Source of the DNA: Synechococcus sp. NOUM97013
Lineage (GTDB): Bacteria > Cyanobacteriota > Cyanobacteriia > PCC-6307 > Cyanobiaceae
Direction of reading: 5' to 3'
Assembly (NCBI RefSeq): GCF_014279815.1
Contig: NZ_CP047941.1
Location: 2,294,001-2,358,000, forward strand
Length of the DNA: 64,000 nucleotides
Part shown: positions 1 to 64,000 of the stretch, one piece after another
How the letters are laid out: each line of letters begins with the position of its first letter
Position numbering within the stretch: the first letter of the stretch is position 1
Position numbers and translations under genes: made by a program
Notes under the pieces: model-generated
The model's input: the letters and a program-made list of their open reading frames with translations, nothing else
Told to the model about the DNA's origin: nothing
Databases searched by the model: none

Positions 1-1321
1 CACGATCACTAACAATAAAGTTATTGCCACTCCTAAAAGCAAAACTATTGGCGATAGAAGAGTCATTATCGAGCGCGATATCCAAAATCTTCACCGAAAG
101 AGCCACTTGCCTCTGACGGAGATCCACTTGACGCAAATAACCCTCCGCAATTCTGACCAATCCAGAATCACCCACAAGAGTAATTGCTTGCAACCTGGAA
201 TCTGTAGTAATCACAAGCCCCCGCAAGGGACCAACCGAAGCGCCGAAAGATTCAGCAGTAGTAATCGTTGAACTTTCCTGCGATGTTCGATTACTAATCT
301 CAGCGGTGCCTTGCGAAGCGGGATCCCCAGAAGTCACTCGGATCGTATTCGTAAAATTAACAGTAGCACCAAGATTCCCAAGATACTCAGCAGCTGCTTT
401 TGCGCTGACTTGGTTGAGTCGAATGACCTTCGAAAACTGAGGCCCAAACGTTTTGGAAGCTGCAGCAGGGCCCACCAACAATGTGCGTCCATCAAGCTTG
501 CCCTGCAGCCCCGAAGCCAGCAGAACACCATTCAGCGCACGCGCGTAGCTTTCATCTCGAAAAGCCATCGACACCAAAGCGTCCTGATCGTTTGGGCCTG
601 AATCCGCAGAACTCGCAGTCGGATCCGCCACAAACACAAAGCCATACCCCCCCAAACGCGCCAATGCCATCAGGGCATCCTTCGCAGGCGCGTTATTAAG
701 TGTGAGTGTCACGGGGGGGCCACTGACATTCACAAAGCTGCGGTTCTGCAACACCATCGAACCGACCGCCATATCGCCCAGGGGCGGCGCGACAGCTCTG
801 GGGCGCAGCTGTGGGGCGTAGCGGCTTTGGGGAACGGCCCCAGGCGTTGCAAGATCGAGCTGTCCGACCTGACGCGACGAAGCAACGCGCAAGCCAGAAA
901 ACTGAAGGATCAAAGAGTTCCCGGCAGCGCTCACAACAGGAGCTTGAAGAAGCTGACCACCTTCGGCAGTGACACGCAGGTTGAATTGATCACCAGAACC
1001 ACTGAGGGCGACTCGCTCCAGACCTGCCTGGGGATCTGACAACTGTTGAAGACCTTCTCGAAGCCCCCTTGGGCCCTGGGTCTGCAAACGCCCTTCCCAG
1101 ACCTGGCCATTGAGACGCTGCTGCAGCACCGGCTGCGCACCCACGCCATCGATCACCACCTCCACAGCATCCTGCGTGCGACGGATCTGCAGGGACAGCA
1201 TTCCTTGGGCCATCGCGACTGCGGAGCCGCCCTGGGTTATGCCGTGCAGCAGACCCAAATCACCAGCACTAAGGCCGGCCACCAGCATCAATGCGCTCAG
1301 CCGGGAAAGGTTGCAAGACAT
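1..1321 (-). CDS. pilQ: Type IV pilus secretin PilQ, 3' end cut by window edge
   Basis: This reads open from an ATG at 1321 to the left edge (440 codons) with no stop. The protein begins with a hydrophobic signal-like segment (about residues 5-40), then an AMIN-like beta domain (about 45-150) and a secretin N0/STN-like region with FVNVSGPPVTLTL and ALMALARLGGYGFVFV. An N1-like segment follows with VIRLNQVSAKAAAEYLG. The C-terminal pore domain lies outside the window. PilQ forms the outer-membrane channel through which the pilus leaves the cell. Its place after pilM, pilN and pilO on the same strand, 103 bases behind pilO, supports the call. No pilP gene sits between pilO and pilQ, as is usual in cyanobacteria. 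Confidence 0.88.
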   Translation of the reverse strand, partial: MSCNLSRLSALMLVAGLSAGDLGLLHGITQGGSAVAMAQGMLSLQIRRTQDAVEVVIDGVGAQPVLQQRLNGQVWEGRLQTQGPRGLREGLQQLSDPQAGLERVALSGSGDQFNLRVTAEGGQLLQAPVVSAAGNSLILQFSGLRVASSRQVGQLDLATPGAVPQSRYAPQLRPRAVAPPLGDMAVGSMVLQNRSFVNVSGPPVTLTLNNAPAKDALMALARLGGYGFVFVADPTASSADSGPNDQDALVSMAFRDESYARALNGVLLASGLQGKLDGRTLLVGPAAASKTFGPQFSKVIRLNQVSAKAAAEYLGNLGATVNFTNTIRVTSGDPASQGTAEISNRTSQESSTITTAESFGASVGPLRGLVITTDSRLQAITLVGDSGLVRIAEGYLRQVDLRQRQVALSVKILDIALDNDSSIANSFAFRSGNNFIVSDR

Positions 1322-1424
1322 ACCCGGGGCTGAAACGCCACGCAACTTGGCGGATGGTATCGATCGCGATCGTGGAGAGCCAGCCCTGGCGGCAGAGCTG
1401 ACATCCAACCGTCAGAAGGAAGTG

Positions 1425-2219
1425 TCAGGAAGGCTCTTGCGCTTGAGCCTCCGCGTCGGCCCCTGACACAGAGCCATCCGACCCAGCAGCCTCATCAGAA
1501 CCAACCGCTCCGTCAGAGTCAGCAGCCTTGTCGAAGAAATTCAGGGTGAGCTTCAAGCGCGTGCGCGGTGGGCTGATGGGCCCGGTCTGCTCATCATCGG
1601 CAGGCTCCTGTTGTTCCAACGCCGTGAGCTCCAGATCAACGGGCTGCACCAGCAGCTCCAGTTGTTCCATGCGCCTCAGGAACTGCAGCAAGCCCACATA
1701 GGGCCCATCCACCTGCAACAGCACCGAACTTTTGTCATAGCCACGCGCCTGCAGTGCTCCCGCAGCCCCTCTAGGACCAGAATCACTCTGCGCATCAGCC
1801 CCCGACGGAGACTGGGCGCCTGAGCTCTCGGACTCAGCTATCGGCACAGGCACTGGTTCATAGAGCTTGATCACCACTCCGGTTGCTGCAGCTTCACGAC
1901 TGAGTTGGGCCAGGAAGGTCTCCATAGAGCCGCGGCCAGCGACCAGATCCACCAGCACGGCCTGCTGCAGTTCCAGCTCGGCGAGGCTCGCATCAGTTGA
2001 CTCGAGCTGCCCCGCCAGCAAGGGCAGCGAGTTCCCCTTGTTCTCGAGTTCCACAAGGCGCTGCTTCTGCGCCTGAATGCGGCCCAGCATCGGCAGACCC
2101 ATCAGCACAAAGACCCCACCCGCAAGTGCGCAACCGATCAAGACTGGCGCCAGCAGCAGCACGCGCTCCCGGGTGATCTGAGCTCGCCAGGCCGGCCGAT
2201 CAGGACTGAGGTTGGTCAT
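1425..2219 (-). CDS. pilO: Type IV pilus inner-membrane assembly protein PilO
   Basis: The 264-residue protein has a short cytoplasmic N-terminus, one membrane segment (about residues 18-42, LLLAPVLIGCALAGGVFVLM), a coiled coil (about 45-95) and a periplasmic ferredoxin-like domain. That domain holds the phrase VDGPYVGLLQFLRRMEQL, typical of PilO. The C-terminus is a Ser/Asp/Ala-rich tail (about 225-264). PilO pairs with PilN in the inner-membrane alignment complex of the pilus machine. The start overlaps the pilN stop (ATGA-type), which indicates translational coupling. The call rests on order, topology and that motif; PilO proteins diverge strongly in sequence. Confidence 0.85.
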   Translation of the reverse strand: MTNLSPDRPAWRAQITRERVLLLAPVLIGCALAGGVFVLMGLPMLGRIQAQKQRLVELENKGNSLPLLAGQLESTDASLAELELQQAVLVDLVAGRGSMETFLAQLSREAAATGVVIKLYEPVPVPIAESESSGAQSPSGADAQSDSGPRGAAGALQARGYDKSSVLLQVDGPYVGLLQFLRRMEQLELLVQPVDLELTALEQQEPADDEQTGPISPPRTRLKLTLNFFDKAADSDGAVGSDEAAGSDGSVSGADAEAQAQEPS

Positions 2220-2911
2220 GGCGCCACTCCCTGGCGTTCCAGCAGGCGATAGCGCTGAACCAAGCCCGAGGCCCCCAACTGCTGCAGTTGCTGGATCGAA
2301 GGGCTGCGTTGCGCATCCAGAGCCCAGTCGAGACTGAAGCTGACCGACGGCTGTTCGTCATCCCGGGTCACTTTCACCACATCTACCCCTCCAGGGCGAG
2401 AGATCGGCAAAGCCCCAAGAGTGAGCACCAGAGCATTGATCCGCTCCAGCGGTCCCGGAGCGCCGCCGGCGGCAACCGTTCCTGAAACTTGAATGCGAGC
2501 CCCCTGAACGGACACATCCTCGAGCTGGATGCCCTCCGGTGTGACCCGGCGCAGTTGCTCCAGCAGAGGCGACCCGGAAGGAACAGCCACCAAGGTCTCG
2601 GCAATCTTGAGGTTGTCTTTGCGAAGCGCATCCGCGCGACGCCGGCCCGCGCTGAGACGCGCCTCCAGCGCTTGCAGCTGCTGCTCCACAGGCTCCAGGG
2701 CCTGCAACTGCCGCTTCTGGCGTGATTCAGTCCAATGGAGCAACACAAGCGAAGCCAGCGCAATCAGCAGCCCTGCCGCGCCCACCAGCGAGCCGCGCAG
2801 CAGCAGGAAACGGCTGGAACGCCATGGCGGAAGCTCAGCGGGCAAACCCAGCTCCCGGCGACGCTCCCGCAACAGATTGGGCAGGAACTGCTGCTCAGGA
2901 TTGGCGCTCAT
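2216..2911 (-). CDS. pilN: Type IV pilus inner-membrane assembly protein PilN
   Basis: The 231-residue protein starts with NLLRERRRELGL, close to the conserved PilN N-terminal motif that docks onto PilM. A membrane segment (about residues 36-60) and a coiled coil (about 64-105) follow, then a small periplasmic domain containing LLEQLRRVTPEGIQLEDVSV, a pattern common in PilN/fimbrial-assembly proteins. It overlaps both neighbours by four bases (pilM upstream, pilO downstream), so the three are almost certainly co-translated. Confidence 0.88.
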   Translation of the reverse strand: MSANPEQQFLPNLLRERRRELGLPAELPPWRSSRFLLLRGSLVGAAGLLIALASLVLLHWTESRQKRQLQALEPVEQQLQALEARLSAGRRRADALRKDNLKIAETLVAVPSGSPLLEQLRRVTPEGIQLEDVSVQGARIQVSGTVAAGGAPGPLERINALVLTLGALPISRPGGVDVVKVTRDDEQPSVSFSLDWALDAQRSPSIQQLQQLGASGLVQRYRLLERQGVAP

Positions 2912-3795
2912 ACCACCACCTCCCGGGGGGCGATCAACGCCAGATCCAGCAGCGTCATCTCGGCATCGGAGTGCAGGACACCCAGCTGAGGGTCGTGCTC
3001 AGGAGCCCACTGCCCCTGCCATTGGGGGGACGCGCTCACCCACCACCCCATCCGCTCCTGCGGCTGGCGCCAGGCCTGGACCAGCTCCAGGACCTCCCGC
3101 CGCAGCTCTGGGAGTTCGACAGCTTCGAGCGCGAGATCCACATCCGGACAGCCCCCATCCAGCAACAACAGCCGCCAGCGACCGGCGTGTTCCACCAGCC
3201 AGACCAGTCGCTCTTCGCGATCCCCCCAGGCGCTGGACAGACCCCGGAACGCCGCTGACAGCAACCATTCCGCACGACGCACGGACAGATCAGCGGCGGC
3301 CAGGGTCTCGATCCACGACTGCAGCAACAGACGATCCGTGCCCATCACAAGCGTTCGGTCGTCGTGGGCCAACGGCAGCAGATCGAGATAGCTCTCCTGC
3401 AGCGTCAGCGACCAGCCGAGATCAGGCTGCAACGCCCTCAGAGCGTCCAGATCCCAGGCCTGGCCAGGCTCCGCCACCTGAACCACCCGCCACTGACAGC
3501 TGGGGAGCGGCAACAACAACTCCACGCTGACTCTGGCCGGGATCTGCCCTCGTTCCAGCAGCAGATCCGCAATCGTTTCCCCTAACGCCTGGCGGTCGAG
3601 GGGTTGCCCCATGCGGCAGAGATCCGGAGGCAAGGCCAGCGAAGCGATCTGCCGCTCCCCCTGTGAGGACAAGGCGAGGTGCAGGCTGTCATCCTCCGGA
3701 GCCAGCACCACATGGCTGGGCTCCAGCAACCCCTGCAGCTGCACCATCCAGCCATCGAGGGCGGGGAAACGATCACGCAGGTCAGCCAGCACCAC
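2908..3795 (-). CDS. pilM: Type IV pilus assembly ATPase-like protein PilM (divergent)
   Basis: A 295-residue soluble protein directly upstream of pilN, in the position of the actin-like protein PilM. Sequence similarity to PilM is weak by eye: there are alternating beta/alpha segments such as VVLAPEDDSLHLALSS and LVMGTDRLLLQSWIETL, but the nucleotide-binding motifs are hard to see, so the name rests largely on synteny. PilM is cytoplasmic and binds the PilN N-terminus. The start is GTG at 3795, with a second GTG one codon later. The gene begins 48 bases after pyrD, so the pil genes may be transcribed with rnhA and pyrD. Confidence 0.7.
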   Translation of the reverse strand: MVLADLRDRFPALDGWMVQLQGLLEPSHVVLAPEDDSLHLALSSQGERQIASLALPPDLCRMGQPLDRQALGETIADLLLERGQIPARVSVELLLPLPSCQWRVVQVAEPGQAWDLDALRALQPDLGWSLTLQESYLDLLPLAHDDRTLVMGTDRLLLQSWIETLAAADLSVRRAEWLLSAAFRGLSSAWGDREERLVWLVEHAGRWRLLLLDGGCPDVDLALEAVELPELRREVLELVQAWRQPQERMGWWVSASPQWQGQWAPEHDPQLGVLHSDAEMTLLDLALIAPREVVV

Positions 3796-3843
3796 GATGC
3801 AACTCCGAGCCGGTGAACCCGTGACTTGATCGCAGCGTATCGA

Positions 3844-5022
3844 TTACTGCCAGGGCGCGCCGCTACCCACCGCCTCACGAATGTTGCGGAAGCCATGGCG
3901 ATCCAACTGCTCCAGCAAACCTTCCAGCACCCGCGGCACCAAATCCGGGCCTTCAAAGATCCAGCCGGTGTAGAGCTGTACCAGAGATGCACCCGCAGCG
4001 ATCCGCTCCCAGGCGGCCTCCGGCGTGCTGATTCCACCGACACCCACCAGGGGCAAGGCAGGCCCGGCAGTAGCACGCAGGCGCCGCAACACCTCGAGGG
4101 CCCGTTGCCGGAGTGGATCACCACTGAGACCACCCGCCTCTTCGCGCAGGGTTCGCCCGGTCTGGCTGATCACCCGACGCTCCAGCCCAAGGCGATCAAG
4201 GCTGGTATTCACGGCGATCACGCCGGCCAAGCCTTCCTCATAGGCCAAGCGCGCGATGCCATCGATCGCGTCATCTTCCAGATCCGGCGCGATTTTCACC
4301 AACAGCGGAGGGCAGCCCGGCAGCCGGCGCAACCGTTCCACCAAGCGGCGTAGCTGGGTGGCGTCCTGCAGATCCCGAAGCCCCGGGGTGTTCGGTGAAC
4401 TGACATTGATCACCGCATAGTCGGCCAGGGGAGCCAGCAGCTCCAGCGATGAGGCGTAGTCATCGGGCGCCAGCTCCAGCGGCGTGACTTTGGATTTGCC
4501 CAGATTGATGCCGAGCACCGCTGGCCGCTGGCCGCGCGGCGGCAGCGCCTGACGCTCCAACGTGCGAAGCATCACTTCCGCACCGTTGTTGTTGAAGCCC
4601 ATCCGGTTGAGCGCCGCCCGCTCATCGGCCAGGCGGAATAGCCGCGGCCGCGGATTGCCGGGCTGGGCATGCCAGGTGACGGTGCCCACCTCAGCAAAGC
4701 CAAATCCGAAACGATCCCAGACCCCCGCTGCAACACCGTTCTTGTCAAATCCGGCGGCCAAACCGACGGGATTGCTGAAGCGACAACCGAACAGCACCTG
4801 CTCAAGACGCAGATCACGGCGTTGGAGCTCCGCACCAACACCATCCAAGACACCCGACAGCCCAGGCCACTGCCGGCGAAGACTGAGCTGAGCGAGGGCC
4901 TGCAGCGCTGCACGGCTGAGCTGCTCGGCATCCACACCTTCATCCTTGGCCAGCACGGGACCAAGCCAGCGCCGATAAAAACCTGCGGTGCTCATGACCG
5001 CGGAGGCTGACGGCTCAGCCAT
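3844..5022 (-). CDS. pyrD: Dihydroorotate dehydrogenase (quinone), class 2
   Basis: This 392-residue enzyme oxidises dihydroorotate to orotate in pyrimidine synthesis, passing electrons to membrane quinone through FMN. Visible motifs are [35 protein letters not shown] (with the class 2 catalytic serine), [17 protein letters not shown] and the FMN-phosphate loop VGVGGI followed by LVQLYTG. The N-terminal helical extension (about residues 12-60) is the membrane-binding part of class 2 enzymes. I chose the ATG at 5022 because GAGGAA lies just upstream; it overlaps the end of rnhA by eight bases. An ATG at 4995 also exists but has no visible ribosome site. Confidence 0.95.
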
Positions 5023-5803
5023 CGGCATTCCTCGACTGTGTTGATCCTGCCTCGGCACGGCGCAACCGCCAGCGATCGCCATCCGTTGGCTCCACCAGCC
5101 AGTCGCGCCAGCGCCAGATGTCCTGACGCTCCGCCAGACGCGTAAGTGGTTGCTCCACCAGCTGGGCCAGCTCCACGGCCGACAGGGCAAAGCCACCCTC
5201 CGCAAGACGATCGGCCAATTCCAGACGCGTCAGCAACTGCTGCAACGCTGCTGGAGCCGGCGCATCGGCAGGGGGCAGATCAACAGAAGGCCGATCAACA
5301 GCCTTGGTTGGCCTGGATCGACTCCCCTGCTTCAGGCGCGGCGCGGTGCCCTTGGAGTAGGCGACGGCGATCTGATCCACACGATCGTTATCGGGATCAC
5401 CGCTATGGCCTTTCACGTAACGCAGCGGCACGTCTGCGAGGCGCGCCTGATCGAGAGCCTGCCAGAGATCCTGGTTGAGCACCGGTTTGCCAGCGGCCGT
5501 TTTCCATCCCTTGCGCTTCCACCCAGCCATCCAGGAACCGAGGCCATCAATCAGATATTTGCTGTCGGTGCGCAGCACCAGATCGGGGTGACGGGGAAGC
5601 TCCGCCAATCGCTCCAACATCGCCAGGGCCGCCTGGAGCTCCATGCGGTTGTTGGTCGTGGCCGAGTCGGCGCCGCCGAACTCTTCCACACTGCCGTCTT
5701 CAAAGCGAATCAAGGCGCCCCAGCCTCCTGGACCTGGGTTGCCGCTGCATGCTCCGTCGGTGGCGGCAGCCACGACACGACCTCTGCCATCGGCCTTAGC
5801 CAT
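5015..5803 (-). CDS. rnhA: Ribonuclease HI with C-terminal extension
   Basis: RNase HI removes RNA from RNA-DNA hybrids. The first ~150 residues form the catalytic domain, with D16 ([16 protein letters not shown]), E55 (NNRMEL), D80 ([11 protein letters not shown]), H134 (VKGHSG) and D144, matching the DEDD site and its helper histidine. At 262 residues it is about 100 longer than the classic enzyme. The tail (about 155-262) is a Pro/Ala linker followed by a helical segment ending in a Trp/Arg-rich stretch, which I cannot assign. It overlaps pyrD downstream and starts 60 bases from the divergent DUF3747 gene. Confidence 0.94.
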
Positions 5804-5862
5804 TGATCACGCCACCCCTTCTCGGTACAACTCGGTTCTTCGACACCCAGGAGGTCTGGGCC

Positions 5863-6564
5863 ATGGGCCGAACCTACTTCCGCAGAGCTGCGCTGGGTGC
5901 TGCGGCGCTGGGATTGACGGTGGCGGCCGGCAGCCTCCCCGGCTGGACACGTGCCCTCTTCGACAGCCGCCCTCTTCAACAGGAACGCTTCGCGATCTTG
6001 GCCCAACCGGTGGGCCAGGATCGCTGGAAACTGCTGGTGCTGGAGCAGATCAAGGCGCGCCCTCTCTGCTGGGAGGAGCGCCGCGATGGCTTGATGAATC
6101 CTTCGCTGAATACTTTCGATTTCACCGGAATCTGCAGCCGGTATCTCGACAGCAATGGCTACTCGCTGCGCACGTCAGGAGCGGACGCCGATCGACGTTT
6201 CCGCCTGCGCCTCAACCAAAGCCGCAATGGCCTCAGCCTCCAGGCCATGGATCCCGACCGAGGCAGTGCCATCACCGTGGCCCGGGCCAGCAATGTTCGA
6301 CGCGACAAAAATGCCTTTGTGAAGCTGACACTGGAGCCCGGCTGGTCGCTTGAGCGTCGGGTGTACCAAGGGCGGACTCTCAGTCACGTCTACTTCGCCA
6401 ATGCCCAGCCGATCCAGACGTTGATAGCCGCCAATCAGGCCTCAGGACGCCGGGCGACAGGCTTCACCGCCAGTCTTCCTCCAATGCCGTCGCGACCTTC
6501 ACAATCCAACCTGGGAATGCAACGGGGGCCCATCCGCCTGCAGGTCATTCCCTATCGGCCCTAA
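5863..6564 (+). CDS. Secreted DUF3747 family protein
   Basis: The 233-residue protein matches the cyanobacterial DUF3747 pattern: a signal peptide (about residues 5-28, ending near GSLPGWTRA), then ALFDSRPLQQERFAILAQPV, a cysteine in RPLCWEE, LNTFDFTGICSRYLDSNGYS, and a late segment with VYFANAQPIQTLIAAN. Function is unknown; such proteins are predicted to be exported. The ATG at 5863 is chosen because AGGAGG lies nine bases upstream and the signal peptide starts directly after it. The gene is followed by a hairpin with a T run. Confidence 0.8.
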   Translation: MGRTYFRRAALGAAALGLTVAAGSLPGWTRALFDSRPLQQERFAILAQPVGQDRWKLLVLEQIKARPLCWEERRDGLMNPSLNTFDFTGICSRYLDSNGYSLRTSGADADRRFRLRLNQSRNGLSLQAMDPDRGSAITVARASNVRRDKNAFVKLTLEPGWSLERRVYQGRTLSHVYFANAQPIQTLIAANQASGRRATGFTASLPPMPSRPSQSNLGMQRGPIRLQVIPYRP

Positions 6565-6583
6565 CCAGGGACAGTTGAAAATT

Positions 6584-6620
6584 CGCCCAGCTTCAGACAC
6601 AACCCTGGGTGGCGTTTTTT
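6584..6620 (+). terminator. Probable intrinsic terminator of the DUF3747 gene
   Basis: CGCCCAG (6584-6590) faces an imperfect complement within CTGGGTGGCG (6605-6614), followed by six T. The stem is imperfect, so this is only a likely terminator. Confidence 0.5.
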
Positions 6621-6700
6621 ATTTTGTGGATGTGTGAGGAGTGCTGAGCGCCTCTCCAGGGTCGAAACAAGGACAGACTCCTGAAAAGCGCTTCATCTCA

Positions 6701-6728
6701 AAAGCTCCGCCTTCGGCGGAGCTTTTTT
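6701..6728 (+). terminator. Strong hairpin with T run
   Basis: AAAGCTCCGCC and GGCGGAGCTTT form an 11-bp stem around a TTC loop, followed by further T. The flanking A run on the left also makes it usable for minus-strand transcripts leaving rplL. Confidence 0.8.
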
Positions 6729-6737
6729 ATGCGTCAC

Positions 6738-6762
6738 AAAAAAAGCCGACCCGAAGGTCGGC
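6738..6762 (-). terminator. Intrinsic terminator of the rplJ-rplL operon
   Basis: GCCGACC and GGTCGGC pair around CGAA. On the minus strand the stem is followed by seven T, 49 bases after the rplL stop. This is a textbook rho-independent terminator. Confidence 0.88.
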
Positions 6763-6810
6763 CGAGTGAATGGACAGTGGACAGCAGACGATGCTGCTGT
6801 CCTGACGCGA

Positions 6811-7203
6811 TCACTTGAGGGTGACCTTGCCGCCTGCCTCTTCGATGGCCTTTTTGAGGGCCTCGGCGTCGTCCTTGGACGCACCTTCTTTGATGGTCTT
6901 GGGTGCAGCCTCGACCATGGCCTTGGCATCGCCCAGGCCCAGACCGGTGGCTTCGCGCACGGCTTTGAGGACCTTGATCTTGGCGGAAGCTTCGAAGCTT
7001 TCCAGCACAACATCAAATTCGGTCTTCTCTTCAGCGGCTTCACCACCACCGGCACCAGCAGCGCCAGGAGCAGCCATCACCACACCAGCGGAAGCGGCAG
7101 CAGACACACCGAAGGCCTCTTCGATCTGCTTAACAAGCTCGGAAGCTTCAAGCAGAGAAAGAGACTTCAGCGATTCGAGAATTTCGTCGGTTTTTGCAGA
7201 CAT
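6811..7203 (-). CDS. rplL: 50S ribosomal protein L7/L12
   Basis: The 130-residue stalk protein shows the N-terminal dimerisation helix (about 1-35, [20 protein letters not shown]), an Ala/Gly-rich hinge (about 38-55) and the C-terminal factor-binding domain with [20 protein letters not shown] and EAPKTIKEG-like segments. It binds in multiple copies to L10 and recruits translation GTPases. It is the last gene of the operon, 47 bases after rplJ, with a terminator downstream. Confidence 0.98.
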
Positions 7204-7250
7204 GGTTGGGAATCAGCAACAGATCAGATAGACAGTCAGGTCGAAGACGT

Positions 7251-7778
7251 TCAGCTTTCGCCGGATTCGGCGTGCTGTTTGAGCGCCCGAGCAAGACCGG
7301 AGGGAACCTCGTTGATGCCCACAGCCACCTTGGTGGCGACGGCATTGATGGAACCGGCGATCTGGGCCATGAGCACTTCCTTGGTGGGAAGGTCACCGAT
7401 GGCTTTGATCTCGTCCTGAGACAGGAGCTTGCCTTCAAAGAGGCCGCCCTTGGTTTCGGACTTCTTGGTTTCCTTCTGGAAGGCCTGAACAGCCTTCACG
7501 GCGCCGCCGACATCGCCCTTAACCAGGACGAAGGCGTTGGTTCCGCTCAGAAGAGAATCGAGGTTGGACCAAGCACTGTCACCATCGATGGCACGACGCA
7601 TCAAGGTGTTTTTGGTCACCTTGCAAACGCCGTTGCTGGACTGCAGACGTGTCCGCAGATCAGACATTTCCTTGATGGAAAGACCCTGGTAATCCAGGAC
7701 CAGTGCCATTTCGGCCTCACCGAGGAGCTGCTTGAGCTCTTCGACGATCTGTTGCTTGCTCTCCAGAGTGCGGCCCAT
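7251..7778 (-). CDS. rplJ: 50S ribosomal protein L10
   Basis: The 175-residue protein begins [17 protein letters not shown] and contains [16 protein letters not shown] and NTLMRRAID, characteristic of L10. It anchors L7/L12 dimers to the ribosome. The ATG at 7778 is preferred over an in-frame start 30 codons upstream, because that extension (with [13 protein letters not shown]) is not L10-like and lies in the expected regulatory leader. A long untranslated leader and a terminator-like hairpin separate it from rplA. Confidence 0.97.
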
Positions 7779-8004
7779 AGGAATTGGATCGGATCGGGGG
7801 AACAAGCTGGACACACGGCCGATCAGCGCTCCCGAAGGAGACGAGGCCGCGTGTCGATCCAATCCCATGAGGGAGAAAAATCGTCGCGTCTGCCTCGGCA
7901 GGATTTATGACTCGAATCAATTCAAGGAATTGATCAAGACAACCCGCTGTCTCAGGCCGGGCGCGTGCCCGTTGTCTGGCTTTCGCCAGCTCTTGAACAT
8001 ACAA
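7779..8004 (-). promoter_or_regulatory. Probable L10 leader (autoregulatory mRNA leader of rplJL)
   Basis: About 226 bases lie between a terminator-like hairpin after rplA and the rplJ start. The stretch holds several short hairpins on the minus strand, including GCTGGCGAAAGCCAG near its start and an AATTCCTTGAATT segment. In many bacteria this position carries a leader bound by the L10-L12 complex. I infer the role from position; the consensus structure was not verified. Confidence 0.42.
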
Positions 8005-8028
8005 CAAAGCCCCCACCGAAGTGAGGGC
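8005..8028 (-). terminator. Terminator or attenuator hairpin between rplA and rplJ
   Basis: On the minus strand GCCCTCAC and GTGGGGGC pair around TTCG, followed by TTTGTTGT. The short, broken T run suggests partial termination, which would reset expression between the rplKA and rplJL parts of the operon. Confidence 0.55.
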
Positions 8029-8086
8029 CTTGAAGTGTGATGCACCGTGATGTGACTCACAGTGCATGACGGATGGCGAACTTGAA

Positions 8087-8794
8087 TCAGCCGTCCTGAT
8101 TGATGTCCTGCAGAGCAGCGAAATCAACCTCGACCGAAGGGCCCATGGTGGAGGTCACGTACAGGCTCTTCCAGTAACGACCTTTGGCACCACTGGGCTT
8201 GTTGCGATCGATCGTTTCTTGAAGGGTCTTCAGATTGTCGAGCAACTTGGCAGCGTCGAAGCTGGCCTTGCCGAAACGCACGTGGACGATGCCGGTGCGG
8301 TCCGCACGGAATTCCAGTTTTCCGGCCTTGAATTCGTTGATGGCGGAAGCCAGATCGGTGGTGACGGTGCCGGCCTTGGGATTCGGCATCAGACCACGAG
8401 GACCAAGCACCCGGCCCAGCTTGGCCACCTTGGGCATCATGTCCGGGGTGGCGATCAGCAGGTCGAAATTCATTTCGCCTTTGCTGATGGCCTCAACCAG
8501 ATCTTCATCGCCGGCGAGCTCGGCACCAGCGGCTTTGGCCTCAGCCACTTTTTCACCGCGGGTGACCACAGCGATGCGAACGGTCTGACCGGTGCCATGG
8601 GGCAGCGCCACAGTCGTGCGCAGCTGCTGGTCGGTGTATTTGGGGTCGATCCCCAGGCGCACGTGCGCCTCCATGGTTTCGTCGAACTTGGCGTTGGCGT
8701 TGTCCTTCACCAGCTGAATGGCTTCGAGCGGCTCATAGGCGCGCTCTTCAACCTTGGTGACGAGGCTGGCCAGGCGTTTTGAAAGTTTTGGCAT
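8087..8794 (-). CDS. rplA: 50S ribosomal protein L1
   Basis: The 235-residue protein contains [43 protein letters not shown] and [13 protein letters not shown], signature segments of L1. It binds 23S rRNA at the mobile L1 stalk and often represses its own rplKA mRNA. It lies 80 bases after rplK on the same strand. Confidence 0.98.
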
Positions 8795-8874
8795 GGCTTG
8801 GATGGGGTTCAGGCGACCGCGAGGTCTCCCCCGAAAAGGAATCAGAAGTGGAATGAGAGCTGGCGCACGTGGCG

Positions 8875-9300
8875 TCAGTCGCTGATGGCGACGCCCATGT
8901 TGCGGGCGGTGCCTTCGATGATGCGCATGGCCGACTCAACGCTGGTGCAGTTGAGATCGGGCAGCTTGGTCTTGGCGATCTCCTCGAGTTGGGAGCGGTT
9001 GATGGAGCCGACGCTTCCCTTGGCGGACTCACCGGAACCCTTAGCGATACCGGCTGCCTTGGTGATCAGCACCGACGCGGGAGGCGTCTTGGTGATGAAG
9101 GTGAAGCTGCGGTCTTCGAAGACCGAGATCTCCACCGGGATCACGAACCCGGCCTTGTCCTGGGTGCGAGCGTTGTACTCCTTGCAGAACGCCATGATGT
9201 TGACCCCGTGCTGACCGAGGGCAGGGCCCACGGGCGGTGCAGGGTTGGCTTTGCCGGCCTGAAGGGCCAGCTTGATCACAGCTACGACTTTCTTGGCCAT
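8875..9300 (-). CDS. rplK: 50S ribosomal protein L11
   Basis: The 141-residue protein has the L11 N-terminal proline-rich segment ([20 protein letters not shown]) and a C-terminal rRNA-binding domain with [15 protein letters not shown] and GTARNMGV. It forms the GTPase-associated centre. Length is normal. It follows nusG by 109 bases. Confidence 0.98.
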
Positions 9301-9409
9301 CGGCGGACGGAGTTGAACATCTGCGGATCACCTGACCCTCGGGGCAGGTGCGGCGGGATGGAAACCATCCCAAAGGCCGCCCTCCGCAGGGAGACGGCCG
9401 CCGCCAGCA

Positions 9410-10078
9410 CTAGTTCTGCTTGCTCACCTGCGAAAACTCGAGTTCGACTGGGGTCTCACGGCCAAAGATCGACAGCAATGCCTTGAGCTTGCTGCGCTCA
9501 CCCGACACCTCGATCACTTCACCCTGGAAGTCCTTGAAGGGTCCGGCCGTCACAAGGATCTGATCGCCCTCAGTGAGATCCACCTTGACGACAGTCTTCT
9601 TCTCGGCGGCGCGCTTGAAGATGCGGTCAACTTCCTGGCGGCTGAGCGGACGGGGTTTGATGTGGCCCCGAGCTTTACCCGTGGCGCGGCGATCCTCCGC
9701 ACCGACGAAGTTGATGACGTTCGGCGTGCTGCGCACCGCCATCATCGTGTCCTCATCGAGCACCATGCGCACCAGCACATAGCCAGGAAACACCTTCTCT
9801 TCCGTGGATTGGCGGCTGCCGTCCTTCTTGACCTTGACGGCGGGCGTCTCTGGAATCTCGATCTCCAGGATGCGATTGCTCACACCCAGGGTCACGGCCC
9901 GCTGCTCCAACGTGGCCTTCACCTTCTTTTCGCAACTGGATGCCACCTGGATGGCATACCAACGGGCGACACCGGTGCGCACTGCAGGCGTCTCAAGCGT
10001 GCCTTCCTCGCCGTCGTTCGGCGCAGGCAGATCCAGCACCTCGCTGGTCTCCGGCTGGCTTTGATCGAGATCAGACAC
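9410..10078 (-). CDS. nusG: Transcription elongation/antitermination factor NusG
   Basis: The 222-residue protein has an acidic N-terminal extension (about 1-38), the NGN domain starting at ARWYAIQVASSCEKKV, the segment VFPGYVLVRMVLDE, VINFVGAEDR, and a C-terminal KOW domain with EGDQILVTAGPFKDFQGEV. NusG binds RNA polymerase and links it to ribosomes or Rho. It sits between secE and rplK, the standard order. Confidence 0.97.
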   Translation of the reverse strand: MSDLDQSQPETSEVLDLPAPNDGEEGTLETPAVRTGVARWYAIQVASSCEKKVKATLEQRAVTLGVSNRILEIEIPETPAVKVKKDGSRQSTEEKVFPGYVLVRMVLDEDTMMAVRSTPNVINFVGAEDRRATGKARGHIKPRPLSRQEVDRIFKRAAEKKTVVKVDLTEGDQILVTAGPFKDFQGEVIEVSGERSKLKALLSIFGRETPVELEFSQVSKQN

Positions 10079-10140
10079 AGGTCAGGACAGAAAAAAGGGA
10101 CGAACGAAGCAGGTCGTAGCGATGGCAGACGGAAACGCTG

Positions 10141-10389
10141 TCAACGGAAGACCTGAGATGCTGCCCAGCCGTAGAAACGGCTGAGAGCTGCGATGGCGGC
10201 AGCGGAGAGGCTGACCATCAGGATCACCGCAATCGATTCACTGAACAGCTGCTGCCGGCTGGGCCAAACGACAAGTTTCAATTCCTCGAAGGTGGCCTGC
10301 AGGAATCCACCCTTTTTCCCAGGCTGTTCAGGGCCGGATGAAGGCGGCGGCGTCGCTGCTGCGGTGTCCTCGGAAGTAGGGCTGGTCAC
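10141..10389 (-). CDS. secE: Preprotein translocase subunit SecE
   Basis: The 82-residue protein has a Thr/Pro-rich cytoplasmic head, the conserved SecE amphipathic segment with FEELKLVVWPSRQQLFSES, and a single membrane segment (VILMVSLSAAAIAALSRFYGW). SecE clamps SecY in the membrane. I start it at GTG 10389, which gives the usual cyanobacterial length; no clear ribosome site is visible, and a start further upstream (10461) is possible. Confidence 0.92.
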   Translation of the reverse strand: MTSPTSEDTAAATPPPSSGPEQPGKKGGFLQATFEELKLVVWPSRQQLFSESIAVILMVSLSAAAIAALSRFYGWAASQVFR

Positions 10390-10484
10390 GGATGACGGAT
10401 CACAAACTCGTCTGGGCCGGTGCTGACGCCGGCTCAGATGGCACGTGACAGCAAACAACAATCGTACCGGACGCCTTCAGAGGG

Positions 10485-13277
10485 TCATTCCGGCTCAAAG
10501 CGGAACGGCTCAGACGGATCGCTACCGGCCAAGACCCGCACCGCTTGCGCACCGCTGAAGCGTTCCTCCAGCAGCTCGGTGGCCAGCGGGTTTTCCAAAC
10601 GGCGACGCAACACCCGGCGCAATGGCCTGGCGCCGTACTCCGGCTCATGTCCCTGGGTGACCAGCGCCTCGATCACACTGTCATCAACACGCAGTTCCAA
10701 CCCCTGCTCGCAAAGCAACTTGGCGAGATCGGCCAACTGCAGACGCACGATCCGGCTCAGATCCTGCAGCCCCAACGGCTTGAAGCGGATCACTTCATCG
10801 ATCCGGTTGAGGAATTCCGGCCGGAAATGCCGTCCCAGGGCCTCATCCACAGCGGTCTCGAGGGCCGAGTCGTCGACCTGAGCCTCACCCGACTGCGCCT
10901 GACGGGCTGAATCAAGAATGGCGCGGCTGGCCAGATTGCTGGTCATGACCACGACGGTGTGACGGAAATCGACGGTGCGCCCCTGCGAGTCACTGAGACG
11001 CCCGTCATCGAGCACTTGCAGCAGCACATTGAACACATCGGGGTGGGCTTTCTCCACCTCATCCAGCAGCAGCAAGGCGTAAGGCCGGCGACGGACCGCT
11101 TCGGTGAGCTGACCGCCTTCCTCGTATCCCACGTATCCCGGAGGTGCTCCAAGCAGGCGCGCCACCGCATTGCGCTCCATGAACTCGCTCATGTCGAGAC
11201 GCACCATCGCCTCGTCTTCATCGAACAACTGGTCTGCGAGAGCTTTGGCCAACTCCGTTTTGCCAACGCCGGTGGGGCCCAGAAACAGGAACGACCCCAC
11301 AGGCCGGCGGGGATCTTTCATGCCGGCACGAGCACGACGGATGGCCGCTGCCACTGCCTGCACCGCATCCAGCTGACCGATCACCCGATCACCGAGCCGC
11401 TGATCCAGTTCCAGCAGTTTCTGCCGCTCTCCGGCGAGCAGTCGTTGAATCGGAATTCCGGTCCAGCGAGCGACCACATCGGCGATGTCTTCCGCTTCCA
11501 CCTGCTCACGCAGTAAGGACGTGCCTTTGGCCTGATCCTGCGCGAGGGCCTCCTCAAGATCACTGCGTCGCTGTTGGAGACGGTGCAACTGGTCGTATTG
11601 CAGGCGGGCCGCTTCCTCCAGATCGCCCTGACGCTCCGCCTCGGCGATGGCATGGCGCAGGTCTTCGTCCTCCTGGAGAAGTTGACGCAACTCCTGCAGC
11701 TGTTCCCGCTCAGCCTGCCAGCGCTCACGCAGCTGCGTGAGTTGGGCCGAGGCTTCGAGTCGCTGCCGCTGCAGCTGCACCCGTTCCGCTTCCGGGGCCT
11801 GCTCAGCTGCAAGCACCGCCATCTCCACCCGGCGCAGATCCATCTCAGCGTCCTCCACCACTTGCGGTTTGGAGGTCACGTCCATCTTGAGCTGCGCCGC
11901 CGCCTCATCAATCAGATCAATGGCCTTGTCAGGCAGGCAGCGATCGCTGATGTAGCGATCCGCCAGGCGAGCCGCAGCCGTCACCGCAGCGTCCGTGATC
12001 GTCACGCCGTGATGCAGCTCATAGCGCTCCTTCACGCCGCGCAGGATCTCCACACTGAGATCGATGGAGGGCTCTGTGATCGGCACCTGCTGAAAACGTC
12101 GGTTCAGAGCGGGGTCCTTTTCAACGGTGCGGCGGTAGTCCTCAGGGGTGGTGGCCGCAATGCAGCGCAAGTCACCTTGGGCCAGCGCCGGCTTCAGCAG
12201 ACTGCCGGCATCGGCACTGGAGCGGTCGCTGTTCACCACGGTGTGCAGCTCATCGATGAACAGCACCACACCCGCTTCCGGATCGCTCACCTCCTGCAAC
12301 ACCTCGCGCAGGCGTTCCTCGAACTGACCGCGGAACTTGGCACCAGCGATCAACGCACCAGCATCGAGAGCCACCAGCCGCAAACCCTGCAGTGATTCCG
12401 GCACCTCGCCGGCAACAATCCGTTGGGCCAACAGTTCAGCAATTGCAGTTTTGCCCACCCCTGGAGCGCCGATCAGCACCGGATTGTTTTTGCCACGACG
12501 GGACAACACCTTGATCAGGCTGCGGATTTCGGCATCGCGACCGACCACGGGGTCCAGCCGTCCCGCTGCCGCTGCGGCGGTGAGGTCCCGGCCATAGCGA
12601 TCCAATGCCGTTGGTTCCGGCTCAGGAACGGGCTCAAGCTCCAAGTCATCGGTTGGCGCGAAGCGTTCGCTCCCCCCTGGAGCCGAATCAAAGGTGGCGG
12701 AGACCGGAGGTGGCTCCTCGGCTGGGGGCGGCATCGAGGAAGACAACGAGACGGGCGCCGCAGTGCGTGCCACAGACTCAGGCTCAGGGACACGCGGTGC
12801 GGCTGGCGGCGTCGGGCGACGCAGCTCAGCCTCAAGCCGATCGGCGGGCAAGCCAAAACGCGCGAAAAGGTCCGCCCCAATGCGCGGATCGCGTCCGATA
12901 GCGATCAGGAGATGCGACAACGCAATCAAGCGCGACCCCCAAAGGCCGCGAACCCGGTCAGCCTCTTCAAGAAGGGTTTCCAGGTCTTCACCGACGAACA
13001 GCTCATCGGCGCGCGCCATCGGTTGTTGAGCCAGAAACCCCTCGAGTTGATCGAGCAGCTGATCGCGTGGCAAGGCCAGGGGATCGACCTCCGCCTGAAA
13101 GCGTGGATCGGTGAACAGCGCCTGAATGAGGTGCTCCACATCCAGGTCGCCATGACGCCACCGACGGGCGCAGTCCTGAGCGCAGAGCAGAAGCTCCCAT
13201 GCGTCATCACTGAAGCGATCGGGCTCCACCGTGAGACTGGCAGGAGGCTGGGGCATCACACCGAAATCAGACGTCAT
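10485..13277 (-). CDS. clpB2: ClpB-type AAA+ disaggregase (second cyanobacterial paralogue)
   Basis: The 930-residue protein has a Clp N-domain (about 10-155), a long Pro/Glu/Ser-rich linker (about 165-235), a first AAA+ module (Walker [10 protein letters not shown], Walker [10 protein letters not shown]), a coiled-coil middle domain rich in Gln/Arg/Glu (about 405-535), and a second AAA+ module ([24 protein letters not shown], then [13 protein letters not shown]). The full middle domain marks it as ClpB rather than ClpC, and I see no IGF/IGL-type protease-binding loop. It should resolve aggregates with DnaK or play a housekeeping role. Of two nearby starts (GTG 13292, ATG 13277) I prefer the ATG, which has GAGG nine bases upstream. 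Confidence 0.88.
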
Positions 13278-13292
13278 CGCAGTCGGCCTCAC

Positions 13293-13694
13293 TCAGACGG
13301 ACGCCGAACGGGAGGACAGCGCGATTAGTTCCACCTTGTATCCATCAGGGTCTTCCACGAACGCAATCACCGTGCTGCCGTGCTTCATCGGACCGGGCTC
13401 CCTCACCACCCGGCCTCCCTTGCCGGCGATGCCAGCACAGGTGGAATAGATGTCTTCCACCCCAAGGGCGATATGGCCATAACCATCGCCGAGCTCGTAG
13501 CTCTGCGTATCCCAGTTGTGGGTGAGCTCAAGCACGGTGTTGTCCTTTTCATCCCCATAGCCAACGAACGCCAGGGTGAAACGACCTGATGGGTAGTCCT
13601 TGCGGCGTAGCAACTGCATGCCCAGCACGTCTGTGTAAAACGCCAGAGAACGGTCCAGATCACCCACCCGGAGCATGGTGTGGAGCATGCGCAT
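13293..13694 (-). CDS. gloA: Lactoylglutathione lyase (glyoxalase I)
   Basis: The 133-residue protein has the paired beta-alpha-beta-beta-beta modules of glyoxalase [62 protein letters not shown] and [15 protein letters not shown]. Metal ligands expected at H5, E57, H75 and E123 or neighbouring positions are visible. It isomerises the methylglyoxal-glutathione adduct. This is notable because a methylglyoxal synthase domain is encoded at 39.3 kb. It ends immediately before clpB2, probably in one transcript. Confidence 0.93.
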
Positions 13695-13812
13695 GATCTG
13701 GACTTATCGCTGCTACCAGCATGGTGCATCCGGTTTATTCATGCCCAACCACAGGGGGACGGTTGGCGTTGGTGCAGACCGACACAGTGCCGGGAGGCAG
13801 GGCGACTCATAG

Positions 13813-15132
<1,320 letters not shown>

Positions 15133-15161
15133 CCGTTCACCCTTTCAAGTCAGTTCAATCG

Positions 15162-15206
15162 ATCCACCCAAACCTCCGAAGCATCGGCACCTTGGGTGGA
15201 TTTTTT
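15162..15206 (+). terminator. Intrinsic terminator of eno
   Basis: ATCCACCCAA (15162-15171) pairs with TTGGGTGGAT (15192-15201), followed by a T run to 15206, 30 bases after the eno stop. Confidence 0.88.
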
Positions 15207-15228
15207 ATGGCTGGAATCTCAACAGCAG

Positions 15229-16911
15229 TCAACGTTGCTGAGATGACAGCGATTCCAGGCGAGCGTCCTTACGCAACTTGACCTGAAGCTTGAGCCATCC
15301 CATGCCCACCGGCACCGCAGCTCCCAGGGGCAGCAACGCCCAGAGAGGGCGGGCACTGGCTCCCATCAAGGCCGCCGCCACAGCCAGGCCACCGAGCAAC
15401 ACGGACTGACCAATGGAGTGCTGCGCCGTGACCATCCGCCGGAACTGGCGGTCGGATTCGCCCATCCGGATCTGCAGTTGCAGATCGCCTTGCTCAAGCC
15501 GTTCAAGACTTTCATCCAAACGGCGCGGAATCCCAACCGCCCGGGAACTCAAGGCACCGACCTGACGGCCGAGTTCATTGAACAGATCACTGGAGCCGGA
15601 TCCACTGGATGTCATCAGAGGCAGCAGATAGGGCTTGGCGATACCCACCAGGGTAAATCCAGGATCCAGGCTGCGACCGACGCCTTCAAAAGTGGACAGG
15701 GCCCGCATCACAAAAATCAGCTCCACGGGCAGCCGGAAAGGCTGGCCGTAAACGAGCTCGTACAAATCGGTGGACAACTTGTCGATGACCGAGGCACTGA
15801 AGGGAGGCGTCAGCGCGTCTTTGAGCATCAAGCGCACCAGCCGACGCACCGGACCGGGGTCAACATCCGCAGCAATCACGCCGGCAGCCTGCATCTCCTC
15901 CACCAGCAGGGCAGCATCACGCGCCGCCGCTGCACTCACCATGGAGCCGAGCCGGCGACGCAGGCGCTCAGACAACTGCCCCATCATCCCGAAGTCGTAA
16001 TAGATCAGGGCACCATCGCTGGCCACAGCGAGATTGCCGGGATGCGGGTCAGCGTGGAAAAAGCCGTAGCGAACCAATTGCTGCAGATAACTGGCCGCTC
16101 CGATCTCAGCCACTTCAGACGGATCAATTCCCGCCTCCAACAAAGCCGGACGATCGTTGATCTTGATACCAGGCAAATAGTCGAGACACAACACCCGACG
16201 GGTGCTGAGCTCCCAGATCACTCCAGGAACCCGGATACGGGACTCATCCAGAAACTGCTGACGGAAGCGGGCGGCATGCTGCGCTTCAAGACGGAAATCA
16301 AGCTCACGCAGCAGTACCCGCCGACATTCCTGGGCAATGGCCACCCAGTCACGTCCTCGCCCCCACTGGGGATGGCGTTGCAGCACTGCCGCCACCTGTT
16401 GCATCACCTCAAGATCAAGGCGGAACAGCACCTCAAGCCCAGGGCGCTGAATTTTGAGCACCACCTGGCGTCCGCTGCGCAGGCTGGCGCGATGCACCTG
16501 CGCGAGGGAAGCCGCCCCGAGTGGCTGCTCATCCAAATCGATAATCTCGGCGCAGCGGGCACCAAGCTCTTCCTCCAGCAAGGCCTGCGCCTGATCGAAG
16601 GGGAAGGAGGGAACGTTGTCCTGCAGGTCGGCCAGTTCAGCGACCCAGCCAGCTGGCAGGACATCGGGCCGAGCCGACAGCAGCTGCCCAAGCTTGATGA
16701 AGGCAGAACCCAGATGCAGCAGCTCCGCCGTCAACCAGCGGGCCCTCTGCTGCTGACGGGTCTGACGCCGCTCCGGCGTCATGCCACCGGGATAGCTCCA
16801 GCTGCGACTGTCCCACCACAACAGCACCACCAGGACCAGGACCGACCGCCAGATCCGCAACGCCCTCAGGCCCCTGCGCCAGGGGAGAGCGCGAGCCCGC
16901 CAACGGTTCAA
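15229..16911 (-). CDS. ABC1/UbiB family atypical kinase
   Basis: The 560-residue protein carries the UbiB hallmarks: the KxGQ motif in FIKLGQLLSARPD, the alanine-rich nucleotide loop PLGAASLAQVH, the invariant lysine in VVLKIQRPGL, YGFFHADPHPGN and the metal-binding YYDFGMMG. Hydrophobic segments lie near the N-terminus (about 22-35) and C-terminus (about 505-540). UbiB-like proteins act as ATPases supporting prenyl-quinone synthesis or lipid handling; in cyanobacteria this would concern plastoquinone or tocopherol-type lipids. It overlaps the small gene upstream by four bases. Confidence 0.9.
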   Translation of the reverse strand: MNRWRARALPWRRGLRALRIWRSVLVLVVLLWWDSRSWSYPGGMTPERRQTRQQQRARWLTAELLHLGSAFIKLGQLLSARPDVLPAGWVAELADLQDNVPSFPFDQAQALLEEELGARCAEIIDLDEQPLGAASLAQVHRASLRSGRQVVLKIQRPGLEVLFRLDLEVMQQVAAVLQRHPQWGRGRDWVAIAQECRRVLLRELDFRLEAQHAARFRQQFLDESRIRVPGVIWELSTRRVLCLDYLPGIKINDRPALLEAGIDPSEVAEIGAASYLQQLVRYGFFHADPHPGNLAVASDGALIYYDFGMMGQLSERLRRRLGSMVSAAAARDAALLVEEMQAAGVIAADVDPGPVRRLVRLMLKDALTPPFSASVIDKLSTDLYELVYGQPFRLPVELIFVMRALSTFEGVGRSLDPGFTLVGIAKPYLLPLMTSSGSGSSDLFNELGRQVGALSSRAVGIPRRLDESLERLEQGDLQLQIRMGESDRQFRRMVTAQHSIGQSVLLGGLAVAAALMGASARPLWALLPLGAAVPVGMGWLKLQVKLRKDARLESLSSQQR

Positions 16912-17237
16912 GGTCGCTCCTCCAGTCGCATGCTGAGTTCAGCGACCTGCGCACGCAAGCGATCGATGCGTTGCTGAAGCGGCTCGTGTGACTCCGGGTC
17001 GCTTGCCTGTTCTGATGCCGACCCCGAGTCACGGGTCTGTTGCAAGCGTTCGGCCTCAGCCTTCACTTCCTCCTGAAACAGATCCCATTCCTGACGGATG
17101 CGATCGGGAGCGTCCTGAACCGCCACAGCAACACCTGCGGCCGCATCGGCCACGCCTTCGCCGACGCGGGCAATGAGGCGATTCATGGCCGCTCTGAACA
17201 GGGCGTCCGGGGGAGTCATGGCCATTGATTCAGTCAT
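16908..17237 (-). CDS. Small conserved helical protein upstream of the UbiB-like gene
   Basis: I do not recognise the family. The 109 residues comprise an Ala-rich helix (about 12-45), an acidic helix (RIRQEWDLFQEEVKAEAERLQ) and a C-terminal coiled coil (about 85-107, with IDRLRAQVAELSMRLEE). There is no signal or membrane segment. The stop overlaps the UbiB-like start, so the two are translationally coupled and may act together. An internal ATG at 17219 is an alternative start. Confidence 0.72.
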   Translation of the reverse strand: MTESMAMTPPDALFRAAMNRLIARVGEGVADAAAGVAVAVQDAPDRIRQEWDLFQEEVKAEAERLQQTRDSGSASEQASDPESHEPLQQRIDRLRAQVAELSMRLEERP

Positions 17238-17276
17238 GAAACTGTGGCAGATCCCAAGGCGCTCACGTGACCTGCA

Positions 17277-17948
17277 TCAAGGGGTTGGTGGCGCAATCGG
17301 CGGAGCAAGAAAGTTCTGCGAATCAAACGTGGGTTGCGGTGTGCTGACGGGTTCGGACACGGGCAACACCTCTGATGGCCCTGAGTCCGCTTGAACCGGA
17401 GCCTCCATCACAGGAGTCGTCGGGAAGCCAGCATCTGTCTCCTGCACTGCAGGTTCGAGCGTTGGAGAGAGCGGAGTGCCTGGATCGGGCGCCATTGTTT
17501 CCGCCGCCGCCGGCAAGGTCACAGATGCTGGATCCTGCAGCTGCTCTGCTGTAACCGGCAGCACAGGGGCCGGCTGGGGGCTCAAATCGAGAGCTGGCTC
17601 ACGCAGAGCCGCCTGCTGCTGTGTCTCGCGTTGTTCAGCTTCTGCAGCAATCGCCTCGGCCTCACCATTGATCTGGCGCTTCTCTGCATCCCGGGCTTCC
17701 TTGGCCGTCACATCACCCATCAAGGGCTGATCGGCCCCATACAGACGCCGCAGGGAATCGAGGGACTGCCCGGGAAAACTACTTTGTTGAAAGGATGCTT
17801 GCTGCGTGCCCTGCTGACCTTGGCGCAGCATCACGATGCGCTGCGTGATGCCATAGCCCAAAGCGAAGCAAGAGCCGGCCACCAGAGGTCCCACCCAGAA
17901 CCGAGGGCGCTTGGGCCGCTTCTTTTCAGCGTTTCTGGTGGTACTCAT
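17277..17948 (-). CDS. Single-pass membrane protein of unknown function
   Basis: The 223-residue protein has a basic N-terminus (KKRPKRPR), one membrane segment (about 18-36, FWVGPLVAGSCFALGYGIT) and a long Gln/Pro/Glu/Thr-rich periplasmic tail of low complexity. I do not recognise a domain. The GC-rich base composition matches the housekeeping block and changes sharply just upstream of this gene, where the AT-rich lanthipeptide region begins. Confidence 0.68.
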   Translation of the reverse strand: MSTTRNAEKKRPKRPRFWVGPLVAGSCFALGYGITQRIVMLRQGQQGTQQASFQQSSFPGQSLDSLRRLYGADQPLMGDVTAKEARDAEKRQINGEAEAIAAEAEQRETQQQAALREPALDLSPQPAPVLPVTAEQLQDPASVTLPAAAETMAPDPGTPLSPTLEPAVQETDAGFPTTPVMEAPVQADSGPSEVLPVSEPVSTPQPTFDSQNFLAPPIAPPTP

Positions 17949-18410
17949 ATCAGATCCCGATTGATGAACACCGAGCCGTCGAACGCCCCCATTCTCACCC
18001 CGAATTAGGCTTAGTGCCGCTCAACGTCATAGATCGCGAGTAGCGACAGGCAACCTCTGTGCTGTCACGACCAGCAACGAGACGCCAACTACCCACTCGG
18101 TAAAAGCGAGATCCGGACAGAAACGAGTAAAACCAAAGCTGAGAACCGTTCGGCCAAAAACAAGTATTCAACCCTGACGCTCAATTTACATTATGAATCG
18201 ACTACATATAACACGAACAATAATCGTCAAACCTTTAGTATCTCGGAGCTATGCGCAACCAGGCAGGCTACGAATCAAGGCAAGATTAAAAATAGAATAA
18301 ACCCATAAGTGTTAAAACCAATATAAAGAAAGCATTAACCCCAAAAGCCAAGGAAAACACACTGCGTAGCATGAAATTGCACAGCACAACTACTTACACG
18401 AGCGCTTGCC
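17949..18410. other. Intergenic stretch, left edge of the AT-rich insert
   Basis: About 460 bases without a credible gene. The sequence changes from GC-rich to AT-rich within roughly its first 100 bases. It must hold the promoter of the precursor gene, but I could not fix a convincing -35/-10 pair. I see no tRNA, insertion-sequence end or direct repeat that would explain the insertion. Confidence 0.5.
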
Positions 18411-19022
18411 ATGAGTGGTTCACCGCAAGATTTTCTCCAAGCCGTATGGAGCAGCGATGCTTCAACCCAAGAATTTGCAAATAATCCAAAATCGTTTATG
18501 GAACGCTTTGGATTCAGCTACGGAGAGAACGTGAGGGTCATTCCTCATTTTGACAATGAAACCAGCGTAAATTTAGTAGTCCCCGAAAGCACTCCCGAGG
18601 TCGAAACTGCAGCTCAAGGCAATGCCGACCCAGCAATCAATACTTTAGTCAAAGCCAGCAAGGATGAAGCTCTTAAAAGAGAATTACTCGAAAACGGAAA
18701 AACAACTTTAGCCAATAATGGAGTACCGGTCATTTCAGGGATCAATTACCAAGTATTTGCAAACACCGCGACAGAGATGCATGTCGTAATTCCGACCAAT
18801 CCAGCGATAGCGCAAGCAAATGCAGAACTGGAATTGGCAGCTGGAGGATTGAGCCAAGGCGCCAAGTGTGGAGTCGGCGCTGGAGGTACTACGGTGGCTT
18901 GCGGCGCAGTTGCAATTGGCCTTGGTATCTTTAGCACAGGAGCCACAGCTGCAATAGCCGGCGGCACATCTGCCGTAGCAGCTGGTGGAACTGGCATAGG
19001 CTCAGCTGTTGCCAGCGGCTGA
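18411..19022 (+). CDS. Lanthipeptide precursor with duplicated NHLP leader
   Basis: The 203-residue peptide has two copies of a nitrile-hydratase-like (NHLP) leader: residues ~6-60 ending in SVNLVVPES and ~75-131 ending in EMHVVIPTN. Both carry an Asp-start helix, an N-P/G-K turn and a valine-rich strand. The cleavage signal ELAAGG ends at residue 146, leaving a 57-residue core. The core has Cys153 and Cys164, Ser148 and Thr160/161 at good spacing for two thioether rings, and about eight further Ser/Thr. It is otherwise Gly/Ala/Val/Ile, with a single charged residue (Lys152). It is followed by a strong terminator and the lanthionine synthetase gene. The class II assignment comes from that neighbour. 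Confidence 0.85.
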   Translation: MSGSPQDFLQAVWSSDASTQEFANNPKSFMERFGFSYGENVRVIPHFDNETSVNLVVPESTPEVETAAQGNADPAINTLVKASKDEALKRELLENGKTTLANNGVPVISGINYQVFANTATEMHVVIPTNPAIAQANAELELAAGGLSQGAKCGVGAGGTTVACGAVAIGLGIFSTGATAAIAGGTSAVAAGGTGIGSAVASG

Positions 19023-19087
19023 ATCCAGAGCCGAAAGAAATACTTTTCCAAAGACGCATCAACCTAAACACAAAACAAACAAACCAT

Positions 19088-19136
19088 GTTGCCGAAGACT
19101 CTTTTAACAAGAGGCAATACTTCGGCAACATTTTTT
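19088..19136 (+). terminator. Strong intrinsic terminator after the precursor gene
   Basis: GTTGCCGAAG (19088-19097) pairs exactly with CTTCGGCAAC (19120-19129), extended inside by CTCTT/AAGAG, followed by ATTTTTT. It should uncouple precursor transcription from lanM, allowing excess precursor. Confidence 0.88.
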
Positions 19137-19604
19137 GTTTAAGCTTCAAGAAAAAAGCGAACCAATAAAAAAGGTCGGATCAACGTGCAATAGCAAAGGC
19201 AGGTCCAGCAAAACCTTCAATGCCAATTATTCATTCCTTGGGGTCGCTGAATCATCTCGGCAGAGTCAAGCGAATCAAAGGCACACCTTCAACTTATAAA
19301 ACTCCAAACAAGACAGCCAAGGAGAGCAGCCATCACACTCACAGCTATCAGCCCTTGAATCCCAAAACATTCAGCTTAAAACCCGACAATAGTACACAAA
19401 ATTAAACTAGCTGCCCACACTAAAACAACCAGCTGGCACGATCAACCAGGTACTGACAATATCCTCCAATCAGAGCATCTACAAACCAGCAAATTGTCAC
19501 AAGTTGACTTTAAATTGCGCGACAAATGCTGCAAATACCGCTCAACCCCAAACATGACAAATTCATTTTGCGAACTATAATAATAATGCCAGCATAAGCA
19601 AGAC
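19137..19604. other. Intergenic stretch upstream of lanM
   Basis: About 470 AT-rich bases. A 61-codon frame at 19220-19405 has a Lys/Ser/Thr/Asn-rich product with no recognisable leader or GG motif, and I do not count it as a gene. The lanM promoter must lie here; TATAATAATAATG-like sequence near 19575-19588 is suggestive of a -10 region but also of chance AT-richness. Confidence 0.45.
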
Positions 19605-22600
19605 TTGATCGAAGAGATTGTTGAAATCGCCCAAAGGGCATCAAATATCCGTGAGCGCATTGCGCATTATCGGTCACGAAAGCATTGCGCATATGACCCA
19701 CAAGGCAAATACTATTCAGATGAATTCATAAAAAACCTTACTCCTGAGACTCAGAATGAAAACCTGTTGAGATCTCGACTTCAATATCTAGCCATTCATA
19801 AAGATGAGCTTGTTGAGGCCTTTAGTTGCATGCCAATTTACTCATCATTCACCCTGCCAAAATGGGCACAAACGCTTTTAGAAATAATGAGTACTTATGA
19901 ATTAAATGAATGCAAGCCAAAAGAAATTAGACATCAAACAGAAGACGGATTCTTGCTGTTTCCAAAACTACTGGCCCCATTCACAAACCACTTCGACAAA
20001 AACTTAGAAAAATTACTGGCGGTGTACCCCTCAATATTTGAATTACAAGCAATCCTGGATTTAAAAACTGAACTTCTCATTGAACTATCAGAGGTGACAG
20101 CGAGGGTCGTCAGCACAGAACTGTCAATGAAAAAATATTTTTACGAGAAAAATAAACCAACACGAGAACCCAAAGAAAGATATCAAGACTACATGGATCA
20201 ATTTGTCGACAATCCGCAGCAACACATCAGGCTTTTTCTACGCTATCCCGTTTTAGCGCGTTTACTATGCATGATATGTTCACAAACGCTGGAAAATCTT
20301 ACAACATTTGCACATCGCTTTGAAAGCGATCGCTCTGAGATCGCAAAATACTTTAAACCAGAAAAAACTTATGAAAAACCAGATCTTTCAATCATCAGGC
20401 TGTCATTTACCCATTCCGACCCTCACAACCAAGGCCAAAAAGTCTGGAAGGTCACAACCAATCATTCCTTCTCATTAGCGTACAAGCCAAGAAGCTTTGA
20501 TATTGACAAAGCTTACGCCGACATCATTAAGTGGTATAACAACGGAAGCCAACATCAATCTTTAAAAACAGCTCCTTTTATCTCAAGAAAACATTATGGG
20601 TGGACATTATGGATTGACACGAACAGAAGCGTAGCGAGTCGGAAAGAAGCCAGTGATTACTTTCAACGACTTGGCGCACATTGTGCGATACTGTTTTTGC
20701 TTAACGCGACAGATTTTCACGAAGAAAACTTCATCATCCAACAATCCGATCCAATTCCAGTCGACCTAGAGACAATTGGATCAAGTTGCATGTCGTATTA
20801 TACGCCAGAGAATACTTCTGACCTGCCATTTTATCTTGAGTCGTTATCACTTTCAATCCAAGCACTAGGCGCTTACCCACGTTGGCTTCAAAATAAAAGC
20901 GCAGGGGCACCGGCCATAGCACTCGGGGGCTCAGCCGGTCGTCAATCCATTGACAACAATACGCTTGTCATTCGTTGGAATCAGGTTGGAACTGCGGATT
21001 TAAACTATCAATATGTGGAAGGACCTGTTGGTTGGATATCACTGTCTCCTCAAATCAACGGCGAGGAGCAAAAATTAGTTCACTATATTGAAGACTATTT
21101 GGCAGGCTTTGAAGATGCATATTTACATTGTTTAGAGAACAGATCTTTTCTCTTGAAGTCAAAAGAGTCCCCATTTTTGGCATTCGACGGACTCAACACA
21201 CGCGTTGTGCTTCGCAATACACAAGAGTATTTTGATCTCCTACAGCCAGCAACCTCACACGACATCCTTACAAGTGGCCTGGCTTATTGTACTTTCCTAG
21301 AAAAGATATGCCACAGACAACTGGGCAATTATGCACATAATCTCTATTTCACTTCAGAATCAGAAGCAAATTCACTATTTTCCCGAGATATTCCGTACTT
21401 TTCAGGAAGAATTGGAAGGACAACTGCTGACGGTCAAACGGAAAAACCCTACGGAAGCAACGATCCCAAAGCATTCACCTATAAACTTAAAATTGCCAGT
21501 CAAGCCAAGCTTGAAGACTATAAACAGCAGATCAAATCGATATTTGGTTCCTACCAACAATCTATCGAACCGCCTGCGCTATCCGTTAAAGCAACACAAG
21601 CGCCACAAACGAACAAAGACATATTAATCAAAGGAGTGCGCAATCTCACAGATCTGTTTCTCAACTCAATGGTGACCATTGCTGGCTTCAATGGTTGGTA
21701 TAGCGTTTACTCTTACAAGCAAAATCCAACTATATCCTACAGATTTCCACTCCCCTGGACGAGTGCGGGTACTGCAGGAACATCCATATTTTTAAACAAT
21801 GCAGCAACTATGCTTAAAGATTCGAGTTTATCTACATTAGCCGAAAAATTATCAGTGAACTCATTGAGTGAGCTCATAAAGAACTTTGGATTAGCCGATC
21901 AATATTCAATTGCACTTTGCAAGGGGCTTGAAGGAATTGCATCACCAATTTATGCCTGTTTGTGCGCGCATCGGCTCTCACAATCCGAAAGAGCTTTGGA
22001 GCACGCGGCAGATTTTATTGAAACGATGGGCACAAACTATAAAAACATAAAATTGAGAGATTTATCTCTTATCTCAGGAGCCTCCGCAGACTTAATTGTA
22101 TTAAGTGAACTATATCAAAGGACTCAACGACCTCTTTTAAAAGAGATTATCAATGTTTTGGCCATGAAACTTGTAATGGCACTTGAATCTCTGAATTCTT
22201 TTTTAAACACAAATCCACAACTACAACCCATAGAGCCAGGAGTTGCCCATGGCATCTTTGGAATTTTATTGGCAATCGATAGGGCTAATGATGTTGAACC
22301 GAAAGACATTTATCGATCAGTCATTCTTCACTATGGATACAAGGAAATGAAACGGTACCTTGATCAACCCAACGAACGTGATGAGCGCTTTACAGGCTGG
22401 TGTCGTGGACCCGCTGGTGAAGGCCTTGCAATTCTTGATAACCAACTCCTGCTCAATTCTCACCTATCAATGATGACAAATGATTATATTGACACAACAA
22501 TAGAGCTCACGAAAAGAAGTCTCGGCCAAGATTTTGCCCATCTTTGCTGTGGGGAGTCTGGTCGTTTGATTTTTTTAGCAACAGCTGGTGAACAGCTAAA

Positions 22601-22802
22601 TCGCCCTGAATTATCAGATTTAGCTGTCAACCAATCAGTTAATCTGCTAAGGCAATATGAGGATACAGGATATCTGATGATGCAATCTATTACATCGAGT
22701 TGCCTAGTTCCTGGATTACTAGATGGACATGCCGGCATTGGCCTTGCCTTATTAAGTGTTCTTCACCCAAAATCAACATCCAATTATTTATGCCTGCGAT
22801 GA
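19605..22802 (+). CDS. lanM: Class II lanthipeptide synthetase LanM, ProcM-like
   Basis: This 1065-residue two-domain enzyme dehydrates Ser/Thr in a precursor and joins them to Cys. The dehydratase half keeps the kinase-like site: D272 and H274 in SDPHNQGQ, K294 in LAYKPRS, D370-H372-N375 in ATDFHEENF and D387 in PVDLET. The cyclase half keeps H882 (GVAHGIFGI) and zinc ligands C933 (GWCRGPAG) and C981-C982 (HLCCGESG). The CCG in place of the usual CHG is the feature of ProcM-type enzymes that process many prochlorosins. The only N-terminal start in frame is TTG 19605, 19 bases after an in-frame stop. The stop overlaps the next gene (ATGA). Confidence 0.93.
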   Translation: MIEEIVEIAQRASNIRERIAHYRSRKHCAYDPQGKYYSDEFIKNLTPETQNENLLRSRLQYLAIHKDELVEAFSCMPIYSSFTLPKWAQTLLEIMSTYELNECKPKEIRHQTEDGFLLFPKLLAPFTNHFDKNLEKLLAVYPSIFELQAILDLKTELLIELSEVTARVVSTELSMKKYFYEKNKPTREPKERYQDYMDQFVDNPQQHIRLFLRYPVLARLLCMICSQTLENLTTFAHRFESDRSEIAKYFKPEKTYEKPDLSIIRLSFTHSDPHNQGQKVWKVTTNHSFSLAYKPRSFDIDKAYADIIKWYNNGSQHQSLKTAPFISRKHYGWTLWIDTNRSVASRKEASDYFQRLGAHCAILFLLNATDFHEENFIIQQSDPIPVDLETIGSSCMSYYTPENTSDLPFYLESLSLSIQALGAYPRWLQNKSAGAPAIALGGSAGRQSIDNNTLVIRWNQVGTADLNYQYVEGPVGWISLSPQINGEEQKLVHYIEDYLAGFEDAYLHCLENRSFLLKSKESPFLAFDGLNTRVVLRNTQEYFDLLQPATSHDILTSGLAYCTFLEKICHRQLGNYAHNLYFTSESEANSLFSRDIPYFSGRIGRTTADGQTEKPYGSNDPKAFTYKLKIASQAKLEDYKQQIKSIFGSYQQSIEPPALSVKATQAPQTNKDILIKGVRNLTDLFLNSMVTIAGFNGWYSVYSYKQNPTISYRFPLPWTSAGTAGTSIFLNNAATMLKDSSLSTLAEKLSVNSLSELIKNFGLADQYSIALCKGLEGIASPIYACLCAHRLSQSERALEHAADFIETMGTNYKNIKLRDLSLISGASADLIVLSELYQRTQRPLLKEIINVLAMKLVMALESLNSFLNTNPQLQPIEPGVAHGIFGILLAIDRANDVEPKDIYRSVILHYGYKEMKRYLDQPNERDERFTGWCRGPAGEGLAILDNQLLLNSHLSMMTNDYIDTTIELTKRSLGQDFAHLCCGESGRLIFLATAGEQLNRPELSDLAVNQSVNLLRQYEDTGYLMMQSITSSCLVPGLLDGHAGIGLALLSVLHPKSTSNYLCLR

Positions 22803-23887
22803 ACCCTTTTTCAAACATCGATCGTGTAGAAACAATCTCGCCAAAAAACTTTTTTGATGATTATATTCTTCCCGCAAGGCCTTTAATCATCGAAGATAGT
22901 TTATGCGGTAGAGCTCTGCATTCGTTCGCCCACAAAGCGAGGCTTCCAAAACGCTACCTCCATAGCTTGATACCACTTTCTTATGGGTTTGGAAATTTTT
23001 TAGATCAGCAAAATAGAGCCTTAACGGAAGAAGAAAGTGCGGCAGTAAAGTCGCCTCCTTGCGTCACCTTGTCTGATTATTTAAATGAATATCAAACCGA
23101 AAAATTTTCGGGACTCTATTGCAATGAGGTGGCTTTGCCGAAAGCGATTCTCTCTGACTACTCGAGACCAAAACTGACGGAACTTGGCTTGCTTGATGAT
23201 GTTGATTATCGATTCTTTGTTGGAGGAGAAAAAAACTATGCACATCTACATTTCGACGGCGACCTAAGACATGTTCTTTTTCATCAATTGCTAGGGGAGA
23301 AGACAATTGTTTTAATCCCCATATCTTCTACTGATAAACTTTTACCAGTAGCGCATTGGTCAGGGCACTGTCTTCAAAATTTTTCGAATCAAGAGCTGAA
23401 TGATTTTGTTCACTATGTAGGTGGAAGCTGTATCAAACTTTCTGCAGGTGAGACACTTTATTTCCCGGCTGGAATTTGGCATTTTGTTCGCTACGAGTCG
23501 TTATCCATCTCCATCGCATGCCGATTTGGACGAACCCAAAAAATTAAGTTTCTTGGTAACAACGTCCACAAAAATGACGAGTTTCTGAAAATATTCTCAC
23601 AGTTATCCGCAAGTCAATATTCGAACTCAAATGAGTTTTTCGAGGTGGTAACTGACAACTTAATTAAATCGTATTCACTATTTTCGGCGAGCTCGTCGGA
23701 AAAGGTGAGTCAGATGAATCAAGCTTACAGATCAATCGCTGCACAATACGGCAGAAGCAAAAGTGAATTATTCTTGCCCTTTTCCAGCGAATTTTCTTTG
23801 GCAATACAATCTTTATACGAGAGCAAATACGCCCAACACGTCGATCAAATGCTTCGAGAAAAGATGGGATGGATTAGTGCTTCGTAA
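22799..23887 (+). CDS. Cupin/JmjC-type Fe(II)/2-oxoglutarate hydroxylase, coupled to lanM
   Basis: The 362-residue protein fits the cupin_8/JmjC-like hydroxylases: H151 and D153 (HLHFDGD) and H228 (YFPAGIWHFVRY) are the expected iron ligands, and K168 in GEKTIVLIPI matches the 2-oxoglutarate-binding strand. Family members hydroxylate protein side chains. The ATG at 22799 overlaps the lanM TGA, giving strict coupling; an ATG at 22790 is the alternative. I infer that it is a tailoring enzyme of the lanthipeptide. The C-terminal third (about 250-362) is helical and unassigned. Base composition is AT-rich like lanM. Confidence 0.83.
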   Translation: MNPFSNIDRVETISPKNFFDDYILPARPLIIEDSLCGRALHSFAHKARLPKRYLHSLIPLSYGFGNFLDQQNRALTEEESAAVKSPPCVTLSDYLNEYQTEKFSGLYCNEVALPKAILSDYSRPKLTELGLLDDVDYRFFVGGEKNYAHLHFDGDLRHVLFHQLLGEKTIVLIPISSTDKLLPVAHWSGHCLQNFSNQELNDFVHYVGGSCIKLSAGETLYFPAGIWHFVRYESLSISIACRFGRTQKIKFLGNNVHKNDEFLKIFSQLSASQYSNSNEFFEVVTDNLIKSYSLFSASSSEKVSQMNQAYRSIAAQYGRSKSELFLPFSSEFSLAIQSLYESKYAQHVDQMLREKMGWISAS

Positions 23888-23966
23888 AAGGCTTTTAGAG
23901 AAGCATGAAATATGGATATCCAACGTAAATGCACTTTTGATGCAAACCTCAAATCTAGAATTAAAA

Positions 23967-23997
23967 TCTTGAAAAAACGCGAAATTCAAGACTTTTT
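23967..23997 (+). terminator. Weak terminator-like hairpin at the end of the lanthipeptide operon
   Basis: TCTTGAA (23967-23973) pairs with TTCAAGA (23985-23991), followed by CTTTTTC. The stem is short and AT-rich, so termination would be modest. Confidence 0.4.
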
Positions 23998-24104
23998 CAC
24001 TGAGTGAGCTATCGCTGAAGCAAAACGCTTTAATTACGCAGTCGCCAATCATGAGTTTTGACTTTTGCCCATGGAAACGGAGACATCCCACCTCCAACAG
24101 ATTT

Positions 24105-25355
24105 CTAGGTCGTGTAATCGGCGTTGATTCGCACGTATTGATCCGATAGATCACAGCCCCAGCCGGATCCAGAGCCTGGCCCCGTGCCGACATTCAGACG
24201 AATGACGACGACGTCATCGTCCAAATAACGCCCACAAGCCCGCTCGCTGAGATAGATGGAGGCCGCCGAGCGATCGAAAGCGAGGGGCTGACCATCGGCC
24301 ATCAGCTGGTGGTCACCGATCCAGAGGGCAACAGCGTCAGGGTCAAACAACACACCGGAACGCCCCGCCGCCGCAACAATCCGACCCCAGTTGGGGTCTC
24401 TGCCATGCACGGCGGTCTTGACCAGCGAGGACCCGCAGACCGTGCGAGCCATGTGCACAGCGTCCTGGTCGCATGAAGCTCCCTGCACCTGCACCTCGAT
24501 CAGACAGGTGGCTCCCTCCCCATCGCGGGCGATAGCACGCGCCAGATGTTGCGCCACCCGGGTCAAACCCTCCTCTAACGCTGCATAAGCCGTGTCTGGA
24601 AGCGCTTCACCAGCGGCAAAGGCCAACACCGTGTCATTGGTGCTGGTGTCGCCATCGACCGTGATGGCATTAAACGATCGCCGTACAGCTCGCTGCACCA
24701 TTCCCTGCCACACATCAGCGGGGACCCCGGCATCACAGGTGAGGTAGCCCAGCATGGTGGCCATGTCGGGATGGATCATCCCCGATCCTTTGGCCATGCC
24801 CCCAAGCCGGACCCTACGCCCAGCCAGGGTGGCTTCCAAAGCGATCTGCTTCTCCACCAGATCGGTGGTGAGGATGGCACCAGCAGCGGCAGCTCCACCC
24901 TCGGGATCCAAAGCGTCCACGAGCGGGTCTAAGCCACCAAGCAACACCTCCATCGGGATCGGCACGCCGATCACACCTGTGGAGCAGATCAGCACCTGAT
25001 CAGCGTCGACACCCAAACGATCTGCCAGGGCCTGCGTCGCACGCTGACTGTCAATCAAGCCGCGATCACCCGTGCAGGCATTCGCCTGTCCGGAATTGAT
25101 CAGCACCGCTCGGGCCTGGCCTCCAGTGGCGAGCAAACGTTCAGCGCAAAGATCCACGCAAGCGGCACGCACCACCGAGGTGGTGAAGGTGCCGGCACAG
25201 ACCGCACCCTCTGGCGCCAGAACAAGTGCAAGATCCGGCTTACCCGACGCCTTCAGCCCGGCCGTGATTCCGGCACCAAGAAAGCCGGTGGGAGCGGTGA
25301 CGCCTCCCTCCACCACCATCCACTCAGAGGAAGCCCTGCTGTTGTCGGCAACCAC
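24105..25355 (-). CDS. argJ: Glutamate N-acetyltransferase / N-acetylglutamate synthase ArgJ
   Basis: ArgJ transfers acetyl from N-acetylornithine to glutamate in arginine synthesis and is made as a self-cleaving precursor. Visible are GGVTAPTGFLGAGI, FTTSVVRAACVDLC, VLINSGQANACTG, STGVIGVPIPM, GGMAKGSGMIHPDMATML (cleavage before the Thr), ITVDGDTSTNDT, CGSSLVKTAVHGRDPNWGRI and the C-terminal Y-V-R-I-N-A-D-Y-T-T. The start is uncertain: GTG 25355 gives 416 residues with 11 before the conserved Trp, ATG 25319 is shorter, and ATG 25397 would overlap the divergent coaE start. Base composition returns here to GC-rich. Confidence 0.95.
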   Translation of the reverse strand: MVADNSRASSEWMVVEGGVTAPTGFLGAGITAGLKASGKPDLALVLAPEGAVCAGTFTTSVVRAACVDLCAERLLATGGQARAVLINSGQANACTGDRGLIDSQRATQALADRLGVDADQVLICSTGVIGVPIPMEVLLGGLDPLVDALDPEGGAAAAGAILTTDLVEKQIALEATLAGRRVRLGGMAKGSGMIHPDMATMLGYLTCDAGVPADVWQGMVQRAVRRSFNAITVDGDTSTNDTVLAFAAGEALPDTAYAALEEGLTRVAQHLARAIARDGEGATCLIEVQVQGASCDQDAVHMARTVCGSSLVKTAVHGRDPNWGRIVAAAGRSGVLFDPDAVALWIGDHQLMADGQPLAFDRSAASIYLSERACGRYLDDDVVVIRLNVGTGPGSGSGWGCDLSDQYVRINADYTT

Positions 25356-25395
25356 GGATCCACGCGAGACACTGGTGTCATCCTGCCGCCGCGTC

Positions 25396-26046
25396 ATGTC
25401 TCGCCAACGCCGCATCGGCCTGACCGGTGGAATCGCCTCCGGTAAAAGCAGTGTGAGCCGCTGGCTGGCGCAGCAAAACGTGCCTGTCTTGGACGCCGAC
25501 CAGTACGCCCATGACGTCATTGCCCCGGGGGAGCCCGCCTGGCAGGCCGTGATCGATCGCTACGGCAGCGCAGTCCTGCATCCAGGATCTGACCCGACAC
25601 AACCTGCTTTAAACCGTGCAGCACTCGGCAGCATCGTCTTTGCGGATGCTCAGGAGCGGCGCTGGCTGGAGGGGCTGATTCACCCCGTCGTACGAGATCG
25701 CTTCGAACACGAACTGTTGAAACTCAGCAATGAGCCGGTTGTCGTGCTGATGATCCCACTTCTGTTTGAAACAGGGATGGCATCAATCTGCAGTGAGGTG
25801 TGGGTTGTGAACTGTTCACTCGAGCAACAACGTCAAAGACTCATGGCACGCAACGCCTTGAGTGCACAAGCAGCCGATCAGCGAATCCAAGCCCAGTGGC
25901 CCCTGACCCGCAAATGTGAACTCGCTGATGCAGTAATCAACAACAGCGGCCCCCCACAACGCTGGCGAGCTCAGATTCGTGGGCTTTTAACGCCATCAAC
26001 ACAGCAAGCTTCCGCATCAACTGACGCGATGAATGGCCATCAATAG
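25396..26046 (+). CDS. coaE: Dephospho-CoA kinase
   Basis: The 216-residue kinase phosphorylates dephospho-CoA in the last step of CoA synthesis. It starts MSRQRRIGLTGGIASGKSSV with the P-loop GGIASGKS, then DADQYAHDVIAPG, LNRAALGSIVFAD, HPVVRDRFE, VLMIPLLFETGM and a lid-type segment with SAQAADQRIQAQWP. It is divergent from argJ, with start codons only about 40 bases apart if argJ begins at 25355. Confidence 0.95.
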   Translation: MSRQRRIGLTGGIASGKSSVSRWLAQQNVPVLDADQYAHDVIAPGEPAWQAVIDRYGSAVLHPGSDPTQPALNRAALGSIVFADAQERRWLEGLIHPVVRDRFEHELLKLSNEPVVVLMIPLLFETGMASICSEVWVVNCSLEQQRQRLMARNALSAQAADQRIQAQWPLTRKCELADAVINNSGPPQRWRAQIRGLLTPSTQQASASTDAMNGHQ

Positions 26047-26137
26047 ACGCCCACAAGCAGTCGCATCCCGACACACATAGCCGTCTTGACCAATCCATCA
26101 CAAATTCACTACGTTCCGCTTCTGATCAACTTTCACC

Positions 26138-26758
26138 ATGTCAACGCGACGGCTGAGCCTCTCCTTGGGATGGTCCGCACTCCTAATGCTCTCAGCGCAG
26201 ACGGCACGGAGCGAGTCGATGCCCTACCAATGCTTCGACCGAACAACGCGTCGTCCGGTCGCCGCCAGCCTTGTTGACCTCAGCACAGCGGAAGTCAGCT
26301 GCGAACCAACAACGCTGCTCCAACCCAAGAACACCTCCTCCGAACTTGGGACAACAGCATCCCCGGAACAAGTCGAGACAGAATCCGAGATCAGCAGCGG
26401 ACCAAGCCCCTACGCCGATGTCACGGCCGATCCGGACGCCGTAAATGCGACTGTGCGCAACAACCCTTTAGCCGCACGACGCTCCATGAATCTGGCCCGT
26501 GGTGCTGCAACGCGAAGGAATGGCGGTTTGAGGGTCTACCGCCCAGGAATCTGTATGTATGCCAGTGCCTCCAACAATCCCTGTTTGATTCATGCAGGAC
26601 CAGCTGGATTTGAATTCAACATTCCTGGTGGATCGCCAGGGTGGGAGGAAGCAGGCGACGCCCCATCGGTGATGACGCGAGTTCTGATTGCCGCGGACGG
26701 TCGATCTGTGCTTCAGATCGACCAGAACGATGTGATCAACCCTTCAACTTCTGACTGA
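26138..26758 (+). CDS. Secreted protein of unknown function
   Basis: I do not recognise the family. The 206-residue protein has a clear signal peptide (about residues 8-26, SLGWSALLMLSAQTARS) and a mature part with Cys in PYQCFD, VSCEP, ICMYAS and NPCLIH, possibly forming two disulfides. It also has a segment AGFEFNIPGGSPGW. The 3' end overlaps the end of gatB on the other strand by 23 bases. GC-rich composition suggests a resident gene. Confidence 0.7.
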   Translation: MSTRRLSLSLGWSALLMLSAQTARSESMPYQCFDRTTRRPVAASLVDLSTAEVSCEPTTLLQPKNTSSELGTTASPEQVETESEISSGPSPYADVTADPDAVNATVRNNPLAARRSMNLARGAATRRNGGLRVYRPGICMYASASNNPCLIHAGPAGFEFNIPGGSPGWEEAGDAPSVMTRVLIAADGRSVLQIDQNDVINPSTSD

Positions 26759-28208
26759 GGATCTGGTTCGCCAGCTTGGGATCAGCCTTGCCACCGGTCT
26801 TCTTCATGAGCTGACCGACAAAGAAGCCCTGGAGCTTGTTCTTGCCACCGCGGAAGGCCTCCACCTCAGCAGGATGAGCAGCCAGCAACTCCTCAACGAT
26901 GGCCGTGATCGCTGCAGGGTCACTGATCATGCCGAGGCCACGCTCATCCACGATCGACTTGGGTGAACCGCCTTTCTCCAGCAATTCCGGAAGAATTTCC
27001 TTGGCGATCTTGCCGCTGATTTTGCCGCCATCAATCAGCTGCACCATCTCGGCCAGTTGCTCAGGACGGAAGGGCAGCGCGCCGTAGGTCAGGCGGTTGC
27101 TATTCACATAGGCAGCGATATCACCCGTGATCCAGTTGGACGCGAGCTTGGCGTCAGCCCCTGCCGCCACAACAGCTTCGAAGTAATCCGCCATCGGGCG
27201 TTCATCCGTGAGCACCCGGGCGTCGTATTGAGACAGCCCCAAGTCATCGGCGTAACGATGGCGCTTGGCCGCAGGTAGTTCCGGCAATTCCGAACGCCAG
27301 CCTTCGCGCTGATCGACACTCACCTCAATCGGTCCCAGATCAGGATCGGGGAAATAGCGGTAGTCACTGGCGCCCTCCTTGCTGCGCATGCTCTTGGTGA
27401 GCTGCTTGCCCTCGTCCCAAAGACGGGTTTCCTGCACGATCGGCTCACCGGTCTCGTAAGCCTTGATCTGCCGTTGGATCTCGTATTCACAGGCCTTCTG
27501 AATGGCCGAGAACGAGTTCATATTCTTGATCTCCACCTTGGTGCCGAACGGCGCATCCGGCCCACGGCGAACGGAGATGTTGACGTCACAGCGCAGCGAA
27601 CCCTCCTGCATGTTTCCGTCGCTGACGCCGAGGTAGCGCATGATGCGACGGATTTCCGAGGCATACTCCGCCGCCTCACGGCCCGTGCGCAGGTCCGGTT
27701 TGCTGACAATTTCCGCCAACGCCACCCCAGCGCGGTTGTAGTCCACCAACGAGTGGGTGGAGCCAGCCAGGCGATCACTGCCGGCATGCACGAGTTTTCC
27801 AGCGTCTTCTTCCATGTGAAGGCGCTCAATGCCGATCTTTTTCAGATAAGTGTCTTTGCCCTTTTCGGCCACCTCCACTTCGATCCAACCGTCCTCAGCG
27901 ATCGGTTCGTCGTATTGGGAGATTTGGTAGTTCTTGGGCAGATCGGGATAGAAATACTGCTTGCGGTCGAACTTGCTGTGTTCGGCAACATTCAAATTCA
28001 AAGCCATCGCCGCTTTAACGGCGTACTCGAGCACCTTCTGATTCAGCACCGGCAACGTTCCCGGCAAACCACAGACCACCGGGTCAATGTGGGTGTTGGG
28101 TTCATCCCCAAACGTGGTCGAAGCCGCTGTGAAGATCTTGCTGTCTGTACCCAGCTGCACATGGGTCTCCAGACCGATCACGGCTTCCCAGGCGCTCTCC
28201 GCAGCCAT
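26736..28208 (-). CDS. gatB: Asp-tRNA(Asn)/Glu-tRNA(Gln) amidotransferase subunit B
   Basis: GatB converts Glu-tRNA(Gln) or Asp-tRNA(Asn) to the amidated form together with GatA and GatC. The 490-residue protein shows WEAVIGLETHVQLGT, LPGTLPVLNQKVLE, KFDRKQYFYPDLPKNYQISQ (split across the motif), EDAGKLVHAG, GSLRCDVNISVR, EIKNMNSFSAIQKA and a C-terminal GatB/YqeY tail domain with LVGQLMKKTGGKADP-like sequence. The ATG at 28208 has GGAG upstream and gives the normal length. Confidence 0.97.
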   Translation of the reverse strand: MAAESAWEAVIGLETHVQLGTDSKIFTAASTTFGDEPNTHIDPVVCGLPGTLPVLNQKVLEYAVKAAMALNLNVAEHSKFDRKQYFYPDLPKNYQISQYDEPIAEDGWIEVEVAEKGKDTYLKKIGIERLHMEEDAGKLVHAGSDRLAGSTHSLVDYNRAGVALAEIVSKPDLRTGREAAEYASEIRRIMRYLGVSDGNMQEGSLRCDVNISVRRGPDAPFGTKVEIKNMNSFSAIQKACEYEIQRQIKAYETGEPIVQETRLWDEGKQLTKSMRSKEGASDYRYFPDPDLGPIEVSVDQREGWRSELPELPAAKRHRYADDLGLSQYDARVLTDERPMADYFEAVVAAGADAKLASNWITGDIAAYVNSNRLTYGALPFRPEQLAEMVQLIDGGKISGKIAKEILPELLEKGGSPKSIVDERGLGMISDPAAITAIVEELLAAHPAEVEAFRGGKNKLQGFFVGQLMKKTGGKADPKLANQILSQKLKG

Positions 28209-28252
28209 CTCTTGTCTCCATGCGTTCGCTGATCTTATGGAAGCGACGCACA

Positions 28253-30010
28253 ATGCAGCTTCACCGGCCATCCGTCATGGGCAGTCTTCGCTGGCGACGG
28301 CTTCTGAAGAACATCCTGCTGGCCACGGTGTTGGCCATCGCTCTGATCGCCAATCCAGCAACGTCCAGTCCGCAGCACCATCCACAAGCACTCCGCGTCC
28401 AGTTGCGCTGGCTGCCGCAAGCGCAATTCGCAGGGTTTTACGTGGCCCAGGATCACGAGCTGTTTCAAAACAAAGGCCTCGATGTGACGCTCGAGCCAGG
28501 TGGACCCGCCGTCAACGGTCTGCAGCGACTACTTGACGGCGAGGTGGATGTGGCCGTCGCCTGGTCATCCGACGCGCTGGATCTGCGACGCCAGGGGGGT
28601 GATGTGGTGAACATTGCCCAGCTGCTGCAACGGCCTGGAACGATGCTGGTCTGCAATGCCGATTCCGGCGTGACCAGAGCTGAGGATCTCGCTGGCAAGC
28701 GGGTGGGTACTTGGAAAATCGGAGATCAATTCGATGTCGGGTACTGGCTTAGGCGCCATGGACTCGACCTGCAAGCCATTGAACTGATTCAGCAACGTCC
28801 AGCGGCACAAGATCTGCTCAGCGGCAACGTCGATTGCGCCACTGCCATGAGCTACAACGAATTTCAGACCATTCTCAAAGCGGGGAAACTCAAAACCGAT
28901 CTGTTCAGCGTGCGTTTCGCGCAAGAAGACAGCGGGTTTCTCGAAGACGGCCTTTACGTGCGGGCCGAGGATTTGAACGATGCGCGCAAACGCGATCAGC
29001 TCGTGACGTTGTTGCAGTGCCTGGCCGACGGATGGCGATACGCCGCTCGCCATCGGGTTGAAGCGGTGGCCATCACTGAGCGTTACATGGATGGCAGCGA
29101 CACTGAACATCAACAGGCGATGCTCAATGAGATCCTCCGGTTGATGGATCTCGACCAAGGCTTCGGGTTGCTGGATCCAAGGGCTTTCGCCCGCAGTGCG
29201 GAGATCGTCGGCGAAGGCAGCGGTGAGCCAACGGCCATCAACCGTGCGGCCAAGGGCGCCTGGAACCTTGGCATTTGGCGGGCTTCCGAACTCGGCGGCC
29301 CGCAGCGAGGACCTCTCGGCCCCGCAGGGCGTCAGACCTTCGCCACCTTGGTGGCATCCCCCTGGTTCTATGGCCTGGATCTGATCGGGACCACGGCCTT
29401 TGCGCTCTCAGGCTTCATCAGAGCGCTACAACGTCGCTACGACATGTGGGGTTGTTTCATCCTCACGCTGCTTCCCGCTGTGGGGGGCGGCACCCTTCGC
29501 GACCTGTTGATCGGTGGGATGCGCTCGCCGCCATTCATCTTCAAAGACAACAGCTACCTGCTTGTGGTTGCAGTGGTCGTGAGTGCTGGCTCGATCCTGG
29601 CGAGCTTGTTGAGCGCTGGGGCAGCGGACAGCAAGGGGTTCAACCAGGTGCTCGGGCTGTGCGACAGCGTTGGTCTGGCCACGTTCACCATCATTGGTGC
29701 GCAGGTCGCTTTAGAGGCGGACTTGAACTGGTGGTGGATGGCGATCTGTGCTGCACTCACCTGCGCGGGTGGCGGCATGTTGCTGGATGTGGTCACTGGC
29801 CGTGAGCCGCGAACCTTTCAGGGCGAGCCCTATGAAGAGATTGCAGTGCTCGGCGCCTTGGTGCTGAGCCTGGGGCTTTGGATCGCAGACCGCTTCGAGA
29901 CGCTGCAGTGGCCGGTCCTCGCCGCCATGGTCTTGAGCTGGGGCACGGTCTTCACCTGCCGTCAATTAGTGGTCCGCCACAATCTGCGCTCATGGCGTCC
30001 AGGCCTATGA
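28253..30010 (+). CDS. Fusion of NMT1/THI5-like substrate-binding protein and UPF0126 membrane domain
   Basis: The 585-residue protein has an N-terminal signal or membrane segment (about residues 15-40), then a periplasmic NMT1/ThiY-like binding domain (LRVQLRWLPQAQFAGFYVAQ, GLDVTLEPGG, VDVAVAWSSDAL, GKRVGTW). From about residue 360 it has two UPF0126 repeats, GTTAFALSGFIRAL...GGGTLRDLLIGG and SVGLATFTIIGAQVAL...GGGMLLDVVTGREP, with about seven membrane segments. UPF0126 proteins have been proposed from mutant phenotypes to carry glycine. The stop overlaps the thiO start (ATGA). Starts at 28220 and 28277 are also possible; 28253 has GGAAG nine bases upstream. Confidence 0.85.
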   Translation: MQLHRPSVMGSLRWRRLLKNILLATVLAIALIANPATSSPQHHPQALRVQLRWLPQAQFAGFYVAQDHELFQNKGLDVTLEPGGPAVNGLQRLLDGEVDVAVAWSSDALDLRRQGGDVVNIAQLLQRPGTMLVCNADSGVTRAEDLAGKRVGTWKIGDQFDVGYWLRRHGLDLQAIELIQQRPAAQDLLSGNVDCATAMSYNEFQTILKAGKLKTDLFSVRFAQEDSGFLEDGLYVRAEDLNDARKRDQLVTLLQCLADGWRYAARHRVEAVAITERYMDGSDTEHQQAMLNEILRLMDLDQGFGLLDPRAFARSAEIVGEGSGEPTAINRAAKGAWNLGIWRASELGGPQRGPLGPAGRQTFATLVASPWFYGLDLIGTTAFALSGFIRALQRRYDMWGCFILTLLPAVGGGTLRDLLIGGMRSPPFIFKDNSYLLVVAVVVSAGSILASLLSAGAADSKGFNQVLGLCDSVGLATFTIIGAQVALEADLNWWWMAICAALTCAGGGMLLDVVTGREPRTFQGEPYEEIAVLGALVLSLGLWIADRFETLQWPVLAAMVLSWGTVFTCRQLVVRHNLRSWRPGL

Positions 30011-31158
30011 CGATCCCCCAGCAACCGCGCACAAGCCTGCACCAACCCGCTCCAATCCTGATCCTGGGCGGAGGGCTGATGGGCCTGGCAATCGCCCATC
30101 AACTGGCGCGCCGAGGACAAGCCGTGACCGTGATCAGCCGGCGGCGCAGTGAAGCGGCAGGATTTGTCGCCGCCGGCATGCTGGCCCCCCACGCCGAAGG
30201 CCTGAGCGGCGCCCTGCTGCAACTCGGACAACTCAGCCTGGGCCGAGTTCCCAGCTGGGTGGCCCAGATCGAAGGGGACAGCGGCCTGCCCTGTGGACTG
30301 CGCTCCACCGGCATCGTGGTGCCGTTTCAAACAGCAGCCGAACGTGACGCCTACCCGACGGCTCAGCTTGGGCAAAGCTTGAACCGACGCGACCTAGAGC
30401 GAGAAATCCCAGGCCTGGGACCTGAATGGAGCACCGGATTGCTGTTCGAGCAGGACGGCCAGATTGACAATCGCAGGCAATTGATGCGGGCCCTGGAGCG
30501 AGCCTGTGTCTCACTTGGCGTGCAGTTCATGGAAGGCGCTGAGGTGCATGGCCTGGAGTGTGATTCCACGAGACAGCTGTGTGGAGTCGATCTGCGCAGC
30601 GCCGAAGGGGAGCAGCAGCAACTGAGCTGCCAACAGGCGGTGCTGTGCAATGGCGCCTGGAGCCAACAGCTGGTGCCGCAACTGCCTGTATTTCCTGTCA
30701 AAGGCCAGATGCTGTCTTTACAAGGACCGCGGCAAGCGCTCAAACGCGTGATCTTCGGGCCCGGCACCTATCTCGTTCCACGCGAGGACGGACTGATCGT
30801 GGTGGGCGCCACCAGCGAGCGGGAGGCCGGATTCACCGAAGGCCTCACTCCCGATGGCCAAAAACAACTGCAAAGGGGCATCACGAGCCTGCTGCCGATG
30901 GCAGCGAACTGGCCGCCGATGGAGCGTTGGTGGGGCTTCCGGCCCTGCACACCGGATGAAGGCCCCCTGCTTGGCCCGGGCCCGATGCCCGGACTATGGC
31001 TGGCCTGCGGACACCACCGCAATGGCGTCCTTCTAGCGGCGATCAGCGCAGAGCTGCTCACCGGCCAGATCCTCAACACCCCGCTTTCACGCTCAGACCT
31101 AGATCTGCTGGAAGCCTTCAGCTGGAAGCGCTTCGCAAGCCCAACAACCAGGGTGTGA
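30007..31158 (+). CDS. thiO: Glycine oxidase ThiO-type FAD enzyme
   Basis: The 383-residue DAO-family flavoenzyme has the FAD-binding Rossmann motif ILGGGLMGLAIAHQLARRG, VAAGMLAPHAEG, FPVKGQMLSLQGP, GTYLVPREDGLIVVGAT, PPMERWWGFRPCTPDEGPLLG and LACGHHRNGVLLA. ThiO oxidises glycine to the imine used for the thiazole ring of thiamine. It is coupled by ATGA overlap to the binding-protein/UPF0126 fusion, consistent with a thiamine-related pair. Its stop codon lies inside a Crp-like box. Confidence 0.92.
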   Translation: MTIPQQPRTSLHQPAPILILGGGLMGLAIAHQLARRGQAVTVISRRRSEAAGFVAAGMLAPHAEGLSGALLQLGQLSLGRVPSWVAQIEGDSGLPCGLRSTGIVVPFQTAAERDAYPTAQLGQSLNRRDLEREIPGLGPEWSTGLLFEQDGQIDNRRQLMRALERACVSLGVQFMEGAEVHGLECDSTRQLCGVDLRSAEGEQQQLSCQQAVLCNGAWSQQLVPQLPVFPVKGQMLSLQGPRQALKRVIFGPGTYLVPREDGLIVVGATSEREAGFTEGLTPDGQKQLQRGITSLLPMAANWPPMERWWGFRPCTPDEGPLLGPGPMPGLWLACGHHRNGVLLAAISAELLTGQILNTPLSRSDLDLLEAFSWKRFASPTTRV

Positions 31159-31169
31159 TTTAAGTCACT
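31154..31169. promoter_or_regulatory. Candidate Crp-type operator upstream of the repeat-protein gene
   Basis: TGTGATTTAAGTCACT matches TGTGA-N6-TCACA at nine of ten defined bases. It overlaps the thiO stop and lies 74 bases before the start at 31243. No convincing -10 could be fixed, so the exact promoter geometry is unknown. Confidence 0.5.
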
Positions 31170-31242
31170 ACAGCGATTGACCAAATGACCAATTAACGCT
31201 GACTTGAATCAACAAAACAAAGCAATATCGCGCCGATGGTGA

Positions 31243-34086
31243 ATGAGTTCGAGAGCACATGCTCCACTCACACTTACCAACATGAATTTCATTGCCAGGG
31301 CCTTTAAACGCAATGTGGGCACCCAACCATCTGTTTCAAGCGTCGCCATTGATGCACAAAACGTTGTCACAAGCAACAGCAATGATCGCGTTGACATCCG
31401 CGCTGGCGCTTTCAATCGTGGCGGCTACGCCGAAGCCACAGGACTGAATGATTCCACTGTTTCCACCTTGGATGGGAATGATTCTGTTCGTATTCAGGCT
31501 GATGCGCGCGGACTGAGCACGAATGCCTGGGCCATGCGCAACAGCACCCTGAATGTGGGCAACGGCGACGACAACGTTGAACTGCGGGCAACCACACGTG
31601 CTGGAGCCTTTGATCCCGCCTACGGCGCAGAGGACAGCACCATCAATCTCGGTAATGGTCGAGACACTCTGCGCATCAACGCCAACGCCCGTGGCAACAC
31701 CACCGGCACCATTGCGGCCTACGGCACGGTGAACTCCCAAACCAACACGGGTTCAGGTGACGACCGCGTGGAAATCTTCGCGAGTGCCGTGAATCGCAGC
31801 GGTTATGCCGAAGCCGTTGGCCTGGATTCCTCAACTCTGGAAACCGAAAACGGCAACGACATCGTGCGCATTCAGGCCAATGCCCGTGGCCTCAGCACCA
31901 ATGCCTGGGCCATGCGCAACAGCACCCTGAATGTGGGCAACGGCGACGACACGGTGGAACTACGGGCCACCACACGCGCTGGAGCCTTTGACCCTGCGTA
32001 TGGAGCACTGAACAGCAGTCTCCGTCTTGAAAATGGTGAAGACAGCCTGCGCATCTTCGCCAAGGCAGGCGGCAACACCACGGACACCATCGCGGCATTC
32101 GGAACGCTGAACGCCCAGACCAACACTGGTGCAGACAACGACCGAGTTGAGATCCGCAGCACAGCAACCAACAGCCGTGGCATTGCAGACGCCGTTGCCA
32201 TCGACAATTCCTTGCTGGAGACGGAAAGTGGCGACGACCTGATTCGGGTCAGCGCAGGAGCCTTTGGCAAAGACACTCAGGCAGCCGGCCTGCGCGACAG
32301 CGAAGCCAACACTGGATCCGGGCGCGACAATCTGAACATCAACGCGGAAGCTCGCGGCAATAGCACCGACACCGTTGGGGCTTTCGGCACCGTCAATTCA
32401 CGCACCAACACAGGCGCCGACAAGGACCGCATCGATATTCGTGCCACCGCATCCAACCGCGGCGGAACCGCTGAAGCCGTTGGTCTGGATGCCTCGGATC
32501 TGGCCACCGGAGGCGGGGATGACCAAGTTCGCATTCAGGCCAACGCAAGCGGTCAGTACACCTATGCCTGGGCCTTGCGTAACAGCTCCCTGGATGCCGG
32601 GAGCGGCAATAACGTCATCGACCTGCGTGCCTCAACCCTTGCCTTCGGTGTCGACCCCGCCTTTGCCATCGACAACAGCTCGATCACAGCTGACGCGGAT
32701 CAAGACGTCCTGCGGATGAGTGCCAATGCCCGCGGCAACACGACGGGAACGATTGCCGCCTACAGCGCCTTGAACTCACAAATCGACCTTGGCGCTGGAG
32801 ACAACACCTTTGAAATTGACGCCAAAGCCTTCAACCGCCGGGGCACAGCTCTCGCCCTGGGCCTCGATGCCTCCACAGCCACCACTGGCTCCGATGACGA
32901 CCTCATTCGAATTCGCGCCACTGCCAACGGCCGCAACTCAATGGCTTGGGCCATGCGCAACAGCAGCCTCGATGCCGGAGCAGGAGACAACACCATCGAG
33001 ATCGAGGGCAATGTTCTGCAAAGCCGAATCCAAACCGGTGATGGCTTCGACACCATCCGCATCTCAGGACTCGAAACCGATCAACTCCAGATTGACAGCG
33101 GAGCCAACGACGACGTGCTCAAAGTCGATGGCGGCACCCGGATTTCGTATGTCTCCGGAGAGGGTTCCGACCAACTGCAGCTGACCCGCAATTACTTCGC
33201 CAGCCTGCTGCAGGCCGACAACAACGATTTGGAAAGCAACGAGGACGCAGCGCTCAAGGCCGAAGCAGCGATCGCCCAAGTGGTCGAACCGAACGTCATT
33301 GAGTCGGCGCAATTGGAAGACGCAGTTTCAGGATTGAATCTTCGTGACGCCCTGAAATTCGAGGATTTCACCACAGGAATCAATGGAGACAGCGTCAATG
33401 TTGACGACATCCTGCGCCGCTATGGAGTGGGCCTGAAAGGGCAATCGATCTTTACCGATGGCTTCCTGAGCTTCCAGCAGAACGGAAACGACAGCGTGCT
33501 CTTCTTCGATGCTGATGGCGCCTCCCAGGAAGCACAAGGCAACACCGCTCTTGTTGTTTTCAAGGGAGTCCAAACCTCGGCCTTCAGCAGCAACAACCTT
33601 GATTCCGTTCTGATCAATCAAGACGACTTCCTTCTCAATCAGCAGCAACAGTCAGAAGACGTTTCAGGGTCTGAGGTGGAGACACCGATTGAGAGCCCTG
33701 TGCTCCAAGCAACGCTCGATGACCAACTCGCGGTCGACACCAATGTTGACCCCGTGACCGGAATCGGCGCCGATCAGACCGTCGTCAACGGCATGGTTCA
33801 ACCGCTGCCGATGCCTGCTGCAACCCCAGCGAACGAGGCCACAACCATGGCAATGGAGGCCAACCAGCCTCTGACCAGCACCGCTCTTGATCTGGCGACT
33901 GCAGGACTCGAAGCACCGGTGACGATCTCCGCTCTGCCGGAATTGGACGCAAGCCCTGCCGTAAGCACCACGCCTGTGGAGGCCTCCGCTGAAAACTTCA
34001 ATTCAGTGTCAGCGAGCCCATCCATCGCCGGGCCCGATCGTGGCTCCGCTCTGGTCATCGCCGCAGCACCTGCAGATGTGGTCTGA
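31243..34086 (+). CDS. Large repeat protein with Asp/Gly-rich (RTX-like) repeats, probably type I secreted
   Basis: The 947-residue protein has no classical signal peptide. Residues ~45-640 are about eighteen ~31-residue repeats, each with a G-x-G-D-D-x-V-x-I/L core resembling calcium-binding beta-roll repeats, grouped in four-repeat superunits of about 126 residues. After an Ala/Glu segment comes a domain (about 700-800) with ALKFEDFTTGINGDSVNVDD, DSVLFFDADG and LVVFKGVQT, which fits the C-terminal secretion domain of type I substrates. The last ~140 residues are low-complexity Pro/Ala/Thr. Function is unknown; a surface or released protein is likely. The ATG at 31243 is preferred; 31282 is possible. 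Confidence 0.78.
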   Translation: MSSRAHAPLTLTNMNFIARAFKRNVGTQPSVSSVAIDAQNVVTSNSNDRVDIRAGAFNRGGYAEATGLNDSTVSTLDGNDSVRIQADARGLSTNAWAMRNSTLNVGNGDDNVELRATTRAGAFDPAYGAEDSTINLGNGRDTLRINANARGNTTGTIAAYGTVNSQTNTGSGDDRVEIFASAVNRSGYAEAVGLDSSTLETENGNDIVRIQANARGLSTNAWAMRNSTLNVGNGDDTVELRATTRAGAFDPAYGALNSSLRLENGEDSLRIFAKAGGNTTDTIAAFGTLNAQTNTGADNDRVEIRSTATNSRGIADAVAIDNSLLETESGDDLIRVSAGAFGKDTQAAGLRDSEANTGSGRDNLNINAEARGNSTDTVGAFGTVNSRTNTGADKDRIDIRATASNRGGTAEAVGLDASDLATGGGDDQVRIQANASGQYTYAWALRNSSLDAGSGNNVIDLRASTLAFGVDPAFAIDNSSITADADQDVLRMSANARGNTTGTIAAYSALNSQIDLGAGDNTFEIDAKAFNRRGTALALGLDASTATTGSDDDLIRIRATANGRNSMAWAMRNSSLDAGAGDNTIEIEGNVLQSRIQTGDGFDTIRISGLETDQLQIDSGANDDVLKVDGGTRISYVSGEGSDQLQLTRNYFASLLQADNNDLESNEDAALKAEAAIAQVVEPNVIESAQLEDAVSGLNLRDALKFEDFTTGINGDSVNVDDILRRYGVGLKGQSIFTDGFLSFQQNGNDSVLFFDADGASQEAQGNTALVVFKGVQTSAFSSNNLDSVLINQDDFLLNQQQQSEDVSGSEVETPIESPVLQATLDDQLAVDTNVDPVTGIGADQTVVNGMVQPLPMPAATPANEATTMAMEANQPLTSTALDLATAGLEAPVTISALPELDASPAVSTTPVEASAENFNSVSASPSIAGPDRGSALVIAAAPADVV
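31522..31951 (+). repeat. 378-bp superrepeat inside the repeat-protein gene
   Basis: The 52 bases at 31522-31573 recur exactly at 31900-31951, and similarity continues on both sides, giving a 378-bp (126-codon) period. More diverged copies follow to about 33000. This points to recent in-frame duplication. Confidence 0.88.
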
Positions 34087-34110
34087 AGCGTGCATCAACA
34101 CATCCAAAGA

Positions 34111-34144
34111 AAAACCGCCCTGCTGTTGCAGAGCGGTTTTTTTT
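34111..34144 (+). terminator. Intrinsic terminator after the repeat-protein gene
   Basis: AAAACCGC and GCGGTTTT pair around CTGCTGTTGCAG-type sequence and are followed by further T. The left-hand A run makes it usable by the convergent ndk transcript as well. Confidence 0.82.
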
Positions 34145-34164
34145 GAGCTCTAAGGGTGTCGAGA

Positions 34165-34623
34165 TCAGCCCTCGACGCGCCAGCCCTGATCGGAAGGCGT
34201 CCACTCGCTCAGCTCGGAAGGTTGGAACCACAGACCGATCTCGAACTGGGCTGTTTCGGGGGCATCGGAACCGTGGATCACGTTGCGGCCGATGTTCACA
34301 GCCAGATCACCGCGGATCGTGCCGGGCTCAGCCTCGAGGGGCTTGGTGGCACCGATCAGCTTGCGGGCGCTGGCAATCACACCATCGCCTTCCCACACCA
34401 TCGCCACCACAGGGCCGGAAGTGATGAACTCCACAAGACCAGCGAAGAACGGACGCTCCTTGTGGACGCCGTAGTGCTGCTCAGCCAGCTCACGGCTGGG
34501 GGTCAGTTGCTTGAGACCGACCAGCTTGAAACCCTTGCGCTCGAAGCGCCCAACGATCTCACCCACAAGTCCACGCTGAACACCATCGGGCTTGATGGCG
34601 ATAAAGGTGCGTTCGGCGGCCAT
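34165..34623 (-). CDS. ndk: Nucleoside diphosphate kinase
   Basis: The 152-residue enzyme balances nucleoside triphosphate pools. It begins [21 protein letters not shown] and contains [41 protein letters not shown] and [16 protein letters not shown] with the phosphorylated histidine H117. The frame stays open upstream to 35136, but that stretch lies inside speA and is not ndk-like. Confidence 0.98.
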
Positions 34624-34752
34624 AACAACGAATAAAACCGCCGCTATCGTCCGTGGCCGACGGCCCGATTGGCAAGCCAACCGGCTACCGGTGCACTGTC
34701 CTGAACGACAACTCTGCCTAGATTCCTGCTGCGAATGCTCCTGGAGCGCTGA

Positions 34753-36672
34753 GTGACGCTGATGGCACGCTCCGATACAGCTGGCACCTGGACCATCCAG
34801 GACGGAGCGGATCTCTACGGTCTGGACCGATGGGGTGACACCTACTTCGCGGCCAATTCCCGCGGCCATGTGACGGTGCAGCCCCGCGGGGACAGAGGAG
34901 GCAGCATCGATCTGATCGAATTGGTGGAGGGCTTGCAGGCCAGAGATCTCGGCTTGCCGCTGCTGATCCGCTTCGACGACATCTTGGAGGATCGTCTCGA
35001 GCGGCTGCACGCGGCCTTCGACCGAGCGATCGCGCACTACGGCTACGGCGGCCGATACCAGGGCGTGTTCCCAGTGAAATGCAACCAGCAGCGCCACGTG
35101 GTGGAACGGCTGGTGGAAGCCGGTCAGCGCTGGCACTTCGGCCTCGAGGCCGGCAGCAAAGCTGAATTACTGATTGCCCTGTCCTTGCTGAACGATCCAG
35201 AGGCCTTGCTGATCTGCAACGGCTACAAAGATCAGCGCTACATCGAAACCGCCATCCTGGCGCGGAGACTCGGGCGGCAACCCGTGGTGGTGATCGAGCA
35301 ACCCGATGAGGTGGAGCGGATCATCGCCGCCAGCCAGGAACTGGGCGCCGCACCAATGATCGGAATCCGGGCTCGGCTCTCAACCCGCAGCACAGGCCGC
35401 TGGGGCAGCTCCGTGGGCGATCGGGCCAAGTTCGGGCTCTCCATTCCGGAACTGCTCGAGACCACCGAACGACTGCGCAGCGCAGGACTGCTGGACGATC
35501 TGAAGTTGTTGCACTTTCACATCGGCAGCCAGATCAACGACATCGCGGTTCTGAAGGATGCCCTGCAGGAAGCCGGGCAGATCTATGGAGAACTGCACCG
35601 CCTTGGAGCCCCGATGGGGTATCTCGACGTCGGTGGTGGCCTTGGCATCGACTACGACGGCAGCCGCAGCGCCACCGCAGCCTCAACCAACTACTCCTTG
35701 CAGAACTACGCCAACGACGTCGTTGCAACCATCAAGGAGTGCTGTGAACCATGTGGCGTGCCGGTCCCGACCCTGGTGAGCGAAAGCGGACGGGCCCTCG
35801 CCAGTCAATTCAGTGTGCTGGTGTTCGACATCCTGGGCCTCGGTGGCGCTCCCGACGAGCGTCCACAGCGCAGGGACGACGACCCCCTGATCGTCCGCAA
35901 TCTGCATGACACCCTCGACGGCATCTCCGAAGCCAACCTGCAGGAAGCCTGGAATGACGCCATCAAGTTCAAAGAGGATGCGCTGAGCGCCTTCCGACTC
36001 GGTTATCTGCGACTTCCCGAGCGGGCACGGGCAGAGCAACTGGCCTGGGCATGCGCCCGACGCATCGTCGAGCTGCTTCCCACCGATGACAACAGTCCTG
36101 ACGCGCTACGCAGTCTGCGCGCCAGCCTGGCCAGCACTTACTACGGCAACTTTTCAGTATTTCGGTCGGCACCGGACACCTGGGCCATCGATCAACTCTT
36201 CCCGGTGATGCCCATTCATCGGTTGCACGAACAGCCGGAACAACTGGGCAGCATTGCGGACCTCACCTGCGATTCCGATGGCAAATTGGCTCGCTTCATT
36301 CAAGGCGGCCAAAGCAAATCGCTGCTGGAGCTGCACACCCCAGCCCCGGGACAGACTTACCTCGTCGGCCTGTTCCTGGCCGGCGCCTACCAAGAGGTGA
36401 TGGGCAACCTGCACAACCTGTTTGGCAGCACCAATGCGGTGCACATCCGCCTGGCACCCGGTGGTGGTTATCAACTGGAACACGTGGTGCGGGGTGACAC
36501 CAACGCCGATGTTCTCAAGGCCATGGAACACGACCCCGACCAGATGCTGGAACGGCTGAGACTTGCGAGCGAAGCGGCCATCCGAGATGGACGCCTGGCC
36601 GTCAGCGATGCACGACGACTGATCAACCATGTGACCAGCAGCCTGCAGCAGAGCACTTATCTGCAGGCCTGA
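34753..36672 (+). CDS. speA: Biosynthetic arginine decarboxylase
   Basis: The 639-residue PLP enzyme makes agmatine for polyamine synthesis. Visible are [17 protein letters not shown] with the PLP lysine, [55 protein letters not shown] and GDTNADVL. Length is normal for SpeA. The start is GTG 34753 with GGAG six bases before it; an ATG at 34762 is possible. The stop lies six bases from the end of the convergent crp-like gene. Confidence 0.96.
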
Positions 36673-36677
36673 CGCGT

Positions 36678-37367
36678 CTAACCAGGCAACAACCCGCGTT
36701 GGATCAGTGGCTGCAGATCAACGATCCGGAACTGCCCGTTGGTTTCTATCACGGTGCCGCGGTTGCGCAGCTTGCTGAGCGTGCGAGACGCTGTTTCCCG
36801 CGCCAATCCAGCCAGCAAAGCAATTTCCCGTTGGGCCAGCAGTGGGATCTCCGCCTGAGGATTCTGATCGCGAGAACTTTTGCGAGCGAGGTAGGCCAAG
36901 GCATCCAGCAGGCGCGTGGTGGCATCGGCGCTCTGCAGCGCAAAGCGCTGATTGAGATCACGCAAACGCGAAGCCTCCAAGCGCGCCAAGGCAAGAGCGA
37001 ACGACGCCTGCTGACCGAGCAGAGCCACAAACGGCACCGAGTGCAACTTGATCAGGTGCAATGGCGTGAGCGCCACCACATCGGCCGAACGCGACGCACC
37101 ATCGAGAGCGGCCATCTCACCGAACACATCGCCTTGACCCAGCAACGACATGATCACTTCATCACCATCTGCGGTGTAAGTGCGCACCTTGGCCAGCCCC
37201 TCACGGATCAGGAACAGCGACTCACCCCAGTCCTGTTCCATCACGATCACCTGATCGACTTGATGGCTCGTCTCACGATGGCGATCCAGCAGCAGGCTGC
37301 GCTGTTCTTCAGCCAGCTCTGCGAACAGAGGCATGGCCACGAGATCCTCAGGCGTGAGCGCAGACAT
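36678..37367 (-). CDS. Crp/Fnr family transcription regulator
   Basis: The 229-residue protein has an N-terminal cNMP-binding fold (about 10-125) with a phosphate-cassette-like FGEMAALDGASRSADVV, a dimer helix and a C-terminal winged helix (about 165-220) with IALLAGLARETASRTLSKLRNRG as recognition region. The cassette (G-E-M-A, then R-S-A) looks competent for cyclic nucleotides. It may be a cAMP receptor of the cyclases encoded nearby, but other Crp-family types cannot be excluded. It is divergent from the cNMP-binding gene at 37540. Confidence 0.87.
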   Translation of the reverse strand: MSALTPEDLVAMPLFAELAEEQRSLLLDRHRETSHQVDQVIVMEQDWGESLFLIREGLAKVRTYTADGDEVIMSLLGQGDVFGEMAALDGASRSADVVALTPLHLIKLHSVPFVALLGQQASFALALARLEASRLRDLNQRFALQSADATTRLLDALAYLARKSSRDQNPQAEIPLLAQREIALLAGLARETASRTLSKLRNRGTVIETNGQFRIVDLQPLIQRGLLPG

Positions 37368-37539
37368 GATTCAGACCAGAACGACCGGAGTGGCCAAGTC
37401 CAGCTTGCCGACAAAACGCAGAAGTGGGCCGCCGACAACAGAACAAGCGTGATCTCGATCAGAACGTGACGCTCAAACCGGGGAGGGTGCCTGATCGGCC
37501 GAGAGAGGCCAGCATGCGTGCAGCGGTACCCCGCCACGC

Positions 37540-38115
37540 ATGACGAGCGACAACCCAAAGCTCAGCCAAATTCGTGACCGACTGCGGATGTTGGTGAACA
37601 CCCATCTCTCCACCGTCAGCCATGAAACGCTCATGGCTCCAGTGGGTGAGGTGCTGATCGAACAGGACAGTCCGGCCAGACGGGTGCTGCTGGTGCAAAC
37701 AGGGGAATTGACAGTGGAGCGCTGCGAAGCCGGTGGCAGCCCTCAGGTGATCGCCCGAATCGGCCCGAATGAACTCGTCGGAGAAATGGCGCTGATCGGT
37801 GATGAACACCACAGCGCAACCGTCAAAGTCAGCAGAGGACCCGCAGAAATCCTGGTGGTTCAGGCGGATGATCTGCTGCAGGCCGCGATCTATGACAGCG
37901 ACCTAGTGATGGAACTGTTGGCCTTGAGCAGCAACCGCTGCCGTCAAACCAACAGCCATCTGACACTGGTTCTGGAAGCCTTAGAGGCCTTGGACCGAGC
38001 CCATGACGCATCACTGGAACGCTGCTGCAGTGAACTAGAACGCTGCACTGATCCAGGACTCTTCAGCACGGCACAACGGTTGAGACGACTGGGGCAGGCC
38101 CAAAAAACGGCATGA
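37540..38115 (+). CDS. Stand-alone cyclic-nucleotide-binding domain protein
   Basis: The 191-residue protein has a single cNMP-binding domain (about 25-130) with RVLLVQTGELTVE and NELVGEMALIGDEHHSATVKV, where V-G-E-M-A and H-S-A-T stand for the phosphate cassette (the usual Arg is His). The C-terminal helical part (about 130-191) has no DNA-binding motif that I recognise. It could be a cytoplasmic receptor acting through protein contacts. Start ATG 37540 is inside a 172-base divergent region shared with the Crp-like gene. Confidence 0.78.
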   Translation: MTSDNPKLSQIRDRLRMLVNTHLSTVSHETLMAPVGEVLIEQDSPARRVLLVQTGELTVERCEAGGSPQVIARIGPNELVGEMALIGDEHHSATVKVSRGPAEILVVQADDLLQAAIYDSDLVMELLALSSNRCRQTNSHLTLVLEALEALDRAHDASLERCCSELERCTDPGLFSTAQRLRRLGQAQKTA

Positions 38116-38228
38116 GACGGTTGTGCCCTTGTTGCTGCATTGGATGGTTGGAAACCACCGGTCAGCAGGTCCATTAATCGAATCACGAGCCCCAAGTTCC
38201 ACCACACACACGCCACAGCCGCACTGTC

Positions 38229-38891
38229 ATGCAGCTCAAACTCCAGGAACGCCTGCAAAGCCTGAAGATGGTGGCCAGCCTGGCCACGTTTCTCAAAAAC
38301 CCTGGCTCGCTCGACAGCGTGTTTGCTGTCGCCAACAGCGTGAAGGACAGCCCACTGGCTGAGCAGATGCAGCGGCACCTGCTCGGGCACCCCCAGTTCG
38401 GTGCACTGGTGAAGGAAGGTTGGCGACCCAAGGCGATCGACCTGGGCGAACTGCAGAAACTTCCGGAAGGCACCCTCGGACGCTGCTACGCCGATCAGCT
38501 GATCAGCCAGGGCATCACACCGGACGCACTGATCGACCCGTCCCCCATCAGCAATGACGCTGAGTACATCACCCACAGGCTCCGGGAAACACACGACATC
38601 ATCCACGTGCTCACAGGCTTCGGGATCGACGGCGACAGCGAGCTCGGCTTGCAAGGTTTCAACCTTGCTCAGACACGATCCCCCTTGGCCGTAATGCTGA
38701 TTTTTGGCGGCATGTTGGCCGCGCTTCAGGACAACGAGCCACTGGCACCGATGCTGCGAGCCCTAGCACGAGGCTTTCAACTGGGCCTGGATGCTGATCT
38801 GGTGATCGCGTGCAAGCTTGAGGAAGGATGGAAGAGGCCTCTGCAGGACTGGCGCCAAGAGCTGAAACTTGCCGTGAACAGTGACCAGTAA
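38229..38891 (+). CDS. Coq4 family protein
   Basis: The 220-residue protein carries the full Coq4 zinc motif HDxxH-x11-E (H122, D123, H126, E138), preceded by EYITHRLRETHDIIHVLTG, and the segment CYADQLISQGITPD typical of the family. Coq4 acts in ubiquinone synthesis in other organisms. Cyanobacteria make plastoquinone, so the role here is open; a quinone- or lipid-linked step is the natural guess. It lies between two cNMP-binding genes on the same strand. Confidence 0.85.
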   Translation: MQLKLQERLQSLKMVASLATFLKNPGSLDSVFAVANSVKDSPLAEQMQRHLLGHPQFGALVKEGWRPKAIDLGELQKLPEGTLGRCYADQLISQGITPDALIDPSPISNDAEYITHRLRETHDIIHVLTGFGIDGDSELGLQGFNLAQTRSPLAVMLIFGGMLAALQDNEPLAPMLRALARGFQLGLDADLVIACKLEEGWKRPLQDWRQELKLAVNSDQ

Positions 38892-38913
38892 GCAGAACTC
38901 GGAGAGGACAGCG

Positions 38914-39015
38914 ATGACTCACCAGGAGCATCAACAGGAGCTGAATCCACACAACGTTCTATTGCCGGAAGCTGCCGTCCTGTGTCGACAGGATGAGCCC
39001 ATCGACGCTGGATAA
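38914..39015 (+). CDS. Possible small protein (33 residues)
   Basis: An ATG at 38914 follows GGAGAGG by six bases, an excellent ribosome site, and reads MTHQEHQQELNPHNVLLPEA and on to a TAA. I do not recognise the product. It may be a real small gene or a chance frame in the 366-base gap after coq4. Confidence 0.3.
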   Translation: MTHQEHQQELNPHNVLLPEAAVLCRQDEPIDAG

Positions 39016-39067
39016 TGCATTCATGCTTAGTGCACGGATCACGTCATCGAAATACTCACATTGACGC

Positions 39068-39199
39068 GTGAGCGATGCCGCCGGAACACTTGAAGAACTG
39101 TGCAGGCGGCACAATTGCCTGGCAGACGCAAAGAGCCAGCTCAAGCGCCGCAGACGCAGCGACAAAAGCCTGATCAAAACCAAACAACCGCGGCTTTAG
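39068..39199 (+). CDS. Possible small basic protein (43 residues)
   Basis: A GTG frame encodes an amphipathic, strongly basic peptide with EELCRRHNCLADAKSQLKRR. The composition looks protein-like, but there is no ribosome site and no known relative. It fills the second half of the gap before the cNMP-methylglyoxal synthase gene. Confidence 0.25.
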   Translation: MSDAAGTLEELCRRHNCLADAKSQLKRRRRSDKSLIKTKQPRL

Positions 39200-39257
39200 T
39201 CACAACACAGCCCGATCCGGACAATGCACTTAAGGTTTGGGAAAACGCGGCGTCTCG

Positions 39258-40151
39258 ATGGACCGGAACGAGCTGATCTCAACGCTCCAGGATGAAGGGA
39301 ACCTGAAGCATTCCTTCAGCGCCGAAGACATCGCCGTCCTGGCGCATCACATGTCGATCAAATCATTCGACGACAATGCGATTTTGATGCACAAAGACGA
39401 GCCCGCTGACTGCATGGCATTTCTGATCAGTGGCAGGGTTCAAATCATTGAAGACGAAAGACAGATTGCAATCCTGACAACTGGGGACTGCTTTGGCGAA
39501 AGCATGTTCTCTGAAGAGGCAACGCGGGTGGCCAGCGTTCAGGCCCTAGAGGCCACAAAAGTCGGCTTGTTCAGCATCGACGACTTCCATGCATTGTTGG
39601 AAACCAATCAGAGACTGGCACTGCAATTCAGAGAAATCTTCAAAGCTGTCGGACGGGCCCGTGCCGAGCAGCATGCCGCCGAAACCTACACAGACAAGCG
39701 CAAATACTTGGCCCTCATTGCCCACAACAACATGAAAGAAAGCCTGATGGAGTTCTGCAGCATGCACACCAACAAGCTGGAACAATTCCCTCTGATTGCG
39801 ACAGGAACGACCGGCAGCATGCTGTTCAAAAAAACAGGCCTATGCCTCAGCCGTAAAGTCGCTTCAGGTCCCTTGGGTGGGGACCAGGCTGTTGGGACTC
39901 TGATTTCCACACAAAACATCATCGGCGTCATCTTCTTCCGAGATCCACTCTCGTCACACCCGCACCACGCCGACATCGAAGCCCTTGGACGACTCTGCGA
40001 CGTCTACCAAGTTCCTTTTGCCACGAACCCTCAAAGCGGAGAGGCGATTCTTGATTATCTTCTCTCTGGAAAGGCTGATCACGACCCCCTTCCCAATCGC
40101 GTGCTAGAGGCCTACGTCAAAGGACAAAAAAAGGTCGTCGAAGCCGGGTGA
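39258..40151 (+). CDS. Fusion of cyclic-nucleotide-binding domain and methylglyoxal synthase
   Basis: The 297-residue protein has a cNMP-binding domain (about 20-128) with FGESMFSEEATRVASV as cassette (E81, R90), and a methylglyoxal synthase domain (about 148-270). The latter keeps H156 and K160 (LIAHNNMK), the phosphate loop ATGTTG, catalytic D209 (SGPLGGDQ), D229, H236 and D239 (FFRDPLSSHPHHAD). The residue after H156, normally Asp, is Asn. Methylglyoxal synthase makes methylglyoxal from dihydroxyacetone phosphate, bypassing lower glycolysis. I infer control by cAMP or cGMP. ATG 39258 is chosen; a TTG seven codons earlier is possible. Confidence 0.88.
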   Translation: MDRNELISTLQDEGNLKHSFSAEDIAVLAHHMSIKSFDDNAILMHKDEPADCMAFLISGRVQIIEDERQIAILTTGDCFGESMFSEEATRVASVQALEATKVGLFSIDDFHALLETNQRLALQFREIFKAVGRARAEQHAAETYTDKRKYLALIAHNNMKESLMEFCSMHTNKLEQFPLIATGTTGSMLFKKTGLCLSRKVASGPLGGDQAVGTLISTQNIIGVIFFRDPLSSHPHHADIEALGRLCDVYQVPFATNPQSGEAILDYLLSGKADHDPLPNRVLEAYVKGQKKVVEAG

Positions 40152-40164
40152 AGGTTGAACATAA

Positions 40165-41928
40165 TCAAGGCTGGGACCGAAGAGCAATCAAGCCAAAAAC
40201 AGTGATCGGCTCTGGCCAACCCTTAACGGAATGATCGCCCAATTCCTCTACAACAACATCGTCATCTAGCAAGTCGCGAACATCCGCACTCATCAAGATC
40301 GGATGTTCGGGAAATTGTCGTGTCAACGATTCCAGTCGACTCGCAAGATTCACCGTGGCCCCGATCACGGTGTACTCCAAACGATCGCTTGAACCAAGGT
40401 TGCCGGCAATCACTTCGCCACAATGAATGCCGATGCCCTGGCGTAACGGAGCTTGACCCTCCATCTCCAGCTCTCGGTTGAGTGCATCCAAGTTGGCCTG
40501 CATGGCCAGGGCGGCGCGCACAGCAGCCAATGCTTCAGCACGTTCTCCACGATGCACAGGAACACCGAACTCGGCCATCAAGGCATCACCAATGAATTTG
40601 TCCAGCAGGCCTTGCTCATGAAGCACAGGTGCAGCAATCGCTTCGAAATAGCGATTCAACAAACGGAAAAGACCCTCTGCATCCATCACATTGCTGCGGG
40701 CCGTGAATCCGACCAAATCGGTAAACAGCACCACACATTGCTCACGCCTTCCGCCCAAGCGCATCCAGCTCTCCTGACCTGAGCGCAACATGTCGCGCAG
40801 GAGGTTTGGAGACACCCTCCTGGACAGAACAGAGTGAAGAAATCGACGCTGAGCACTCTCCTTCTGGAACAGATCACCAGACCGCACGGCGCCAGCCACC
40901 AATGGCATCAGCGTTAAGGCCGCTCCAGGCAACCACAACCCGCAAAGCCAAGCCAAAGTCGTCAGCCCCATCGCAAAACACCCCAGAAGCAGTGCGGAAA
41001 TCGCGGAGCCGGAAGCAGTCGAAGGCGCGGCAAGACGCCAATTGCACAGCAACAACCAGCTGATCACGATCAACGCCAGCGGGAAGGAATCCAAACTTCG
41101 GAAACCACGTCCGCTGCGCAGACCTGAAATCGCTGATAACAGCACCTCAGATCCGCTTTGCTGTCCAAATGGCGTCTCCAACTGATCGCCAAGGGACGGA
41201 GCGGTCGAACCGATGATGACGATCTTGTTTCGCCAAGTGTCTTCAGGGAGCGAACTGACTGCCCAGGCAGGAATCACTGGAATCGATTCACTAGGGCCAA
41301 GAAAATCGATCCCATCGTCTCCCTTTGACGGAGAGACACCCGCTCCTAAGTGAGCCAATGAGGCAGGGTGGGGAGTCGGGAATGGCGCGAGCAACAACTG
41401 CAATTGCTTTGTGCCCGGAACCGACTGAACAACGCCGAAGTCGTCCATCGAGAATGCGGACAGACCACTTGGATACGAAGCATCCCAAGGACGACGCAGT
41501 TCGACCTGCTCGAAATCCTGTGCTTGCTGACGCACCAAGGACGCACTGAGCACAACCTTGTCCTGCCAGGGTTTCAACAGCGATTGGAACGCCATGTCAT
41601 CGGCTGAACCCAAACGACTGGGGCCGGCATGGACAATGTTGAACACAACACGCGCAGCCCCAAGGCGAAGAACCTCACGTGCCAATGCTGCCTGCGTTGC
41701 TCGCGGCCAAGGCCAAGGTCCAAATTCAGTGAGCTGAGGGTCGAGTGACGCCTCATCAATCCCCAGCAAAACAACATCTTCAGCCAGAGGAATTGGCCCA
41801 CGCACCTGAAAAAGAAGCTGCCGACTGGCTGCATCCAGGCGCGTCAACCACGGCAAGAGTGCAAGTGGGGCAAGGAGAGATGCGCGCCATGCAATGGCGA
41901 TCAAACGCTGACGGATCAAGCCTTTCAA
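40165..41928 (-). CDS. CHASE2-domain class III nucleotide cyclase
   Basis: The 587-residue protein has a membrane segment (about 14-30), an extracytoplasmic CHASE2 sensor (about 35-275, with VVLLGIDEASLD and KIVIIGSTAPSLGD), three membrane segments (about 283-350) and a class III cyclase domain (about 395-587). The two metal aspartates D404 (FTDLVGFT) and D448 (KFIGDALMAEFG), K444, N527 and R531 are present. The adenine-contacting Asp is replaced by Ala524 (VIGATVN). The start is TTG in a TTGA overlap with the FecR-domain gene, so the two are coupled. Adenylate cyclase is likely, but substrate choice is uncertain. Confidence 0.88.
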   Translation of the reverse strand: MKGLIRQRLIAIAWRASLLAPLALLPWLTRLDAASRQLLFQVRGPIPLAEDVVLLGIDEASLDPQLTEFGPWPWPRATQAALAREVLRLGAARVVFNIVHAGPSRLGSADDMAFQSLLKPWQDKVVLSASLVRQQAQDFEQVELRRPWDASYPSGLSAFSMDDFGVVQSVPGTKQLQLLLAPFPTPHPASLAHLGAGVSPSKGDDGIDFLGPSESIPVIPAWAVSSLPEDTWRNKIVIIGSTAPSLGDQLETPFGQQSGSEVLLSAISGLRSGRGFRSLDSFPLALIVISWLLLCNWRLAAPSTASGSAISALLLGCFAMGLTTLAWLCGLWLPGAALTLMPLVAGAVRSGDLFQKESAQRRFLHSVLSRRVSPNLLRDMLRSGQESWMRLGGRREQCVVLFTDLVGFTARSNVMDAEGLFRLLNRYFEAIAAPVLHEQGLLDKFIGDALMAEFGVPVHRGERAEALAAVRAALAMQANLDALNRELEMEGQAPLRQGIGIHCGEVIAGNLGSSDRLEYTVIGATVNLASRLESLTRQFPEHPILMSADVRDLLDDDVVVEELGDHSVKGWPEPITVFGLIALRSQP

Positions 41929-42734
41929 GGCGAAGGGGCCATGACGCCCAATTCACGCTCGATCACGGGCAAGGTGTCGAGAGGGGAAGAAAAGCCGTTG
42001 ATCAGACGACTCTTCTGAAGACGGCGCTCGATGTCTGCCTCGGGAATCACGACGGGCGGGGCCCAGATCGCATTACGCGCAGCATCCAGGGAAAGATCCG
42101 TAATGGAACCAACAAACTCGGAATCCAACAACAGTTGCTGACCACTGTTCAACGTAAAACGCTGTCCACTACTGGTCGTGACAGTGACCTTGCCTTCCCA
42201 ACTGAAAATCTTGAATTGGTTATCGGTGTACTGAATGAAAACGGTGGTGCCTTGGATCGAGGCTGTGGCCAGACGTGTCTTGATCGTGAACGGGGCACGA
42301 TTTTGCGTGCCGGGGTTAATCCATCCAATGATGGCTCCCTTGATCAGCTCAACACCGGAATTGCCAAGACGTAGCTGAGCATCACCTCCCATCCTGAATT
42401 GACGCCCGGTCCCAAGCATCACCTGCATTCGCCCAGGCTTCGTCGTTCGCAACAGCGCATCAGTACTGAGCACTTGCCCGGAAATGGCATCAACCTCCGA
42501 CATACCGGGAAGTCGCACAAAAGCAGGTCCATTGGGAACCTCAACAATGCGAGGCTGAATGGCTCTTGACGGTAGACCCGAGAAAACGATGCCAGCAATG
42601 GCGAGGGATAGAGCCTGAACGCGAAACGACAACCCCAACTGAACGTTGCAGCTTTGGAGGATCCTGACAGGAGTCAGACAGAGCGGCAGCGAGGGATACA
42701 AGGAGGTCAACGAACCGAAACGCGTTGCAAACAC
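41925..42734 (-). CDS. Secreted FecR-domain protein
   Basis: The 269-residue frame has a signal-peptide-like segment only after residue 33 (ALSLAIAGIVFSGLPSRA), so the true start may be a TTG near 42638 rather than GTG 42734. The mature protein has a FecR domain (about 100-210) with GRQFRMGGDAQLRLG, IKTRLATASIQGTTVFIQY and FSWEGKVTVTTSSGQ. FecR-like domains are periplasmic signal or scaffold modules. Coupling to the CHASE2 cyclase gene suggests that it feeds the sensor domain. Confidence 0.78.
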   Translation of the reverse strand: MFATRFGSLTSLYPSLPLCLTPVRILQSCNVQLGLSFRVQALSLAIAGIVFSGLPSRAIQPRIVEVPNGPAFVRLPGMSEVDAISGQVLSTDALLRTTKPGRMQVMLGTGRQFRMGGDAQLRLGNSGVELIKGAIIGWINPGTQNRAPFTIKTRLATASIQGTTVFIQYTDNQFKIFSWEGKVTVTTSSGQRFTLNSGQQLLLDSEFVGSITDLSLDAARNAIWAPPVVIPEADIERRLQKSRLINGFSSPLDTLPVIERELGVMAPSP

Positions 42735-42778
42735 AAGCAGGCATCGTCAGATTGGGGCAATGCGTCACCTCGATACAG

Positions 42779-44092
42779 ATGGCATACGAAGAAGTGCTCA
42801 ACAACCCCGCTGGGTTCAATTTCGAGATTGAACAGTTGGGGGAAGCGCAGTTTGCCAATCCAAGCAGCAAAGAGGTCTTCGTGGAGGAAGGAGAAAGAAT
42901 CATCTTCTCAAGCCAACTGAAGAACCTGAAGCGACAACTGGAGACATGCGAAGAGATTCCGACATTTGAAAAAGCAGGAGCCCGTCGAAAGATCTTCCAC
43001 AATCCCGCTCAAACAAAAGCAGCGATCATCACCTGCGGCGGCTTGTGCCCCGGCTTAAACAACGTGATCAAAGGATTAGTGAATGTCCTTGAGCAAGATT
43101 ATGGAGTCGAAGAAATCCATGGCATCAGATATGGATACAAGGGACTGACTGAGGCATCTGAACACGATCCAATTCGATTAAATTCAAAATTTGTCGACCA
43201 GATTCACAAGCAAGGTGGCACTATTCTTGGATCATCAAGGGGGAATCAAGACCCTGAAAAAATGGTTGACACGCTTCAAGCCAAAGGGATCAATTTACTC
43301 TTTTGCATCGGTGGAGACGGCACCTTAAAAGGGGCTCGGGCGATCGCAGAGGCAGCAACACAACGGAAGGCCAATATCAGCGTCGTCGGCGTGCCAAAAA
43401 CAATCGACAATGATCTTGGCTTTGTTGAAAAAACCTTCGGCTTTGAGACCTCTGTTCAGGTCGCATCAGAGATCATCACATCAGCCCACCACGAAGCGGA
43501 GGGAGCGGAGAATGGCATTGGCATCGTGAAATTGATGGGTCGAGATTCAGGATTCATCACAGCAACAGCATCACTGGCCAATTCAGTGGTTGACGTGTGC
43601 TTAATCCCTGAAACACCATTCAAAATCGGCGGGACCGATGGGATCTGCAGAGATTTGGAGCAAAAGCTGGATCGAAACAATCATGCAGTCATCGTCGTCG
43701 CAGAGGGAGCAGGGCAAGAGCTCTTCCAAAACAGCGAGAAGAAACAAGACGCATCCGGAAATATTTTAAAAGACGATATCGGCGAGCTACTAAAAAATGA
43801 AATTACAACTCACTTCAAAAGCAAGGGCATTCCGATCAGCATCAAATACCTCGACCCCAGCTACCACATTAGAAGCGTTGCGGCGAACGCTTCAGATGCC
43901 GTGTTATGCCATCTTCTCGCAGAATATGCTGTTCATGCCGGAATGAGTGGAAAAACCAACCTGGTCATTGGATACTGGAACAACTTCTTTACACATGTGC
44001 CTATCAAGCTCGCCACAAAAGAACGAAGAATGGTCGACCTGGACGGCGCCTTATGGAGAGGGGTCATCAGCGCGACACGACAAGACGAGTGA
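42779..44092 (+). CDS. 6-phosphofructokinase
   Basis: The 437-residue enzyme has the PFK motifs TCGGLCPGLNNVIKG, GTILGSSRGNQ, CIGGDGTLKGA (178-182 GGDGT, the ATP rather than pyrophosphate form), VPKTIDNDLGF with catalytic D210, and GRDSGFITATASL. A ~75-residue N-terminal extension resembles that of the longer, plant-like group. It phosphorylates fructose 6-phosphate. Start ATG 42779 is preferred; 42725 would reach into the divergent FecR-gene region. Codon usage is more AT-rich than in the housekeeping genes. Confidence 0.93.
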   Translation: MAYEEVLNNPAGFNFEIEQLGEAQFANPSSKEVFVEEGERIIFSSQLKNLKRQLETCEEIPTFEKAGARRKIFHNPAQTKAAIITCGGLCPGLNNVIKGLVNVLEQDYGVEEIHGIRYGYKGLTEASEHDPIRLNSKFVDQIHKQGGTILGSSRGNQDPEKMVDTLQAKGINLLFCIGGDGTLKGARAIAEAATQRKANISVVGVPKTIDNDLGFVEKTFGFETSVQVASEIITSAHHEAEGAENGIGIVKLMGRDSGFITATASLANSVVDVCLIPETPFKIGGTDGICRDLEQKLDRNNHAVIVVAEGAGQELFQNSEKKQDASGNILKDDIGELLKNEITTHFKSKGIPISIKYLDPSYHIRSVAANASDAVLCHLLAEYAVHAGMSGKTNLVIGYWNNFFTHVPIKLATKERRMVDLDGALWRGVISATRQDE

Positions 44093-44410
44093 GCAAAACA
44101 GGCTTACTTAGAAATTGATCAACAGACCAACGATGAGTCAATATATAAAAGTTCTTGAGGAGAGTGCAACAAGGGCATCAATCAAACCAATCAACCCAAT
44201 GATCGCGATAATGGCATTAGTCCAGAATCAAATAAAAGGAATGACTTGCAGAAAGTGTCAGCTCAGGCAATGAGCCATAAGCCAAAGGCGAATTCATTTA
44301 CATGACTGAGTCAACTACAATGGCACGATAAAAAGCATTGCTCATCTTGGCAGCGTCCCTCCAACAGGAATGAAGTCGAGGCTGCAGGGCTCATACTCAA
44401 TTCAGTCGTC
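44093..44410. other. Intergenic stretch between phosphofructokinase and the TpsB gene
   Basis: About 318 AT-rich bases without a recognisable gene or RNA. A frame of 18 codons with ATG at 44370 runs into the TpsB start region and could be an upstream reading frame, but it has no other support. Confidence 0.4.
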
Positions 44411-46066
44411 ATGTTTCCTCTCTTAGCCCAACTAGTCGCACCTCCGATCCAACCCGGACCAGCACGCATACCTGAGCGACAGAGTCCTGCTGCAAACGAT
44501 GACGCCATTCAGTTAGAGGTGGAGGATCAAAAAGAAGAACAGAATGAAAGCGAAATCAATGAGCAAAGCGATGGACAATCGATCGAATTAGAGGGTTCAT
44601 CCCCATACAATGCTGAAAGAACAAAGCAAATCCTGAGAAACTGCGAATTATCGGTCGACACCAGCCTCGAAAACAGCTGCGTCAATCAACTCAATGCTCA
44701 GTTGCAAATAGATGGATACATCAATACACGCGTCGTTGCCGAGGAAATCGATGGACAGGTCAAGTTGATCATCATTCCTGGTAAATTAGTTGAAATCAAT
44801 GTCAACTCTAAAAATGAAGAGCTTGCCAGAGAAATCAAAGATAAATTAGCCCCACTTCTTGATCAACCCTTTAACATCATCCAAATCAAAAATGCACTGC
44901 TGAATCTGGAGCGCTTGGGAATCGTCAGCAGCCTCTCAGGAAGTATTGGGAAACTAGGCAGCAATCCAACGAAAGCAACACTAAACATCACAGCGGAAGT
45001 CGCAGCAAAACCATGGCGAGGGCTGTCGTCCGTTCGGAATGATGGAAATGCGGGGAGCGGCGAGTGGAGAGGCTTAGCTGTCCTGCAAAAATCAGATCTC
45101 TTCGCTCGAGGCGATCAATTTCAATTTTATGGAGAATTAAATATTGACCGAGACCCAGAACTTGGTGCTGGCATTGGCTCCATCAGCTATACCTACCCGT
45201 TATCCCGAACATGGGGAGTGACAGGATCTTTTGGCGCGAGCAGGCGCTATCTGGTTGAATATCCAAAACCATTCCGCGATTTAAGCTTTAGACAATATCA
45301 GGGATTAATCCAGACCGATTGGACCTTTTTAGAAACTGAATCAACGAACACCTATATTTTTCTCGGAGTAAGTGCAAACCACAACAATAGTTACTACAAA
45401 AATGAGACGTTCCCAGTTATCGCCGGTGGAGGAATTGATGGAGACCTAACCAGTGGATATGCTCGCATCGGTCTTGGGCATCAAGGTGCAAGAAATTCAC
45501 TGTCTTGGACGGGACAGATCTATGCACTACAGGGGATCAATTCATTCAGCAGCCCCGATGAACTGAATAACCTCAAAACACTTGGAATTCAACCAAGTAG
45601 TGCACAAGCAGTGGGCGCTTATGCAACAGGGCTCTGGGCCATCGATCGGAACTTGATTGCAAAGGCTGTTGCTGGAGGACAATATGCATTCAACCCTTTA
45701 ACCAGCAGTATGGGATTTGGCGTCGGCAGCGACAACGGCTTAAGAGGGTTGCCCGGAACCTTGATCAGTGGTGACAACGGTTGGATCAGCAACTTAGAGT
45801 TGGAATGGTCATTCCTAAAATTAAAAAATAACCAGTTCAAACTTGTCCCTTTCGGAGGGGCGGGAGGAATTACGACAACACGTCTGGGAGAAACATTCAG
45901 CGACACAATTGGTTCCTATGGAATGCTATTGAGATGGCAACATAAAAATCAACTCGTTGTTGATCTTGGTTGGGCGAGTCAATTCAATACGGATGACAAT
46001 GAAGGACTGTGGAACGACTGGATTATTGGTGACGGAATTTACTCAAAGGTGACATTCCAGTTTTAA
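44411..46066 (+). CDS. Two-partner secretion transporter TpsB (FhaC/ShlB type), pair 1
   Basis: The 551-residue protein has an acidic linker (about 25-70), POTRA domains (about 70-205, with LQIDGYINTRVVAEE and ALLNLERLGIVSSLSGSIG) and a C-terminal 16-strand barrel ending in Phe. Barrel landmarks include WRGLSSVRNDGNAGSGEWRG, GSISYTYPLSRTWGVTGSF, GLRGLPGTLISGDNGW and WNDWIIGDG. It exports a TpsA exoprotein across the outer membrane. The N-terminus MFPLLAQLVAPPIQPGPAR lacks a charged n-region. It is tail-to-tail with the CHAT exoprotein gene, 10 bases apart. Confidence 0.88.
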   Translation: MFPLLAQLVAPPIQPGPARIPERQSPAANDDAIQLEVEDQKEEQNESEINEQSDGQSIELEGSSPYNAERTKQILRNCELSVDTSLENSCVNQLNAQLQIDGYINTRVVAEEIDGQVKLIIIPGKLVEINVNSKNEELAREIKDKLAPLLDQPFNIIQIKNALLNLERLGIVSSLSGSIGKLGSNPTKATLNITAEVAAKPWRGLSSVRNDGNAGSGEWRGLAVLQKSDLFARGDQFQFYGELNIDRDPELGAGIGSISYTYPLSRTWGVTGSFGASRRYLVEYPKPFRDLSFRQYQGLIQTDWTFLETESTNTYIFLGVSANHNNSYYKNETFPVIAGGGIDGDLTSGYARIGLGHQGARNSLSWTGQIYALQGINSFSSPDELNNLKTLGIQPSSAQAVGAYATGLWAIDRNLIAKAVAGGQYAFNPLTSSMGFGVGSDNGLRGLPGTLISGDNGWISNLELEWSFLKLKNNQFKLVPFGGAGGITTTRLGETFSDTIGSYGMLLRWQHKNQLVVDLGWASQFNTDDNEGLWNDWIIGDGIYSKVTFQF

Positions 46067-46076
46067 TAGTCTGCTA

Positions 46077-49000
46077 TTACCAGGGCGTACCAAGCAGAAT
46101 AAATCCAGACCAAAAGAATGGATGTCGAAAGTCGCTTGGATAATTATATTTCTGCGATGCAGACAGACCCGACAAAAGGACATCACCGGCTTCGAAAACA
46201 ACGTCTGAACCTTCAATCTTGATTTTTCCCGAAGCGAAGTCGCGCTGGGTCTGCGTCAACGCGGTCGATTTAGACACTCCACGACTCAAATAGCGATAAA
46301 ACTGTGAGAAGAATGCTGAAGTAGCCAAATCATCCACATACCAAAGGGAACCAATGGCACTCTTGGAACCAGCTTGAAGAGCCAAGCCAGCAAGACCCAT
46401 TTCACTATCACTGTCGCCTAGAGCACTACGACAAGCGCTGAGAACAAACAAGTTGATAGGATTCAATTCTCGATTACGACGTATCGACTTGAAGGCTTCA
46501 AAAGAAATTGAGCCATCAATTGTATAAATCATTGATTGATCAGGACTTCCTCCTTTGAAATCAGCATGGGTTGCCAAATGAATCAGAGACTCATTCGATG
46601 AACGTAAATCTGAAACAGCCCTCGATGAAGTGAACTGTTCTCCAAGCACAGATTGACCACCATAATATTGACCAATATTTTCAACTTCTTGATTCACATA
46701 TGGAAGCGGGGATAATTCCGAAAACTGGGTGGAGCCCATGATCAGAATTCGATCCAGTTCAGAATTTGCCAGTGGTATGGATAAATCAGTGAGTGATAGC
46801 GAAGGTGTAAACGAGAATGAAAGGTTTTCAACAGTGTATTGTCCTTGTCGGGCAAGCGCAGAGAAAGGAATTGCTTGTAGACCACGGTCAGCGGAAACTA
46901 AGACAGTTGTGATTTTTTCGGTGGTCATCACATCCTGAAGCGGCTCAAGAAACAATGAATACAGCCGTGATGCTTCTGATGTTTGAAGAGCAGGATCTAA
47001 TGAACGTTGACTGGTAATTTTTCCATAAAAACCACGCAGAAGATTTGAAAATTCTGCGACAGGAAGCTCTGTACGTCGACCAGTCACGGTTCCATCTGAT
47101 GTGATCAAAGTAAGATCAACAAACCCCTTCGCAGAATCACCCACACCAAGATCAGAGTTTTGGGTAAATGAAATATTTAAAAAAGCAGGGTTAAACTCTG
47201 ACTCGGATGAGCTTGAGCTGATGAAAGCACTGTTACTAGAGAGCTCACTGGCAATGATCGATGTCGATTGGTCCAGTGCAGAAATACTTAGGGACTGATA
47301 AACCTGACGTGCATCATTCAAACTTTGGGAAATGCGTGCCGGTGTCAACTCGCTGGCAGGAATAGGGCTGATGTCATCAAGACCGAGAGCCGAAAGCACC
47401 TCTACCGTATTGGAATCAATCGAATCCCTCAGATTTGAAGCAACAACATTTGCATCAATGGTTGAAATCTGGAAGGAAGGAGCTGATGAGTCTCCGGGCT
47501 CACTGGAGGTTGATTCACCCGATTGTGAATCAGAAGCGTCTTCATTCGTCGCCGTAGTGGATGCGTTTTCATTGCCACCTTCATCAGTAGAACTCTCAGC
47601 ATTGGATTCAGATTCGGAATCCGAACTGGTCTCGGCAGCTGATTCAGAATTCGATCCTGTTGCACTCGTGCTGTCTCCATCCGACTCAGAGGAAGAGGAA
47701 GATGAAGATGAAGATGAAGATCCATACAATGACGATTGTTGTGACGAAGAAGATGTGTCTGAAGAGGAAGTCTCTGGGCCAAGAGAGCCTGAATCTTGCG
47801 TCGAACCACCTAGTGAAATATCAACTAAACCACTCTCACTCTCATTTGTAGACGCAATGATTAAATCATTAGCACTATCCACCACCAGACCTTCGTTGTC
47901 AGACATGGTCGTGGAGTCAATCAGCGCATCATTACCAACATCAATCACCACAAGCTCATTACCACTCACAGAAGATTCTGATATCGCAACATCAAAATCA
48001 GCAACAAAGGCAAGCTCTTGATTATTAATAAACTCGGAGTTAAAAACATCAATATTACCCGTCAGCGCCGCAGCCTCAAACACACTCTCATCAACATTCG
48101 ATCCCAAAACAACAACATCACCCTCAGAAGAAATAGCGAGAACGTCGCTCCCGATCACTTCAGAGCCTGCAATCGCTGCATCACCCGTTTCAGAGCCCAC
48201 ATCGGCCACGGTATTCACAACGCTCGAATCAACGATGCCTGAATCGCCATCGGTGGAAACAACAACAACATCAGTATCAACGACATCAGAATCAACGATG
48301 GCAGCATCACCAGATTCAGAGACAACATCCAAAACATTGCTGCTTGAATTTGAATCAATAATTAATGCATCACCGTCGGTAGATCGCACGGTGGCGACAT
48401 TATTTAAAAGGTCTGAGCTGACAATCTTTGCGTCTCCTTGCGGAGCACGAATCAGCAGATCATTGCCTTCAACCAAAGAGTTGAAAATCACAGCATCGCC
48501 CTGCAGAGCTTGAAACACGAGATCATTTCCAGCCACGGAAGAACTCAAAAAAGTGGCATCAGCAAAGGCAGTGACGTCAAAGTAAGCATTGTTAGACAAC
48601 GCTAAATTGTCAAACGTCACATTACCCTCAATTGACTCCAAGTAAGGATAGAGATTATCCAAGAAATCAGAATTAGTAATTAAAAGGTCAGACGTGGACG
48701 AGATCAATGTGAAGGGACCATTGAGGTCAAAACTTGAATCATCAATATCAATCATCCCAACAGCTTGAATCGTGAAGAAAGGCAGTGCATCAACAACTTC
48801 AAAGCTGGACAGAAATTGCGAGCTTGTGTACGGCAAATTCCCAATCAGATCGGAACCAAAAAATACAAAATCGGCACCACTATCAATGGTCACACTCGAA
48901 TTGCCGCTAATACTTGAATCAACAATATCGATATCACCAAATTCTGTGTAGAGCGAGATCAACGAATTATCGTCAAGTATTGAGTCAGCAATTGAAAGCG

Positions 49001-49694
49001 TGCCACCAACATCAAGAGTAGACGATGCATTGAGGACCGTATTCGAGACTGTTAAATCAGAATTTGCATGCACATACAACGAGCCATCAACAGAGAGCGT
49101 GATGCCACTAATGGTGATCGGGGAATTGGACGCAACAGTTGACAAGCCTGGATTTGTACGGCTAAGCACTGGTGAACCAGTCAACAATTCAACTTCACTT
49201 TTAGTTGAATTAACCGAAAACTGTCCTACACCGATCGGGAATGCGGAGAGATTAGCAAGCGTCAGATCAGTAACATTGGAGAAGGAAGCACCTGTTGATA
49301 AAGAAACGCCATCAGGGGAAACAATGAACAAGTTGGCATTCGAGTCAAGACTCAAGGGAACACTAAGATTGAAGCCGTTGGATGACGAAGCCACTCCAAG
49401 AATGACGTTGCTCTGGGAGTCTGTTTCAATTGTCACTCCAGATATGGAAGACTCGGAAGTTCTATTTGCATCAAACAAAGTGAAACGATGAAATTTATTC
49501 GAGCCAGCATCGGTTCCACCACTAATGGCACAAACACCCGAAACGCAGGACTGTGTACCAGACCCGCCATTAATGGATGTCTCAAACCGACCTGACGTTG
49601 CAATCTGCGACCTTGCTGGCTGGGCTGCGGAAGCAATCAAAGCAAAGGGCAGCCCAAGAGACAAAACAATCCGCTTACAAGGAAAGCCAGTCAT
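46077..49694 (-). CDS. TPS exoprotein (TpsA) with C-terminal CHAT protease domain, pair 1
   Basis: The 1205-residue protein has a signal peptide (1-30), a filamentous-haemagglutinin-type TPS domain (about 31-190, FIVSPDGVSL and VILGVASSS) and a long run of ~20-residue beta-helix repeats of the form GDA-x-I-x-x-S (about 210-640). A Ser/Glu/Asp/Thr linker follows (about 650-760), then a CHAT caspase-like domain (about 930-1205). The catalytic pair is H1043 (LATHADF) and C1088 (VLSACRS). The C-terminus HPFFWSGFILLG is typical of CHAT proteins. I infer an exported, self-contained protease. The gene is AT-rich compared with the second copy. Confidence 0.88.
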   Translation of the reverse strand: MTGFPCKRIVLSLGLPFALIASAAQPARSQIATSGRFETSINGGSGTQSCVSGVCAISGGTDAGSNKFHRFTLFDANRTSESSISGVTIETDSQSNVILGVASSSNGFNLSVPLSLDSNANLFIVSPDGVSLSTGASFSNVTDLTLANLSAFPIGVGQFSVNSTKSEVELLTGSPVLSRTNPGLSTVASNSPITISGITLSVDGSLYVHANSDLTVSNTVLNASSTLDVGGTLSIADSILDDNSLISLYTEFGDIDIVDSSISGNSSVTIDSGADFVFFGSDLIGNLPYTSSQFLSSFEVVDALPFFTIQAVGMIDIDDSSFDLNGPFTLISSTSDLLITNSDFLDNLYPYLESIEGNVTFDNLALSNNAYFDVTAFADATFLSSSVAGNDLVFQALQGDAVIFNSLVEGNDLLIRAPQGDAKIVSSDLLNNVATVRSTDGDALIIDSNSSSNVLDVVSESGDAAIVDSDVVDTDVVVVSTDGDSGIVDSSVVNTVADVGSETGDAAIAGSEVIGSDVLAISSEGDVVVLGSNVDESVFEAAALTGNIDVFNSEFINNQELAFVADFDVAISESSVSGNELVVIDVGNDALIDSTTMSDNEGLVVDSANDLIIASTNESESGLVDISLGGSTQDSGSLGPETSSSDTSSSSQQSSLYGSSSSSSSSSSSESDGDSTSATGSNSESAAETSSDSESESNAESSTDEGGNENASTTATNEDASDSQSGESTSSEPGDSSAPSFQISTIDANVVASNLRDSIDSNTVEVLSALGLDDISPIPASELTPARISQSLNDARQVYQSLSISALDQSTSIIASELSSNSAFISSSSSESEFNPAFLNISFTQNSDLGVGDSAKGFVDLTLITSDGTVTGRRTELPVAEFSNLLRGFYGKITSQRSLDPALQTSEASRLYSLFLEPLQDVMTTEKITTVLVSADRGLQAIPFSALARQGQYTVENLSFSFTPSLSLTDLSIPLANSELDRILIMGSTQFSELSPLPYVNQEVENIGQYYGGQSVLGEQFTSSRAVSDLRSSNESLIHLATHADFKGGSPDQSMIYTIDGSISFEAFKSIRRNRELNPINLFVLSACRSALGDSDSEMGLAGLALQAGSKSAIGSLWYVDDLATSAFFSQFYRYLSRGVSKSTALTQTQRDFASGKIKIEGSDVVFEAGDVLLSGLSASQKYNYPSDFRHPFFWSGFILLGTPW

Positions 49695-50083
49695 TTGCCT
49701 GAGAGAAAAAGAATCCGCTCAAAAAGAGCTCATAATTCCAATTATACACCAATAGTCAAAATAATCACAATATAATGATTTAAATGCTCAATCTCCGAGG
49801 GAGACACACAACAAACGCAACGACACGAGGCAAATACCAGGAAAATTCGAAACTCAATCAAGGCTGAGTTCAGCCTTGCTCAATAACCGCAAATCAGAGG
49901 CAAAGCCACACGACGAGTCGCGAACCAGACAGTCCCTGTGCACGCCTACTGCAGAAAAACGCATGAAGGGTGACGAAGGGGTACTGGAACTTCCAACGTT
50001 GCAGTTCGACCACAGAATGCAGAACAGCCACACATAAGGAGCCAACCTGGGACCAATCAGGCGCATCCAAGGTTGAACCGGCG
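49695..50083. other. Divergent intergenic region between TpsA1 and the second cyclase
   Basis: About 390 bases. A TATAAT reads on the minus strand at 49746-49741, 47 bases before the TpsA1 start. A perfect 9-bp inverted repeat lies at 49859-49878. No small gene stands out. Confidence 0.5.
49859..49878. repeat. Perfect short palindrome, possible operator
   Basis: CAAGGCTGA and TCAGCCTTG are separated by two bases. There is no T run on either side, so a protein-binding site is more likely than a terminator. Confidence 0.4.
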
Positions 50084-51952
50084 ATGAATCGCTTCCGCCA
50101 ACTGCTGCAATCCACCGGCCCCTATCTCGCCGCCTTGGGAATCTTGGTGCTTCTGCGCAGCACGGGCTTGGCCCAAACTCTTGATTTGGTGATCTATGAC
50201 CTGATCACAAGTGAGCGATCCAAGGATTCAAGGCAAGACCAACCGATCACTGTGGTGGGCATTGAAGAAAGCGACATCCAACGCTTTGGATGGCCCATTG
50301 ATGACAGCATCTTTTGCGAAGCCTTTGACGCGCTCAATGCCAGCGGCGTCGCCGCCATCGGCTTCGACATTTACCGAGACCAGGGTGTAGGAGAACAGCA
50401 GCAATGCCTGCGTGACCGCTTCCGTGATGAGCCAACCCTGGTGGCCATTTTCAACGTAGCTGCCGGCATTGCAGCTGTTCCCGGCACACCGGTCGAACGC
50501 CAGTCGTACAACGACCTCACCCTGGATGCTGATGGAGTGGTGCGTCGAGATCTGGTGCATGTCACAGGACAGGACGAAGCAACGGTGGCCTTTCCATTGC
50601 GCGTGCTGGAAGTCGCCACCGGCGATCGATCCTTACGGGACGCCTTGGATGCAGGTGCGGATCAAGGCCCATGGTTGTCGGCAAATAGTGGTGGATATCA
50701 CAACGAAATTGATGCGGGGCTCGGGATGCAGCGGTTGATGCGTTACCGCGAACCGGGAAGCTTCGCGACCTACACCTTGGCGGAGATCATCGACGGTGAG
50801 GTGCCGGAAGCGATGCTTCGGGACCACATCGTGCTGATCGGCAGCACAGCACCCTCTCTTCGTGATGTCTTCGAGATGCCACACACGCGGTTTAACCGGG
50901 GCGAGCGGCTTTTCACAATTTCGGGTGTGGAAGTGCATGCCAACCGGCTGGCCACCTTGATGGACGAGCGCAACGGAAGCTTTCAAGCGGGTTGGTTGAT
51001 GCCTGGCTGGGGCAATCTGCTGATGGTGATCGGCTTTGCCAGCACCGGACTGCTGCTCGGAGAGCGGATCCCAAAGCAACGAGTCAGCATTCTTGTTGTT
51101 GGCCTCGTGGCCAGCGGAACCGCTGCTGGGCTCTCAGCACTGCTCTGGAATCACATCTGGATCGGCATGGCAATGCCGATCACAGGTCTACTCAGTTTCA
51201 GCGGTGCTGCCTGGCTGCGCCGTGGCATGGAAAGCCAACAACACTCCCAACAAATTCAACAATTACTCGGCCAAACAACATCGCCGGCGGTTGCGCAACA
51301 ACTCTGGGAACAACGCGACTCCTTGCTCAGCAACGGACGTTTCCAAGGACAACAGCTACCGATCACTTCACTGTTCACAGATATCGCTTCATTCACCACT
51401 GTGTCCGAAAGCATGAGTCCGCCGGAGTTAATGGACTGGTTGAACCGCAGCATGGAAATCTGCGTGCCCGCCATCACCCAAAGGGACGGCATGGTGAACA
51501 AATTCACCGGCGATGGGATGTTGGCCGTCTTCGGGGTGCCGTTACCAGGGAATCCATCGGCAGAAGCTCAGGCGGCGATTGAAGCCGCATTTGAAATCAA
51601 AGAGGGACTGGAGAATCTCAACGTGAAGCTCCAGGCCGAAGGAACACCCACCATGCGCGTGCGCATGGGCATTCACTCCGGTGAGGCACTGGTGGGTTCG
51701 ATGGGAAGCACTGAACGGATCGAATACGCAGTGATCGGAGACGCTGTGAACTGCGCATCAAGACTAGAAAGCTATGACAAAAATCGCCATAAAGGAGTAC
51801 TGCGCGTTCTGATCTCCAGCACCACATTGGAACTCCTCCCAACCGAATTCCGCCAATCCTTAAACTTGGACTATTGGGGCCCTATTCAGGTCAAAGGACG
51901 CGAAGAGCCGTTAGAAGTCAGCCAGTTGAAGTTCGACAATTTGAACGATTAA
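50084..51952 (+). CDS. CHASE2-domain adenylate/guanylate cyclase, second copy
   Basis: The 622-residue protein has the same plan as the cyclase at 40.2 kb: an N-terminal membrane segment (about 13-31), a CHASE2 sensor (about 35-300, ITVVGIEESDIQRFGWP and HIVLIGSTAPSLRD), three membrane segments (about 305-375) and a cyclase domain (about 425-622). All class III residues are present: D432, D477, K473, D553 (VIGDAVN), N556 and R560, the K/D pair favouring ATP. The ATG at 50084 is preferred; an earlier start would add 38 residues of unlikely sequence. It is convergent with the first DUF928 gene. Confidence 0.92.
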   Translation: MNRFRQLLQSTGPYLAALGILVLLRSTGLAQTLDLVIYDLITSERSKDSRQDQPITVVGIEESDIQRFGWPIDDSIFCEAFDALNASGVAAIGFDIYRDQGVGEQQQCLRDRFRDEPTLVAIFNVAAGIAAVPGTPVERQSYNDLTLDADGVVRRDLVHVTGQDEATVAFPLRVLEVATGDRSLRDALDAGADQGPWLSANSGGYHNEIDAGLGMQRLMRYREPGSFATYTLAEIIDGEVPEAMLRDHIVLIGSTAPSLRDVFEMPHTRFNRGERLFTISGVEVHANRLATLMDERNGSFQAGWLMPGWGNLLMVIGFASTGLLLGERIPKQRVSILVVGLVASGTAAGLSALLWNHIWIGMAMPITGLLSFSGAAWLRRGMESQQHSQQIQQLLGQTTSPAVAQQLWEQRDSLLSNGRFQGQQLPITSLFTDIASFTTVSESMSPPELMDWLNRSMEICVPAITQRDGMVNKFTGDGMLAVFGVPLPGNPSAEAQAAIEAAFEIKEGLENLNVKLQAEGTPTMRVRMGIHSGEALVGSMGSTERIEYAVIGDAVNCASRLESYDKNRHKGVLRVLISSTTLELLPTEFRQSLNLDYWGPIQVKGREEPLEVSQLKFDNLND

Positions 51953-52038
51953 AAGAGCTTGGGAATTGGCTCCTGAAGCCGTTTCGAGACGAATCAAAGT
52001 CTCAACAAGGAGAAACTTTTATAACTTAAGAGCTGAAA

Positions 52039-52671
52039 TCACACTTCACAACGAACAGGCAATTGCTGAAGCCAATCATCTGTCACCAAATCAGACAGAC
52101 CAAAGTGCGCCAACGTTTCAGCAGTCGAAACACTGGTTCCACACTTGGCACGCAGACCATTCAAAAGAGACTGAACTGACTGATCATTGGATTCAACATC
52201 CAACACCAACAAGCTCAAGGCCGGAGGAGACGTGGACTGGACAAACGCCATGGGATCGGAATGATCAACATCCTCTCCGGACACACAATTGAAACTCGAC
52301 TCCCAAACCGTCGGACGACTAATCTGCGCATCAAACAGAACAATGCTGGTCGGCCCCGCAGAGAGCGTGCGCGTGCTCTCAGCTGAGCCATCCTCAGGCT
52401 TCAAGCTCACCTGAAGGCTGACAGGGCTGTCAGACGGCCCTTGGATTAACCCCACAAGACCTGATGCACCAGGTGCGAAGACACTGGTCTCAGGGACCAG
52501 ATGGATCAAAGTGCGCGCACTACATTCACCTCGGGTTCCTCCGCCAACACGACGACCGGGGAACGTGCTGCGTGGATTGGCGTGGACGTCGCCCATTATC
52601 CCGAAACAGCTGAAAGCCAAAACGCCTACGACAGCTGAAGTAAACGTTGATCGCACTGAGACGCTTCCCAT
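52039..52671 (-). CDS. Secreted DUF928 family protein, copy 1
   Basis: The 210-residue protein has a signal peptide (about 5-32) followed by NPRSTFPGRRVGGGTRGECS, the signature start of DUF928, then LIHLVPETS and a domain with WESSFNC and ALSLLVLD. Function is unknown; the family is largely cyanobacterial and often near CHAT and CHASE2 genes. The copy at 54.9 kb is its paralogue. I start at 52671, where the signal peptide begins; the frame remains open upstream. Confidence 0.82.
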   Translation of the reverse strand: MGSVSVRSTFTSAVVGVLAFSCFGIMGDVHANPRSTFPGRRVGGGTRGECSARTLIHLVPETSVFAPGASGLVGLIQGPSDSPVSLQVSLKPEDGSAESTRTLSAGPTSIVLFDAQISRPTVWESSFNCVSGEDVDHSDPMAFVQSTSPPALSLLVLDVESNDQSVQSLLNGLRAKCGTSVSTAETLAHFGLSDLVTDDWLQQLPVRCEV

Positions 52672-52762
52672 AACCCGAAGGGTTTTCACAACTGATACAG
52701 CTTGGCCACAATCCAGACAGCTGTCCAAAAAAACGAGCAATAACCGTATTTAAGCCGCGTTG

Positions 52763-54259
52763 TCATCCTGAAGAGAACAACCTTGCGAAGGTCTTGCGCA
52801 TGCGTTCAACCAAATCAAGCTCATAGGTTTCGGTCTGATCCGCAGTGAATTCGCAACGGCGTGCCTCCCGATGCGCCATGAAGGCGGCGAAAGCTTCCAT
52901 GGCATCACCGTTCTTCAGGAACTGATCATTGATCGTGCGCTGACTGATTTTCTGAACCATCACATGCCCCTTCGCCAACACAGATGCCTTTCGGGGCTCG
53001 TCAGTCAAAGCAGCCATTTCACCAAAAACATCACCCTGCGATAACTCAGCCACCTCAATCTGGTCCTTGGAACCCATCACCGCATTCACATAAACAGAGC
53101 ATGTCCCTTCAAGCACGACATACATCGAACCTCCCTCTTCCCCTTCGCGAACAATCGCCTCATCGTCACCGAACGACAAAACAGGGTCGTGAACAACAAT
53201 GTCTCTGATTTGAGCATCGTTCAGCGACGCCAACAGAGGCTCACGACGCAGAACAGCAAAGCTTTCATCTTGCAATTGCTGTTCAAGCTCCCCATCTCTC
53301 CGTTCGGTATCAGCAAATGTTCTGACATCCTCGACCGGATAGGGGAATGAGTAACCCGCACGATGCACCGCATACCAAGCATCAGCAAAAAGACTTGACT
53401 TAATAACAGCCCTTTGCATGTAGTCTTCGATGAAAAACCATAATCGATAATTAATCGATGAATCACTAAATTCTTCGACTAAAATATGTGCGTCATTCGC
53501 ATCGACGACACCAGGATGCTGATCTAAAACAGTGGATAAAATTGCAATAATCTTCCCAGGCGGCGCTTCGTAGGGAAGGCCCATAACAATATCGAGTTGA
53601 TAACGACGCGCAGTGGGCCTGGAAAAATTAATCACTTTTCCAGTGTCAATCACAGAGTTAGGAAGAATGATCATTCGGTCTCGCGCGTTGTCATAGAGGT
53701 AGGCACTATTCCATGACACAGTCTCAACACGGCCAACACAACCATCAATTTCCACCCAATCACCAACTGAAAACTGCCGCTCAACCTGGAACGTGAGCGC
53801 AGAAGAAATATTGCTGATTTGCGAAGCAGTGCCAGGACCCACCACAAACGCAAGGCCCCCCAGTACGGCGGCCGAACCCAGGGTGGTCAACAGCCCCTGA
53901 CTCTGAAGCTGGACCGCAACGATCAACATCGTGGCAGCAACCAACAGCAGATCCTTGAGAATCCTGGGCGGCGCAACGCGTCGACGACCCAACCTGGCCA
54001 AAACAAGCCAGAGCACATCCAGAAAAACCTCAACAAGAGCGACATACAATGCGCCGCTCTCAACCAGTCGAAGCCAAATCAGTGCTTCACCCTGCTGCTC
54101 AAACAACAGAAGCAACCGCGTCAAAATTGCAGCAGTCAGTGACACCCGGAAAAAGAGCATTCCGGGGATCCAACGGCTGTACTTAAACGACCGGGACTGA
54201 CGAACACGGCCCAAGACAAACGTCAGCAGCCAAAGCAGTACCAACCAGAACAACGACAT
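52763..54259 (-). CDS. MscS-type channel with C-terminal cyclic-nucleotide-binding domain
   Basis: The 498-residue protein has four to five membrane segments (about 1-150), an MscS pore helix and beta domain (LGSAAVLGGLAFVVGPGTASQISNI-type sequence, FSVGDWVEIDGCVGRVETVSWNSAYL, ILPNSVI) and a cNMP-binding domain (about 345-460) with FGEMAALTDEPRKASVLA, including the cassette Arg. Such channels are cyclic-nucleotide-gated members of the MscS family. It sits between the DUF3307 gene (28 bases upstream) and DUF928 copy 1 and probably shares their transcript. Confidence 0.93.
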   Translation of the reverse strand: MSLFWLVLLWLLTFVLGRVRQSRSFKYSRWIPGMLFFRVSLTAAILTRLLLLFEQQGEALIWLRLVESGALYVALVEVFLDVLWLVLARLGRRRVAPPRILKDLLLVAATMLIVAVQLQSQGLLTTLGSAAVLGGLAFVVGPGTASQISNISSALTFQVERQFSVGDWVEIDGCVGRVETVSWNSAYLYDNARDRMIILPNSVIDTGKVINFSRPTARRYQLDIVMGLPYEAPPGKIIAILSTVLDQHPGVVDANDAHILVEEFSDSSINYRLWFFIEDYMQRAVIKSSLFADAWYAVHRAGYSFPYPVEDVRTFADTERRDGELEQQLQDESFAVLRREPLLASLNDAQIRDIVVHDPVLSFGDDEAIVREGEEGGSMYVVLEGTCSVYVNAVMGSKDQIEVAELSQGDVFGEMAALTDEPRKASVLAKGHVMVQKISQRTINDQFLKNGDAMEAFAAFMAHREARRCEFTADQTETYELDLVERMRKTFARLFSSG

Positions 54260-54286
54260 GACGATGCTTCAAGCCTCAGGAGAGTC

Positions 54287-54664
54287 TTACAACCACTTTG
54301 TCAGAACCAACACCCAAACCACCTTGCAAACCACATGCATCAGCTGATCAGCAGCTAACGAGTAACGAAAACGACATTTACCGTAGTCAATGGCAGCATG
54401 AAAGATCATTTCGGCAAGTCCGACGAATGGAACTCCAGTGAGAAGGGACACCACCAAACCATGCGTTGCCGAGTGAGCAGCCAACCACCAACGCCAATCC
54501 AAAACAGCATCCTTTCCCGGACACTTTTCAACCGCCATCCGGTCACTTTGAAGCGGAAAATCAGCCAAAAAATGGCCAAAAACAAGCAGAATCAGCAGTT
54601 CAAAGGGCTGCTCCGCAAGCAAGGCCACGTCAAGCATCTGCGGGAATCCACAACCTGCTTTCAT
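54287..54664 (-). CDS. DUF3307 membrane protein
   Basis: The 125-residue protein has three or four membrane segments and the DUF3307 pattern: LVFGHFLADFPLQSD near the N-terminus, AHSATHGLVVSL, and FHAAIDYGKCRF. Conserved His/Asp in membrane segments suggest metal or proton binding, but the function is unknown. An ATG at 54637 is an alternative start. The gene probably belongs to one minus-strand operon with DUF928 copy 2 and the MscS-cNMP channel. Confidence 0.75.
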   Translation of the reverse strand: MKAGCGFPQMLDVALLAEQPFELLILLVFGHFLADFPLQSDRMAVEKCPGKDAVLDWRWWLAAHSATHGLVVSLLTGVPFVGLAEMIFHAAIDYGKCRFRYSLAADQLMHVVCKVVWVLVLTKWL

Positions 54665-54878
54665 CGTGGCTCATCCCCAAAAGATTTCAACAGAACAACG
54701 CGACCCGTTACGCACAAGCTTCATGCGATTGAACGGCGTGAATTTCAGCTTCACCGAATGCGCATCATCCGCTTTGGCGGTTGTGGCTGCCTCACCGCGT
54801 TAAAAGTGCAAATTCAGCAAAAGCTCCGGGACGTGGACCATGCGAGAGGCCAGCTTGAGCCACTGCAGACGATCGCGC

Positions 54879-55526
54879 TCAAAAGCACTGCACCGTGACG
54901 GTTTCTGGCCAGGAGTCGTCGATCACCTCATCGCCAAAGTCGAACACCTGCTTGAGAGGTGCTACAGCGGTGGAGCTGCCACAGACAGCCTGCAACGAAG
55001 CCAACTGCTGCTGGAGCAACCCAACCTGCGAATCAGCTTCAGGCAGAAGCAACGTAAGGGCTGGGGGAGCGGATGCCGTGACGAAGCCGAATTCATCCGC
55101 TCCATCGTCCTCGTCACATTGGTAGGACGATTCCCAGAGCAAAGGGCTGGAGGCTGCCGGCACGCGAAGCAGCACCAGCCGATTCACCGAAGCGCCCAAC
55201 GATTGCTGCAGCAAAGGGCTGACATCTTGCGCGGCAAACCCGTCATCTGATGCGGGCCGCAAGATGACCTCCAAGGGCATCGGATTGGCCGCTGGCCCTT
55301 CCAGCAAAGCAATCAAATTGGCATTCCCCAAAGAGAACACATTGGAGGAAGGCACCAGATGCACCATCGGCCGGGCAGCACACTCACCCCGTGTGCCGCC
55401 GCCAATGCGACGGCCAGGGAAGGTACTGCGCGGAGCCGCCTCCCCAGACGAAGCACAGATCATGGGAACCACCAATGCACTCATCAAAAGCGCGGCTACG
55501 GCATTGACAGACTGAAAGCGAGACAT
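54879..55526 (-). CDS. Secreted DUF928 family protein, copy 2
   Basis: The 215-residue protein has a signal peptide (about 6-30) and then APRSTFPGRRIGGGTRGECA, nearly identical to copy 1, followed by MVHLVPSSNVF, LWESSYQCDEDDG and ALTLLLPEAD. Four cysteines are at matching positions in both copies. It is the first gene of the probable DUF928-DUF3307-MscS-DUF928 operon, and a perfect Crp-type box lies about 100 bases upstream of its start. Confidence 0.85.
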   Translation of the reverse strand: MSRFQSVNAVAALLMSALVVPMICASSGEAAPRSTFPGRRIGGGTRGECAARPMVHLVPSSNVFSLGNANLIALLEGPAANPMPLEVILRPASDDGFAAQDVSPLLQQSLGASVNRLVLLRVPAASSPLLWESSYQCDEDDGADEFGFVTASAPPALTLLLPEADSQVGLLQQQLASLQAVCGSSTAVAPLKQVFDFGDEVIDDSWPETVTVQCF

Positions 55527-55594
55527 CGGATGACGAACACCTACAGAGCAATGGTGTGAACCTCTTCAGCTTGATCACAAGAAGCACCGACACA

Positions 55595-55610
55595 ACTGAT
55601 TCACATCACG
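55595..55610. promoter_or_regulatory. Second, weaker Crp-type half-matching site
   Basis: ACTGATTCACATCACG matches TGTGA-N6-TCACA at seven of ten bases. It lies 22 bases, two helical turns, from the perfect site and together they form a 13-bp inverted repeat (55597-55609 and 55618-55630). Confidence 0.35.
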
Positions 55611-55616
55611 CGCAGC

Positions 55617-55632
55617 TGTGATGTGAATCACA
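55617..55632. promoter_or_regulatory. Perfect Crp-type operator upstream of DUF928 copy 2
   Basis: TGTGATGTGAATCACA fits TGTGA-N6-TCACA at all ten defined bases on both strands. Its centre is about 98 bases upstream of the DUF928 copy 2 start and just after the TpsA2 stop. This suggests cAMP-receptor control of the downstream operon. Confidence 0.68.
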
Positions 55633-55650
55633 AAGCAGGGACACTCAGGG

Positions 55651-58600
55651 CTACCAGGCTGAACCAATGAGCTCAATACCAGACCAGAAATAAGGGTGCT
55701 GAACACCACCTGCGATGCGGCGACGCTGGGCGGGGGTCAGCTCGGTGAGCAAAGGAACTTCACCAGCACCGACAACCACATCGCCCTGCAATTGAATCGC
55801 ACCAGAAGCAAAGAGTTGGCGCGTGCGTTGGAGCGCTTCAGCTTTCGGCAAACCCTGATCGAGCAAGCGATAGAACTGCACAAAGAAAGCAGACGTCACC
55901 ACATCATCGACGTACCAAAGTGTGCCCACGGCACTGCGGGCTCCGGCCTGAAGCGCAAGACCAGCAAAACCAAGCTCACTGTCCGGATCACCAAGGAGCG
56001 TGCGGCAGGCACTGAACACAATGAGATCAAGCGGCGTGTCACGTCGCTCACTGCGCAACTTGGCCAATTGCGCCATCGACATCGGCCCAGTGCCCGTGTG
56101 GAGCACCGATTGCGCGGGTCCTCCAGGCCGGAAATCGGCATGGGTCGCCACATGTACCCGGTCGTAACGCTGATCAGCGGCGCCATTCAACAAAGCCTGT
56201 GGTGAGAAGTCGTCATTGAGATATCGATCAGCACCAGCGGAAGCTTCGAGTTGCTCCAGTTCCTGAGGCACAAGCGGCAACGGCGCAAGGGTCTCAAATT
56301 CAGATGCCCCCAGTGCCAGCTGCCGCCCAGAAGACGACTGAGATGGTGCCAATGGAGTGAGTGCGAGTGAAGGCGTCAGTCCGAAGGCGTACTTCTCACC
56401 GAAGAAGCTTGTCCCGTCACTGAGTGCAGCGAAAGGAACAGCTTGCAAGCCCTGATCGGCTGCGATCAGCAAAGTCTCAATCTCTTGGCCTTGAAGCGAC
56501 TCCCAAATGGGAGCAACCAACAGGGCATGCAACTGACGCGATGGCGAAGCTGGGTCATCAACGGCCAGAGGCTCCTGCCGTGACAACTGACGGTAAAGAG
56601 CCTTCAACAAACTGGAAAATCGTCCACGGTTGAGCGACACGCGTCGAGCCTCCACGGGGGCATCCGATCCGATCAAGGTCAGATCAAGGAAGGCATCTTC
56701 GTCTTGGCCATTGGATGCCGACGTCTGCTGCGTAAACCGAACTTGGAGCACTGCAGGATTGGGAGCCAAACCGTCGCGTTTAACGCGACTCAAGATGTTT
56801 TGAACGTCCTCAACGCTACGGAGCGACGTACGCAATGCATCCTGAGGAAGTCCAAGTAATGATGCTGTGCGACTTGTCGCCGATTCATCCGATTTTTGAA
56901 ACTCTGCGACGGCTTGCTCAGGAGACACAGTTTGAGGACTACCTGACGCTGCAGGCGGTGGTGCCGTGGTGCCTGCAACAGAGGCGGCGGAATCACCGCC
57001 ACTACCAACATCAACTTGCAAAACAGGGCCAACAGCCTGCGACTGCGTCGTTATGGAACCACCTGAAGCACTGGAAGAAGAGTCAGACCCTGCCGCTGAA
57101 GATGATTCATTAGAAGTCAAAACGGAAACTTCAGCGATTACAACCAACTCTTCCAATTGGTCATCATCGAAGGGAACCTCAGCGACATCTTGCTGTTCCT
57201 CTAAGTCCGACGTCTCGTCAATTTCGACTTCATCAATTTCATCGATTGGTACATCCGTTGGCGGGTCTGTAGGCGCATCTGTGGTTTCTGTTGATGTATC
57301 TATTGATGTATCAGTTGGGGAACTCGTGACCGCATCAGACCCTGATCCACCGGATACGGAAGAAGGAGAAGCGGAAGAAGAAAGATCGACGAGCGACCCG
57401 TCACTGACAAATGTTGACCCCGTATAGCTGATGGATGCCGTAGCAGGAAATGTAAGCGTTCCGCCGCCAGCCTTAGTGAATGAACCACTACCAGTCACAG
57501 GGGCATCCCAAACCAGATCAAAACCACTGCCGACACTGATTCCGCCACCCCCAGAACCTAATTTCAAACTCGTATTCGTGACAGTCTCACTGCTATCGCG
57601 GCGCAGAAATGATGCATTGTCCAAAAAGATAGACGAGATATCTGGCAACACTTCCGAACCAGAAGGTTGATCCATCCAGACCGTGCCACCCCCAGTAGAT
57701 TCAACTTTGGTGACATTTAAGGACCCCTTGAACCGAGCTGTTCCAGAGCCGATGTGCAGAATGTCACCAGGAGCCGAGGAAGATTGAAGACCACCCGAAC
57801 CGAAGCTTGACTGAACAGAGCTCACAACAATTTGACTATCACCAAGATTCAACGCATCCTGCAGCGTGATATCACCTGCCCCCGCCAGAGTCAAAGAAGC
57901 TGAGACACCAGAATCGGAAGACACTGTATCGCTGAGCGTGAGACTGTCTTGCTTCACTTCAATCGTTGAACTCGATCGGAGCAAAACAGGCAGAGTAATT
58001 GAGTTATCACCCGAAAGACTGAGCAACTTACCCCCATCAAGCTCGACATTTTCACCAAGACTGATCCCGCCAGCCACCTCAAAAATGGCACCAGATTGAG
58101 CCTTAGTATAAGAGCCAGTACCCAGCGCGTTAGTTGCTGTTGCGCGCAATGTACCGGCTTGGATCGTGGTGTTGCCTGACCAAGAAGAGCTATCCCCAGA
58201 AACAATCAAACGACCAGCTCCGGATTTATTCAAATTTCCAGAGCCGGTGAGCGTGGCGGCCATCAGTGGAGGAGAGGAATCGCCAGAAGTACCGATCGTG
58301 GTATTCCCAGTCGAAATATTGAGCGGCCCATTCAGCGCTAAAGTGATGCCCGAAGAAGACGCTACATAGCCTTGTTCGGCATCCAAAGAGAGCCCGCCCG
58401 ACCCCGTAGTGATGCTGGAATTCAGTTCGATATCTCCAGTTGCATCTAGAACAAGATTTGCAGAAGAGCTTGAGTAATCAATCGAAGCTCCAGATTCCCA
58501 TGTGATATTTCCGGACTCTGATGAATCGTCAGAAGGTCCTGTCTGAATAATCACATTGCCACTTATCAAAGCAGATCCTATTTCAGCAGCACTCACAAAT

Positions 58601-59745
58601 GATCCAGAGCTACTTGACTGGAATAGCTGTCCAGAGACAGAACTATCTGGAGTGATGTTTGTTTGCCCTGAACCGATTGTGATGTCGAAAGGATCCAACA
58701 ACCAATCGCCAGACAATCCATTCGCAGCCGTGACATCTAAGCGTTCCGGCTCAGCTACCAGCACAGGCCCCGACGTTTCAATCTGGCCGCCGTTGCCAGC
58801 CACATCACCACCGCGTGCCAAAAGCGTGCCCTGCGCCACGGTGCCACCGGATGGATTGTTGAGATCACTCCAAATCACCACCGTTCCACCATTACCGGAG
58901 CCCGTGGATGAGGCATCCACAACAGATCCCGGCTTCATCCAGGTCTGGCTGGCCTGACGCACCGTCGGATCACTGTTCTGCCAGCTGCCACCAACCTGCA
59001 CCAAACCGCCCTCAACGGTGCCCGTCGCCAACAGTTGCGATCCCTCTCCAACGCTCACTAAATCCCCTGTCAGCGTGAGCGAACCACCGTCACCTGCGGC
59101 ATTGCTCACGGAAAGGCGGCTGTTCAGCACATCGATATGGCCACCCGGCGCATCCACCAACAGCGATTCGTCGATATCAAGCGACACCCCCTCCATGCGG
59201 ATCAACGGACGCCGACCAGCCAAATCACCCGAAAGCAGGCCCAGGGCACCAGGCAATGGGTCGCCACCCAACCCAGGAATCGCCGTTAAGGGTGAGTTGA
59301 AAACATCAAAGACTCCACCTGCAAAACGCAGCTGGGAGGCAGTACTCAACGTGAGTTGGGGAATCTGCTGAAACGATGCGCCGGGCATCAATTGAATACC
59401 GCCCGGAGAAAGCAAAAACAGATGGGCCGGCGATGAAAGTGAAACGCTTTTATCAATGAAGCTTCCATCGGCTGCGGTGACACCCAACACGAGGTTGCGG
59501 ATGCCATCGCTATCGATCGACACACCCTGGATGGCCCCTCGGGTGTCGAATTCACTCAGGCGGTGAAAGCGATTGCGACCACTATCGCTGCCACCACTAA
59601 TCCGACACAAACCACTCTGGCAGCGACCATCAAGAACACCGTTAATTCGTGTTCCCAGAGAATCAGAAGCACGACTGGCAACATCCGCACGTGCAGAGAC
59701 GCCGGTGATTAGGAGCAACAGTGGAATGAATGCCAGTCGTTTCAT
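55651..59745 (-). CDS. TPS exoprotein (TpsA) with C-terminal CHAT protease domain, pair 2
   Basis: The 1364-residue protein has a signal peptide (1-20), a TPS domain (about 25-190, SLSSPAHLFLLSPGGIQ), a haemagglutinin-like beta-helix and autotransporter-type repeats (SGAGRLIVSGDSSSWSGNTT and AGGGTLTFPATASISYTGST). A Thr/Asp/Glu-rich linker follows (about 800-880), then a CHAT domain (about 1090-1364) with H1202 (VATHADF) and C1247 (VFSACRT). It is clearly paralogous to the exoprotein at 46-50 kb in the CHAT part but has a different repeat region. AGGAG lies upstream of the ATG. It is divergent from TpsB2. Confidence 0.9.
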   Translation of the reverse strand: MKRLAFIPLLLLITGVSARADVASRASDSLGTRINGVLDGRCQSGLCRISGGSDSGRNRFHRLSEFDTRGAIQGVSIDSDGIRNLVLGVTAADGSFIDKSVSLSSPAHLFLLSPGGIQLMPGASFQQIPQLTLSTASQLRFAGGVFDVFNSPLTAIPGLGGDPLPGALGLLSGDLAGRRPLIRMEGVSLDIDESLLVDAPGGHIDVLNSRLSVSNAAGDGGSLTLTGDLVSVGEGSQLLATGTVEGGLVQVGGSWQNSDPTVRQASQTWMKPGSVVDASSTGSGNGGTVVIWSDLNNPSGGTVAQGTLLARGGDVAGNGGQIETSGPVLVAEPERLDVTAANGLSGDWLLDPFDITIGSGQTNITPDSSVSGQLFQSSSSGSFVSAAEIGSALISGNVIIQTGPSDDSSESGNITWESGASIDYSSSSANLVLDATGDIELNSSITTGSGGLSLDAEQGYVASSSGITLALNGPLNISTGNTTIGTSGDSSPPLMAATLTGSGNLNKSGAGRLIVSGDSSSWSGNTTIQAGTLRATATNALGTGSYTKAQSGAIFEVAGGISLGENVELDGGKLLSLSGDNSITLPVLLRSSSTIEVKQDSLTLSDTVSSDSGVSASLTLAGAGDITLQDALNLGDSQIVVSSVQSSFGSGGLQSSSAPGDILHIGSGTARFKGSLNVTKVESTGGGTVWMDQPSGSEVLPDISSIFLDNASFLRRDSSETVTNTSLKLGSGGGGISVGSGFDLVWDAPVTGSGSFTKAGGGTLTFPATASISYTGSTFVSDGSLVDLSSSASPSSVSGGSGSDAVTSSPTDTSIDTSTETTDAPTDPPTDVPIDEIDEVEIDETSDLEEQQDVAEVPFDDDQLEELVVIAEVSVLTSNESSSAAGSDSSSSASGGSITTQSQAVGPVLQVDVGSGGDSAASVAGTTAPPPAASGSPQTVSPEQAVAEFQKSDESATSRTASLLGLPQDALRTSLRSVEDVQNILSRVKRDGLAPNPAVLQVRFTQQTSASNGQDEDAFLDLTLIGSDAPVEARRVSLNRGRFSSLLKALYRQLSRQEPLAVDDPASPSRQLHALLVAPIWESLQGQEIETLLIAADQGLQAVPFAALSDGTSFFGEKYAFGLTPSLALTPLAPSQSSSGRQLALGASEFETLAPLPLVPQELEQLEASAGADRYLNDDFSPQALLNGAADQRYDRVHVATHADFRPGGPAQSVLHTGTGPMSMAQLAKLRSERRDTPLDLIVFSACRTLLGDPDSELGFAGLALQAGARSAVGTLWYVDDVVTSAFFVQFYRLLDQGLPKAEALQRTRQLFASGAIQLQGDVVVGAGEVPLLTELTPAQRRRIAGGVQHPYFWSGIELIGSAW

Positions 59746-59854
59746 GCCACGTCTCCTAAGCCCTTAAGAGCAACACTGTTTTGAGCGTCCTGAAACGCTA
59801 GGACAATTCTCTCAGGGAATCTTAAAGTTCTGCTCAGTTTCAAGCGCTGCCTCC

Positions 59855-61558
59855 ATGCTTCTCCTGTTGGCGCAGCTGGCTTCACCACCGATTCAGCCGG
59901 GTCCAGCTCGCTTACCAGCAGAGCGCGCACCCAATCAGCAACCACGGTTGCCATCGCAAACAGACAGCGAGACAACACCCTCCATCACGCTTCCCTCCGA
60001 TGAACCCTTAACGCCAGCGGCTGAAGACTCAAGCCCCGCCGGTCACGACACGCCAGGGTCCAGTCGCACCGTCAACATCGTCGGGGATCTTCCTTACTCA
60101 AACGGCGATCTTTCAGAGCTGCTCGAACGCTGCAGCAAAGCCAACGACCAAGCCAGCCGACTGCAGCAGTGCGCCGAAGCACTCACAGGCCTTCTGCAAA
60201 AAGATGGCTACGTGAACTCCAGGGTGTACGTCGAGGCTGAACCAGCCCCTGGTCAACTCAACGTGGTCATGGGACAGCTCGTTGAGCTGCGGATCGAAAG
60301 CGAAAACGCCGGACTTGAGCAACGGGTGCGCCAGCGGCTCAGCCCGTTGCTGAACCGCACCTTGAATTTGCCCGACCTCCAACAACAACTGCTGCTCCTG
60401 AAACAGCGTTCTGTGGTGGGCACGGTGGCAGGCAGCCTTGGGAAACTGGGAAGTGACCCCACCCAAGCGGTGCTCAACCTGGTAGTGACGCCTGCCAAAC
60501 AGCCCTGGCGCGGGGACTTGAGCATGAGCAACGACGGCAACGCTGGAAGCGGGGAATGGCGCAGCGTGGCGGTGCTGCAAAAGCCCACACTGCTCACCAA
60601 TGGCGACGTTTTTCAGTTCTACGGAGAACTCAGTGCCGATGGCACTCCGGAATTAGGCACAACATTGGGCTCTCTCAGTTACACCTATCCAATAAGCGAA
60701 TCCTGGACGCTCACTGGTTCCTTTGGTGCCAGTCGCCGGAAGCTAGTGGAAGCCAAAGGAGCCGCCAATGATCTGAGCTTTCGTCAATTTCAGGGCTTGG
60801 CCCAGCTGCAATGGACGTTTGCAGAGTCCAGCAATCAAACCTGGTATGCCTCAGCGGGACTCAGCATCAACCGCAATAACAGCTATCTCGACGGAGACTC
60901 TGTTCCTCTGATCATTGGCGGCGGTCCCGACGGCGACCTCACCACGGGATATTTACGTCTGGGATTAGGCCATGGCGGCAATCACGGCAACTTGGGATGG
61001 AACGCGCAAATTTACGGCCTACAGGGAATCGCAGGATTGAGCTCTCAAACCCAACTGGAGGATTTCTCCTTTTTCGGCATTCACCCCGGAGAGTCACGCG
61101 CACTTGGAGGAGTCGCATCATTGGGATGGACTATGCAGCCAAATCTGCAACTCAATCTGCGCGCTTCCGGCCAAGTGGCCTTCAACGAACTCACAAGTGA
61201 CATGGGATTTGGCCTAGGGAGCGATGTTGGGCTTCGAGGCTTACCAGGAACATTGATCAGTGGAGACAATGGCTGGCTCAGCACAGGGGAACTGAACTGG
61301 ACGTTCTGGCAAAACAGCAAGAACGCCCTGCAGTTGGTTCCTTTCATGGGGATTGGAGGCATCCAAACCACTCGCGACTCAGTGACCATGGACGACACAA
61401 TCGGCACGGGGGGATTACTACTGCGCTGGCTGCGGGGCCAACACTGGTCTGTGGAAGTGGGCTGGGTCGATCAGTTCAATGCCAACGACAACGTCGGGAT
61501 CTGGAACGACTGGTTGATCGGCAGCGGTGCCTACGGCAAGGTGCGCTATCGATTCTGA
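59855..61558 (+). CDS. Two-partner secretion transporter TpsB, pair 2
   Basis: The 567-residue transporter matches the one at 44.4 kb over its length: the N-terminus MLLLLAQLASPPIQPGPAR, a Pro/Ser linker (about 25-75), POTRA domains (about 75-215, LQKDGYVNSRVYVEAE), and the barrel with WRGDLSMSNDGNAGSGEWRS, GSLSYTYPISESWTLTGSF, GLRGLPGTLISGDNGWLS and a final Phe. It is head-to-head with its presumed substrate gene (109-base gap), whereas pair 1 is tail-to-tail. Confidence 0.9.
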   Translation: MLLLLAQLASPPIQPGPARLPAERAPNQQPRLPSQTDSETTPSITLPSDEPLTPAAEDSSPAGHDTPGSSRTVNIVGDLPYSNGDLSELLERCSKANDQASRLQQCAEALTGLLQKDGYVNSRVYVEAEPAPGQLNVVMGQLVELRIESENAGLEQRVRQRLSPLLNRTLNLPDLQQQLLLLKQRSVVGTVAGSLGKLGSDPTQAVLNLVVTPAKQPWRGDLSMSNDGNAGSGEWRSVAVLQKPTLLTNGDVFQFYGELSADGTPELGTTLGSLSYTYPISESWTLTGSFGASRRKLVEAKGAANDLSFRQFQGLAQLQWTFAESSNQTWYASAGLSINRNNSYLDGDSVPLIIGGGPDGDLTTGYLRLGLGHGGNHGNLGWNAQIYGLQGIAGLSSQTQLEDFSFFGIHPGESRALGGVASLGWTMQPNLQLNLRASGQVAFNELTSDMGFGLGSDVGLRGLPGTLISGDNGWLSTGELNWTFWQNSKNALQLVPFMGIGGIQTTRDSVTMDDTIGTGGLLLRWLRGQHWSVEVGWVDQFNANDNVGIWNDWLIGSGAYGKVRYRF

Positions 61559-61827
61559 GGCAAGCGCTAACGCACACCAACGAGCCGGGCTTCTGAAGAA
61601 ACTGAAGATCGACAACTTGCAAACGACTCTGTTCCTCGGTCACCGTGTGCCACCGGAGCGCAATTGGCTCCAAAATCATGCAATGCAAGCAACGGGATCA
61701 AAGTTCAAGGAGCACAAAAATTGCCCGAACTTGTTCGCACCAAACAAGCAAGATTTAAAGCAATTGGAATGCTGAACAAGAAGGTCTTCAAACGGAGCTA
61801 CACGTCATTTTGCCAGCTTCGATAAAA

Positions 61828-64000
61828 TCAAATAGGTGTGGCACCTGATCGCTTCAATCGCTTGGCAAGTTGACGCAGCAAGCCATGGGTGAAATGGCTC
61901 GAGCGTTGCAACAATTCATCAAAGGCGTGAGCCGGGAAAACAAAGACACCGAGGCCATCGGGACTGGCCTGAAGCAAGCCCATGGATGGCTCTCCGGAGA
62001 TCACATCCATCGCACCGATGACAGAACCAGCATCATGATGCAAGAGCTGACCACCCTCGGTTGTTTCGGTTGCACCACCACGAAGAACGACCAGGATTAA
62101 GTTTTTCTGATTGACAGCATCTCCAGCTGACCACGATTTCAACCAGCCATGTTCAGCAACCCATAGCAATCCAGATGGCAATAAGTCACGAAACAAGCTC
62201 GAATTTGCCAAGTGTGGAAATTCATCATGATCACGATGCGGTTGCCCTTTGAGCTGACTCTCCAAAAACATCGATGTCCCTAGTCCTGGCCGGCCAGACT
62301 GCAATCGCGACGCAACAACCCCAGGCCTGATCAATCGCTCCACCATCAAGACCCAACCGGCTGTATCTGGATCAGGATCCATCCATAACGTCTCGAGCGC
62401 CTCATCCAAAGAAGCGCTCTGTTCTGGGATTTGCTGATACTCCTTTTCCAAAACATCAGGCGGAAGAGCTTGGGCAATTTCGTTCAAACGCTGCTCCATT
62501 GCCAACGCCAATGGATGCAGCAAAACCTGGTCAGAGGCTTGCTCTTGCAATGCCAACAAGTAGGCACGCTCTTGCTTGAACTGTTGCAGACGTGTCTGGA
62601 TCCTCAGCTGCGCCAAATCACCAGAACTGTGGAAACGTCTCAGCACACGCTCAGCCTCAACATCCTCCAAACCTGAATCCAACTTCAAACGCTCCAATCG
62701 AGGCTGCAACTGCACAGGCAAAGAATCAACATCGAGAGTTTGCAAGCCGGAGATTTCCAGAAAATCCTCAACGATTTCGGCAAAAGCCTCCTCACGCAAT
62801 TGCTGAAGCTGCAAAGTTCGCTCATCAAGCTGCAACAAAGTTGGTTCATCGGCCGCTAAAACACGGATGGTCGCGTGGTGATCTTCTTCAGAAAGCTGCA
62901 AACTCTGACGCAACTCTTCTAATTCCACTAGGGCTTTGGCGCGATCAAGAGAGCCATTACGAATCAAATCACGAATAACTCCTTGGTAAATCTCACGGGC
63001 ACGTCCACGAACAGCAACAGGAAGAGCCTTGGCCAAAGTAAACACCTCTTGCGCCGACAAGTCCTGCAATCTCCTTCCATCCAATGCAGCATCAAGGCCT
63101 GGCAGCTGCTTCAATTGTCTCCTCAAACTGTCGGTTGTACTCTCACGGCGATAAGTCGACTGATCACGTGCCCAAGATCGGAATAAAACAATCGCAGAGA
63201 AAACTAAAACCAATGAGCGTATCCATTGAGCCCCATGGGGACCAAAAGCACCCTGACTTGGGTCAACAAACCAGAAAAAAATGTTGACTGATAAAAAAGT
63301 AGCCAGCAAACGAGTCCTGCTGACCGCTAAGTCTGCCGCTGAGGGTAGACCTAGCTTTTCATATTGACGCAAAAGAATGCGTTCAATCCCTTGGAATACA
63401 GCAACAGAAGCCCAGCCAGTCAAGACCAACAGCAGCGGGATCACAACAACCCTTGGGAATGGAAGCCAGCCGCGTAGAGGATCCCAAGCACGCGCAGGCA
63501 GTGTTGCATCAAAAGCCCAGTGACCCTGACGTAAATATGTCAATTCTGAATCTTGAGGGGCCATATGAGCCTCAACGGCCATCATCAACTCAAAGAACAT
63601 CAGGACCAAGCCTGGATAGGAATACCAGGCCCAAGTCAATCCACGCTTACCGCGAAGAGACTTCCAATAATGGCGTTCAGAATCAATATCAATGCAAGAG
63701 GCTTGGCACGCCACACATGCACTTTGTTCCTTACCTGAATCAGCAATTGAGCGACACATTGACTGGGTGATCTTGCTGGTACTCCCGATATGAGCGGCTC
63801 CTCCAAGAGCACTACGCTGACCAGTCAAAATGGTCTGAACAGGACCCATCGGACAGATGTATTGACACCATGCCTTCCCGGCATAAAGCCAACCAACGAA
63901 TGCAGCTGCTAACAAAGTAAAAATCAGTAGCGACGCTAGACCTATTGGACTGGAATTAACGACCAAGAGACGCAGACAAAGTCCAGCAATTAGAAGCGAC
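61828..64000 (-). CDS. NosR/NapH-like iron-sulfur membrane protein with C-terminal cNMP-like domain, 5' end cut
   Basis: The frame is open through the right edge, so at least 723 residues are present and the N-terminus is missing. Membrane segments flank the 4Fe-4S motifs WCQYICPMGP and CVACQASC; more membrane segments follow (about to residue 290 of the visible part). A long Gln/Leu/Glu helical region (about 300-560) leads to a C-terminal domain (about 600-712) resembling a cNMP-binding fold, with GSVIGAMDVISGEPS in the cassette position. The usual Glu and Arg are not clear, so ligand binding is doubtful. It may link membrane redox state to signalling. Confidence 0.75.
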   Translation of the reverse strand, partial: SLLIAGLCLRLLVVNSSPIGLASLLIFTLLAAAFVGWLYAGKAWCQYICPMGPVQTILTGQRSALGGAAHIGSTSKITQSMCRSIADSGKEQSACVACQASCIDIDSERHYWKSLRGKRGLTWAWYSYPGLVLMFFELMMAVEAHMAPQDSELTYLRQGHWAFDATLPARAWDPLRGWLPFPRVVVIPLLLVLTGWASVAVFQGIERILLRQYEKLGLPSAADLAVSRTRLLATFLSVNIFFWFVDPSQGAFGPHGAQWIRSLVLVFSAIVLFRSWARDQSTYRRESTTDSLRRQLKQLPGLDAALDGRRLQDLSAQEVFTLAKALPVAVRGRAREIYQGVIRDLIRNGSLDRAKALVELEELRQSLQLSEEDHHATIRVLAADEPTLLQLDERTLQLQQLREEAFAEIVEDFLEISGLQTLDVDSLPVQLQPRLERLKLDSGLEDVEAERVLRRFHSSGDLAQLRIQTRLQQFKQERAYLLALQEQASDQVLLHPLALAMEQRLNEIAQALPPDVLEKEYQQIPEQSASLDEALETLWMDPDPDTAGWVLMVERLIRPGVVASRLQSGRPGLGTSMFLESQLKGQPHRDHDEFPHLANSSLFRDLLPSGLLWVAEHGWLKSWSAGDAVNQKNLILVVLRGGATETTEGGQLLHHDAGSVIGAMDVISGEPSMGLLQASPDGLGVFVFPAHAFDELLQRSSHFTHGLLRQLAKRLKRSGATPI

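Follow-up and report, generated by a model that had tools for sequence, protein, structure and literature searches.

The window analysed here, a stretch of 64,000 nucleotides from the complete, 2.55 Mb chromosome of the picocyanobacterium Synechococcus sp. NOUM97013, holds a compact island between a conserved gene and argJ. Its coding content consists of three genes, all on the forward strand, encoding a RiPP precursor, the class II lanthipeptide synthetase LanM and an oxygenase of the Cupin_8/JmjC type (Table 1). The ATG of the oxygenase gene (22799-22801) overlaps the TGA of lanM (22800-22802) in the sequence ATGA, just as an earlier note, made from the letters of this DNA alone, had read it. 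Neither a transporter nor a protease gene lies within the island, nor does a GNAT gene. Between the precursor gene and lanM, a hairpin followed by a T-run is a candidate terminator or attenuator. In lanthipeptide operons, an attenuator commonly sits after the precursor gene and keeps the precursor in excess over the enzyme. Promoter-like sites in the island were no more frequent than in shuffled sequences, and we claim none.

Table 1. Features of the island and its borders (window coordinates; genome coordinates in brackets)
Feature	Position	Strand	Details
Left flank, conserved gene	17277-17948	-	
Island, putatively acquired	17943..24108	.	between the conserved gene and argJ; flanks 93 bp apart in G141
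RiPP precursor	18411..19022	+	203 aa; two tandem NHLP leaders and a 57-aa Gly/Ala-rich core
NHLP leader, copy 1	18435..18596 (2312435-2312596)	+	profile match
NHLP leader, copy 2	18645..18848 (2312645-2312848)	+	profile match; ends at Gly145-Gly146
Core LSQGAKCGVGAGGTTVACGAVAIGLGIFSTGATAAIAGGTSAVAAGGTGIGSAVASG	18849..19019	+	2 Cys, 11 Ser/Thr, one Lys; GRAVY 1.0
Hairpin, then T-run	19077..19140	+	-25.3 kcal/mol, z -6.75
LanM, class II lanthipeptide synthetase	19605..22802	+	1065 aa; TTG start
LanM zinc ligand Cys933	22401..22403	+	alignment
LanM zinc ligands Cys981-Cys982 (CCG motif)	22545..22550	+	alignment
Cupin_8/JmjC-type Fe(II)/2-oxoglutarate oxygenase	22799..23887	+	362 aa
Predicted iron-binding His151-x-Asp153	23249..23257	+	alignment
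Lys168, predicted 2OG-binding	23300..23302	+	alignment/profile; aligns with the JMJD5 Lys
Predicted distal iron-binding His228	23480..23482	+	alignment
Right flank, argJ	24105-25520	-	

A precursor with two leaders

The precursor matches the NHLP leader profile TIGR03793 with 65 bits (cut-off 50.9, E 4e-18). Because this match maps to two separate stretches, the leader is doubled. The earlier note had recognised an NHLP-type precursor with a GG site, and both the profile match and Gly145-Gly146 bear this out and place the precursor in the NHLP/proteusin type, but the second, tandem copy had been overlooked. No Nif11 profile match is listed for the linked precursor, and NHLP leaders occur in this genome only at this locus. 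Doubled NHLP leaders were also found in cyanobacteria outside this family.

The core is Gly/Ala-rich and hydrophobic, with Lys152 as its only charged residue; Asn, Asp, Arg and His, the residues that many JmjC protein hydroxylases oxidise, are absent from it. A tandem NHLP leader followed by a GLSxG...Gly/Ala-rich core is common to the window and to two relatives described below, the locus L048 and the genome of the locus L060. In these GNAT-bearing relatives the cores end in Lys-Cys (SKC, KGKC), a tail that the window core does not have. We considered the window core as a truncated L048-type core and rejected this, as the bases past its stop codon do not encode the missing tail. Because the window misses both the Lys-Cys tail and a GNAT, while the GNAT-bearing relatives have the tail, the comparison suggests, short of proof, that the acyltransferase uses the tail and that the oxygenase acts on what all three cores have in common.

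LanM and its descent

LanM scores 473.6 bits against TIGR03897 (cut-off 304, E 1e-141) and carries DUF4135 (E 2e-81) and LANC_like (E 6e-32) domains in one protein, as a class II LanM does; among solved structures, its profile matches are LicM2 and CylM. Its TTG start aligns with the start of the L048 LanM. In a four-sequence alignment, none of the dehydratase residues checked (S271, D272, H274, K294, D370, H372, N375, D387 and E389) varies, nor does any of the cyclase residues checked (H882, C933 and, within a CCG motif, C981 and C982), in agreement with the earlier description of this LanM as complete.

The protein is very divergent. Across the dehydratase part it is about 22-26% identical to the LanMs of Cyanobiaceae (tblastn) and about 24% identical to the genome's own ProcM-like copy. 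Its best plasmid match is 25% identical, and even its nearest relative, from which it is set off by a long branch, is 27-28% identical; viral contigs yielded no relative. In a tree with 23 Cyanobiaceae LanMs, which include this genome's second LanM at 780 kb, the LanMs of the window, L048 and L060 form one clade (support 98/95) apart from all 23. This clade persists without Firmicutes, Streptomyces and haloarchaeal sequences, and the grouping of the window LanM also survives removal of L060. Because a very long branch leads to the window LanM, the clade is good but not final evidence, and the placement draws on few sequences.

The window LanM falls outside the ProcM clade. One survey treats the CCG zinc motif as a mark of ProcM (PMC10783134); haloarchaeal LanMs, however, carry it too, and the motif alone therefore cannot decide membership. 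Elsewhere, the genome holds about 20 dispersed Nif11-type precursors or leaders, and its ProcM-like LanM at 780 kb is accompanied by TolC-, HlyD- and C39-transporter-like genes (C39 transporters lie at 775 kb and 1526 kb). Because the window LanM belongs to a separate clade and both a ProcM-like LanM and a Nif11 set lie elsewhere in the genome, the window locus is, as judged from these sequences, a second lanthipeptide system unrelated to the ProcM-like one. The link to ProcM and prochlorosins that had been implied for this locus, with its tandem NHLP leader in place of Nif11, is not supported.

A JmjC-type oxygenase coupled to lanM

The oxygenase matches Cupin_8 (E 9e-11). H151, D153 and H228, which form the predicted iron triad, and K168 are invariant in a 16-row alignment, as in JmjC-type enzymes with their double-stranded beta-helix, and a profile search against solved structures returned JMJD5, FIH and TYW5. 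An AlphaFold2 model (pLDDT 79, pTM 0.81) matches JMJD5 with a Z of 23.8 across about 220 residues, JMJD7 with a Z of 19.4 and FIH with a Z of 16.9; Foldseek gave an E of 3e-15. These three are protein hydroxylases, and we infer from the match that the window enzyme hydroxylates as well. The predicted assignment supports the earlier proposal of an Fe(II)/2OG-type oxygenase coupled to lanM.

Among 300 genomes of the family the oxygenase was found only at this locus, and 7 of 291 genomes of the class gave matches, three of them strong. A profile scan of species-genome contigs with the single oxygenase as query gave no match; with the oxygenase alignment as query, 22 relatives emerged among 84,980 species genomes. 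Viral contigs contained no relative. Plasmid matches were NRPS-linked and unrelated Cupin_8 proteins. In a tree of the cupins, a LanM-specific clade does not resolve.

LanM and the oxygenase in other genomes

LanM and this oxygenase occur together in only three genomes: that of the window; G452, a cyanobacterium whose locus L048 contains the strongest class match of the oxygenase; and a Burkholderiales draft genome whose locus L060 contains one of the 22 relatives. The L048 operon encodes a precursor (222 aa, tandem NHLP), a PoyD-type radical SAM epimerase, LanM, a weakly WelO5-like 2OG enzyme, an AspH-like (Asp/Asn-hydroxylase-like) protein, a GNAT, a 2OG-like paralogue of the 2OG enzyme, a further GNAT and the cupin, in this order. 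In L060, a radical SAM C-methyltransferase, LanM, a 2OG-like protein, a GNAT and the cupin stand in a row in one operon, and the cupin start overlaps the upstream stop by 4 bp as in the window. Two tandem-NHLP precursors are encoded on another contig of this draft, one with a core that resembles those of L048 and the window. The LanM-oxygenase pairing is, to judge by these gene neighbourhoods, conserved across genomes; looking for it had been the earlier note's own proposed check, and L048 and L060 provide it. A further NHLP match, on contig 11 of G452, was set aside because its gene neighbours, inspected by eye, point to a true nitrile hydratase as its probable identity.

Related cupins also lie beside other peptide-pathway genes. 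In a cyanobacterial draft (L050), a cupin without its N-terminus adjoins the terminal part of an NHLP leader; GNAT and 2OG-like genes are close by, and a LanM was not found in that draft genome. At five Nostocaceae loci a member of the same subfamily adjoins a YcaO-type gene, and the most fully profiled of these (L064) also has an adjacent TfuA, a lantibiotic-dehydratase C-domain protein and a weak Nif11-like precursor. Further members sit in NRPS-type clusters. Because LanM, YcaO and NRPS-type settings recur, the subfamily is repeatedly tied to peptide natural products. Plasmid-borne relatives of the L060 GNAT, in Mesorhizobium and Microcoleus, belong to GNAT/epimerase or GNAT-only loci with neither LanM nor cupin.

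The island and its integration site

The GC content of the island is about 41%, against about 62% on either side (about 38-50% inside, about 60-64% in the flanks). In the closest relative (G141; argJ 92% identical), the same two flanking genes lie 93 bp apart without the island, and in 6 of the 8 relatives examined their spacing is about 64-113 bp. These comparisons support a horizontally acquired unit of three genes at a position empty in relatives, much as the AT-rich composition and sharp borders had first suggested. The remaining two relatives (G193 and G246) hold different inserts at this position, one with a tyrosine recombinase and the other with a resolvase-like gene (both assigned by eye from sequence), and for this reason the site looks like an insertion hotspot. 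At the ends of the window's own island we found no recombinase, tRNA or clear target-site repeat.

A proposed pathway and its alternatives

We consider it probable, taking the proposal as a whole, that the island, a compact set gained by horizontal transfer, encodes a class II lanthipeptide (lanthi-proteusin) pathway with JmjC-type hydroxylation and export in trans. The tandem NHLP leader would recruit LanM, which would dehydrate Ser and Thr residues of the core and close thioether rings onto its two cysteines, in the simplest pattern Ser148-Cys153 and Thr161-Cys164. The translationally coupled oxygenase would then hydroxylate at least one precursor residue using Fe(II), O2 and 2-oxoglutarate. 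Cleavage at Gly145-Gly146 would remove the leader, and a C39 transporter encoded at 1526 kb, or else the LanT-like one at 775 kb that neighbours the ProcM-like LanM, may export the product, probably a Gly/Ala-rich, hydrophobic and membrane-active peptide. Because enzymes of like logic (PhaI, PbsQ and BipG) oxidise ornithine, Lys152, the single core lysine, is a candidate hydroxylation site; hydrophobic core residues, as with PoyI, are by analogy equally possible. The DNA itself shows which genes are present, that their active sites are intact and that lanM and the oxygenase gene are coupled through ATGA; it also shows the tandem leader, the similar cores, the conserved LanM-oxygenase pairing, the descent outside ProcM and the insertion, on all of which the proposal draws.

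The additional tailoring genes of L048 and L060 invite the reading that the window locus is what remains of a larger cluster of the GNAT-containing (selidamide-like) kind. Its epimerase, GNAT, further 2OG enzymes and transporter would not have come along, and the locus may be silent or yield only a partly modified, unexported peptide. The missing transporter and the missing C-terminal Lys-Cys tail fit such an origin. Against it, none of the three reading frames is broken and their active sites are complete, the joint loss of GNAT and tail resembles streamlining more than decay, the precursor gene is followed by a strong hairpin, and the genome has C39 transporters elsewhere; we therefore regard a remnant as unlikely.

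That the oxygenase leaves the peptide alone, and instead hydroxylates a host protein or serves as a regulator or immunity factor, could be argued from its closest solved relatives, which hydroxylate cellular proteins, and from the many bacterial Cupin_8 proteins that are uncharacterised. Its confinement to this one locus in the family, its overlap with the lanM stop codon and the recurrence of its subfamily in RiPP and NRPS clusters make this improbable. We judge it very improbable that the window LanM is a second promiscuous enzyme of the prochlorosin branch, acting in trans on the dispersed Nif11 precursors as well. The CCG motif, shared with ProcM, and the scatter of those precursors through the genome speak for it, but the enzyme stands outside the ProcM clade with its low identity to the ProcM-like copy, a long-core NHLP precursor of its own is encoded beside it, and at 780 kb the genome already carries a ProcM-like LanM accompanied by transporters.

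If the proposed lanthi-proteusin pathway is correct, class II lanthipeptide rings and JmjC-type side-chain oxidation, so far reported apart, would be joined in three genes, small enough for a single co-expression experiment. Marine Synechococcus-type cyanobacteria would then be shown to be able to acquire whole peptide pathways beyond prochlorosins at a reusable insertion site, and the doubled leader would pose the question of its purpose. Whether the locus further represents the minimal, three-gene form of an undescribed lanthi-proteusin family that extends over Cyanobacteria and Pseudomonadota, with a doubled NHLP leader, a conserved, membrane-spanning Gly/Ala-rich core that begins with GLSxG, a distinct LanM clade and a core-oxidising JmjC-type oxygenase as its defining traits, is a proposal for and against which we see the balance as even.

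Comparison with known systems

Fe(II)/2OG hydroxylases adjoining LanM (DurX, DivX, PhaI) and JmjC/cupin hydroxylases in RiPP pathways (PbsQ, BipG) are already known separately. The open-access literature searched yielded neither a JmjC-type enzyme in a LanM pathway nor a lanthipeptide with a doubled NHLP leader, nor the combination of LanM, a JmjC-type oxygenase and a tandem-leader precursor. For a related family in Burkholderiales, Haft et al. (PMC2887384) note fused pairs.

The phaeornamide (pha) pathway of the selidamides, from a marine bacterium, likewise sets an Fe(II)/2OG hydroxylase, PhaI, beside LanM and an NHLP-family precursor, one residue of which it hydroxylates (PMC9505594). This residue is ornithine, and the pathway includes an arginase and a GNAT, whereas arginase, GNAT and transporter genes are all missing from the window locus; the likeness is drawn from the description of PhaI. 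Selidamides are marked by a GNAT that acylates a Lys or Orn side chain, and GNATs are present in L048 and L060 and absent from the island. PbsQ and BipG, ornithine hydroxylases of biphenomycin-type RiPPs (PMC12257519, PMC12707348), share the JmjC/cupin fold, the Fe(II)/2OG chemistry and a RiPP precursor as substrate, and the start of pbsQ also overlaps the upstream gene. By contrast with the window locus, to whose enzyme we compare them by description, they do not belong to lanthipeptide pathways, and their ornithine is made by an arginase. CinX, DurX and DivX of the cinnamycin type are Fe(II)/2OG hydroxylases dedicated to a class II lanthipeptide (PMC10373908, PMC9505594). They beta-hydroxylate an Asp in a short core, whereas the window core contains no Asp and its precursor is of the NHLP type.

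Prochlorosins (ProcM, SyncM) have in common with the window locus a class II LanM with the CCG zinc motif, GG leader cleavage and an origin in marine picocyanobacteria, but differ in their Nif11 leaders, many dispersed precursors and LanM clade. Polytheonamide-type proteusins (Poy) share the NHLP leader, a long hydrophobic core, LanM-type dehydration and a 2OG hydroxylase, to which L048 adds a PoyD-type epimerase; unlike them, the window locus has no epimerase or methyltransferases and combines an intact cyclase domain with cysteines in the core.

Site between the left conserved gene and argJ

The gap between the left conserved gene and argJ, which holds the cluster in the window, looks like an insertion hotspot: in two further genomes of the genus, unrelated inserts occupy the same place, one containing a tyrosine recombinase together with a ParB/methyltransferase-like gene and the other a resolvase-like gene (the recombinase and the resolvase-like gene being named by eye from sequence).

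Coordinates of the loci compared
Feature	Locus	Position
Left gene/argJ gap with insert (counterparts at L106, L104)	Window	17948-24105
Five doubled-NHLP-leader precursors	L169	10053-13443
Five doubled-NHLP-leader precursors	L170	3571-7043
Doubled-NHLP precursor, alcohol-dehydrogenase-like gene, LanM	L171	3150-7298
NHLP leader end and cupin	L050	1-1288
Second oxygenase, JmjC_2-type	L061	3713-4939
ProcM-like LanM locus	L046	768000-787900 (genome)

Relatives of the leader and the oxygenase

Judged from the precursor arrays L169 and L170, the doubled NHLP leader is an architecture that recurs in cyanobacteria. The cores in both arrays are short and diverse, and a C39 transporter and an HlyD-like gene lie close by; we found no LanM near either. 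At L171, the precursor core is Gly/Ala-rich and devoid of Cys; downstream of the precursor come the alcohol-dehydrogenase-like gene and the LanM, which lies at the contig end and is broken across two frames.

In L050, from a cyanobacterial draft genome in which no LanM was found, the leader end carries a short Cys-free core and adjoins a cupin shortened at its N-terminus; the locus is possibly a decayed relative of the cluster.

In five Nostocaceae loci (L053 and L061-L064), a YcaO gene adjoins a member of the window-type Cupin_8 subfamily, and L064 additionally encodes TfuA and a lantibiotic-dehydratase C-domain protein, a gene content that suggests an oxidised RiPP of the thioamide or azole type. 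In the Nostoc locus L061, a few genes separate the Cupin_8 gene from that of the second oxygenase.

Synechococcus sp. NOUM97013 also encodes a ProcM-like LanM, accompanied by TolC- and HlyD-like genes and two ABC transporter genes, and about 20 Nif11-type leaders are dispersed across its genome.

Follow-up and report, generated by a model that had tools for sequence, protein, structure and literature searches.

A low-GC island in Synechococcus sp. NOUM97013 likely encodes a minimal proteusin-lanthipeptide cassette with a double-leader precursor

A 6.2-kb island of low GC content in Synechococcus sp. NOUM97013 holds three genes, encoding a lanthipeptide precursor of the nitrile-hydratase-like leader (NHLP, or proteusin) family with two copies of its leader, a class II synthetase (LanM) and a Cupin_8/JmjC-type Fe(II)/2-oxoglutarate oxygenase. 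We consider it likely that they constitute a horizontally acquired minimal proteusin-lanthipeptide cassette, with a product that would be modified by LanM and the oxygenase and matured via a host exporter; the cassette itself is real and probably functional. The sequence shows which genes are present, the duplicated leader, the intact catalytic residues, the island with its empty site and the resident exporters; ring topology, hydroxylation site, export by the host and a role as a bacteriocin-like or membrane-active peptide are inferred. The ingredients are individually known, and their combination (a double leader, a LanM and a Cupin_8/JmjC hydroxylase) appears to be new. The features are as follows, in coordinates of the window, that is, the whole 64,000-nucleotide stretch analysed.

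17277-17948, minus strand: 223-aa open reading frame (ORF) flanking the island
17954..24108, no strand assigned: low-GC island, 6.2 kb, three genes (GC profile; empty site in genome G013)
18411..19022, plus strand: NHLP (proteusin) lanthipeptide precursor, 203 aa (ORF call, TIGR03793 profile)
18411..18620, plus strand: leader copy 1 (aa 1-70), degenerate, ending EVETAAQG with no intact GG (TIGR03793, shuffles, structure model)
18621..18848, plus strand: leader copy 2 (aa 71-146), ending ELELAAGG, with predicted C39 cleavage after G146 (TIGR03793, match to PDB 8tb1)
18849..19019, plus strand: core peptide, 57 residues (aa 147-203), Gly/Ala-rich, with Cys153 and Cys164 (composition, hydropathy)
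19086..19137, plus strand: intrinsic-terminator-like hairpin with a T run, directly following the precursor gene (-21.6 kcal/mol, z -5.4)
19554..19581, plus strand: promoter-like site before lanM, 11 of 12 consensus positions (promoter scan; weak, the scan giving overall no more sites than shuffles)
19605..22802, plus strand: class II synthetase LanM, TTG start, 1065 aa, zinc ligands C933, C981 and C982 (CCG type) (profiles, alignment, tree)
22799..23887, plus strand: Cupin_8/JmjC-type Fe(II)/2-oxoglutarate oxygenase, 362 aa, with H151, D153, H228 and K168 (Pfam, JMJD5 alignment)
24105-25520, minus strand: argJ, the other flank of the island

The GC content of the island is 0.42, compared with 0.57 in the rest of the window, and the profile drops from about 0.6 to about 0.41 across 18.0-24.0 kb. 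In the closest species (G013, locus L173), the flanking DNA is 85-90% identical and its two sides lie only about 85-93 bp apart, which identifies the 6.2 kb at 17954-24108 as an insertion. The same two flanking genes occur together in 19 of the 26 other argJ-bearing genomes of the genus, and no match to the precursor was found in 30 other species of the genus. Neither direct repeats at the island ends nor a recognisable integrase ORF within it were seen. The island also lacks an exporter, a protease and a recognised immunity gene, which we count against reading it as a cassette. The flanking ORF at 17277-17948 is itself fast-evolving, Pro-rich and membrane-anchored in appearance, with 33-71% identity in sister species.

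The precursor scores 65 bits as a whole protein against TIGR03793, the nitrile-hydratase-like leader model, in two separate matches; this exceeds the curated NCBIfam cut-off of 50.9 bits and places the protein among NHLP precursors. No further NHLP ORF was found in the 2.55-Mb host genome, and the prochlorosin-type Nif11 leader model (TIGR03798) gave no match in the precursor at E values up to 10.

The earlier note had described two leader copies ahead of a single ELAAGG site, and had suggested a profile search and a structure prediction for each half. Both halves match TIGR03793: copy 1 alone (aa 9-62) with 21.7 bits (E 1.4e-4), and copy 2 alone (aa 79-146) with 46.6 bits (E 2.3e-12). A direct BLASTP comparison of copy 1 with copy 2 returned no match; their global alignment was better than 4971 of 5000 shuffles (29 score higher). 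When scored on a model of 50 single leaders, copy 1 reached 11.8 bits, compared with 9.6 for the best of 5000 of its own shuffles. AlphaFold predicts an HHH-EE fold for copy 1 (pLDDT 78) from an input alignment that included 23 leader relatives, so that this model is no independent evidence of homology. Its top two Foldseek neighbours in the PDB, 8tb1 (E 0.016, probability 1.00) and 9cjx (E 0.53, probability 0.66), are both solved proteusin precursors. Copy 2 matches 8tb1 by sequence (E 1.9e-5); the HHH-EE leader fold is thus assigned to copy 1 by model and to copy 2 by sequence match. Profile, shuffles and the copy 1 model confirm the duplication as first described. A single-sequence AlphaFold prediction of the full precursor reached a pLDDT of 41 and was set aside.

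The GG-type motif ELAAGG occupies aa 141-146, directly before the variable core, and cleavage is predicted there. Since copy 1 ends in EVETAAQG and copy 2 in ELELAAGG, one intact GG site is left, and by its sequence copy 1 looks like a whole leader with a decayed GG site. Two details of copy 2 count against the cassette: position -4 of its GG site is Ala instead of Val, Ile or Leu, and the usual LxxxxL leader motif lacks its first Leu.

Copy 1 may be an inert relic, with copy 2 alone guiding LanM and export and the duplication without function. We give this a substantial chance, a little short of even, and it is compatible with the rest of the cassette reading. Copy 1 is degenerate, at 21.7 bits, and has lost its GG; a single leader suffices in most proteusins, and in one proteusin the brominase SrpI does without a whole folded leader half (PMC10858898). 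However, the model of copy 1 retains an NHLP fold and finds the correct PDB neighbours, and double leaders recur among other cyanobacterial precursors, one of them adjoining a LanM gene. A more tentative and rather unlikely proposal is that the leaders form a scaffold with two docks, in which LanM is recruited by one leader and the JmjC-type hydroxylase (or another LanM molecule) by its partner, while the long hydrophobic core is held and modified. NMR and binding work has shown that a single NHLP leader offers separate surfaces to different enzymes (PMC10858898, PMC12455567). If correct, a two-dock precursor would represent a leader architecture undescribed in the proteusin literature examined, and would bring with it a pairing of LanM and a JmjC-type hydroxylase. 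Direct descent of the double architecture from a nitrile hydratase alpha subunit, whose two profile-like halves lie about 73 aa apart, would dispense with a leader duplication and is suggested by the similarly spaced double matches of such subunits, but is improbable: both copies score highest on the single-leader model, models of the hydratase halves give copy 1 just 2.1 and 6.9 bits, copy 2 fits the Pfam hydratase profile in its first half and not in the collinear second half, and the metal-binding Cys are absent between the copies.

Double leaders are rare but not unique. A 238-aa NHLP ORF of Amazonocrinis nigriterrae (L153:6726-7442) is LanM-linked and, like the island precursor, has its NHLP leader in duplicate, ahead of a LanM gene; it differs in its core (four Cys, charged), no Cupin_8 gene was found with it, and its LanM falls elsewhere in the tree. 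A further double leader belongs to a YcaO/SagB-type cluster, seen on a Nostoc plasmid as well as in genome G398. Fused tandem TIGR03795 precursors are known in Delftia and Acidovorax (PMC2887384), and our literature search found no description of tandem NHLP leaders before a single core. Apparent double-leader ORFs of four other cyanobacteria (G044, G337, G199 and G035) were discarded: they resemble alpha-type subunits of nitrile hydratase or thiocyanate hydrolase and adjoin their partner genes. Nitrile hydratase alpha-type subunits (L078, L079, L080 and L081) contain an internal pseudo-repeat with two NHLP matches about 73 aa apart, a trap in mining for double leaders. A separate case is a 246-aa protein (L082:8221-8961, G304) with two strong NHLP domains and no GG core, beside several FAD-oxidoreductase-like genes.

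The core had been described as 57 residues long and nearly uncharged, with two Cys, about a dozen Ser/Thr and one Lys, and as free of Asp, Asn, His, Arg, Pro, Tyr and Trp. Its composition (G16 A14 T6 S5 V5 I4 L2 C2 Q1 K1 F1) bears this out: there are 11 Ser/Thr, Lys152 is the sole charge, all of the named residues are missing, and so are Glu and Met. The predicted hydrophobic, Gly/Ala-rich character also holds, as the hydrophobic fraction of 0.78 is the highest among about 45 LanM-linked NHLP ORFs examined, in which the core ranks second in length. The most hydrophobic 21-residue window spans residues 162-182 (mean hydropathy 1.81). Because the core contains two Cys, at most two thioethers can form, as the earlier note had also concluded; judged by the usual spacings, the rings would most likely join Ser148 to Cys153 and Thr160 or Thr161 to Cys164. 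No family in Pfam or NCBIfam covers the core, and weak matches to Ssp4, Tla3_C and DUF6436 were dismissed as low-complexity noise. A Gly/Ala-rich core with a strongly hydrophobic stretch around 162-182 is also what a class II bacteriocin-like pore-former would present, un- or hardly modified and with lanthionines minor or absent. This is improbable, since the same island holds a complete LanM with conserved active-site residues, the two core Cys have Ser/Thr well placed upstream, and no family model matches the core. Long cores are found beside other LanM genes as well: a single-leader NHLP precursor (L040:521-949, G074) has a 55-residue, Gly/Ala-rich core of similar style, and a marine gammaproteobacterial one (L096:7410-7919) has a core longer still, of 76 residues.

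The island LanM clears its profile cut-off of 304 bits with 473.6 bits and contains the dehydratase and LanC-like cyclase domains (TIGR03897, PF13575, PF05147). Residues D272, H274, K294, D370, H372, N375, D387, H882, C933 and C981, conserved in nearly all of 104 LanMs, are kept, and C982 is as in most of the 104. By its domains and its catalytic and zinc residues, the protein reads as an intact class II enzyme. It is an orphan: no LanM aligned, among the matches listed, exceeds 25% overall identity to it, and its branch is the longest in the tree; we count this status against the cassette reading. No close LanM and no second copy of the cassette were found in 386 cyanobacteria, in 400 genomes of the family or in the best 80 loci listed in a GTDB pattern scan, and no close relatives were found for any of the three proteins, precursor, LanM and oxygenase. 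A pairing in the tree with a Desulfobacter LanM (L092) joins two long branches and is distrusted; the Desulfobacter genes form a fatty-acyl/GNAT-type cluster that contains no cupin.

The host has a lanthipeptide apparatus of its own: two NHLP-type C39 exporters, a resident LanM and 28 Nif11-leader matches. One operon (G000:C1:772344-783014; L088:4345-15014) encodes a TolC-like protein, an HlyD protein (TIGR03794), a C39 ABC exporter (TIGR03796), a second ABC protein (TIGR03797) and the resident LanM (1123 aa, 749 bits), just 20% identical to that of the island. The second NHLP-type exporter (G000:C1:1525018-1530889; L089:6019-11890) consists of HlyD, C39 ABC and ABC genes, with no obvious modifying enzyme adjoining. 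The exporter-less cassette would most likely use a resident exporter. The 28 Nif11-leader matches, and the link between CCG-type LanMs and promiscuity (PMC10783134), could suggest that the island LanM and hydroxylase mainly serve Nif11-leader precursors of the host in a promiscuous, ProcM-style manner, which we find unlikely given that the host already has its own LanM and exporter, that the island brings its own precursor of a different leader family, and that the two LanMs are only 20% identical.

The oxygenase gene starts within the lanM stop codon (ATGA overlap, 22799). Its product scores 42.2 bits against Pfam Cupin_8 (gathering score 27.4), and its HxD...H iron triad, H151/D153/H228, together with a Lys, aligns to JMJD5, in accord with the hydroxylase gene that had been proposed to be coupled to the precursor. 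The best cyanobacterial relative (L086) lies in a RiPP cluster with YcaO, TfuA and Lant_dehydr_C genes, and other relatives adjoin NRPS genes. Given these relatives in RiPP and NRPS clusters, and its position, the island cupin is likely a peptide-tailoring hydroxylase. It is the only Cupin_8 gene found at the LanM loci examined. The relative's own locus (L086:1188-7268, G054:C64) contains, besides TfuA, YcaO, Lant_dehydr_C and Cupin_8 genes, a 155-aa Nif11-like ORF recognised by eye, and possibly makes a thioamidated RiPP with a hydroxylase.

PoyI hydroxylates polytheonamide at Val24, Val32 and Asn38 (PMC10373908); in phaeornamide, an NHLP/LanM product, PhaI hydroxylates an ornithine (PMC9505594). 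Because these enzymes act on Val and on ornithine, the five core Val and Lys152 are both reasonable targets, and by this analogy the missing Asn, Asp, His and Arg are not an anomaly. The earlier note had restricted the hydroxylase to Lys152, Gln149, an aliphatic or aromatic side chain or the leader; the restriction is too strict in view of the Val hydroxylation by PoyI, while Lys152 stays a candidate and aliphatic side chains had been named.

In the maturation route that we propose, the folded NHLP leader or leaders would allow recognition of the ribosomally made precursor. LanM would dehydrate part of the 11 core Ser/Thr and link Cys153 and Cys164 with dehydro residues upstream of them; what remains would be a long Gly/Ala-rich tail of hydrophobic character with additional dehydro residues. 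The oxygenase would hydroxylate the peptide, most likely at an aliphatic side chain (one of the five Val) or at Lys152, and a resident NHLP-type C39 ABC exporter would cleave after G146 and export the product. The hairpin after the precursor gene and the promoter-like site before lanM, if active, would give precursor in excess of the enzymes.

The phaeornamide cluster (PhaA/PhaM/PhaI/PhaR/PhaN), which makes a proteusin selidamide, shares an NHLP precursor, a class II LanM and an Fe(II)/2-oxoglutarate hydroxylase with the island (PMC9505594), the hydroxylases being likened by enzyme class; as a characterised precedent, it supports our reading of this gene combination. Unlike that cluster, the island lacks genes for an arginase, an acyltransferase and a transporter, and its precursor has a double leader and a 57-residue, nearly uncharged core. 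The polytheonamide (Poy) proteusins likewise combine an NHLP leader, a long hydrophobic core and LanM-type dehydratase chemistry (PMC9505594, PMC10373908), and have an Fe/2OG hydroxylase acting on Val, comparable by enzyme class to the island oxygenase. In contrast to Poy, the three-gene island contains no radical SAM epimerase (PoyD) and no C-methyltransferase, its LanM has a cyclase domain and its core has Cys; a genome search with TIGR04517 (PoyD-like epimerase), run without a positive control, gave no match. NHLP precursors beside LanM were described by Haft in 2010 (PMC2887384), with the same TIGR03793 leader with GG and an adjacent LanM; their cores average 26 residues and no tandem leader was described, whereas the island has two leaders, 57 core residues and a Cupin_8 partner. 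Prochlorosins and synechococsins (ProcM/SyncM) are also class II lanthipeptides of marine picocyanobacteria with a CCG-type LanM, but carry Nif11 leaders where the island precursor is NHLP.

With two leader domains, one of them degenerate, and two enzymes, the three-gene system offers a simple testbed for the role of each leader part. It would pair a JmjC-type peptide hydroxylase with an intended core nearly devoid of classical targets, making aliphatic hydroxylation directly testable, and would be a case of transporter-less RiPP genes entering a host that already owns two suitable exporters. Elsewhere in the window, a second low-GC stretch (44411-49694), read by eye, encodes a two-partner-secretion-type barrel protein (44411-46066, plus strand) and, facing it (46077-49694, minus strand), a 1205-aa Ser-rich repeat protein with an apparent C-terminal CHAT protease domain.

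What the first reader, a model, noticed from the sequence alone, without database searches (positions are those of the whole stretch)
36678..64000. Dense cluster of cyclic-nucleotide makers and receptors
Seen: two CHASE2 cyclases, a Crp-like regulator, a lone cNMP domain, a cNMP-methylglyoxal synthase, an MscS-cNMP channel and an iron-sulfur membrane protein with a cNMP-like tail, within about 27 kb. Inference: an outside signal sensed by CHASE2/FecR is passed to transcription, carbon flux, a channel and possibly redox. Co-location of so many receptor types is unusual.
Basis: partly seen in the sequence, partly recalled or inferred. Interest (0 to 1): 0.75.

Follow-up and report, generated by a model that had tools for sequence, protein, structure and literature searches.

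The report
Cyanobacterial cyclic-nucleotide signalling island
A small marine-type cyanobacterium keeps both of its cyclic-nucleotide-making enzymes beside a gene switch, an ion channel and a sugar-metabolism enzyme that carry matching receptor domains; related cyanobacteria keep versions of the same gene island, so this looks like a real but already noticed signalling island with some new parts.

Summary
Both class III cyclases of this 2.55 Mb genome and 4 of its 10 detectable cNMP domains lie in about 16 kb. The FeS protein's tail is a degenerate fifth. The clustering is not chance: among 64 relatives with the MscS-cNMP channel, 53 have a cyclase within 10 kb (about 1.5 expected).

The island as such is in print: Doré 2020 names it Syn_GI122 in one sentence. 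What I add:
- Two cyclase classes, each with its own secreted partner: T-type with FecR (36 of 39), A-type with an undescribed secreted protein, "H" (23 of 25).
- A Crp box upstream of H in 5 of 17 H genes from Crp-bearing genomes, 0 of 10 from others.
- Interchangeable enzyme fusions: cNMP-methylglyoxal synthase, paired with phosphofructokinase even in a Gemmatimonadetes MAG, and glutaminase-STAS-cNMP (17 of 64 loci).
- The lone cNMP gene is the remnant of a cNMP-cyclase-FecR-like operon intact in relatives.

Best reading: a modular, reshuffled, outside-in cAMP-type signalling island. Signal, messenger identity and receptor binding are inferred, not shown.

The parts
36678..37367 (-). Crp-like regulator (cNMP domain + HTH_Crp_2), intact phosphate cassette FGE..RSA
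   Evidence: Pfam; motif; found in 37 of 201 relatives
37540..38115 (+). lone cNMP-domain protein; Arg of cassette replaced by His; remnant of a cNMP-cyclase-FecR-like operon that lost its cyclase here
   Evidence: Pfam; motif; operon in G141, G123, G101; relatives' sequences
38229..38891 (+). Coq4-like protein, neighbour of the lone cNMP operon (role in the island unknown)
   Evidence: Pfam; same position in G141 and G123
39237..40151 (+). cNMP-methylglyoxal synthase fusion (cMGS)
   Evidence: Pfam; NCBIfam; conserved SGPLGGDQ; 11 of 201 relatives
40165..41928 (-). CHASE2-cyclase A, T class, key residues D,K,D,T,N,R
   Evidence: Pfam; residues
41925..42734 (-). FecR protein, partner of T-class cyclases
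   Evidence: Pfam; 36 of 39 T-class cyclases have FecR within 300 bp
42725..44092 (+). phosphofructokinase (PRK06830 type), partner of cMGS
   Evidence: NCBIfam; only in 4 of 201 relatives (one a remnant), always beside cMGS
44411..46066 (+). ShlB-type two-partner secretion translocator
   Evidence: Pfam
46077..49694 (-). large CHAT-domain protein 1
   Evidence: Pfam
49970..51952 (+). CHASE2-cyclase B, A class, key residues D,K,D,A,N,R
   Evidence: Pfam; residues
52039..52740 (-). H protein copy 1 (undescribed secreted-type, PRSTFPGRRxGGGTRGEC), tail to tail with cyclase B
   Evidence: adjacent to 23 of 25 A-class cyclases
52763..54259 (-). MscS channel with C-terminal cNMP domain, intact cassette FGE..RKA
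   Evidence: Pfam; motif
54287..54664 (-). DUF3307 small protein, recurrent neighbour of the channel
   Evidence: Pfam; 46 of 64 loci
54879..55526 (-). H protein copy 2
   Evidence: model pLDDT 84
55617..55632 (.). Crp box TGTGATGTGAATCACA, about 90 bp upstream of H copy 2
   Evidence: one of 5 exact sites in the genome; same place in G169 and G156
55651..59745 (-). large CHAT-domain protein 2
   Evidence: Pfam
59855..61558 (+). second ShlB-type translocator
   Evidence: Pfam
61828..64000 (-). Fer4_5 membrane protein with degenerate cNMP tail; runs on past the window end
   Evidence: Pfam; full gene; homologue with detectable cNMP domain

Best explanation
A modular cyclic-nucleotide signalling island. 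Step 1 (inferred from domains): a signal outside the inner membrane acts on the CHASE2 sensor of either cyclase, tuned by a co-encoded secreted partner (FecR for the T class, H for the A class). Step 2 (residues shown, product inferred): the cytoplasmic class III domain makes a cyclic nucleotide, most likely cAMP for cyclase A; cyclase B has Ala where the base-selecting Thr/Asp sits, so its product is less certain. Step 3 (domains shown, binding inferred): the messenger binds cNMP domains that act locally and fast on a channel (MscS-cNMP, ion or osmolyte release) and on metabolism (cMGS, which together with phosphofructokinase would divert hexose phosphate to methylglyoxal; glutaminase-cNMP plays the enzyme role in other lineages), and slowly on transcription (Crp, with a Crp box upstream of H that could close a feedback loop). 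The island is reshuffled as cassettes: sensor-cyclase pairs, receptor-enzyme fusions, and CHAT/two-partner-secretion pairs are gained and lost separately around one location.
For: Only two cyclases in the genome, both here; 4 of 10 cNMP domains here. MscS-cNMP loci with a cyclase within 10 kb: 53 of 64, 27 within 1 kb, about 1.5 expected. By hand tally of the genus labels these 53 cover 15 of 17 genera. All 70 full-length cyclase domains in these loci keep both metal Asp, Lys, Asn and Arg. 61 of 64 central MscS-cNMP genes match the motif GE..RxA. The T/FecR against A/H partition holds also inside genomes carrying both classes (e.g. G090, G113, G132). Crp box at H: 5 of 17 H genes in Crp+ genomes, 0 of 10 in Crp-; 29 permuted half-sites reach at most 1. 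cMGS-PFK pair also in a Gemmatimonadetes MAG, L041. Glutaminase-STAS-cNMP in 17 of 64 loci. Synechococcus AG-673-A03 (L040) has H-CHAT-ShlB-Crp-Coq4-cNMP-cNMP-cMGS-cyclase-FecR-PFK.
Against: No binding or activity was measured. cMGS lies near a cyclase in only 6 of 11 genomes (hand count); G075 has cMGS and no PF00211 cyclase. In G141, G075, G162 and G186 the cassette Arg of cMGS is replaced. FeS tail and lone cNMP have degenerate cassettes. Crp boxes are not enriched in the window as a whole (27 seen, 30.8 expected at up to 2 mismatches), and 11 of 17 H genes in Crp+ genomes have no site at up to 2 mismatches. G193 and G103 have Crp but no cyclase. 11 of 64 channel loci show no cyclase with the strict profile, several on short contigs; the 4 loci of genus g19 have none.
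Confidence: 0.62

Rival explanations
1. Hypervariable landing site only: genes of secretion, signalling and metabolism accumulate at one integration hotspot and share no pathway.
For: Doré 2020 recovers it as a gained-gene island. Composition differs between close relatives; G141 has lost cyclase A, FecR and most of PFK while keeping an 88-residue PFK remnant. cMGS, FeS and Crp occur elsewhere in other genomes.
Against: Channel-cyclase linkage in 53 of 64 loci, 9 with a gap of at most 50 bp; fixed pairing of each cyclase class with one partner; Crp box upstream of H; cMGS-PFK pair across phyla.
Confidence: 0.2
2. Two insulated pathways lie side by side: T-class cyclase-FecR with cMGS/PFK (carbon), and A-class cyclase-H with MscS-DUF3307-CHAT (envelope), possibly with different nucleotides. 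This is a version of the best explanation, not wholly exclusive of it.
For: Clean T/FecR and A/H partition and A-class closeness to MscS (20 of 25 within 1.5 kb, against 10 of 39 for T, same counts by hand from the corrected distances); Thr to Ala at the base-selecting position; cMGS-cyclase-FecR-PFK block moves as a unit.
Against: In G076, G102, G142, G170 and G194 a T-class cyclase lies within 1 kb of the MscS-cNMP; in G004 and G061 MscS-cNMP follows PFK in the T block; one cytoplasm would mix a shared messenger.
Confidence: 0.25
3. Anti-phage or self-killing system of Pycsar type: infection triggers a cyclase and a membrane effector (MscS-cNMP) depolarises the cell, with the CHAT proteins as proteases.
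For: Cyclase next to a membrane protein with a cNMP domain; hypervariable island; CHAT domains; weak PADLOC matches to PycC (1e-28) and PycTIR.
Against: The PADLOC matches cover only the generic cyclase and cNMP domains. Cyclases carry CHASE2 sensor regions and secreted partners, unlike soluble Pycsar cyclases (recalled); receptors include metabolic enzymes and a transcription factor.
Confidence: 0.08

Closest known systems
Syn_GI122 genomic-island module of marine picocyanobacteria (Doré et al. 2020, PMC7522525; passages seen)
   Same: CHAT proteins, adenylate cyclases near CRP or a cAMP-regulated MscS channel, in strains of almost all lineages
   Different: Methylglyoxal, phosphofructokinase and FecR have 0 occurrences in its main text. 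Cyclase classes, H and Crp boxes are not in the passages I read, and the supplementary gene table was not readable here.
bCNG channels (Caldwell 2010, Malcolm 2012; seen only as reference titles)
   Same: MscS core with a C-terminal cNMP domain
   Different: Here tied to CHASE2 cyclases and DUF3307; gating untested
Class III adenylyl cyclases of bacteria (e.g. PDB 2w01, 3r5g, 1wc0)
   Same: Catalytic domain and metal, Lys, Asn, Arg residues
   Different: CHASE2 sensors; A class lacks the usual Thr/Asp at the base-selecting site
Methylglyoxal synthase MgsA
   Same: Catalytic part scores above the NCBIfam cut-off of PRK05234
   Different: N-terminal cNMP domain; no paper holds both terms in the library searched
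Pycsar defence
   Same: Cyclase plus cNMP-domain effector
   Different: No TIR effector found; cyclases have CHASE2 sensor regions

Membership tests
Syn_GI122 island module | CHAT proteins plus adenylate cyclases near CRP or cNMP-MscS | tested here: met
   definition from the passage
Syn_GI122 island module | gene families listed in its supplementary table | not testable with these tools
bCNG channel | MscS beta and C-terminal domains plus cNMP domain in one chain | tested here: met
   protein 3
bCNG channel | opens on cyclic nucleotide | not testable with these tools
   needs electrophysiology
class III adenylyl cyclase | two metal Asp, base-selecting Lys, transition-state Asn and Arg (residue roles recalled) | tested here: met
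   cyclases A and B and 70 of 70 full-length domains
class III adenylyl cyclase | Asp or Thr at second base-selecting position (recalled) | tested here: inconclusive
   cyclase A has Thr; cyclase B has Ala; in loci 39 T, 25 A, 2 G, 2 S, 2 D
CRP/FNR regulators | cNMP domain plus Crp-type HTH | tested here: met
   protein 1
CRP/FNR regulators | binds TGTGA-N6-TCACA (consensus recalled) | tested here: inconclusive
   sites upstream of H in Crp+ genomes only, no binding shown
Pycsar | cNMP-domain TIR effector next to the cyclase | tested here: not met
   no TIR in the scanned island proteins; PADLOC matches only to the cNMP part
Pycsar | makes cCMP or cUMP | not testable with these tools
   -
DUF928 (considered for H because of a recalled motif) | match to PF06051 | tested here: not met
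   no match in the window's genome at E up to 10; none of 26 H members match

The most novel reading that the evidence does not exclude
The island is a plug-in signalling platform: any enzyme or channel becomes controlled by an outside signal when fused to a cNMP domain and parked beside a CHASE2 cyclase. The two cyclase classes, each with its own secreted partner, make different cyclic nucleotides, so that two insulated messenger channels run in one picocyanobacterial cell, one of them steering carbon into methylglyoxal.
Probability: 0.15. Interest if true: 0.78.

Novelty: new variant of a known kind. Interest (0 to 1): 0.5.

Why it matters
Picocyanobacteria are abundant and are often described as poor in signalling systems (general knowledge). 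A recurrent island that links a secreted sensor partner, a cyclase, a channel and cNMP-fused metabolic enzymes gives a small, testable cAMP circuit. The cNMP-methylglyoxal synthase plus phosphofructokinase pair would be direct second-messenger control of an enzyme rather than of transcription, which is uncommon in bacteria (general knowledge). The H protein gives a handle on what CHASE2, a widespread sensor domain, actually senses.

Tried and rejected
Pycsar membership: rejected as far as tested. DUF928 for protein H: not met. A window-wide Crp regulon: not supported; genes beside the other four exact sites gave no common theme (a metallopeptidase-like and an MFS gene near one, an ABC transporter gene around another, a methyltransferase near a third, unknowns). 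H fold: AlphaFold pLDDT 84; Foldseek gave no PDB match at E up to 0.001; VIA-align gave Z up to 7.1 with many unrelated Ig/FnIII-like sandwiches, within the range that call itself warns is common, so no relative is claimed. My first neighbour table labelled 615-650 aa cNMP proteins and 850-940 aa cNMP proteins as MscS-cNMP; they are glutaminase-STAS-cNMP and Fer4-cNMP proteins. Distances were redone from the true channel gene. One search counted 56 of 64 loci with a looser cyclase profile, one search counts 53 with a strict one; the three dropped are G037, G047 and G059, and G037 holds a different cyclase type (HAMP/Cache) beside its channel. A first residue check was misaligned for the cyclases and for part of the channels and was replaced. 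Literature searches without a hit in the library; one search had 10 papers at 3 of 4 terms, none of the 8 listed on this subject.

Rows left out: alignment A1 used 9 of 11 cMGS genomes (G112, split in two pieces, and G002 were left out). Alignment A2 used 26 H proteins. One search used 27 of 30 H genes of the 64 loci (the script dropped those without the anchor motif or with too little upstream DNA). One channel hit per genome was taken for the 64 loci.
Full report
What is there. The window is G000:C1:2294001-2358000 of a complete 2.55 Mb genome whose nearest named hit for the cMGS protein is Synechococcus sp. AG-673-A03. The FeS tail was recognised only by way of a homologue, 55% identical in G044, where Pfam detects the cNMP domain. 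The genome has two PF00211 cyclases, both here, and ten PF00027 domains, four of them here.

Is it more than chance. In 201 genomes of the family, MscS-cNMP occurs in 64 and a cyclase in 86; 62 of the 64 have a cyclase against 24 of the other 137 (Fisher 3e-29, not corrected for kinship). Around the channel gene, 53 of 64 loci have a cyclase within 10 kb, 45 within 5 kb, 27 within 1 kb and 9 within 50 bp; about 1.5 loci are expected. By hand tally from the genus column, the 53 cover 15 of 17 genera. Eleven loci have none with the strict profile; several of these lie on short contigs. Crp (37 of 201) co-occurs with a cyclase in 35 of 37 genomes and, by hand tally of listed coordinates (the cyclase list was cut), lies within about 10 kb of one in at least 19.

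Cyclase classes. All 70 full-length catalytic domains in the 64 loci keep both metal Asp, Lys, Asn and Arg. The second base-selecting site is T in 39, A in 25, G in 2, S in 2 and D in 2. T-class: FecR within 300 bp in 36 of 39, H in 0. A-class: H in 23 of 25, FecR in 0. H has no significant Pfam match, starts with a signal-like stretch followed by PRSTFPGRRxGGGTRGEC, has four invariant cysteines (positions 49, 137, 182, 214), occurs in 51 of 200 genomes of the order, and usually lies tail to tail with the cyclase. Its model is mostly beta.

Receptors. 61 of 64 channel genes match the cassette motif GE..RxA; an earlier count that took the best MscS-like ORF per locus gave 62 of 64. In the window, Crp, channel and cMGS have it; the lone cNMP has His for Arg, and the FeS tail has lost Glu and Arg. 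cMGS from four distant MAG loci, L041 to L044 (labelled Gemmatimonadetes, Verrucomicrobiia, Opitutia and Trichodesmium), keep Glu and Arg, whereas G141, G075, G162 and G186 have lost the Arg.

Metabolic arm. The PFK occurs in 4 of 201 genomes, one of them an 88-residue remnant, always beside cMGS. G000, G004 and G061 share the block cMGS-cyclase-FecR-PFK; G062 has cMGS-cyclase-FecR. In L041 cMGS and a 68% identical PFK are neighbours without a cyclase of this type in the 19 kb held. So the enzyme pair is wider than the cyclase link. In 17 of 64 channel loci a glutaminase-STAS-cNMP protein is present (six of the seventeen proteins were scanned by Pfam or recognised from the scanned ones by profile); no paper on this was among those listed.

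Remnant operon. In G141 and G123 the lone cNMP gene is followed by a third type of CHASE2 cyclase, a FecR-like 600 to 660 aa protein and Coq4; G101 has the first three in a row, with Coq4 further off. The FecR-like label rests on my own profile at about 1e-9; Pfam gave no match for the G101 protein. In the window the cyclase and FecR-like genes are absent and Coq4 follows directly.

Regulation. The window has one exact Crp box, 55617-55632, one of five exact sites in the genome. Upstream of H genes, sites with at most one mismatch occur in 5 of 17 in Crp-bearing genomes and 0 of 10 in others; permuted half-sites reach at most 1. Three of the five are in the window's genus and two in another genus, so these may be as few as two independent cases. 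The window as a whole shows no excess.

Prior knowledge. Doré et al. 2020 (PMC7522525; I saw the passages, not the whole text) describe the island as Syn_GI122. That settles that co-location as such is known. Methylglyoxal, phosphofructokinase and FecR do not occur in its main text.

Mechanism. Shown: gene content, linkage, catalytic residues, cassette residues, Crp boxes. Inferred: outside sensing by CHASE2 with FecR or H, the product cAMP, binding, gating, and enzyme control. Osmotic or envelope stress is a guess from the channel and the CHAT/two-partner-secretion genes.

Noticed in passing
window 44411-49694 and 55651-61558: Two CHAT protein/ShlB translocator pairs, apparently two-partner secretion of CHAT-domain proteins; CHAT in 20 and ShlB in 22 of 64 channel loci.
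   Followed up: partly
L164:4662-6521 and 16 other loci: Glutaminase-STAS-cNMP fusion near CHASE2 cyclases in 17 of 64 channel loci.
   Followed up: partly
L041:9989-12715: Gemmatimonadetes MAG with cNMP-MGS and PFK as neighbours.
   Followed up: partly
L167:7115-10803: A second cyclase-channel pair: Cache/HAMP cyclase directly next to another MscS-cNMP, whose cassette lacks the Arg.
   Followed up: no
window 52039-52740 and 54879-55526: Two H copies about 40% identical in one island; G054 has three in tandem.
   Followed up: partly
G112:C1:1202783-1203663: cMGS split into a cNMP piece and an MGS piece, possible frameshift.
   Followed up: no
L018 / G170:C1:190706-191119: An MGS-like match with an in-frame TGA.
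   Followed up: no

Follow-up and report, generated by a model that had tools for sequence, protein, structure and literature searches.

A gene in the window, by which we mean the whole 64,000-nucleotide stretch of Synechococcus sp. NOUM97013 DNA that was analysed, encodes a protein of 297 amino acids in which a cyclic-nucleotide-binding (cNMP) domain, a helix and a methylglyoxal synthase (MGS) domain follow one another (39258-40151 with the stop codon, + strand). This fusion is the sole MgsA in the genome. Judged from its sequence, the best explanation, to which we give slightly better than an even chance, is that it is a real methylglyoxal synthase which cAMP controls directly and allosterically.

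Domain architecture and distribution

The reading frame is open from 39237 or 39258 to 40151 on the + strand, and translation probably starts at the ATG at 39258 because homologues align there. The gene and its parts are as follows.

39258-40151, + strand: cNMP-binding/methylglyoxal synthase fusion gene (Pfam, NCBIfam, homologue alignment)
39360-39608, + strand: cyclic-nucleotide-binding domain, residues about 35-117 (Pfam PF00027, 1.3e-17; predicted-structure matches)
39492-39536, + strand: phosphate-binding cassette FGESMFSEEATRVAS with Glu81 and Arg90 (alignment)
39609-39683, + strand: linker helix from sensor to enzyme, residues 118-142 (predicted structure)
39705-40082, + strand: methylglyoxal synthase domain, residues 150-275 (NF003559, 4.9e-42; Foldseek 2x8w, 4.8e-13; active site)

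A first-pass annotation made from the sequence had read a full cNMP domain ahead of a methylglyoxal synthase domain, and Pfam and NCBIfam agree, both profiles being matched whole. The cNMP_binding profile scored 64 bits against a curated cut-off of 27.5, the Pfam MGS profile matched C-terminal to it (1.5e-10), and the NCBIfam methylglyoxal synthase model NF003559 gave 143.1 bits, above its curated cut-off of 84. TIGR00160, with 140.0 bits, fell about 7 bits short of its cut-off of 146.9. Among solved structures the nearest by sequence is the Thermus MgsA (2.8e-36); other MgsA proteins come next, and cNMP domains from kinases, channels and CRP come after them. The AlphaFold2 model has a mean pLDDT of 84 and a pTM of 0.48; each domain is predicted to be confidently folded, and their relative arrangement is of low confidence. 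The MGS part of the model matched MgsA 2x8w in Foldseek with a TM-score of 0.89 normalised by target length, and the sensor part matched the cAMP-bound PKA-R, CRP and HCN domains.

The family was sampled in 251 picocyanobacterial genomes, in GTDB representatives and in 386 Cyanobacteriota, and the search for further cNMP-MgsA fusions that the first-pass annotation had recommended found the same architecture in several phyla. Thirteen of the 251 picocyanobacterial genomes carry the fusion, divergent or broken copies included, and the weaker matches in the remaining ones are separate cNMP or MGS proteins. The scan of GTDB representatives gave 18 loci, in Synechococcus single cells, Trichodesmium, Verrucomicrobiota, Gemmatimonadota, Latescibacterota, a Myxococcota/Deltaproteobacteria MAG and a proteobacterial MAG. 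Full-length relatives that are 45-89% identical occur in other picocyanobacteria and in these same groups, and the scattered relatives span at least five phyla. One contig labelled 'Crocinitomicaceae' (L038) looks like a mis-binned piece of Synechococcus. Since the architecture recurs in many independent genomes, an assembly error is ruled out as its source; a chance or misannotated reading frame is ruled out by the conservation across several phyla together with purifying selection (dN/dS of 0.05-0.08 for the whole fusion in the pairs where it could be computed).

In a tree of the MGS domain computed without L078, a very long branch, and L016, a branch supported at 98/95 separates the 26 core fusions from the rest. 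A first tree had placed the fusions in two parts; this placement was due to L078 and was rejected when a single group was obtained without the two sequences. Both are cNMP-MGS proteins themselves. L078 (1510-2298, - strand), like G485 and G402, comes from other cyanobacteria in the family of Trichodesmium, has an MGS active site that is wholly destroyed and is possibly a pure sensor, and L016 is a distant relative whose active site is ruined. Frameshifted fusions were found at L103, L100, L039 and L043, the frameshift lying in the MGS domain in G249 and at the cNMP cassette in G112; those of L039 and L043, which are single-cell genomes, may be sequencing errors.

The usual MGS of cyanobacteria, in the 386 Cyanobacteriota sampled, is a different fusion in which the MGS domain is joined to a lipid kinase. 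In the picocyanobacterial MGS-lipid kinases L017-L030 the MGS part has lost nearly all active-site residues (His19, TGTTG and SGP are gone and GGD is kept), and by its sequence it is a pseudo-enzyme domain on the kinase. Many viral contigs (L123-L156), very large ones of more than 300 kb included, carry MgsA-related MGS regions without the fusion. Because the viral collection yielded stand-alone MGS regions only and no fusion, a phage origin of the fusion was rejected. Next to the fusion in a deltaproteobacterial MAG lies a gene (L050, 2188-5004, - strand) with two cNMP-binding stretches and a class V aminotransferase, an apparent further fusion of cNMP domain and enzyme.

The synthase active site

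Numbered after E. coli MgsA, the MGS domain of the window protein retains His19, Lys23, TGTTG at 45-49, SGP at 65-67, Asp71, Asp91, His98, Asp101 and Arg107, and all of these are invariant across the core fusions. The first-pass annotation had named the catalytic Asp, the phosphate loop and the His as kept, and this holds for every active-site position that was checked. It had also noticed Asn in place of Asp after the first His. This residue (Asn157 of the window protein) occupies position 20, where MgsA has a conserved Asp, and it is Asn in all core fusions; the change is thus a signature of the family, and local decay was rejected as its cause. Asp20 was mutated in early work on MgsA and is reportedly not the catalytic base. 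An MGS-lipid kinase with an otherwise complete site, L067, also has Asn20. The roles of H19, K23, TGTTG, S65-P67, D71 and H98 in MgsA are summarised in PMC7843640, and Asp20 is absent from the substrate-contacting residues named there.

These residues bear on whether the fusion is an enzyme at all. The synthase domain might be weak or inactive and serve as a sensor of dihydroxyacetone phosphate or phosphate tied to cyclic-nucleotide signalling, as the decayed MGS parts of its relatives could suggest. The family-wide Asp20 to Asn change, the ruined sites of the distant cNMP-MGS proteins L078 and L016 and the dead MGS parts of the L017-L030 kinases are consistent with such a role, but a non-catalytic domain would have no need of Asp71, His98, Asp101 and the other catalytic and phosphate-binding residues that are invariant in the core family, and Asn20 is shared by the otherwise canonical L067. 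We consider this explanation improbable, and a dead active site was rejected for the core family. Synthase activity of the fusion is therefore likely as far as its residues can tell, and the Asp20 to Asn change may lower or alter it.

The sensor site and the genes around the fusion

The cassette of the window protein, F-G-E-S-M-F-S-E-E-A-T-R-V-A, was described as apparently intact in the first-pass annotation, and it does contain both the ribose-binding Glu (Glu81) and the phosphate-binding Arg (Arg90). Among the 25 aligned members the Glu is kept in 22 and the Arg in 17, and both are kept in every non-cyanobacterial member. The Arg is lost in the other eight, several picocyanobacteria among them: G141, the closest relative (89% identical), has Gln in its place, His or Ser stands there in several more, and Glu81 is also altered in L035, L036 and L012. 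With the Arg gone from about one third of the aligned members, gating by cyclic nucleotides is weakened as a universal property, and it is probably not family-wide.

The main rival to cAMP control is that the sensor is vestigial: the synthase would be active, and constitutive or controlled by phosphate like E. coli MgsA, and its cNMP domain, having lost the ability to sense cyclic nucleotides or never had it in this lineage, would contribute only to assembly or stability. The losses at the cassette argue for it, as do the mean majority conservation of 0.50 for the cNMP domain versus 0.79 for the MGS domain and the frameshifts of G112 and L039, which fall in the cNMP part and leave the MGS frame open. 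On the other hand, Glu81 and Arg90 are intact in the window protein and in all non-cyanobacterial members, the cNMP part is under purifying selection (dN/dS of 0.12 against G141), and there are cyclases next door. We regard a vestigial sensor as unlikely, though it is the least unlikely of the alternatives to direct control by cAMP.

The genes of the window that concern the cyclic nucleotide and glycolysis are the following.

36678-37367, - strand: Crp-family regulator, conserved neighbour (Pfam cNMP_binding and HTH_Crp_2, synteny)
37540-38115, + strand: small cNMP-binding protein, conserved neighbour (Pfam PF00027, 4.3e-15; synteny)
40165-41928, - strand: CHASE2-class III nucleotidyl cyclase (Pfam CHASE2, 4.7e-26; Guanylate_cyc, 8.7e-22)
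42725-44092, + strand: 6-phosphofructokinase (NF005301, 1.4e-184)
49970-51952, + strand: second CHASE2-class III cyclase (synteny)
52766-54259, - strand: MscS channel with a C-terminal cNMP domain (adjoins the fusion in L035, L036, L039 and L043)

Only two class III cyclases are encoded in the genome, a single contig of 2.55 Mb, and the window contains both of these CHASE2 proteins. The genome encodes ten cNMP proteins, and four of them, the Crp regulator, the small cNMP protein, the fusion and the MscS-cNMP channel, lie within 22 kb. The nearer cyclase is convergent with the fusion, tail to tail, with 13 bp between the stop codons; since convergent genes are no operon, the link between the two is one of neighbourhood only. 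A convergent cyclase was also found in L034, L097, L098 and L104, L035, L036, L039 and L043 have a relative of the second cyclase no more than 5 kb from the fusion, and a cyclase adjoins even the very divergent fusion L015/L104. In all, a cyclase occurs within 10 kb of the fusion at 12 of the 18 picocyanobacterial loci, the window included. At a density of two cyclases in 2.5 Mb, 1.6% per locus would be expected by chance, and an exact p-value for the 12 loci is not usable because the loci are not independent. In the 251-genome family sample a cyclase is present in 11 of the 13 fusion carriers versus 96 of the 238 non-carriers. Across carrier genomes 22 of 24 have a class III cyclase, the exceptions being G075, where the cassette Arg is His, and G249, with its fusion frameshifted in the MGS part. 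Loss of the cassette Arg together with the neighbouring cyclase followed no clean pattern; in G141, L035 and L036 the Arg is lost and a cyclase is near. Fusions outside the cyanobacteria, many of them on short contigs, showed no adjoining cyclase.

Whether the ligand would be cAMP was judged from the neighbouring cyclase and from the cassette. Inspected by eye, the translation of the cyclase has a Lys/Thr pair that we take to be that of class IIIb adenylate cyclases, and for this reason cAMP is more likely than cGMP. The sensor could instead respond to cGMP or another small molecule, the neighbouring cyclase not being the source. Such domains are known to bind either nucleotide, and the best solved matches to this one by sequence are those of apicomplexan cGMP-dependent kinases; against this stand the Lys/Thr pair and the residue after the cassette Arg, which is Val, whereas Thr or Ser is typical of cGMP sites. 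A ligand other than cAMP is the least probable of the alternatives we weighed.

The phosphofructokinase noted at 42.8 kb in the first-pass annotation is borne out by its NCBIfam match. It was found in 4 of the 251 picocyanobacterial genomes, all of them fusion carriers and always adjoining the fusion (Fisher 4e-6, a statistic that ignores kinship), and the match in G141 is only a remnant of 88 residues. A phosphofructokinase that is 67% identical also adjoins the fusion in the Gemmatimonadota MAG L041. This co-occurrence ties the fusion to upper glycolysis, from which dihydroxyacetone phosphate would come. The glyoxalase I pointed out in the same annotation is present by sequence (13293-13694, - strand), but it lies 26 kb away beside enolase and was rejected as a linked partner.

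Over the phosphofructokinase and a two-partner-secretion-like pair (42000-50000) the GC content is 44-50%, versus 56-62% before, which suggests an acquired segment. A Coq4-like protein is encoded at 38229-38891 (+ strand), and one is near the fusion also in L034, L095 and L096; cyanobacteria make plastoquinone.

Proposed regulation and known systems

Returning to control by cAMP as the preferred explanation, we infer for the fusion the catalysis, the binding of cAMP, the coupling of the two, its sign and its physiology. On some cue the CHASE2-adenylate cyclase beside the fusion would make cAMP, perhaps together with the second cyclase 10 kb further on, and this cAMP would be bound by Glu81 and Arg90 of the N-terminal cNMP domain. 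Helix 118-142 would then move and change the activity of the MGS hexamer, and the synthase thus released to act would convert dihydroxyacetone phosphate to methylglyoxal and phosphate, the methylglyoxal being removed through glyoxalase. With the adjacent phosphofructokinase this would make an exit from upper glycolysis that is controlled by a second messenger and returns phosphate. The convergent cyclase 13 bp away and the rare phosphofructokinase that travels with the fusion support such a cNMP-controlled glycolytic side-exit. The gating of the glycolytic bypass by cAMP or cGMP that the first-pass annotation had proposed is in this way partly supported.

Both the parts and the principle of a cNMP-gated enzyme are known. 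The mycobacterial Pat (Mt-Pat, Rv0998/MSMEG_5458) has an N-terminal cNMP domain on an enzyme that is activated by cAMP (PMC8556138), and in Bd1971, a cAMP-sensing EAL phosphodiesterase of Bdellovibrio which is also among the PDB sequence matches of the fusion, a cNMP domain gates the enzyme (PMC6717892). Three marks of an enzyme of this type were found for the fusion as well: a cNMP domain above cut-off together with a catalytic domain, the cassette Glu and Arg, and a cyclase in the genome. The catalytic domains are unrelated, however, that of Pat being a GNAT protein acetyltransferase and no lyase of central metabolism, and Bd1971 degrades c-di-GMP. By analogy with Mt-Pat and Bd1971, activation by cAMP is more likely than inhibition.

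With the single-domain MgsA of E. coli (1b93), Thermus (2x8w/2xw6) and B. subtilis (6f2c) the fusion shares the fold and all catalytic and phosphate-binding residues tested, and it differs from them by the cNMP domain in front, Asn20, a one-residue insertion before the SGP loop and an added C-terminal helix. The B. subtilis MgsA is also under signal-dependent control, through Crh, to go by the title of Dickmanns 2018 as cited in PMC7843640; control there appears to be exerted by a separate phosphocarrier protein and not by a fused second-messenger domain. Synechocystis sll0036, a reported methylglyoxal synthase (PMC11897720), would by its N-terminal sequence be of the MGS-lipid kinase type. 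Such proteins resemble the fusion in being multi-domain methylglyoxal synthases of cyanobacteria, but their MGS domain is N-terminal to a DAGK/YegS kinase, they have no cNMP domain and they form a separate clade (97/94). A literature search that covered few subscription papers found no paper in which MgsA and a cyclic-nucleotide domain are linked. The combination is probably listed in domain-architecture databases; in the literature searched, it and its target are undescribed.

In the species examined so far, phosphate controls methylglyoxal synthase, and this valve is a dangerous one; methylglyoxal is toxic. Bacterial cAMP is mostly thought to work through transcription factors of the Crp type, and a central-carbon enzyme gated by cAMP would therefore be unusual. 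The fusion and its adjoining cyclase suggest that a second messenger directly switches the methylglyoxal side-exit. Tentatively, and at somewhat less than even chances, we propose that marine cyanobacteria and members of other phyla have a signalling-metabolic module in which an adjacent cyclase would supply cAMP that acts directly on the enzyme and not through transcription, opening a methylglyoxal exit that a co-inherited phosphofructokinase would supply in some strains. If this is true, a second messenger would switch the methylglyoxal valve directly, through a cNMP domain that belongs to the same polypeptide, and the CHASE2 cyclases of marine picocyanobacteria would have a concrete target.
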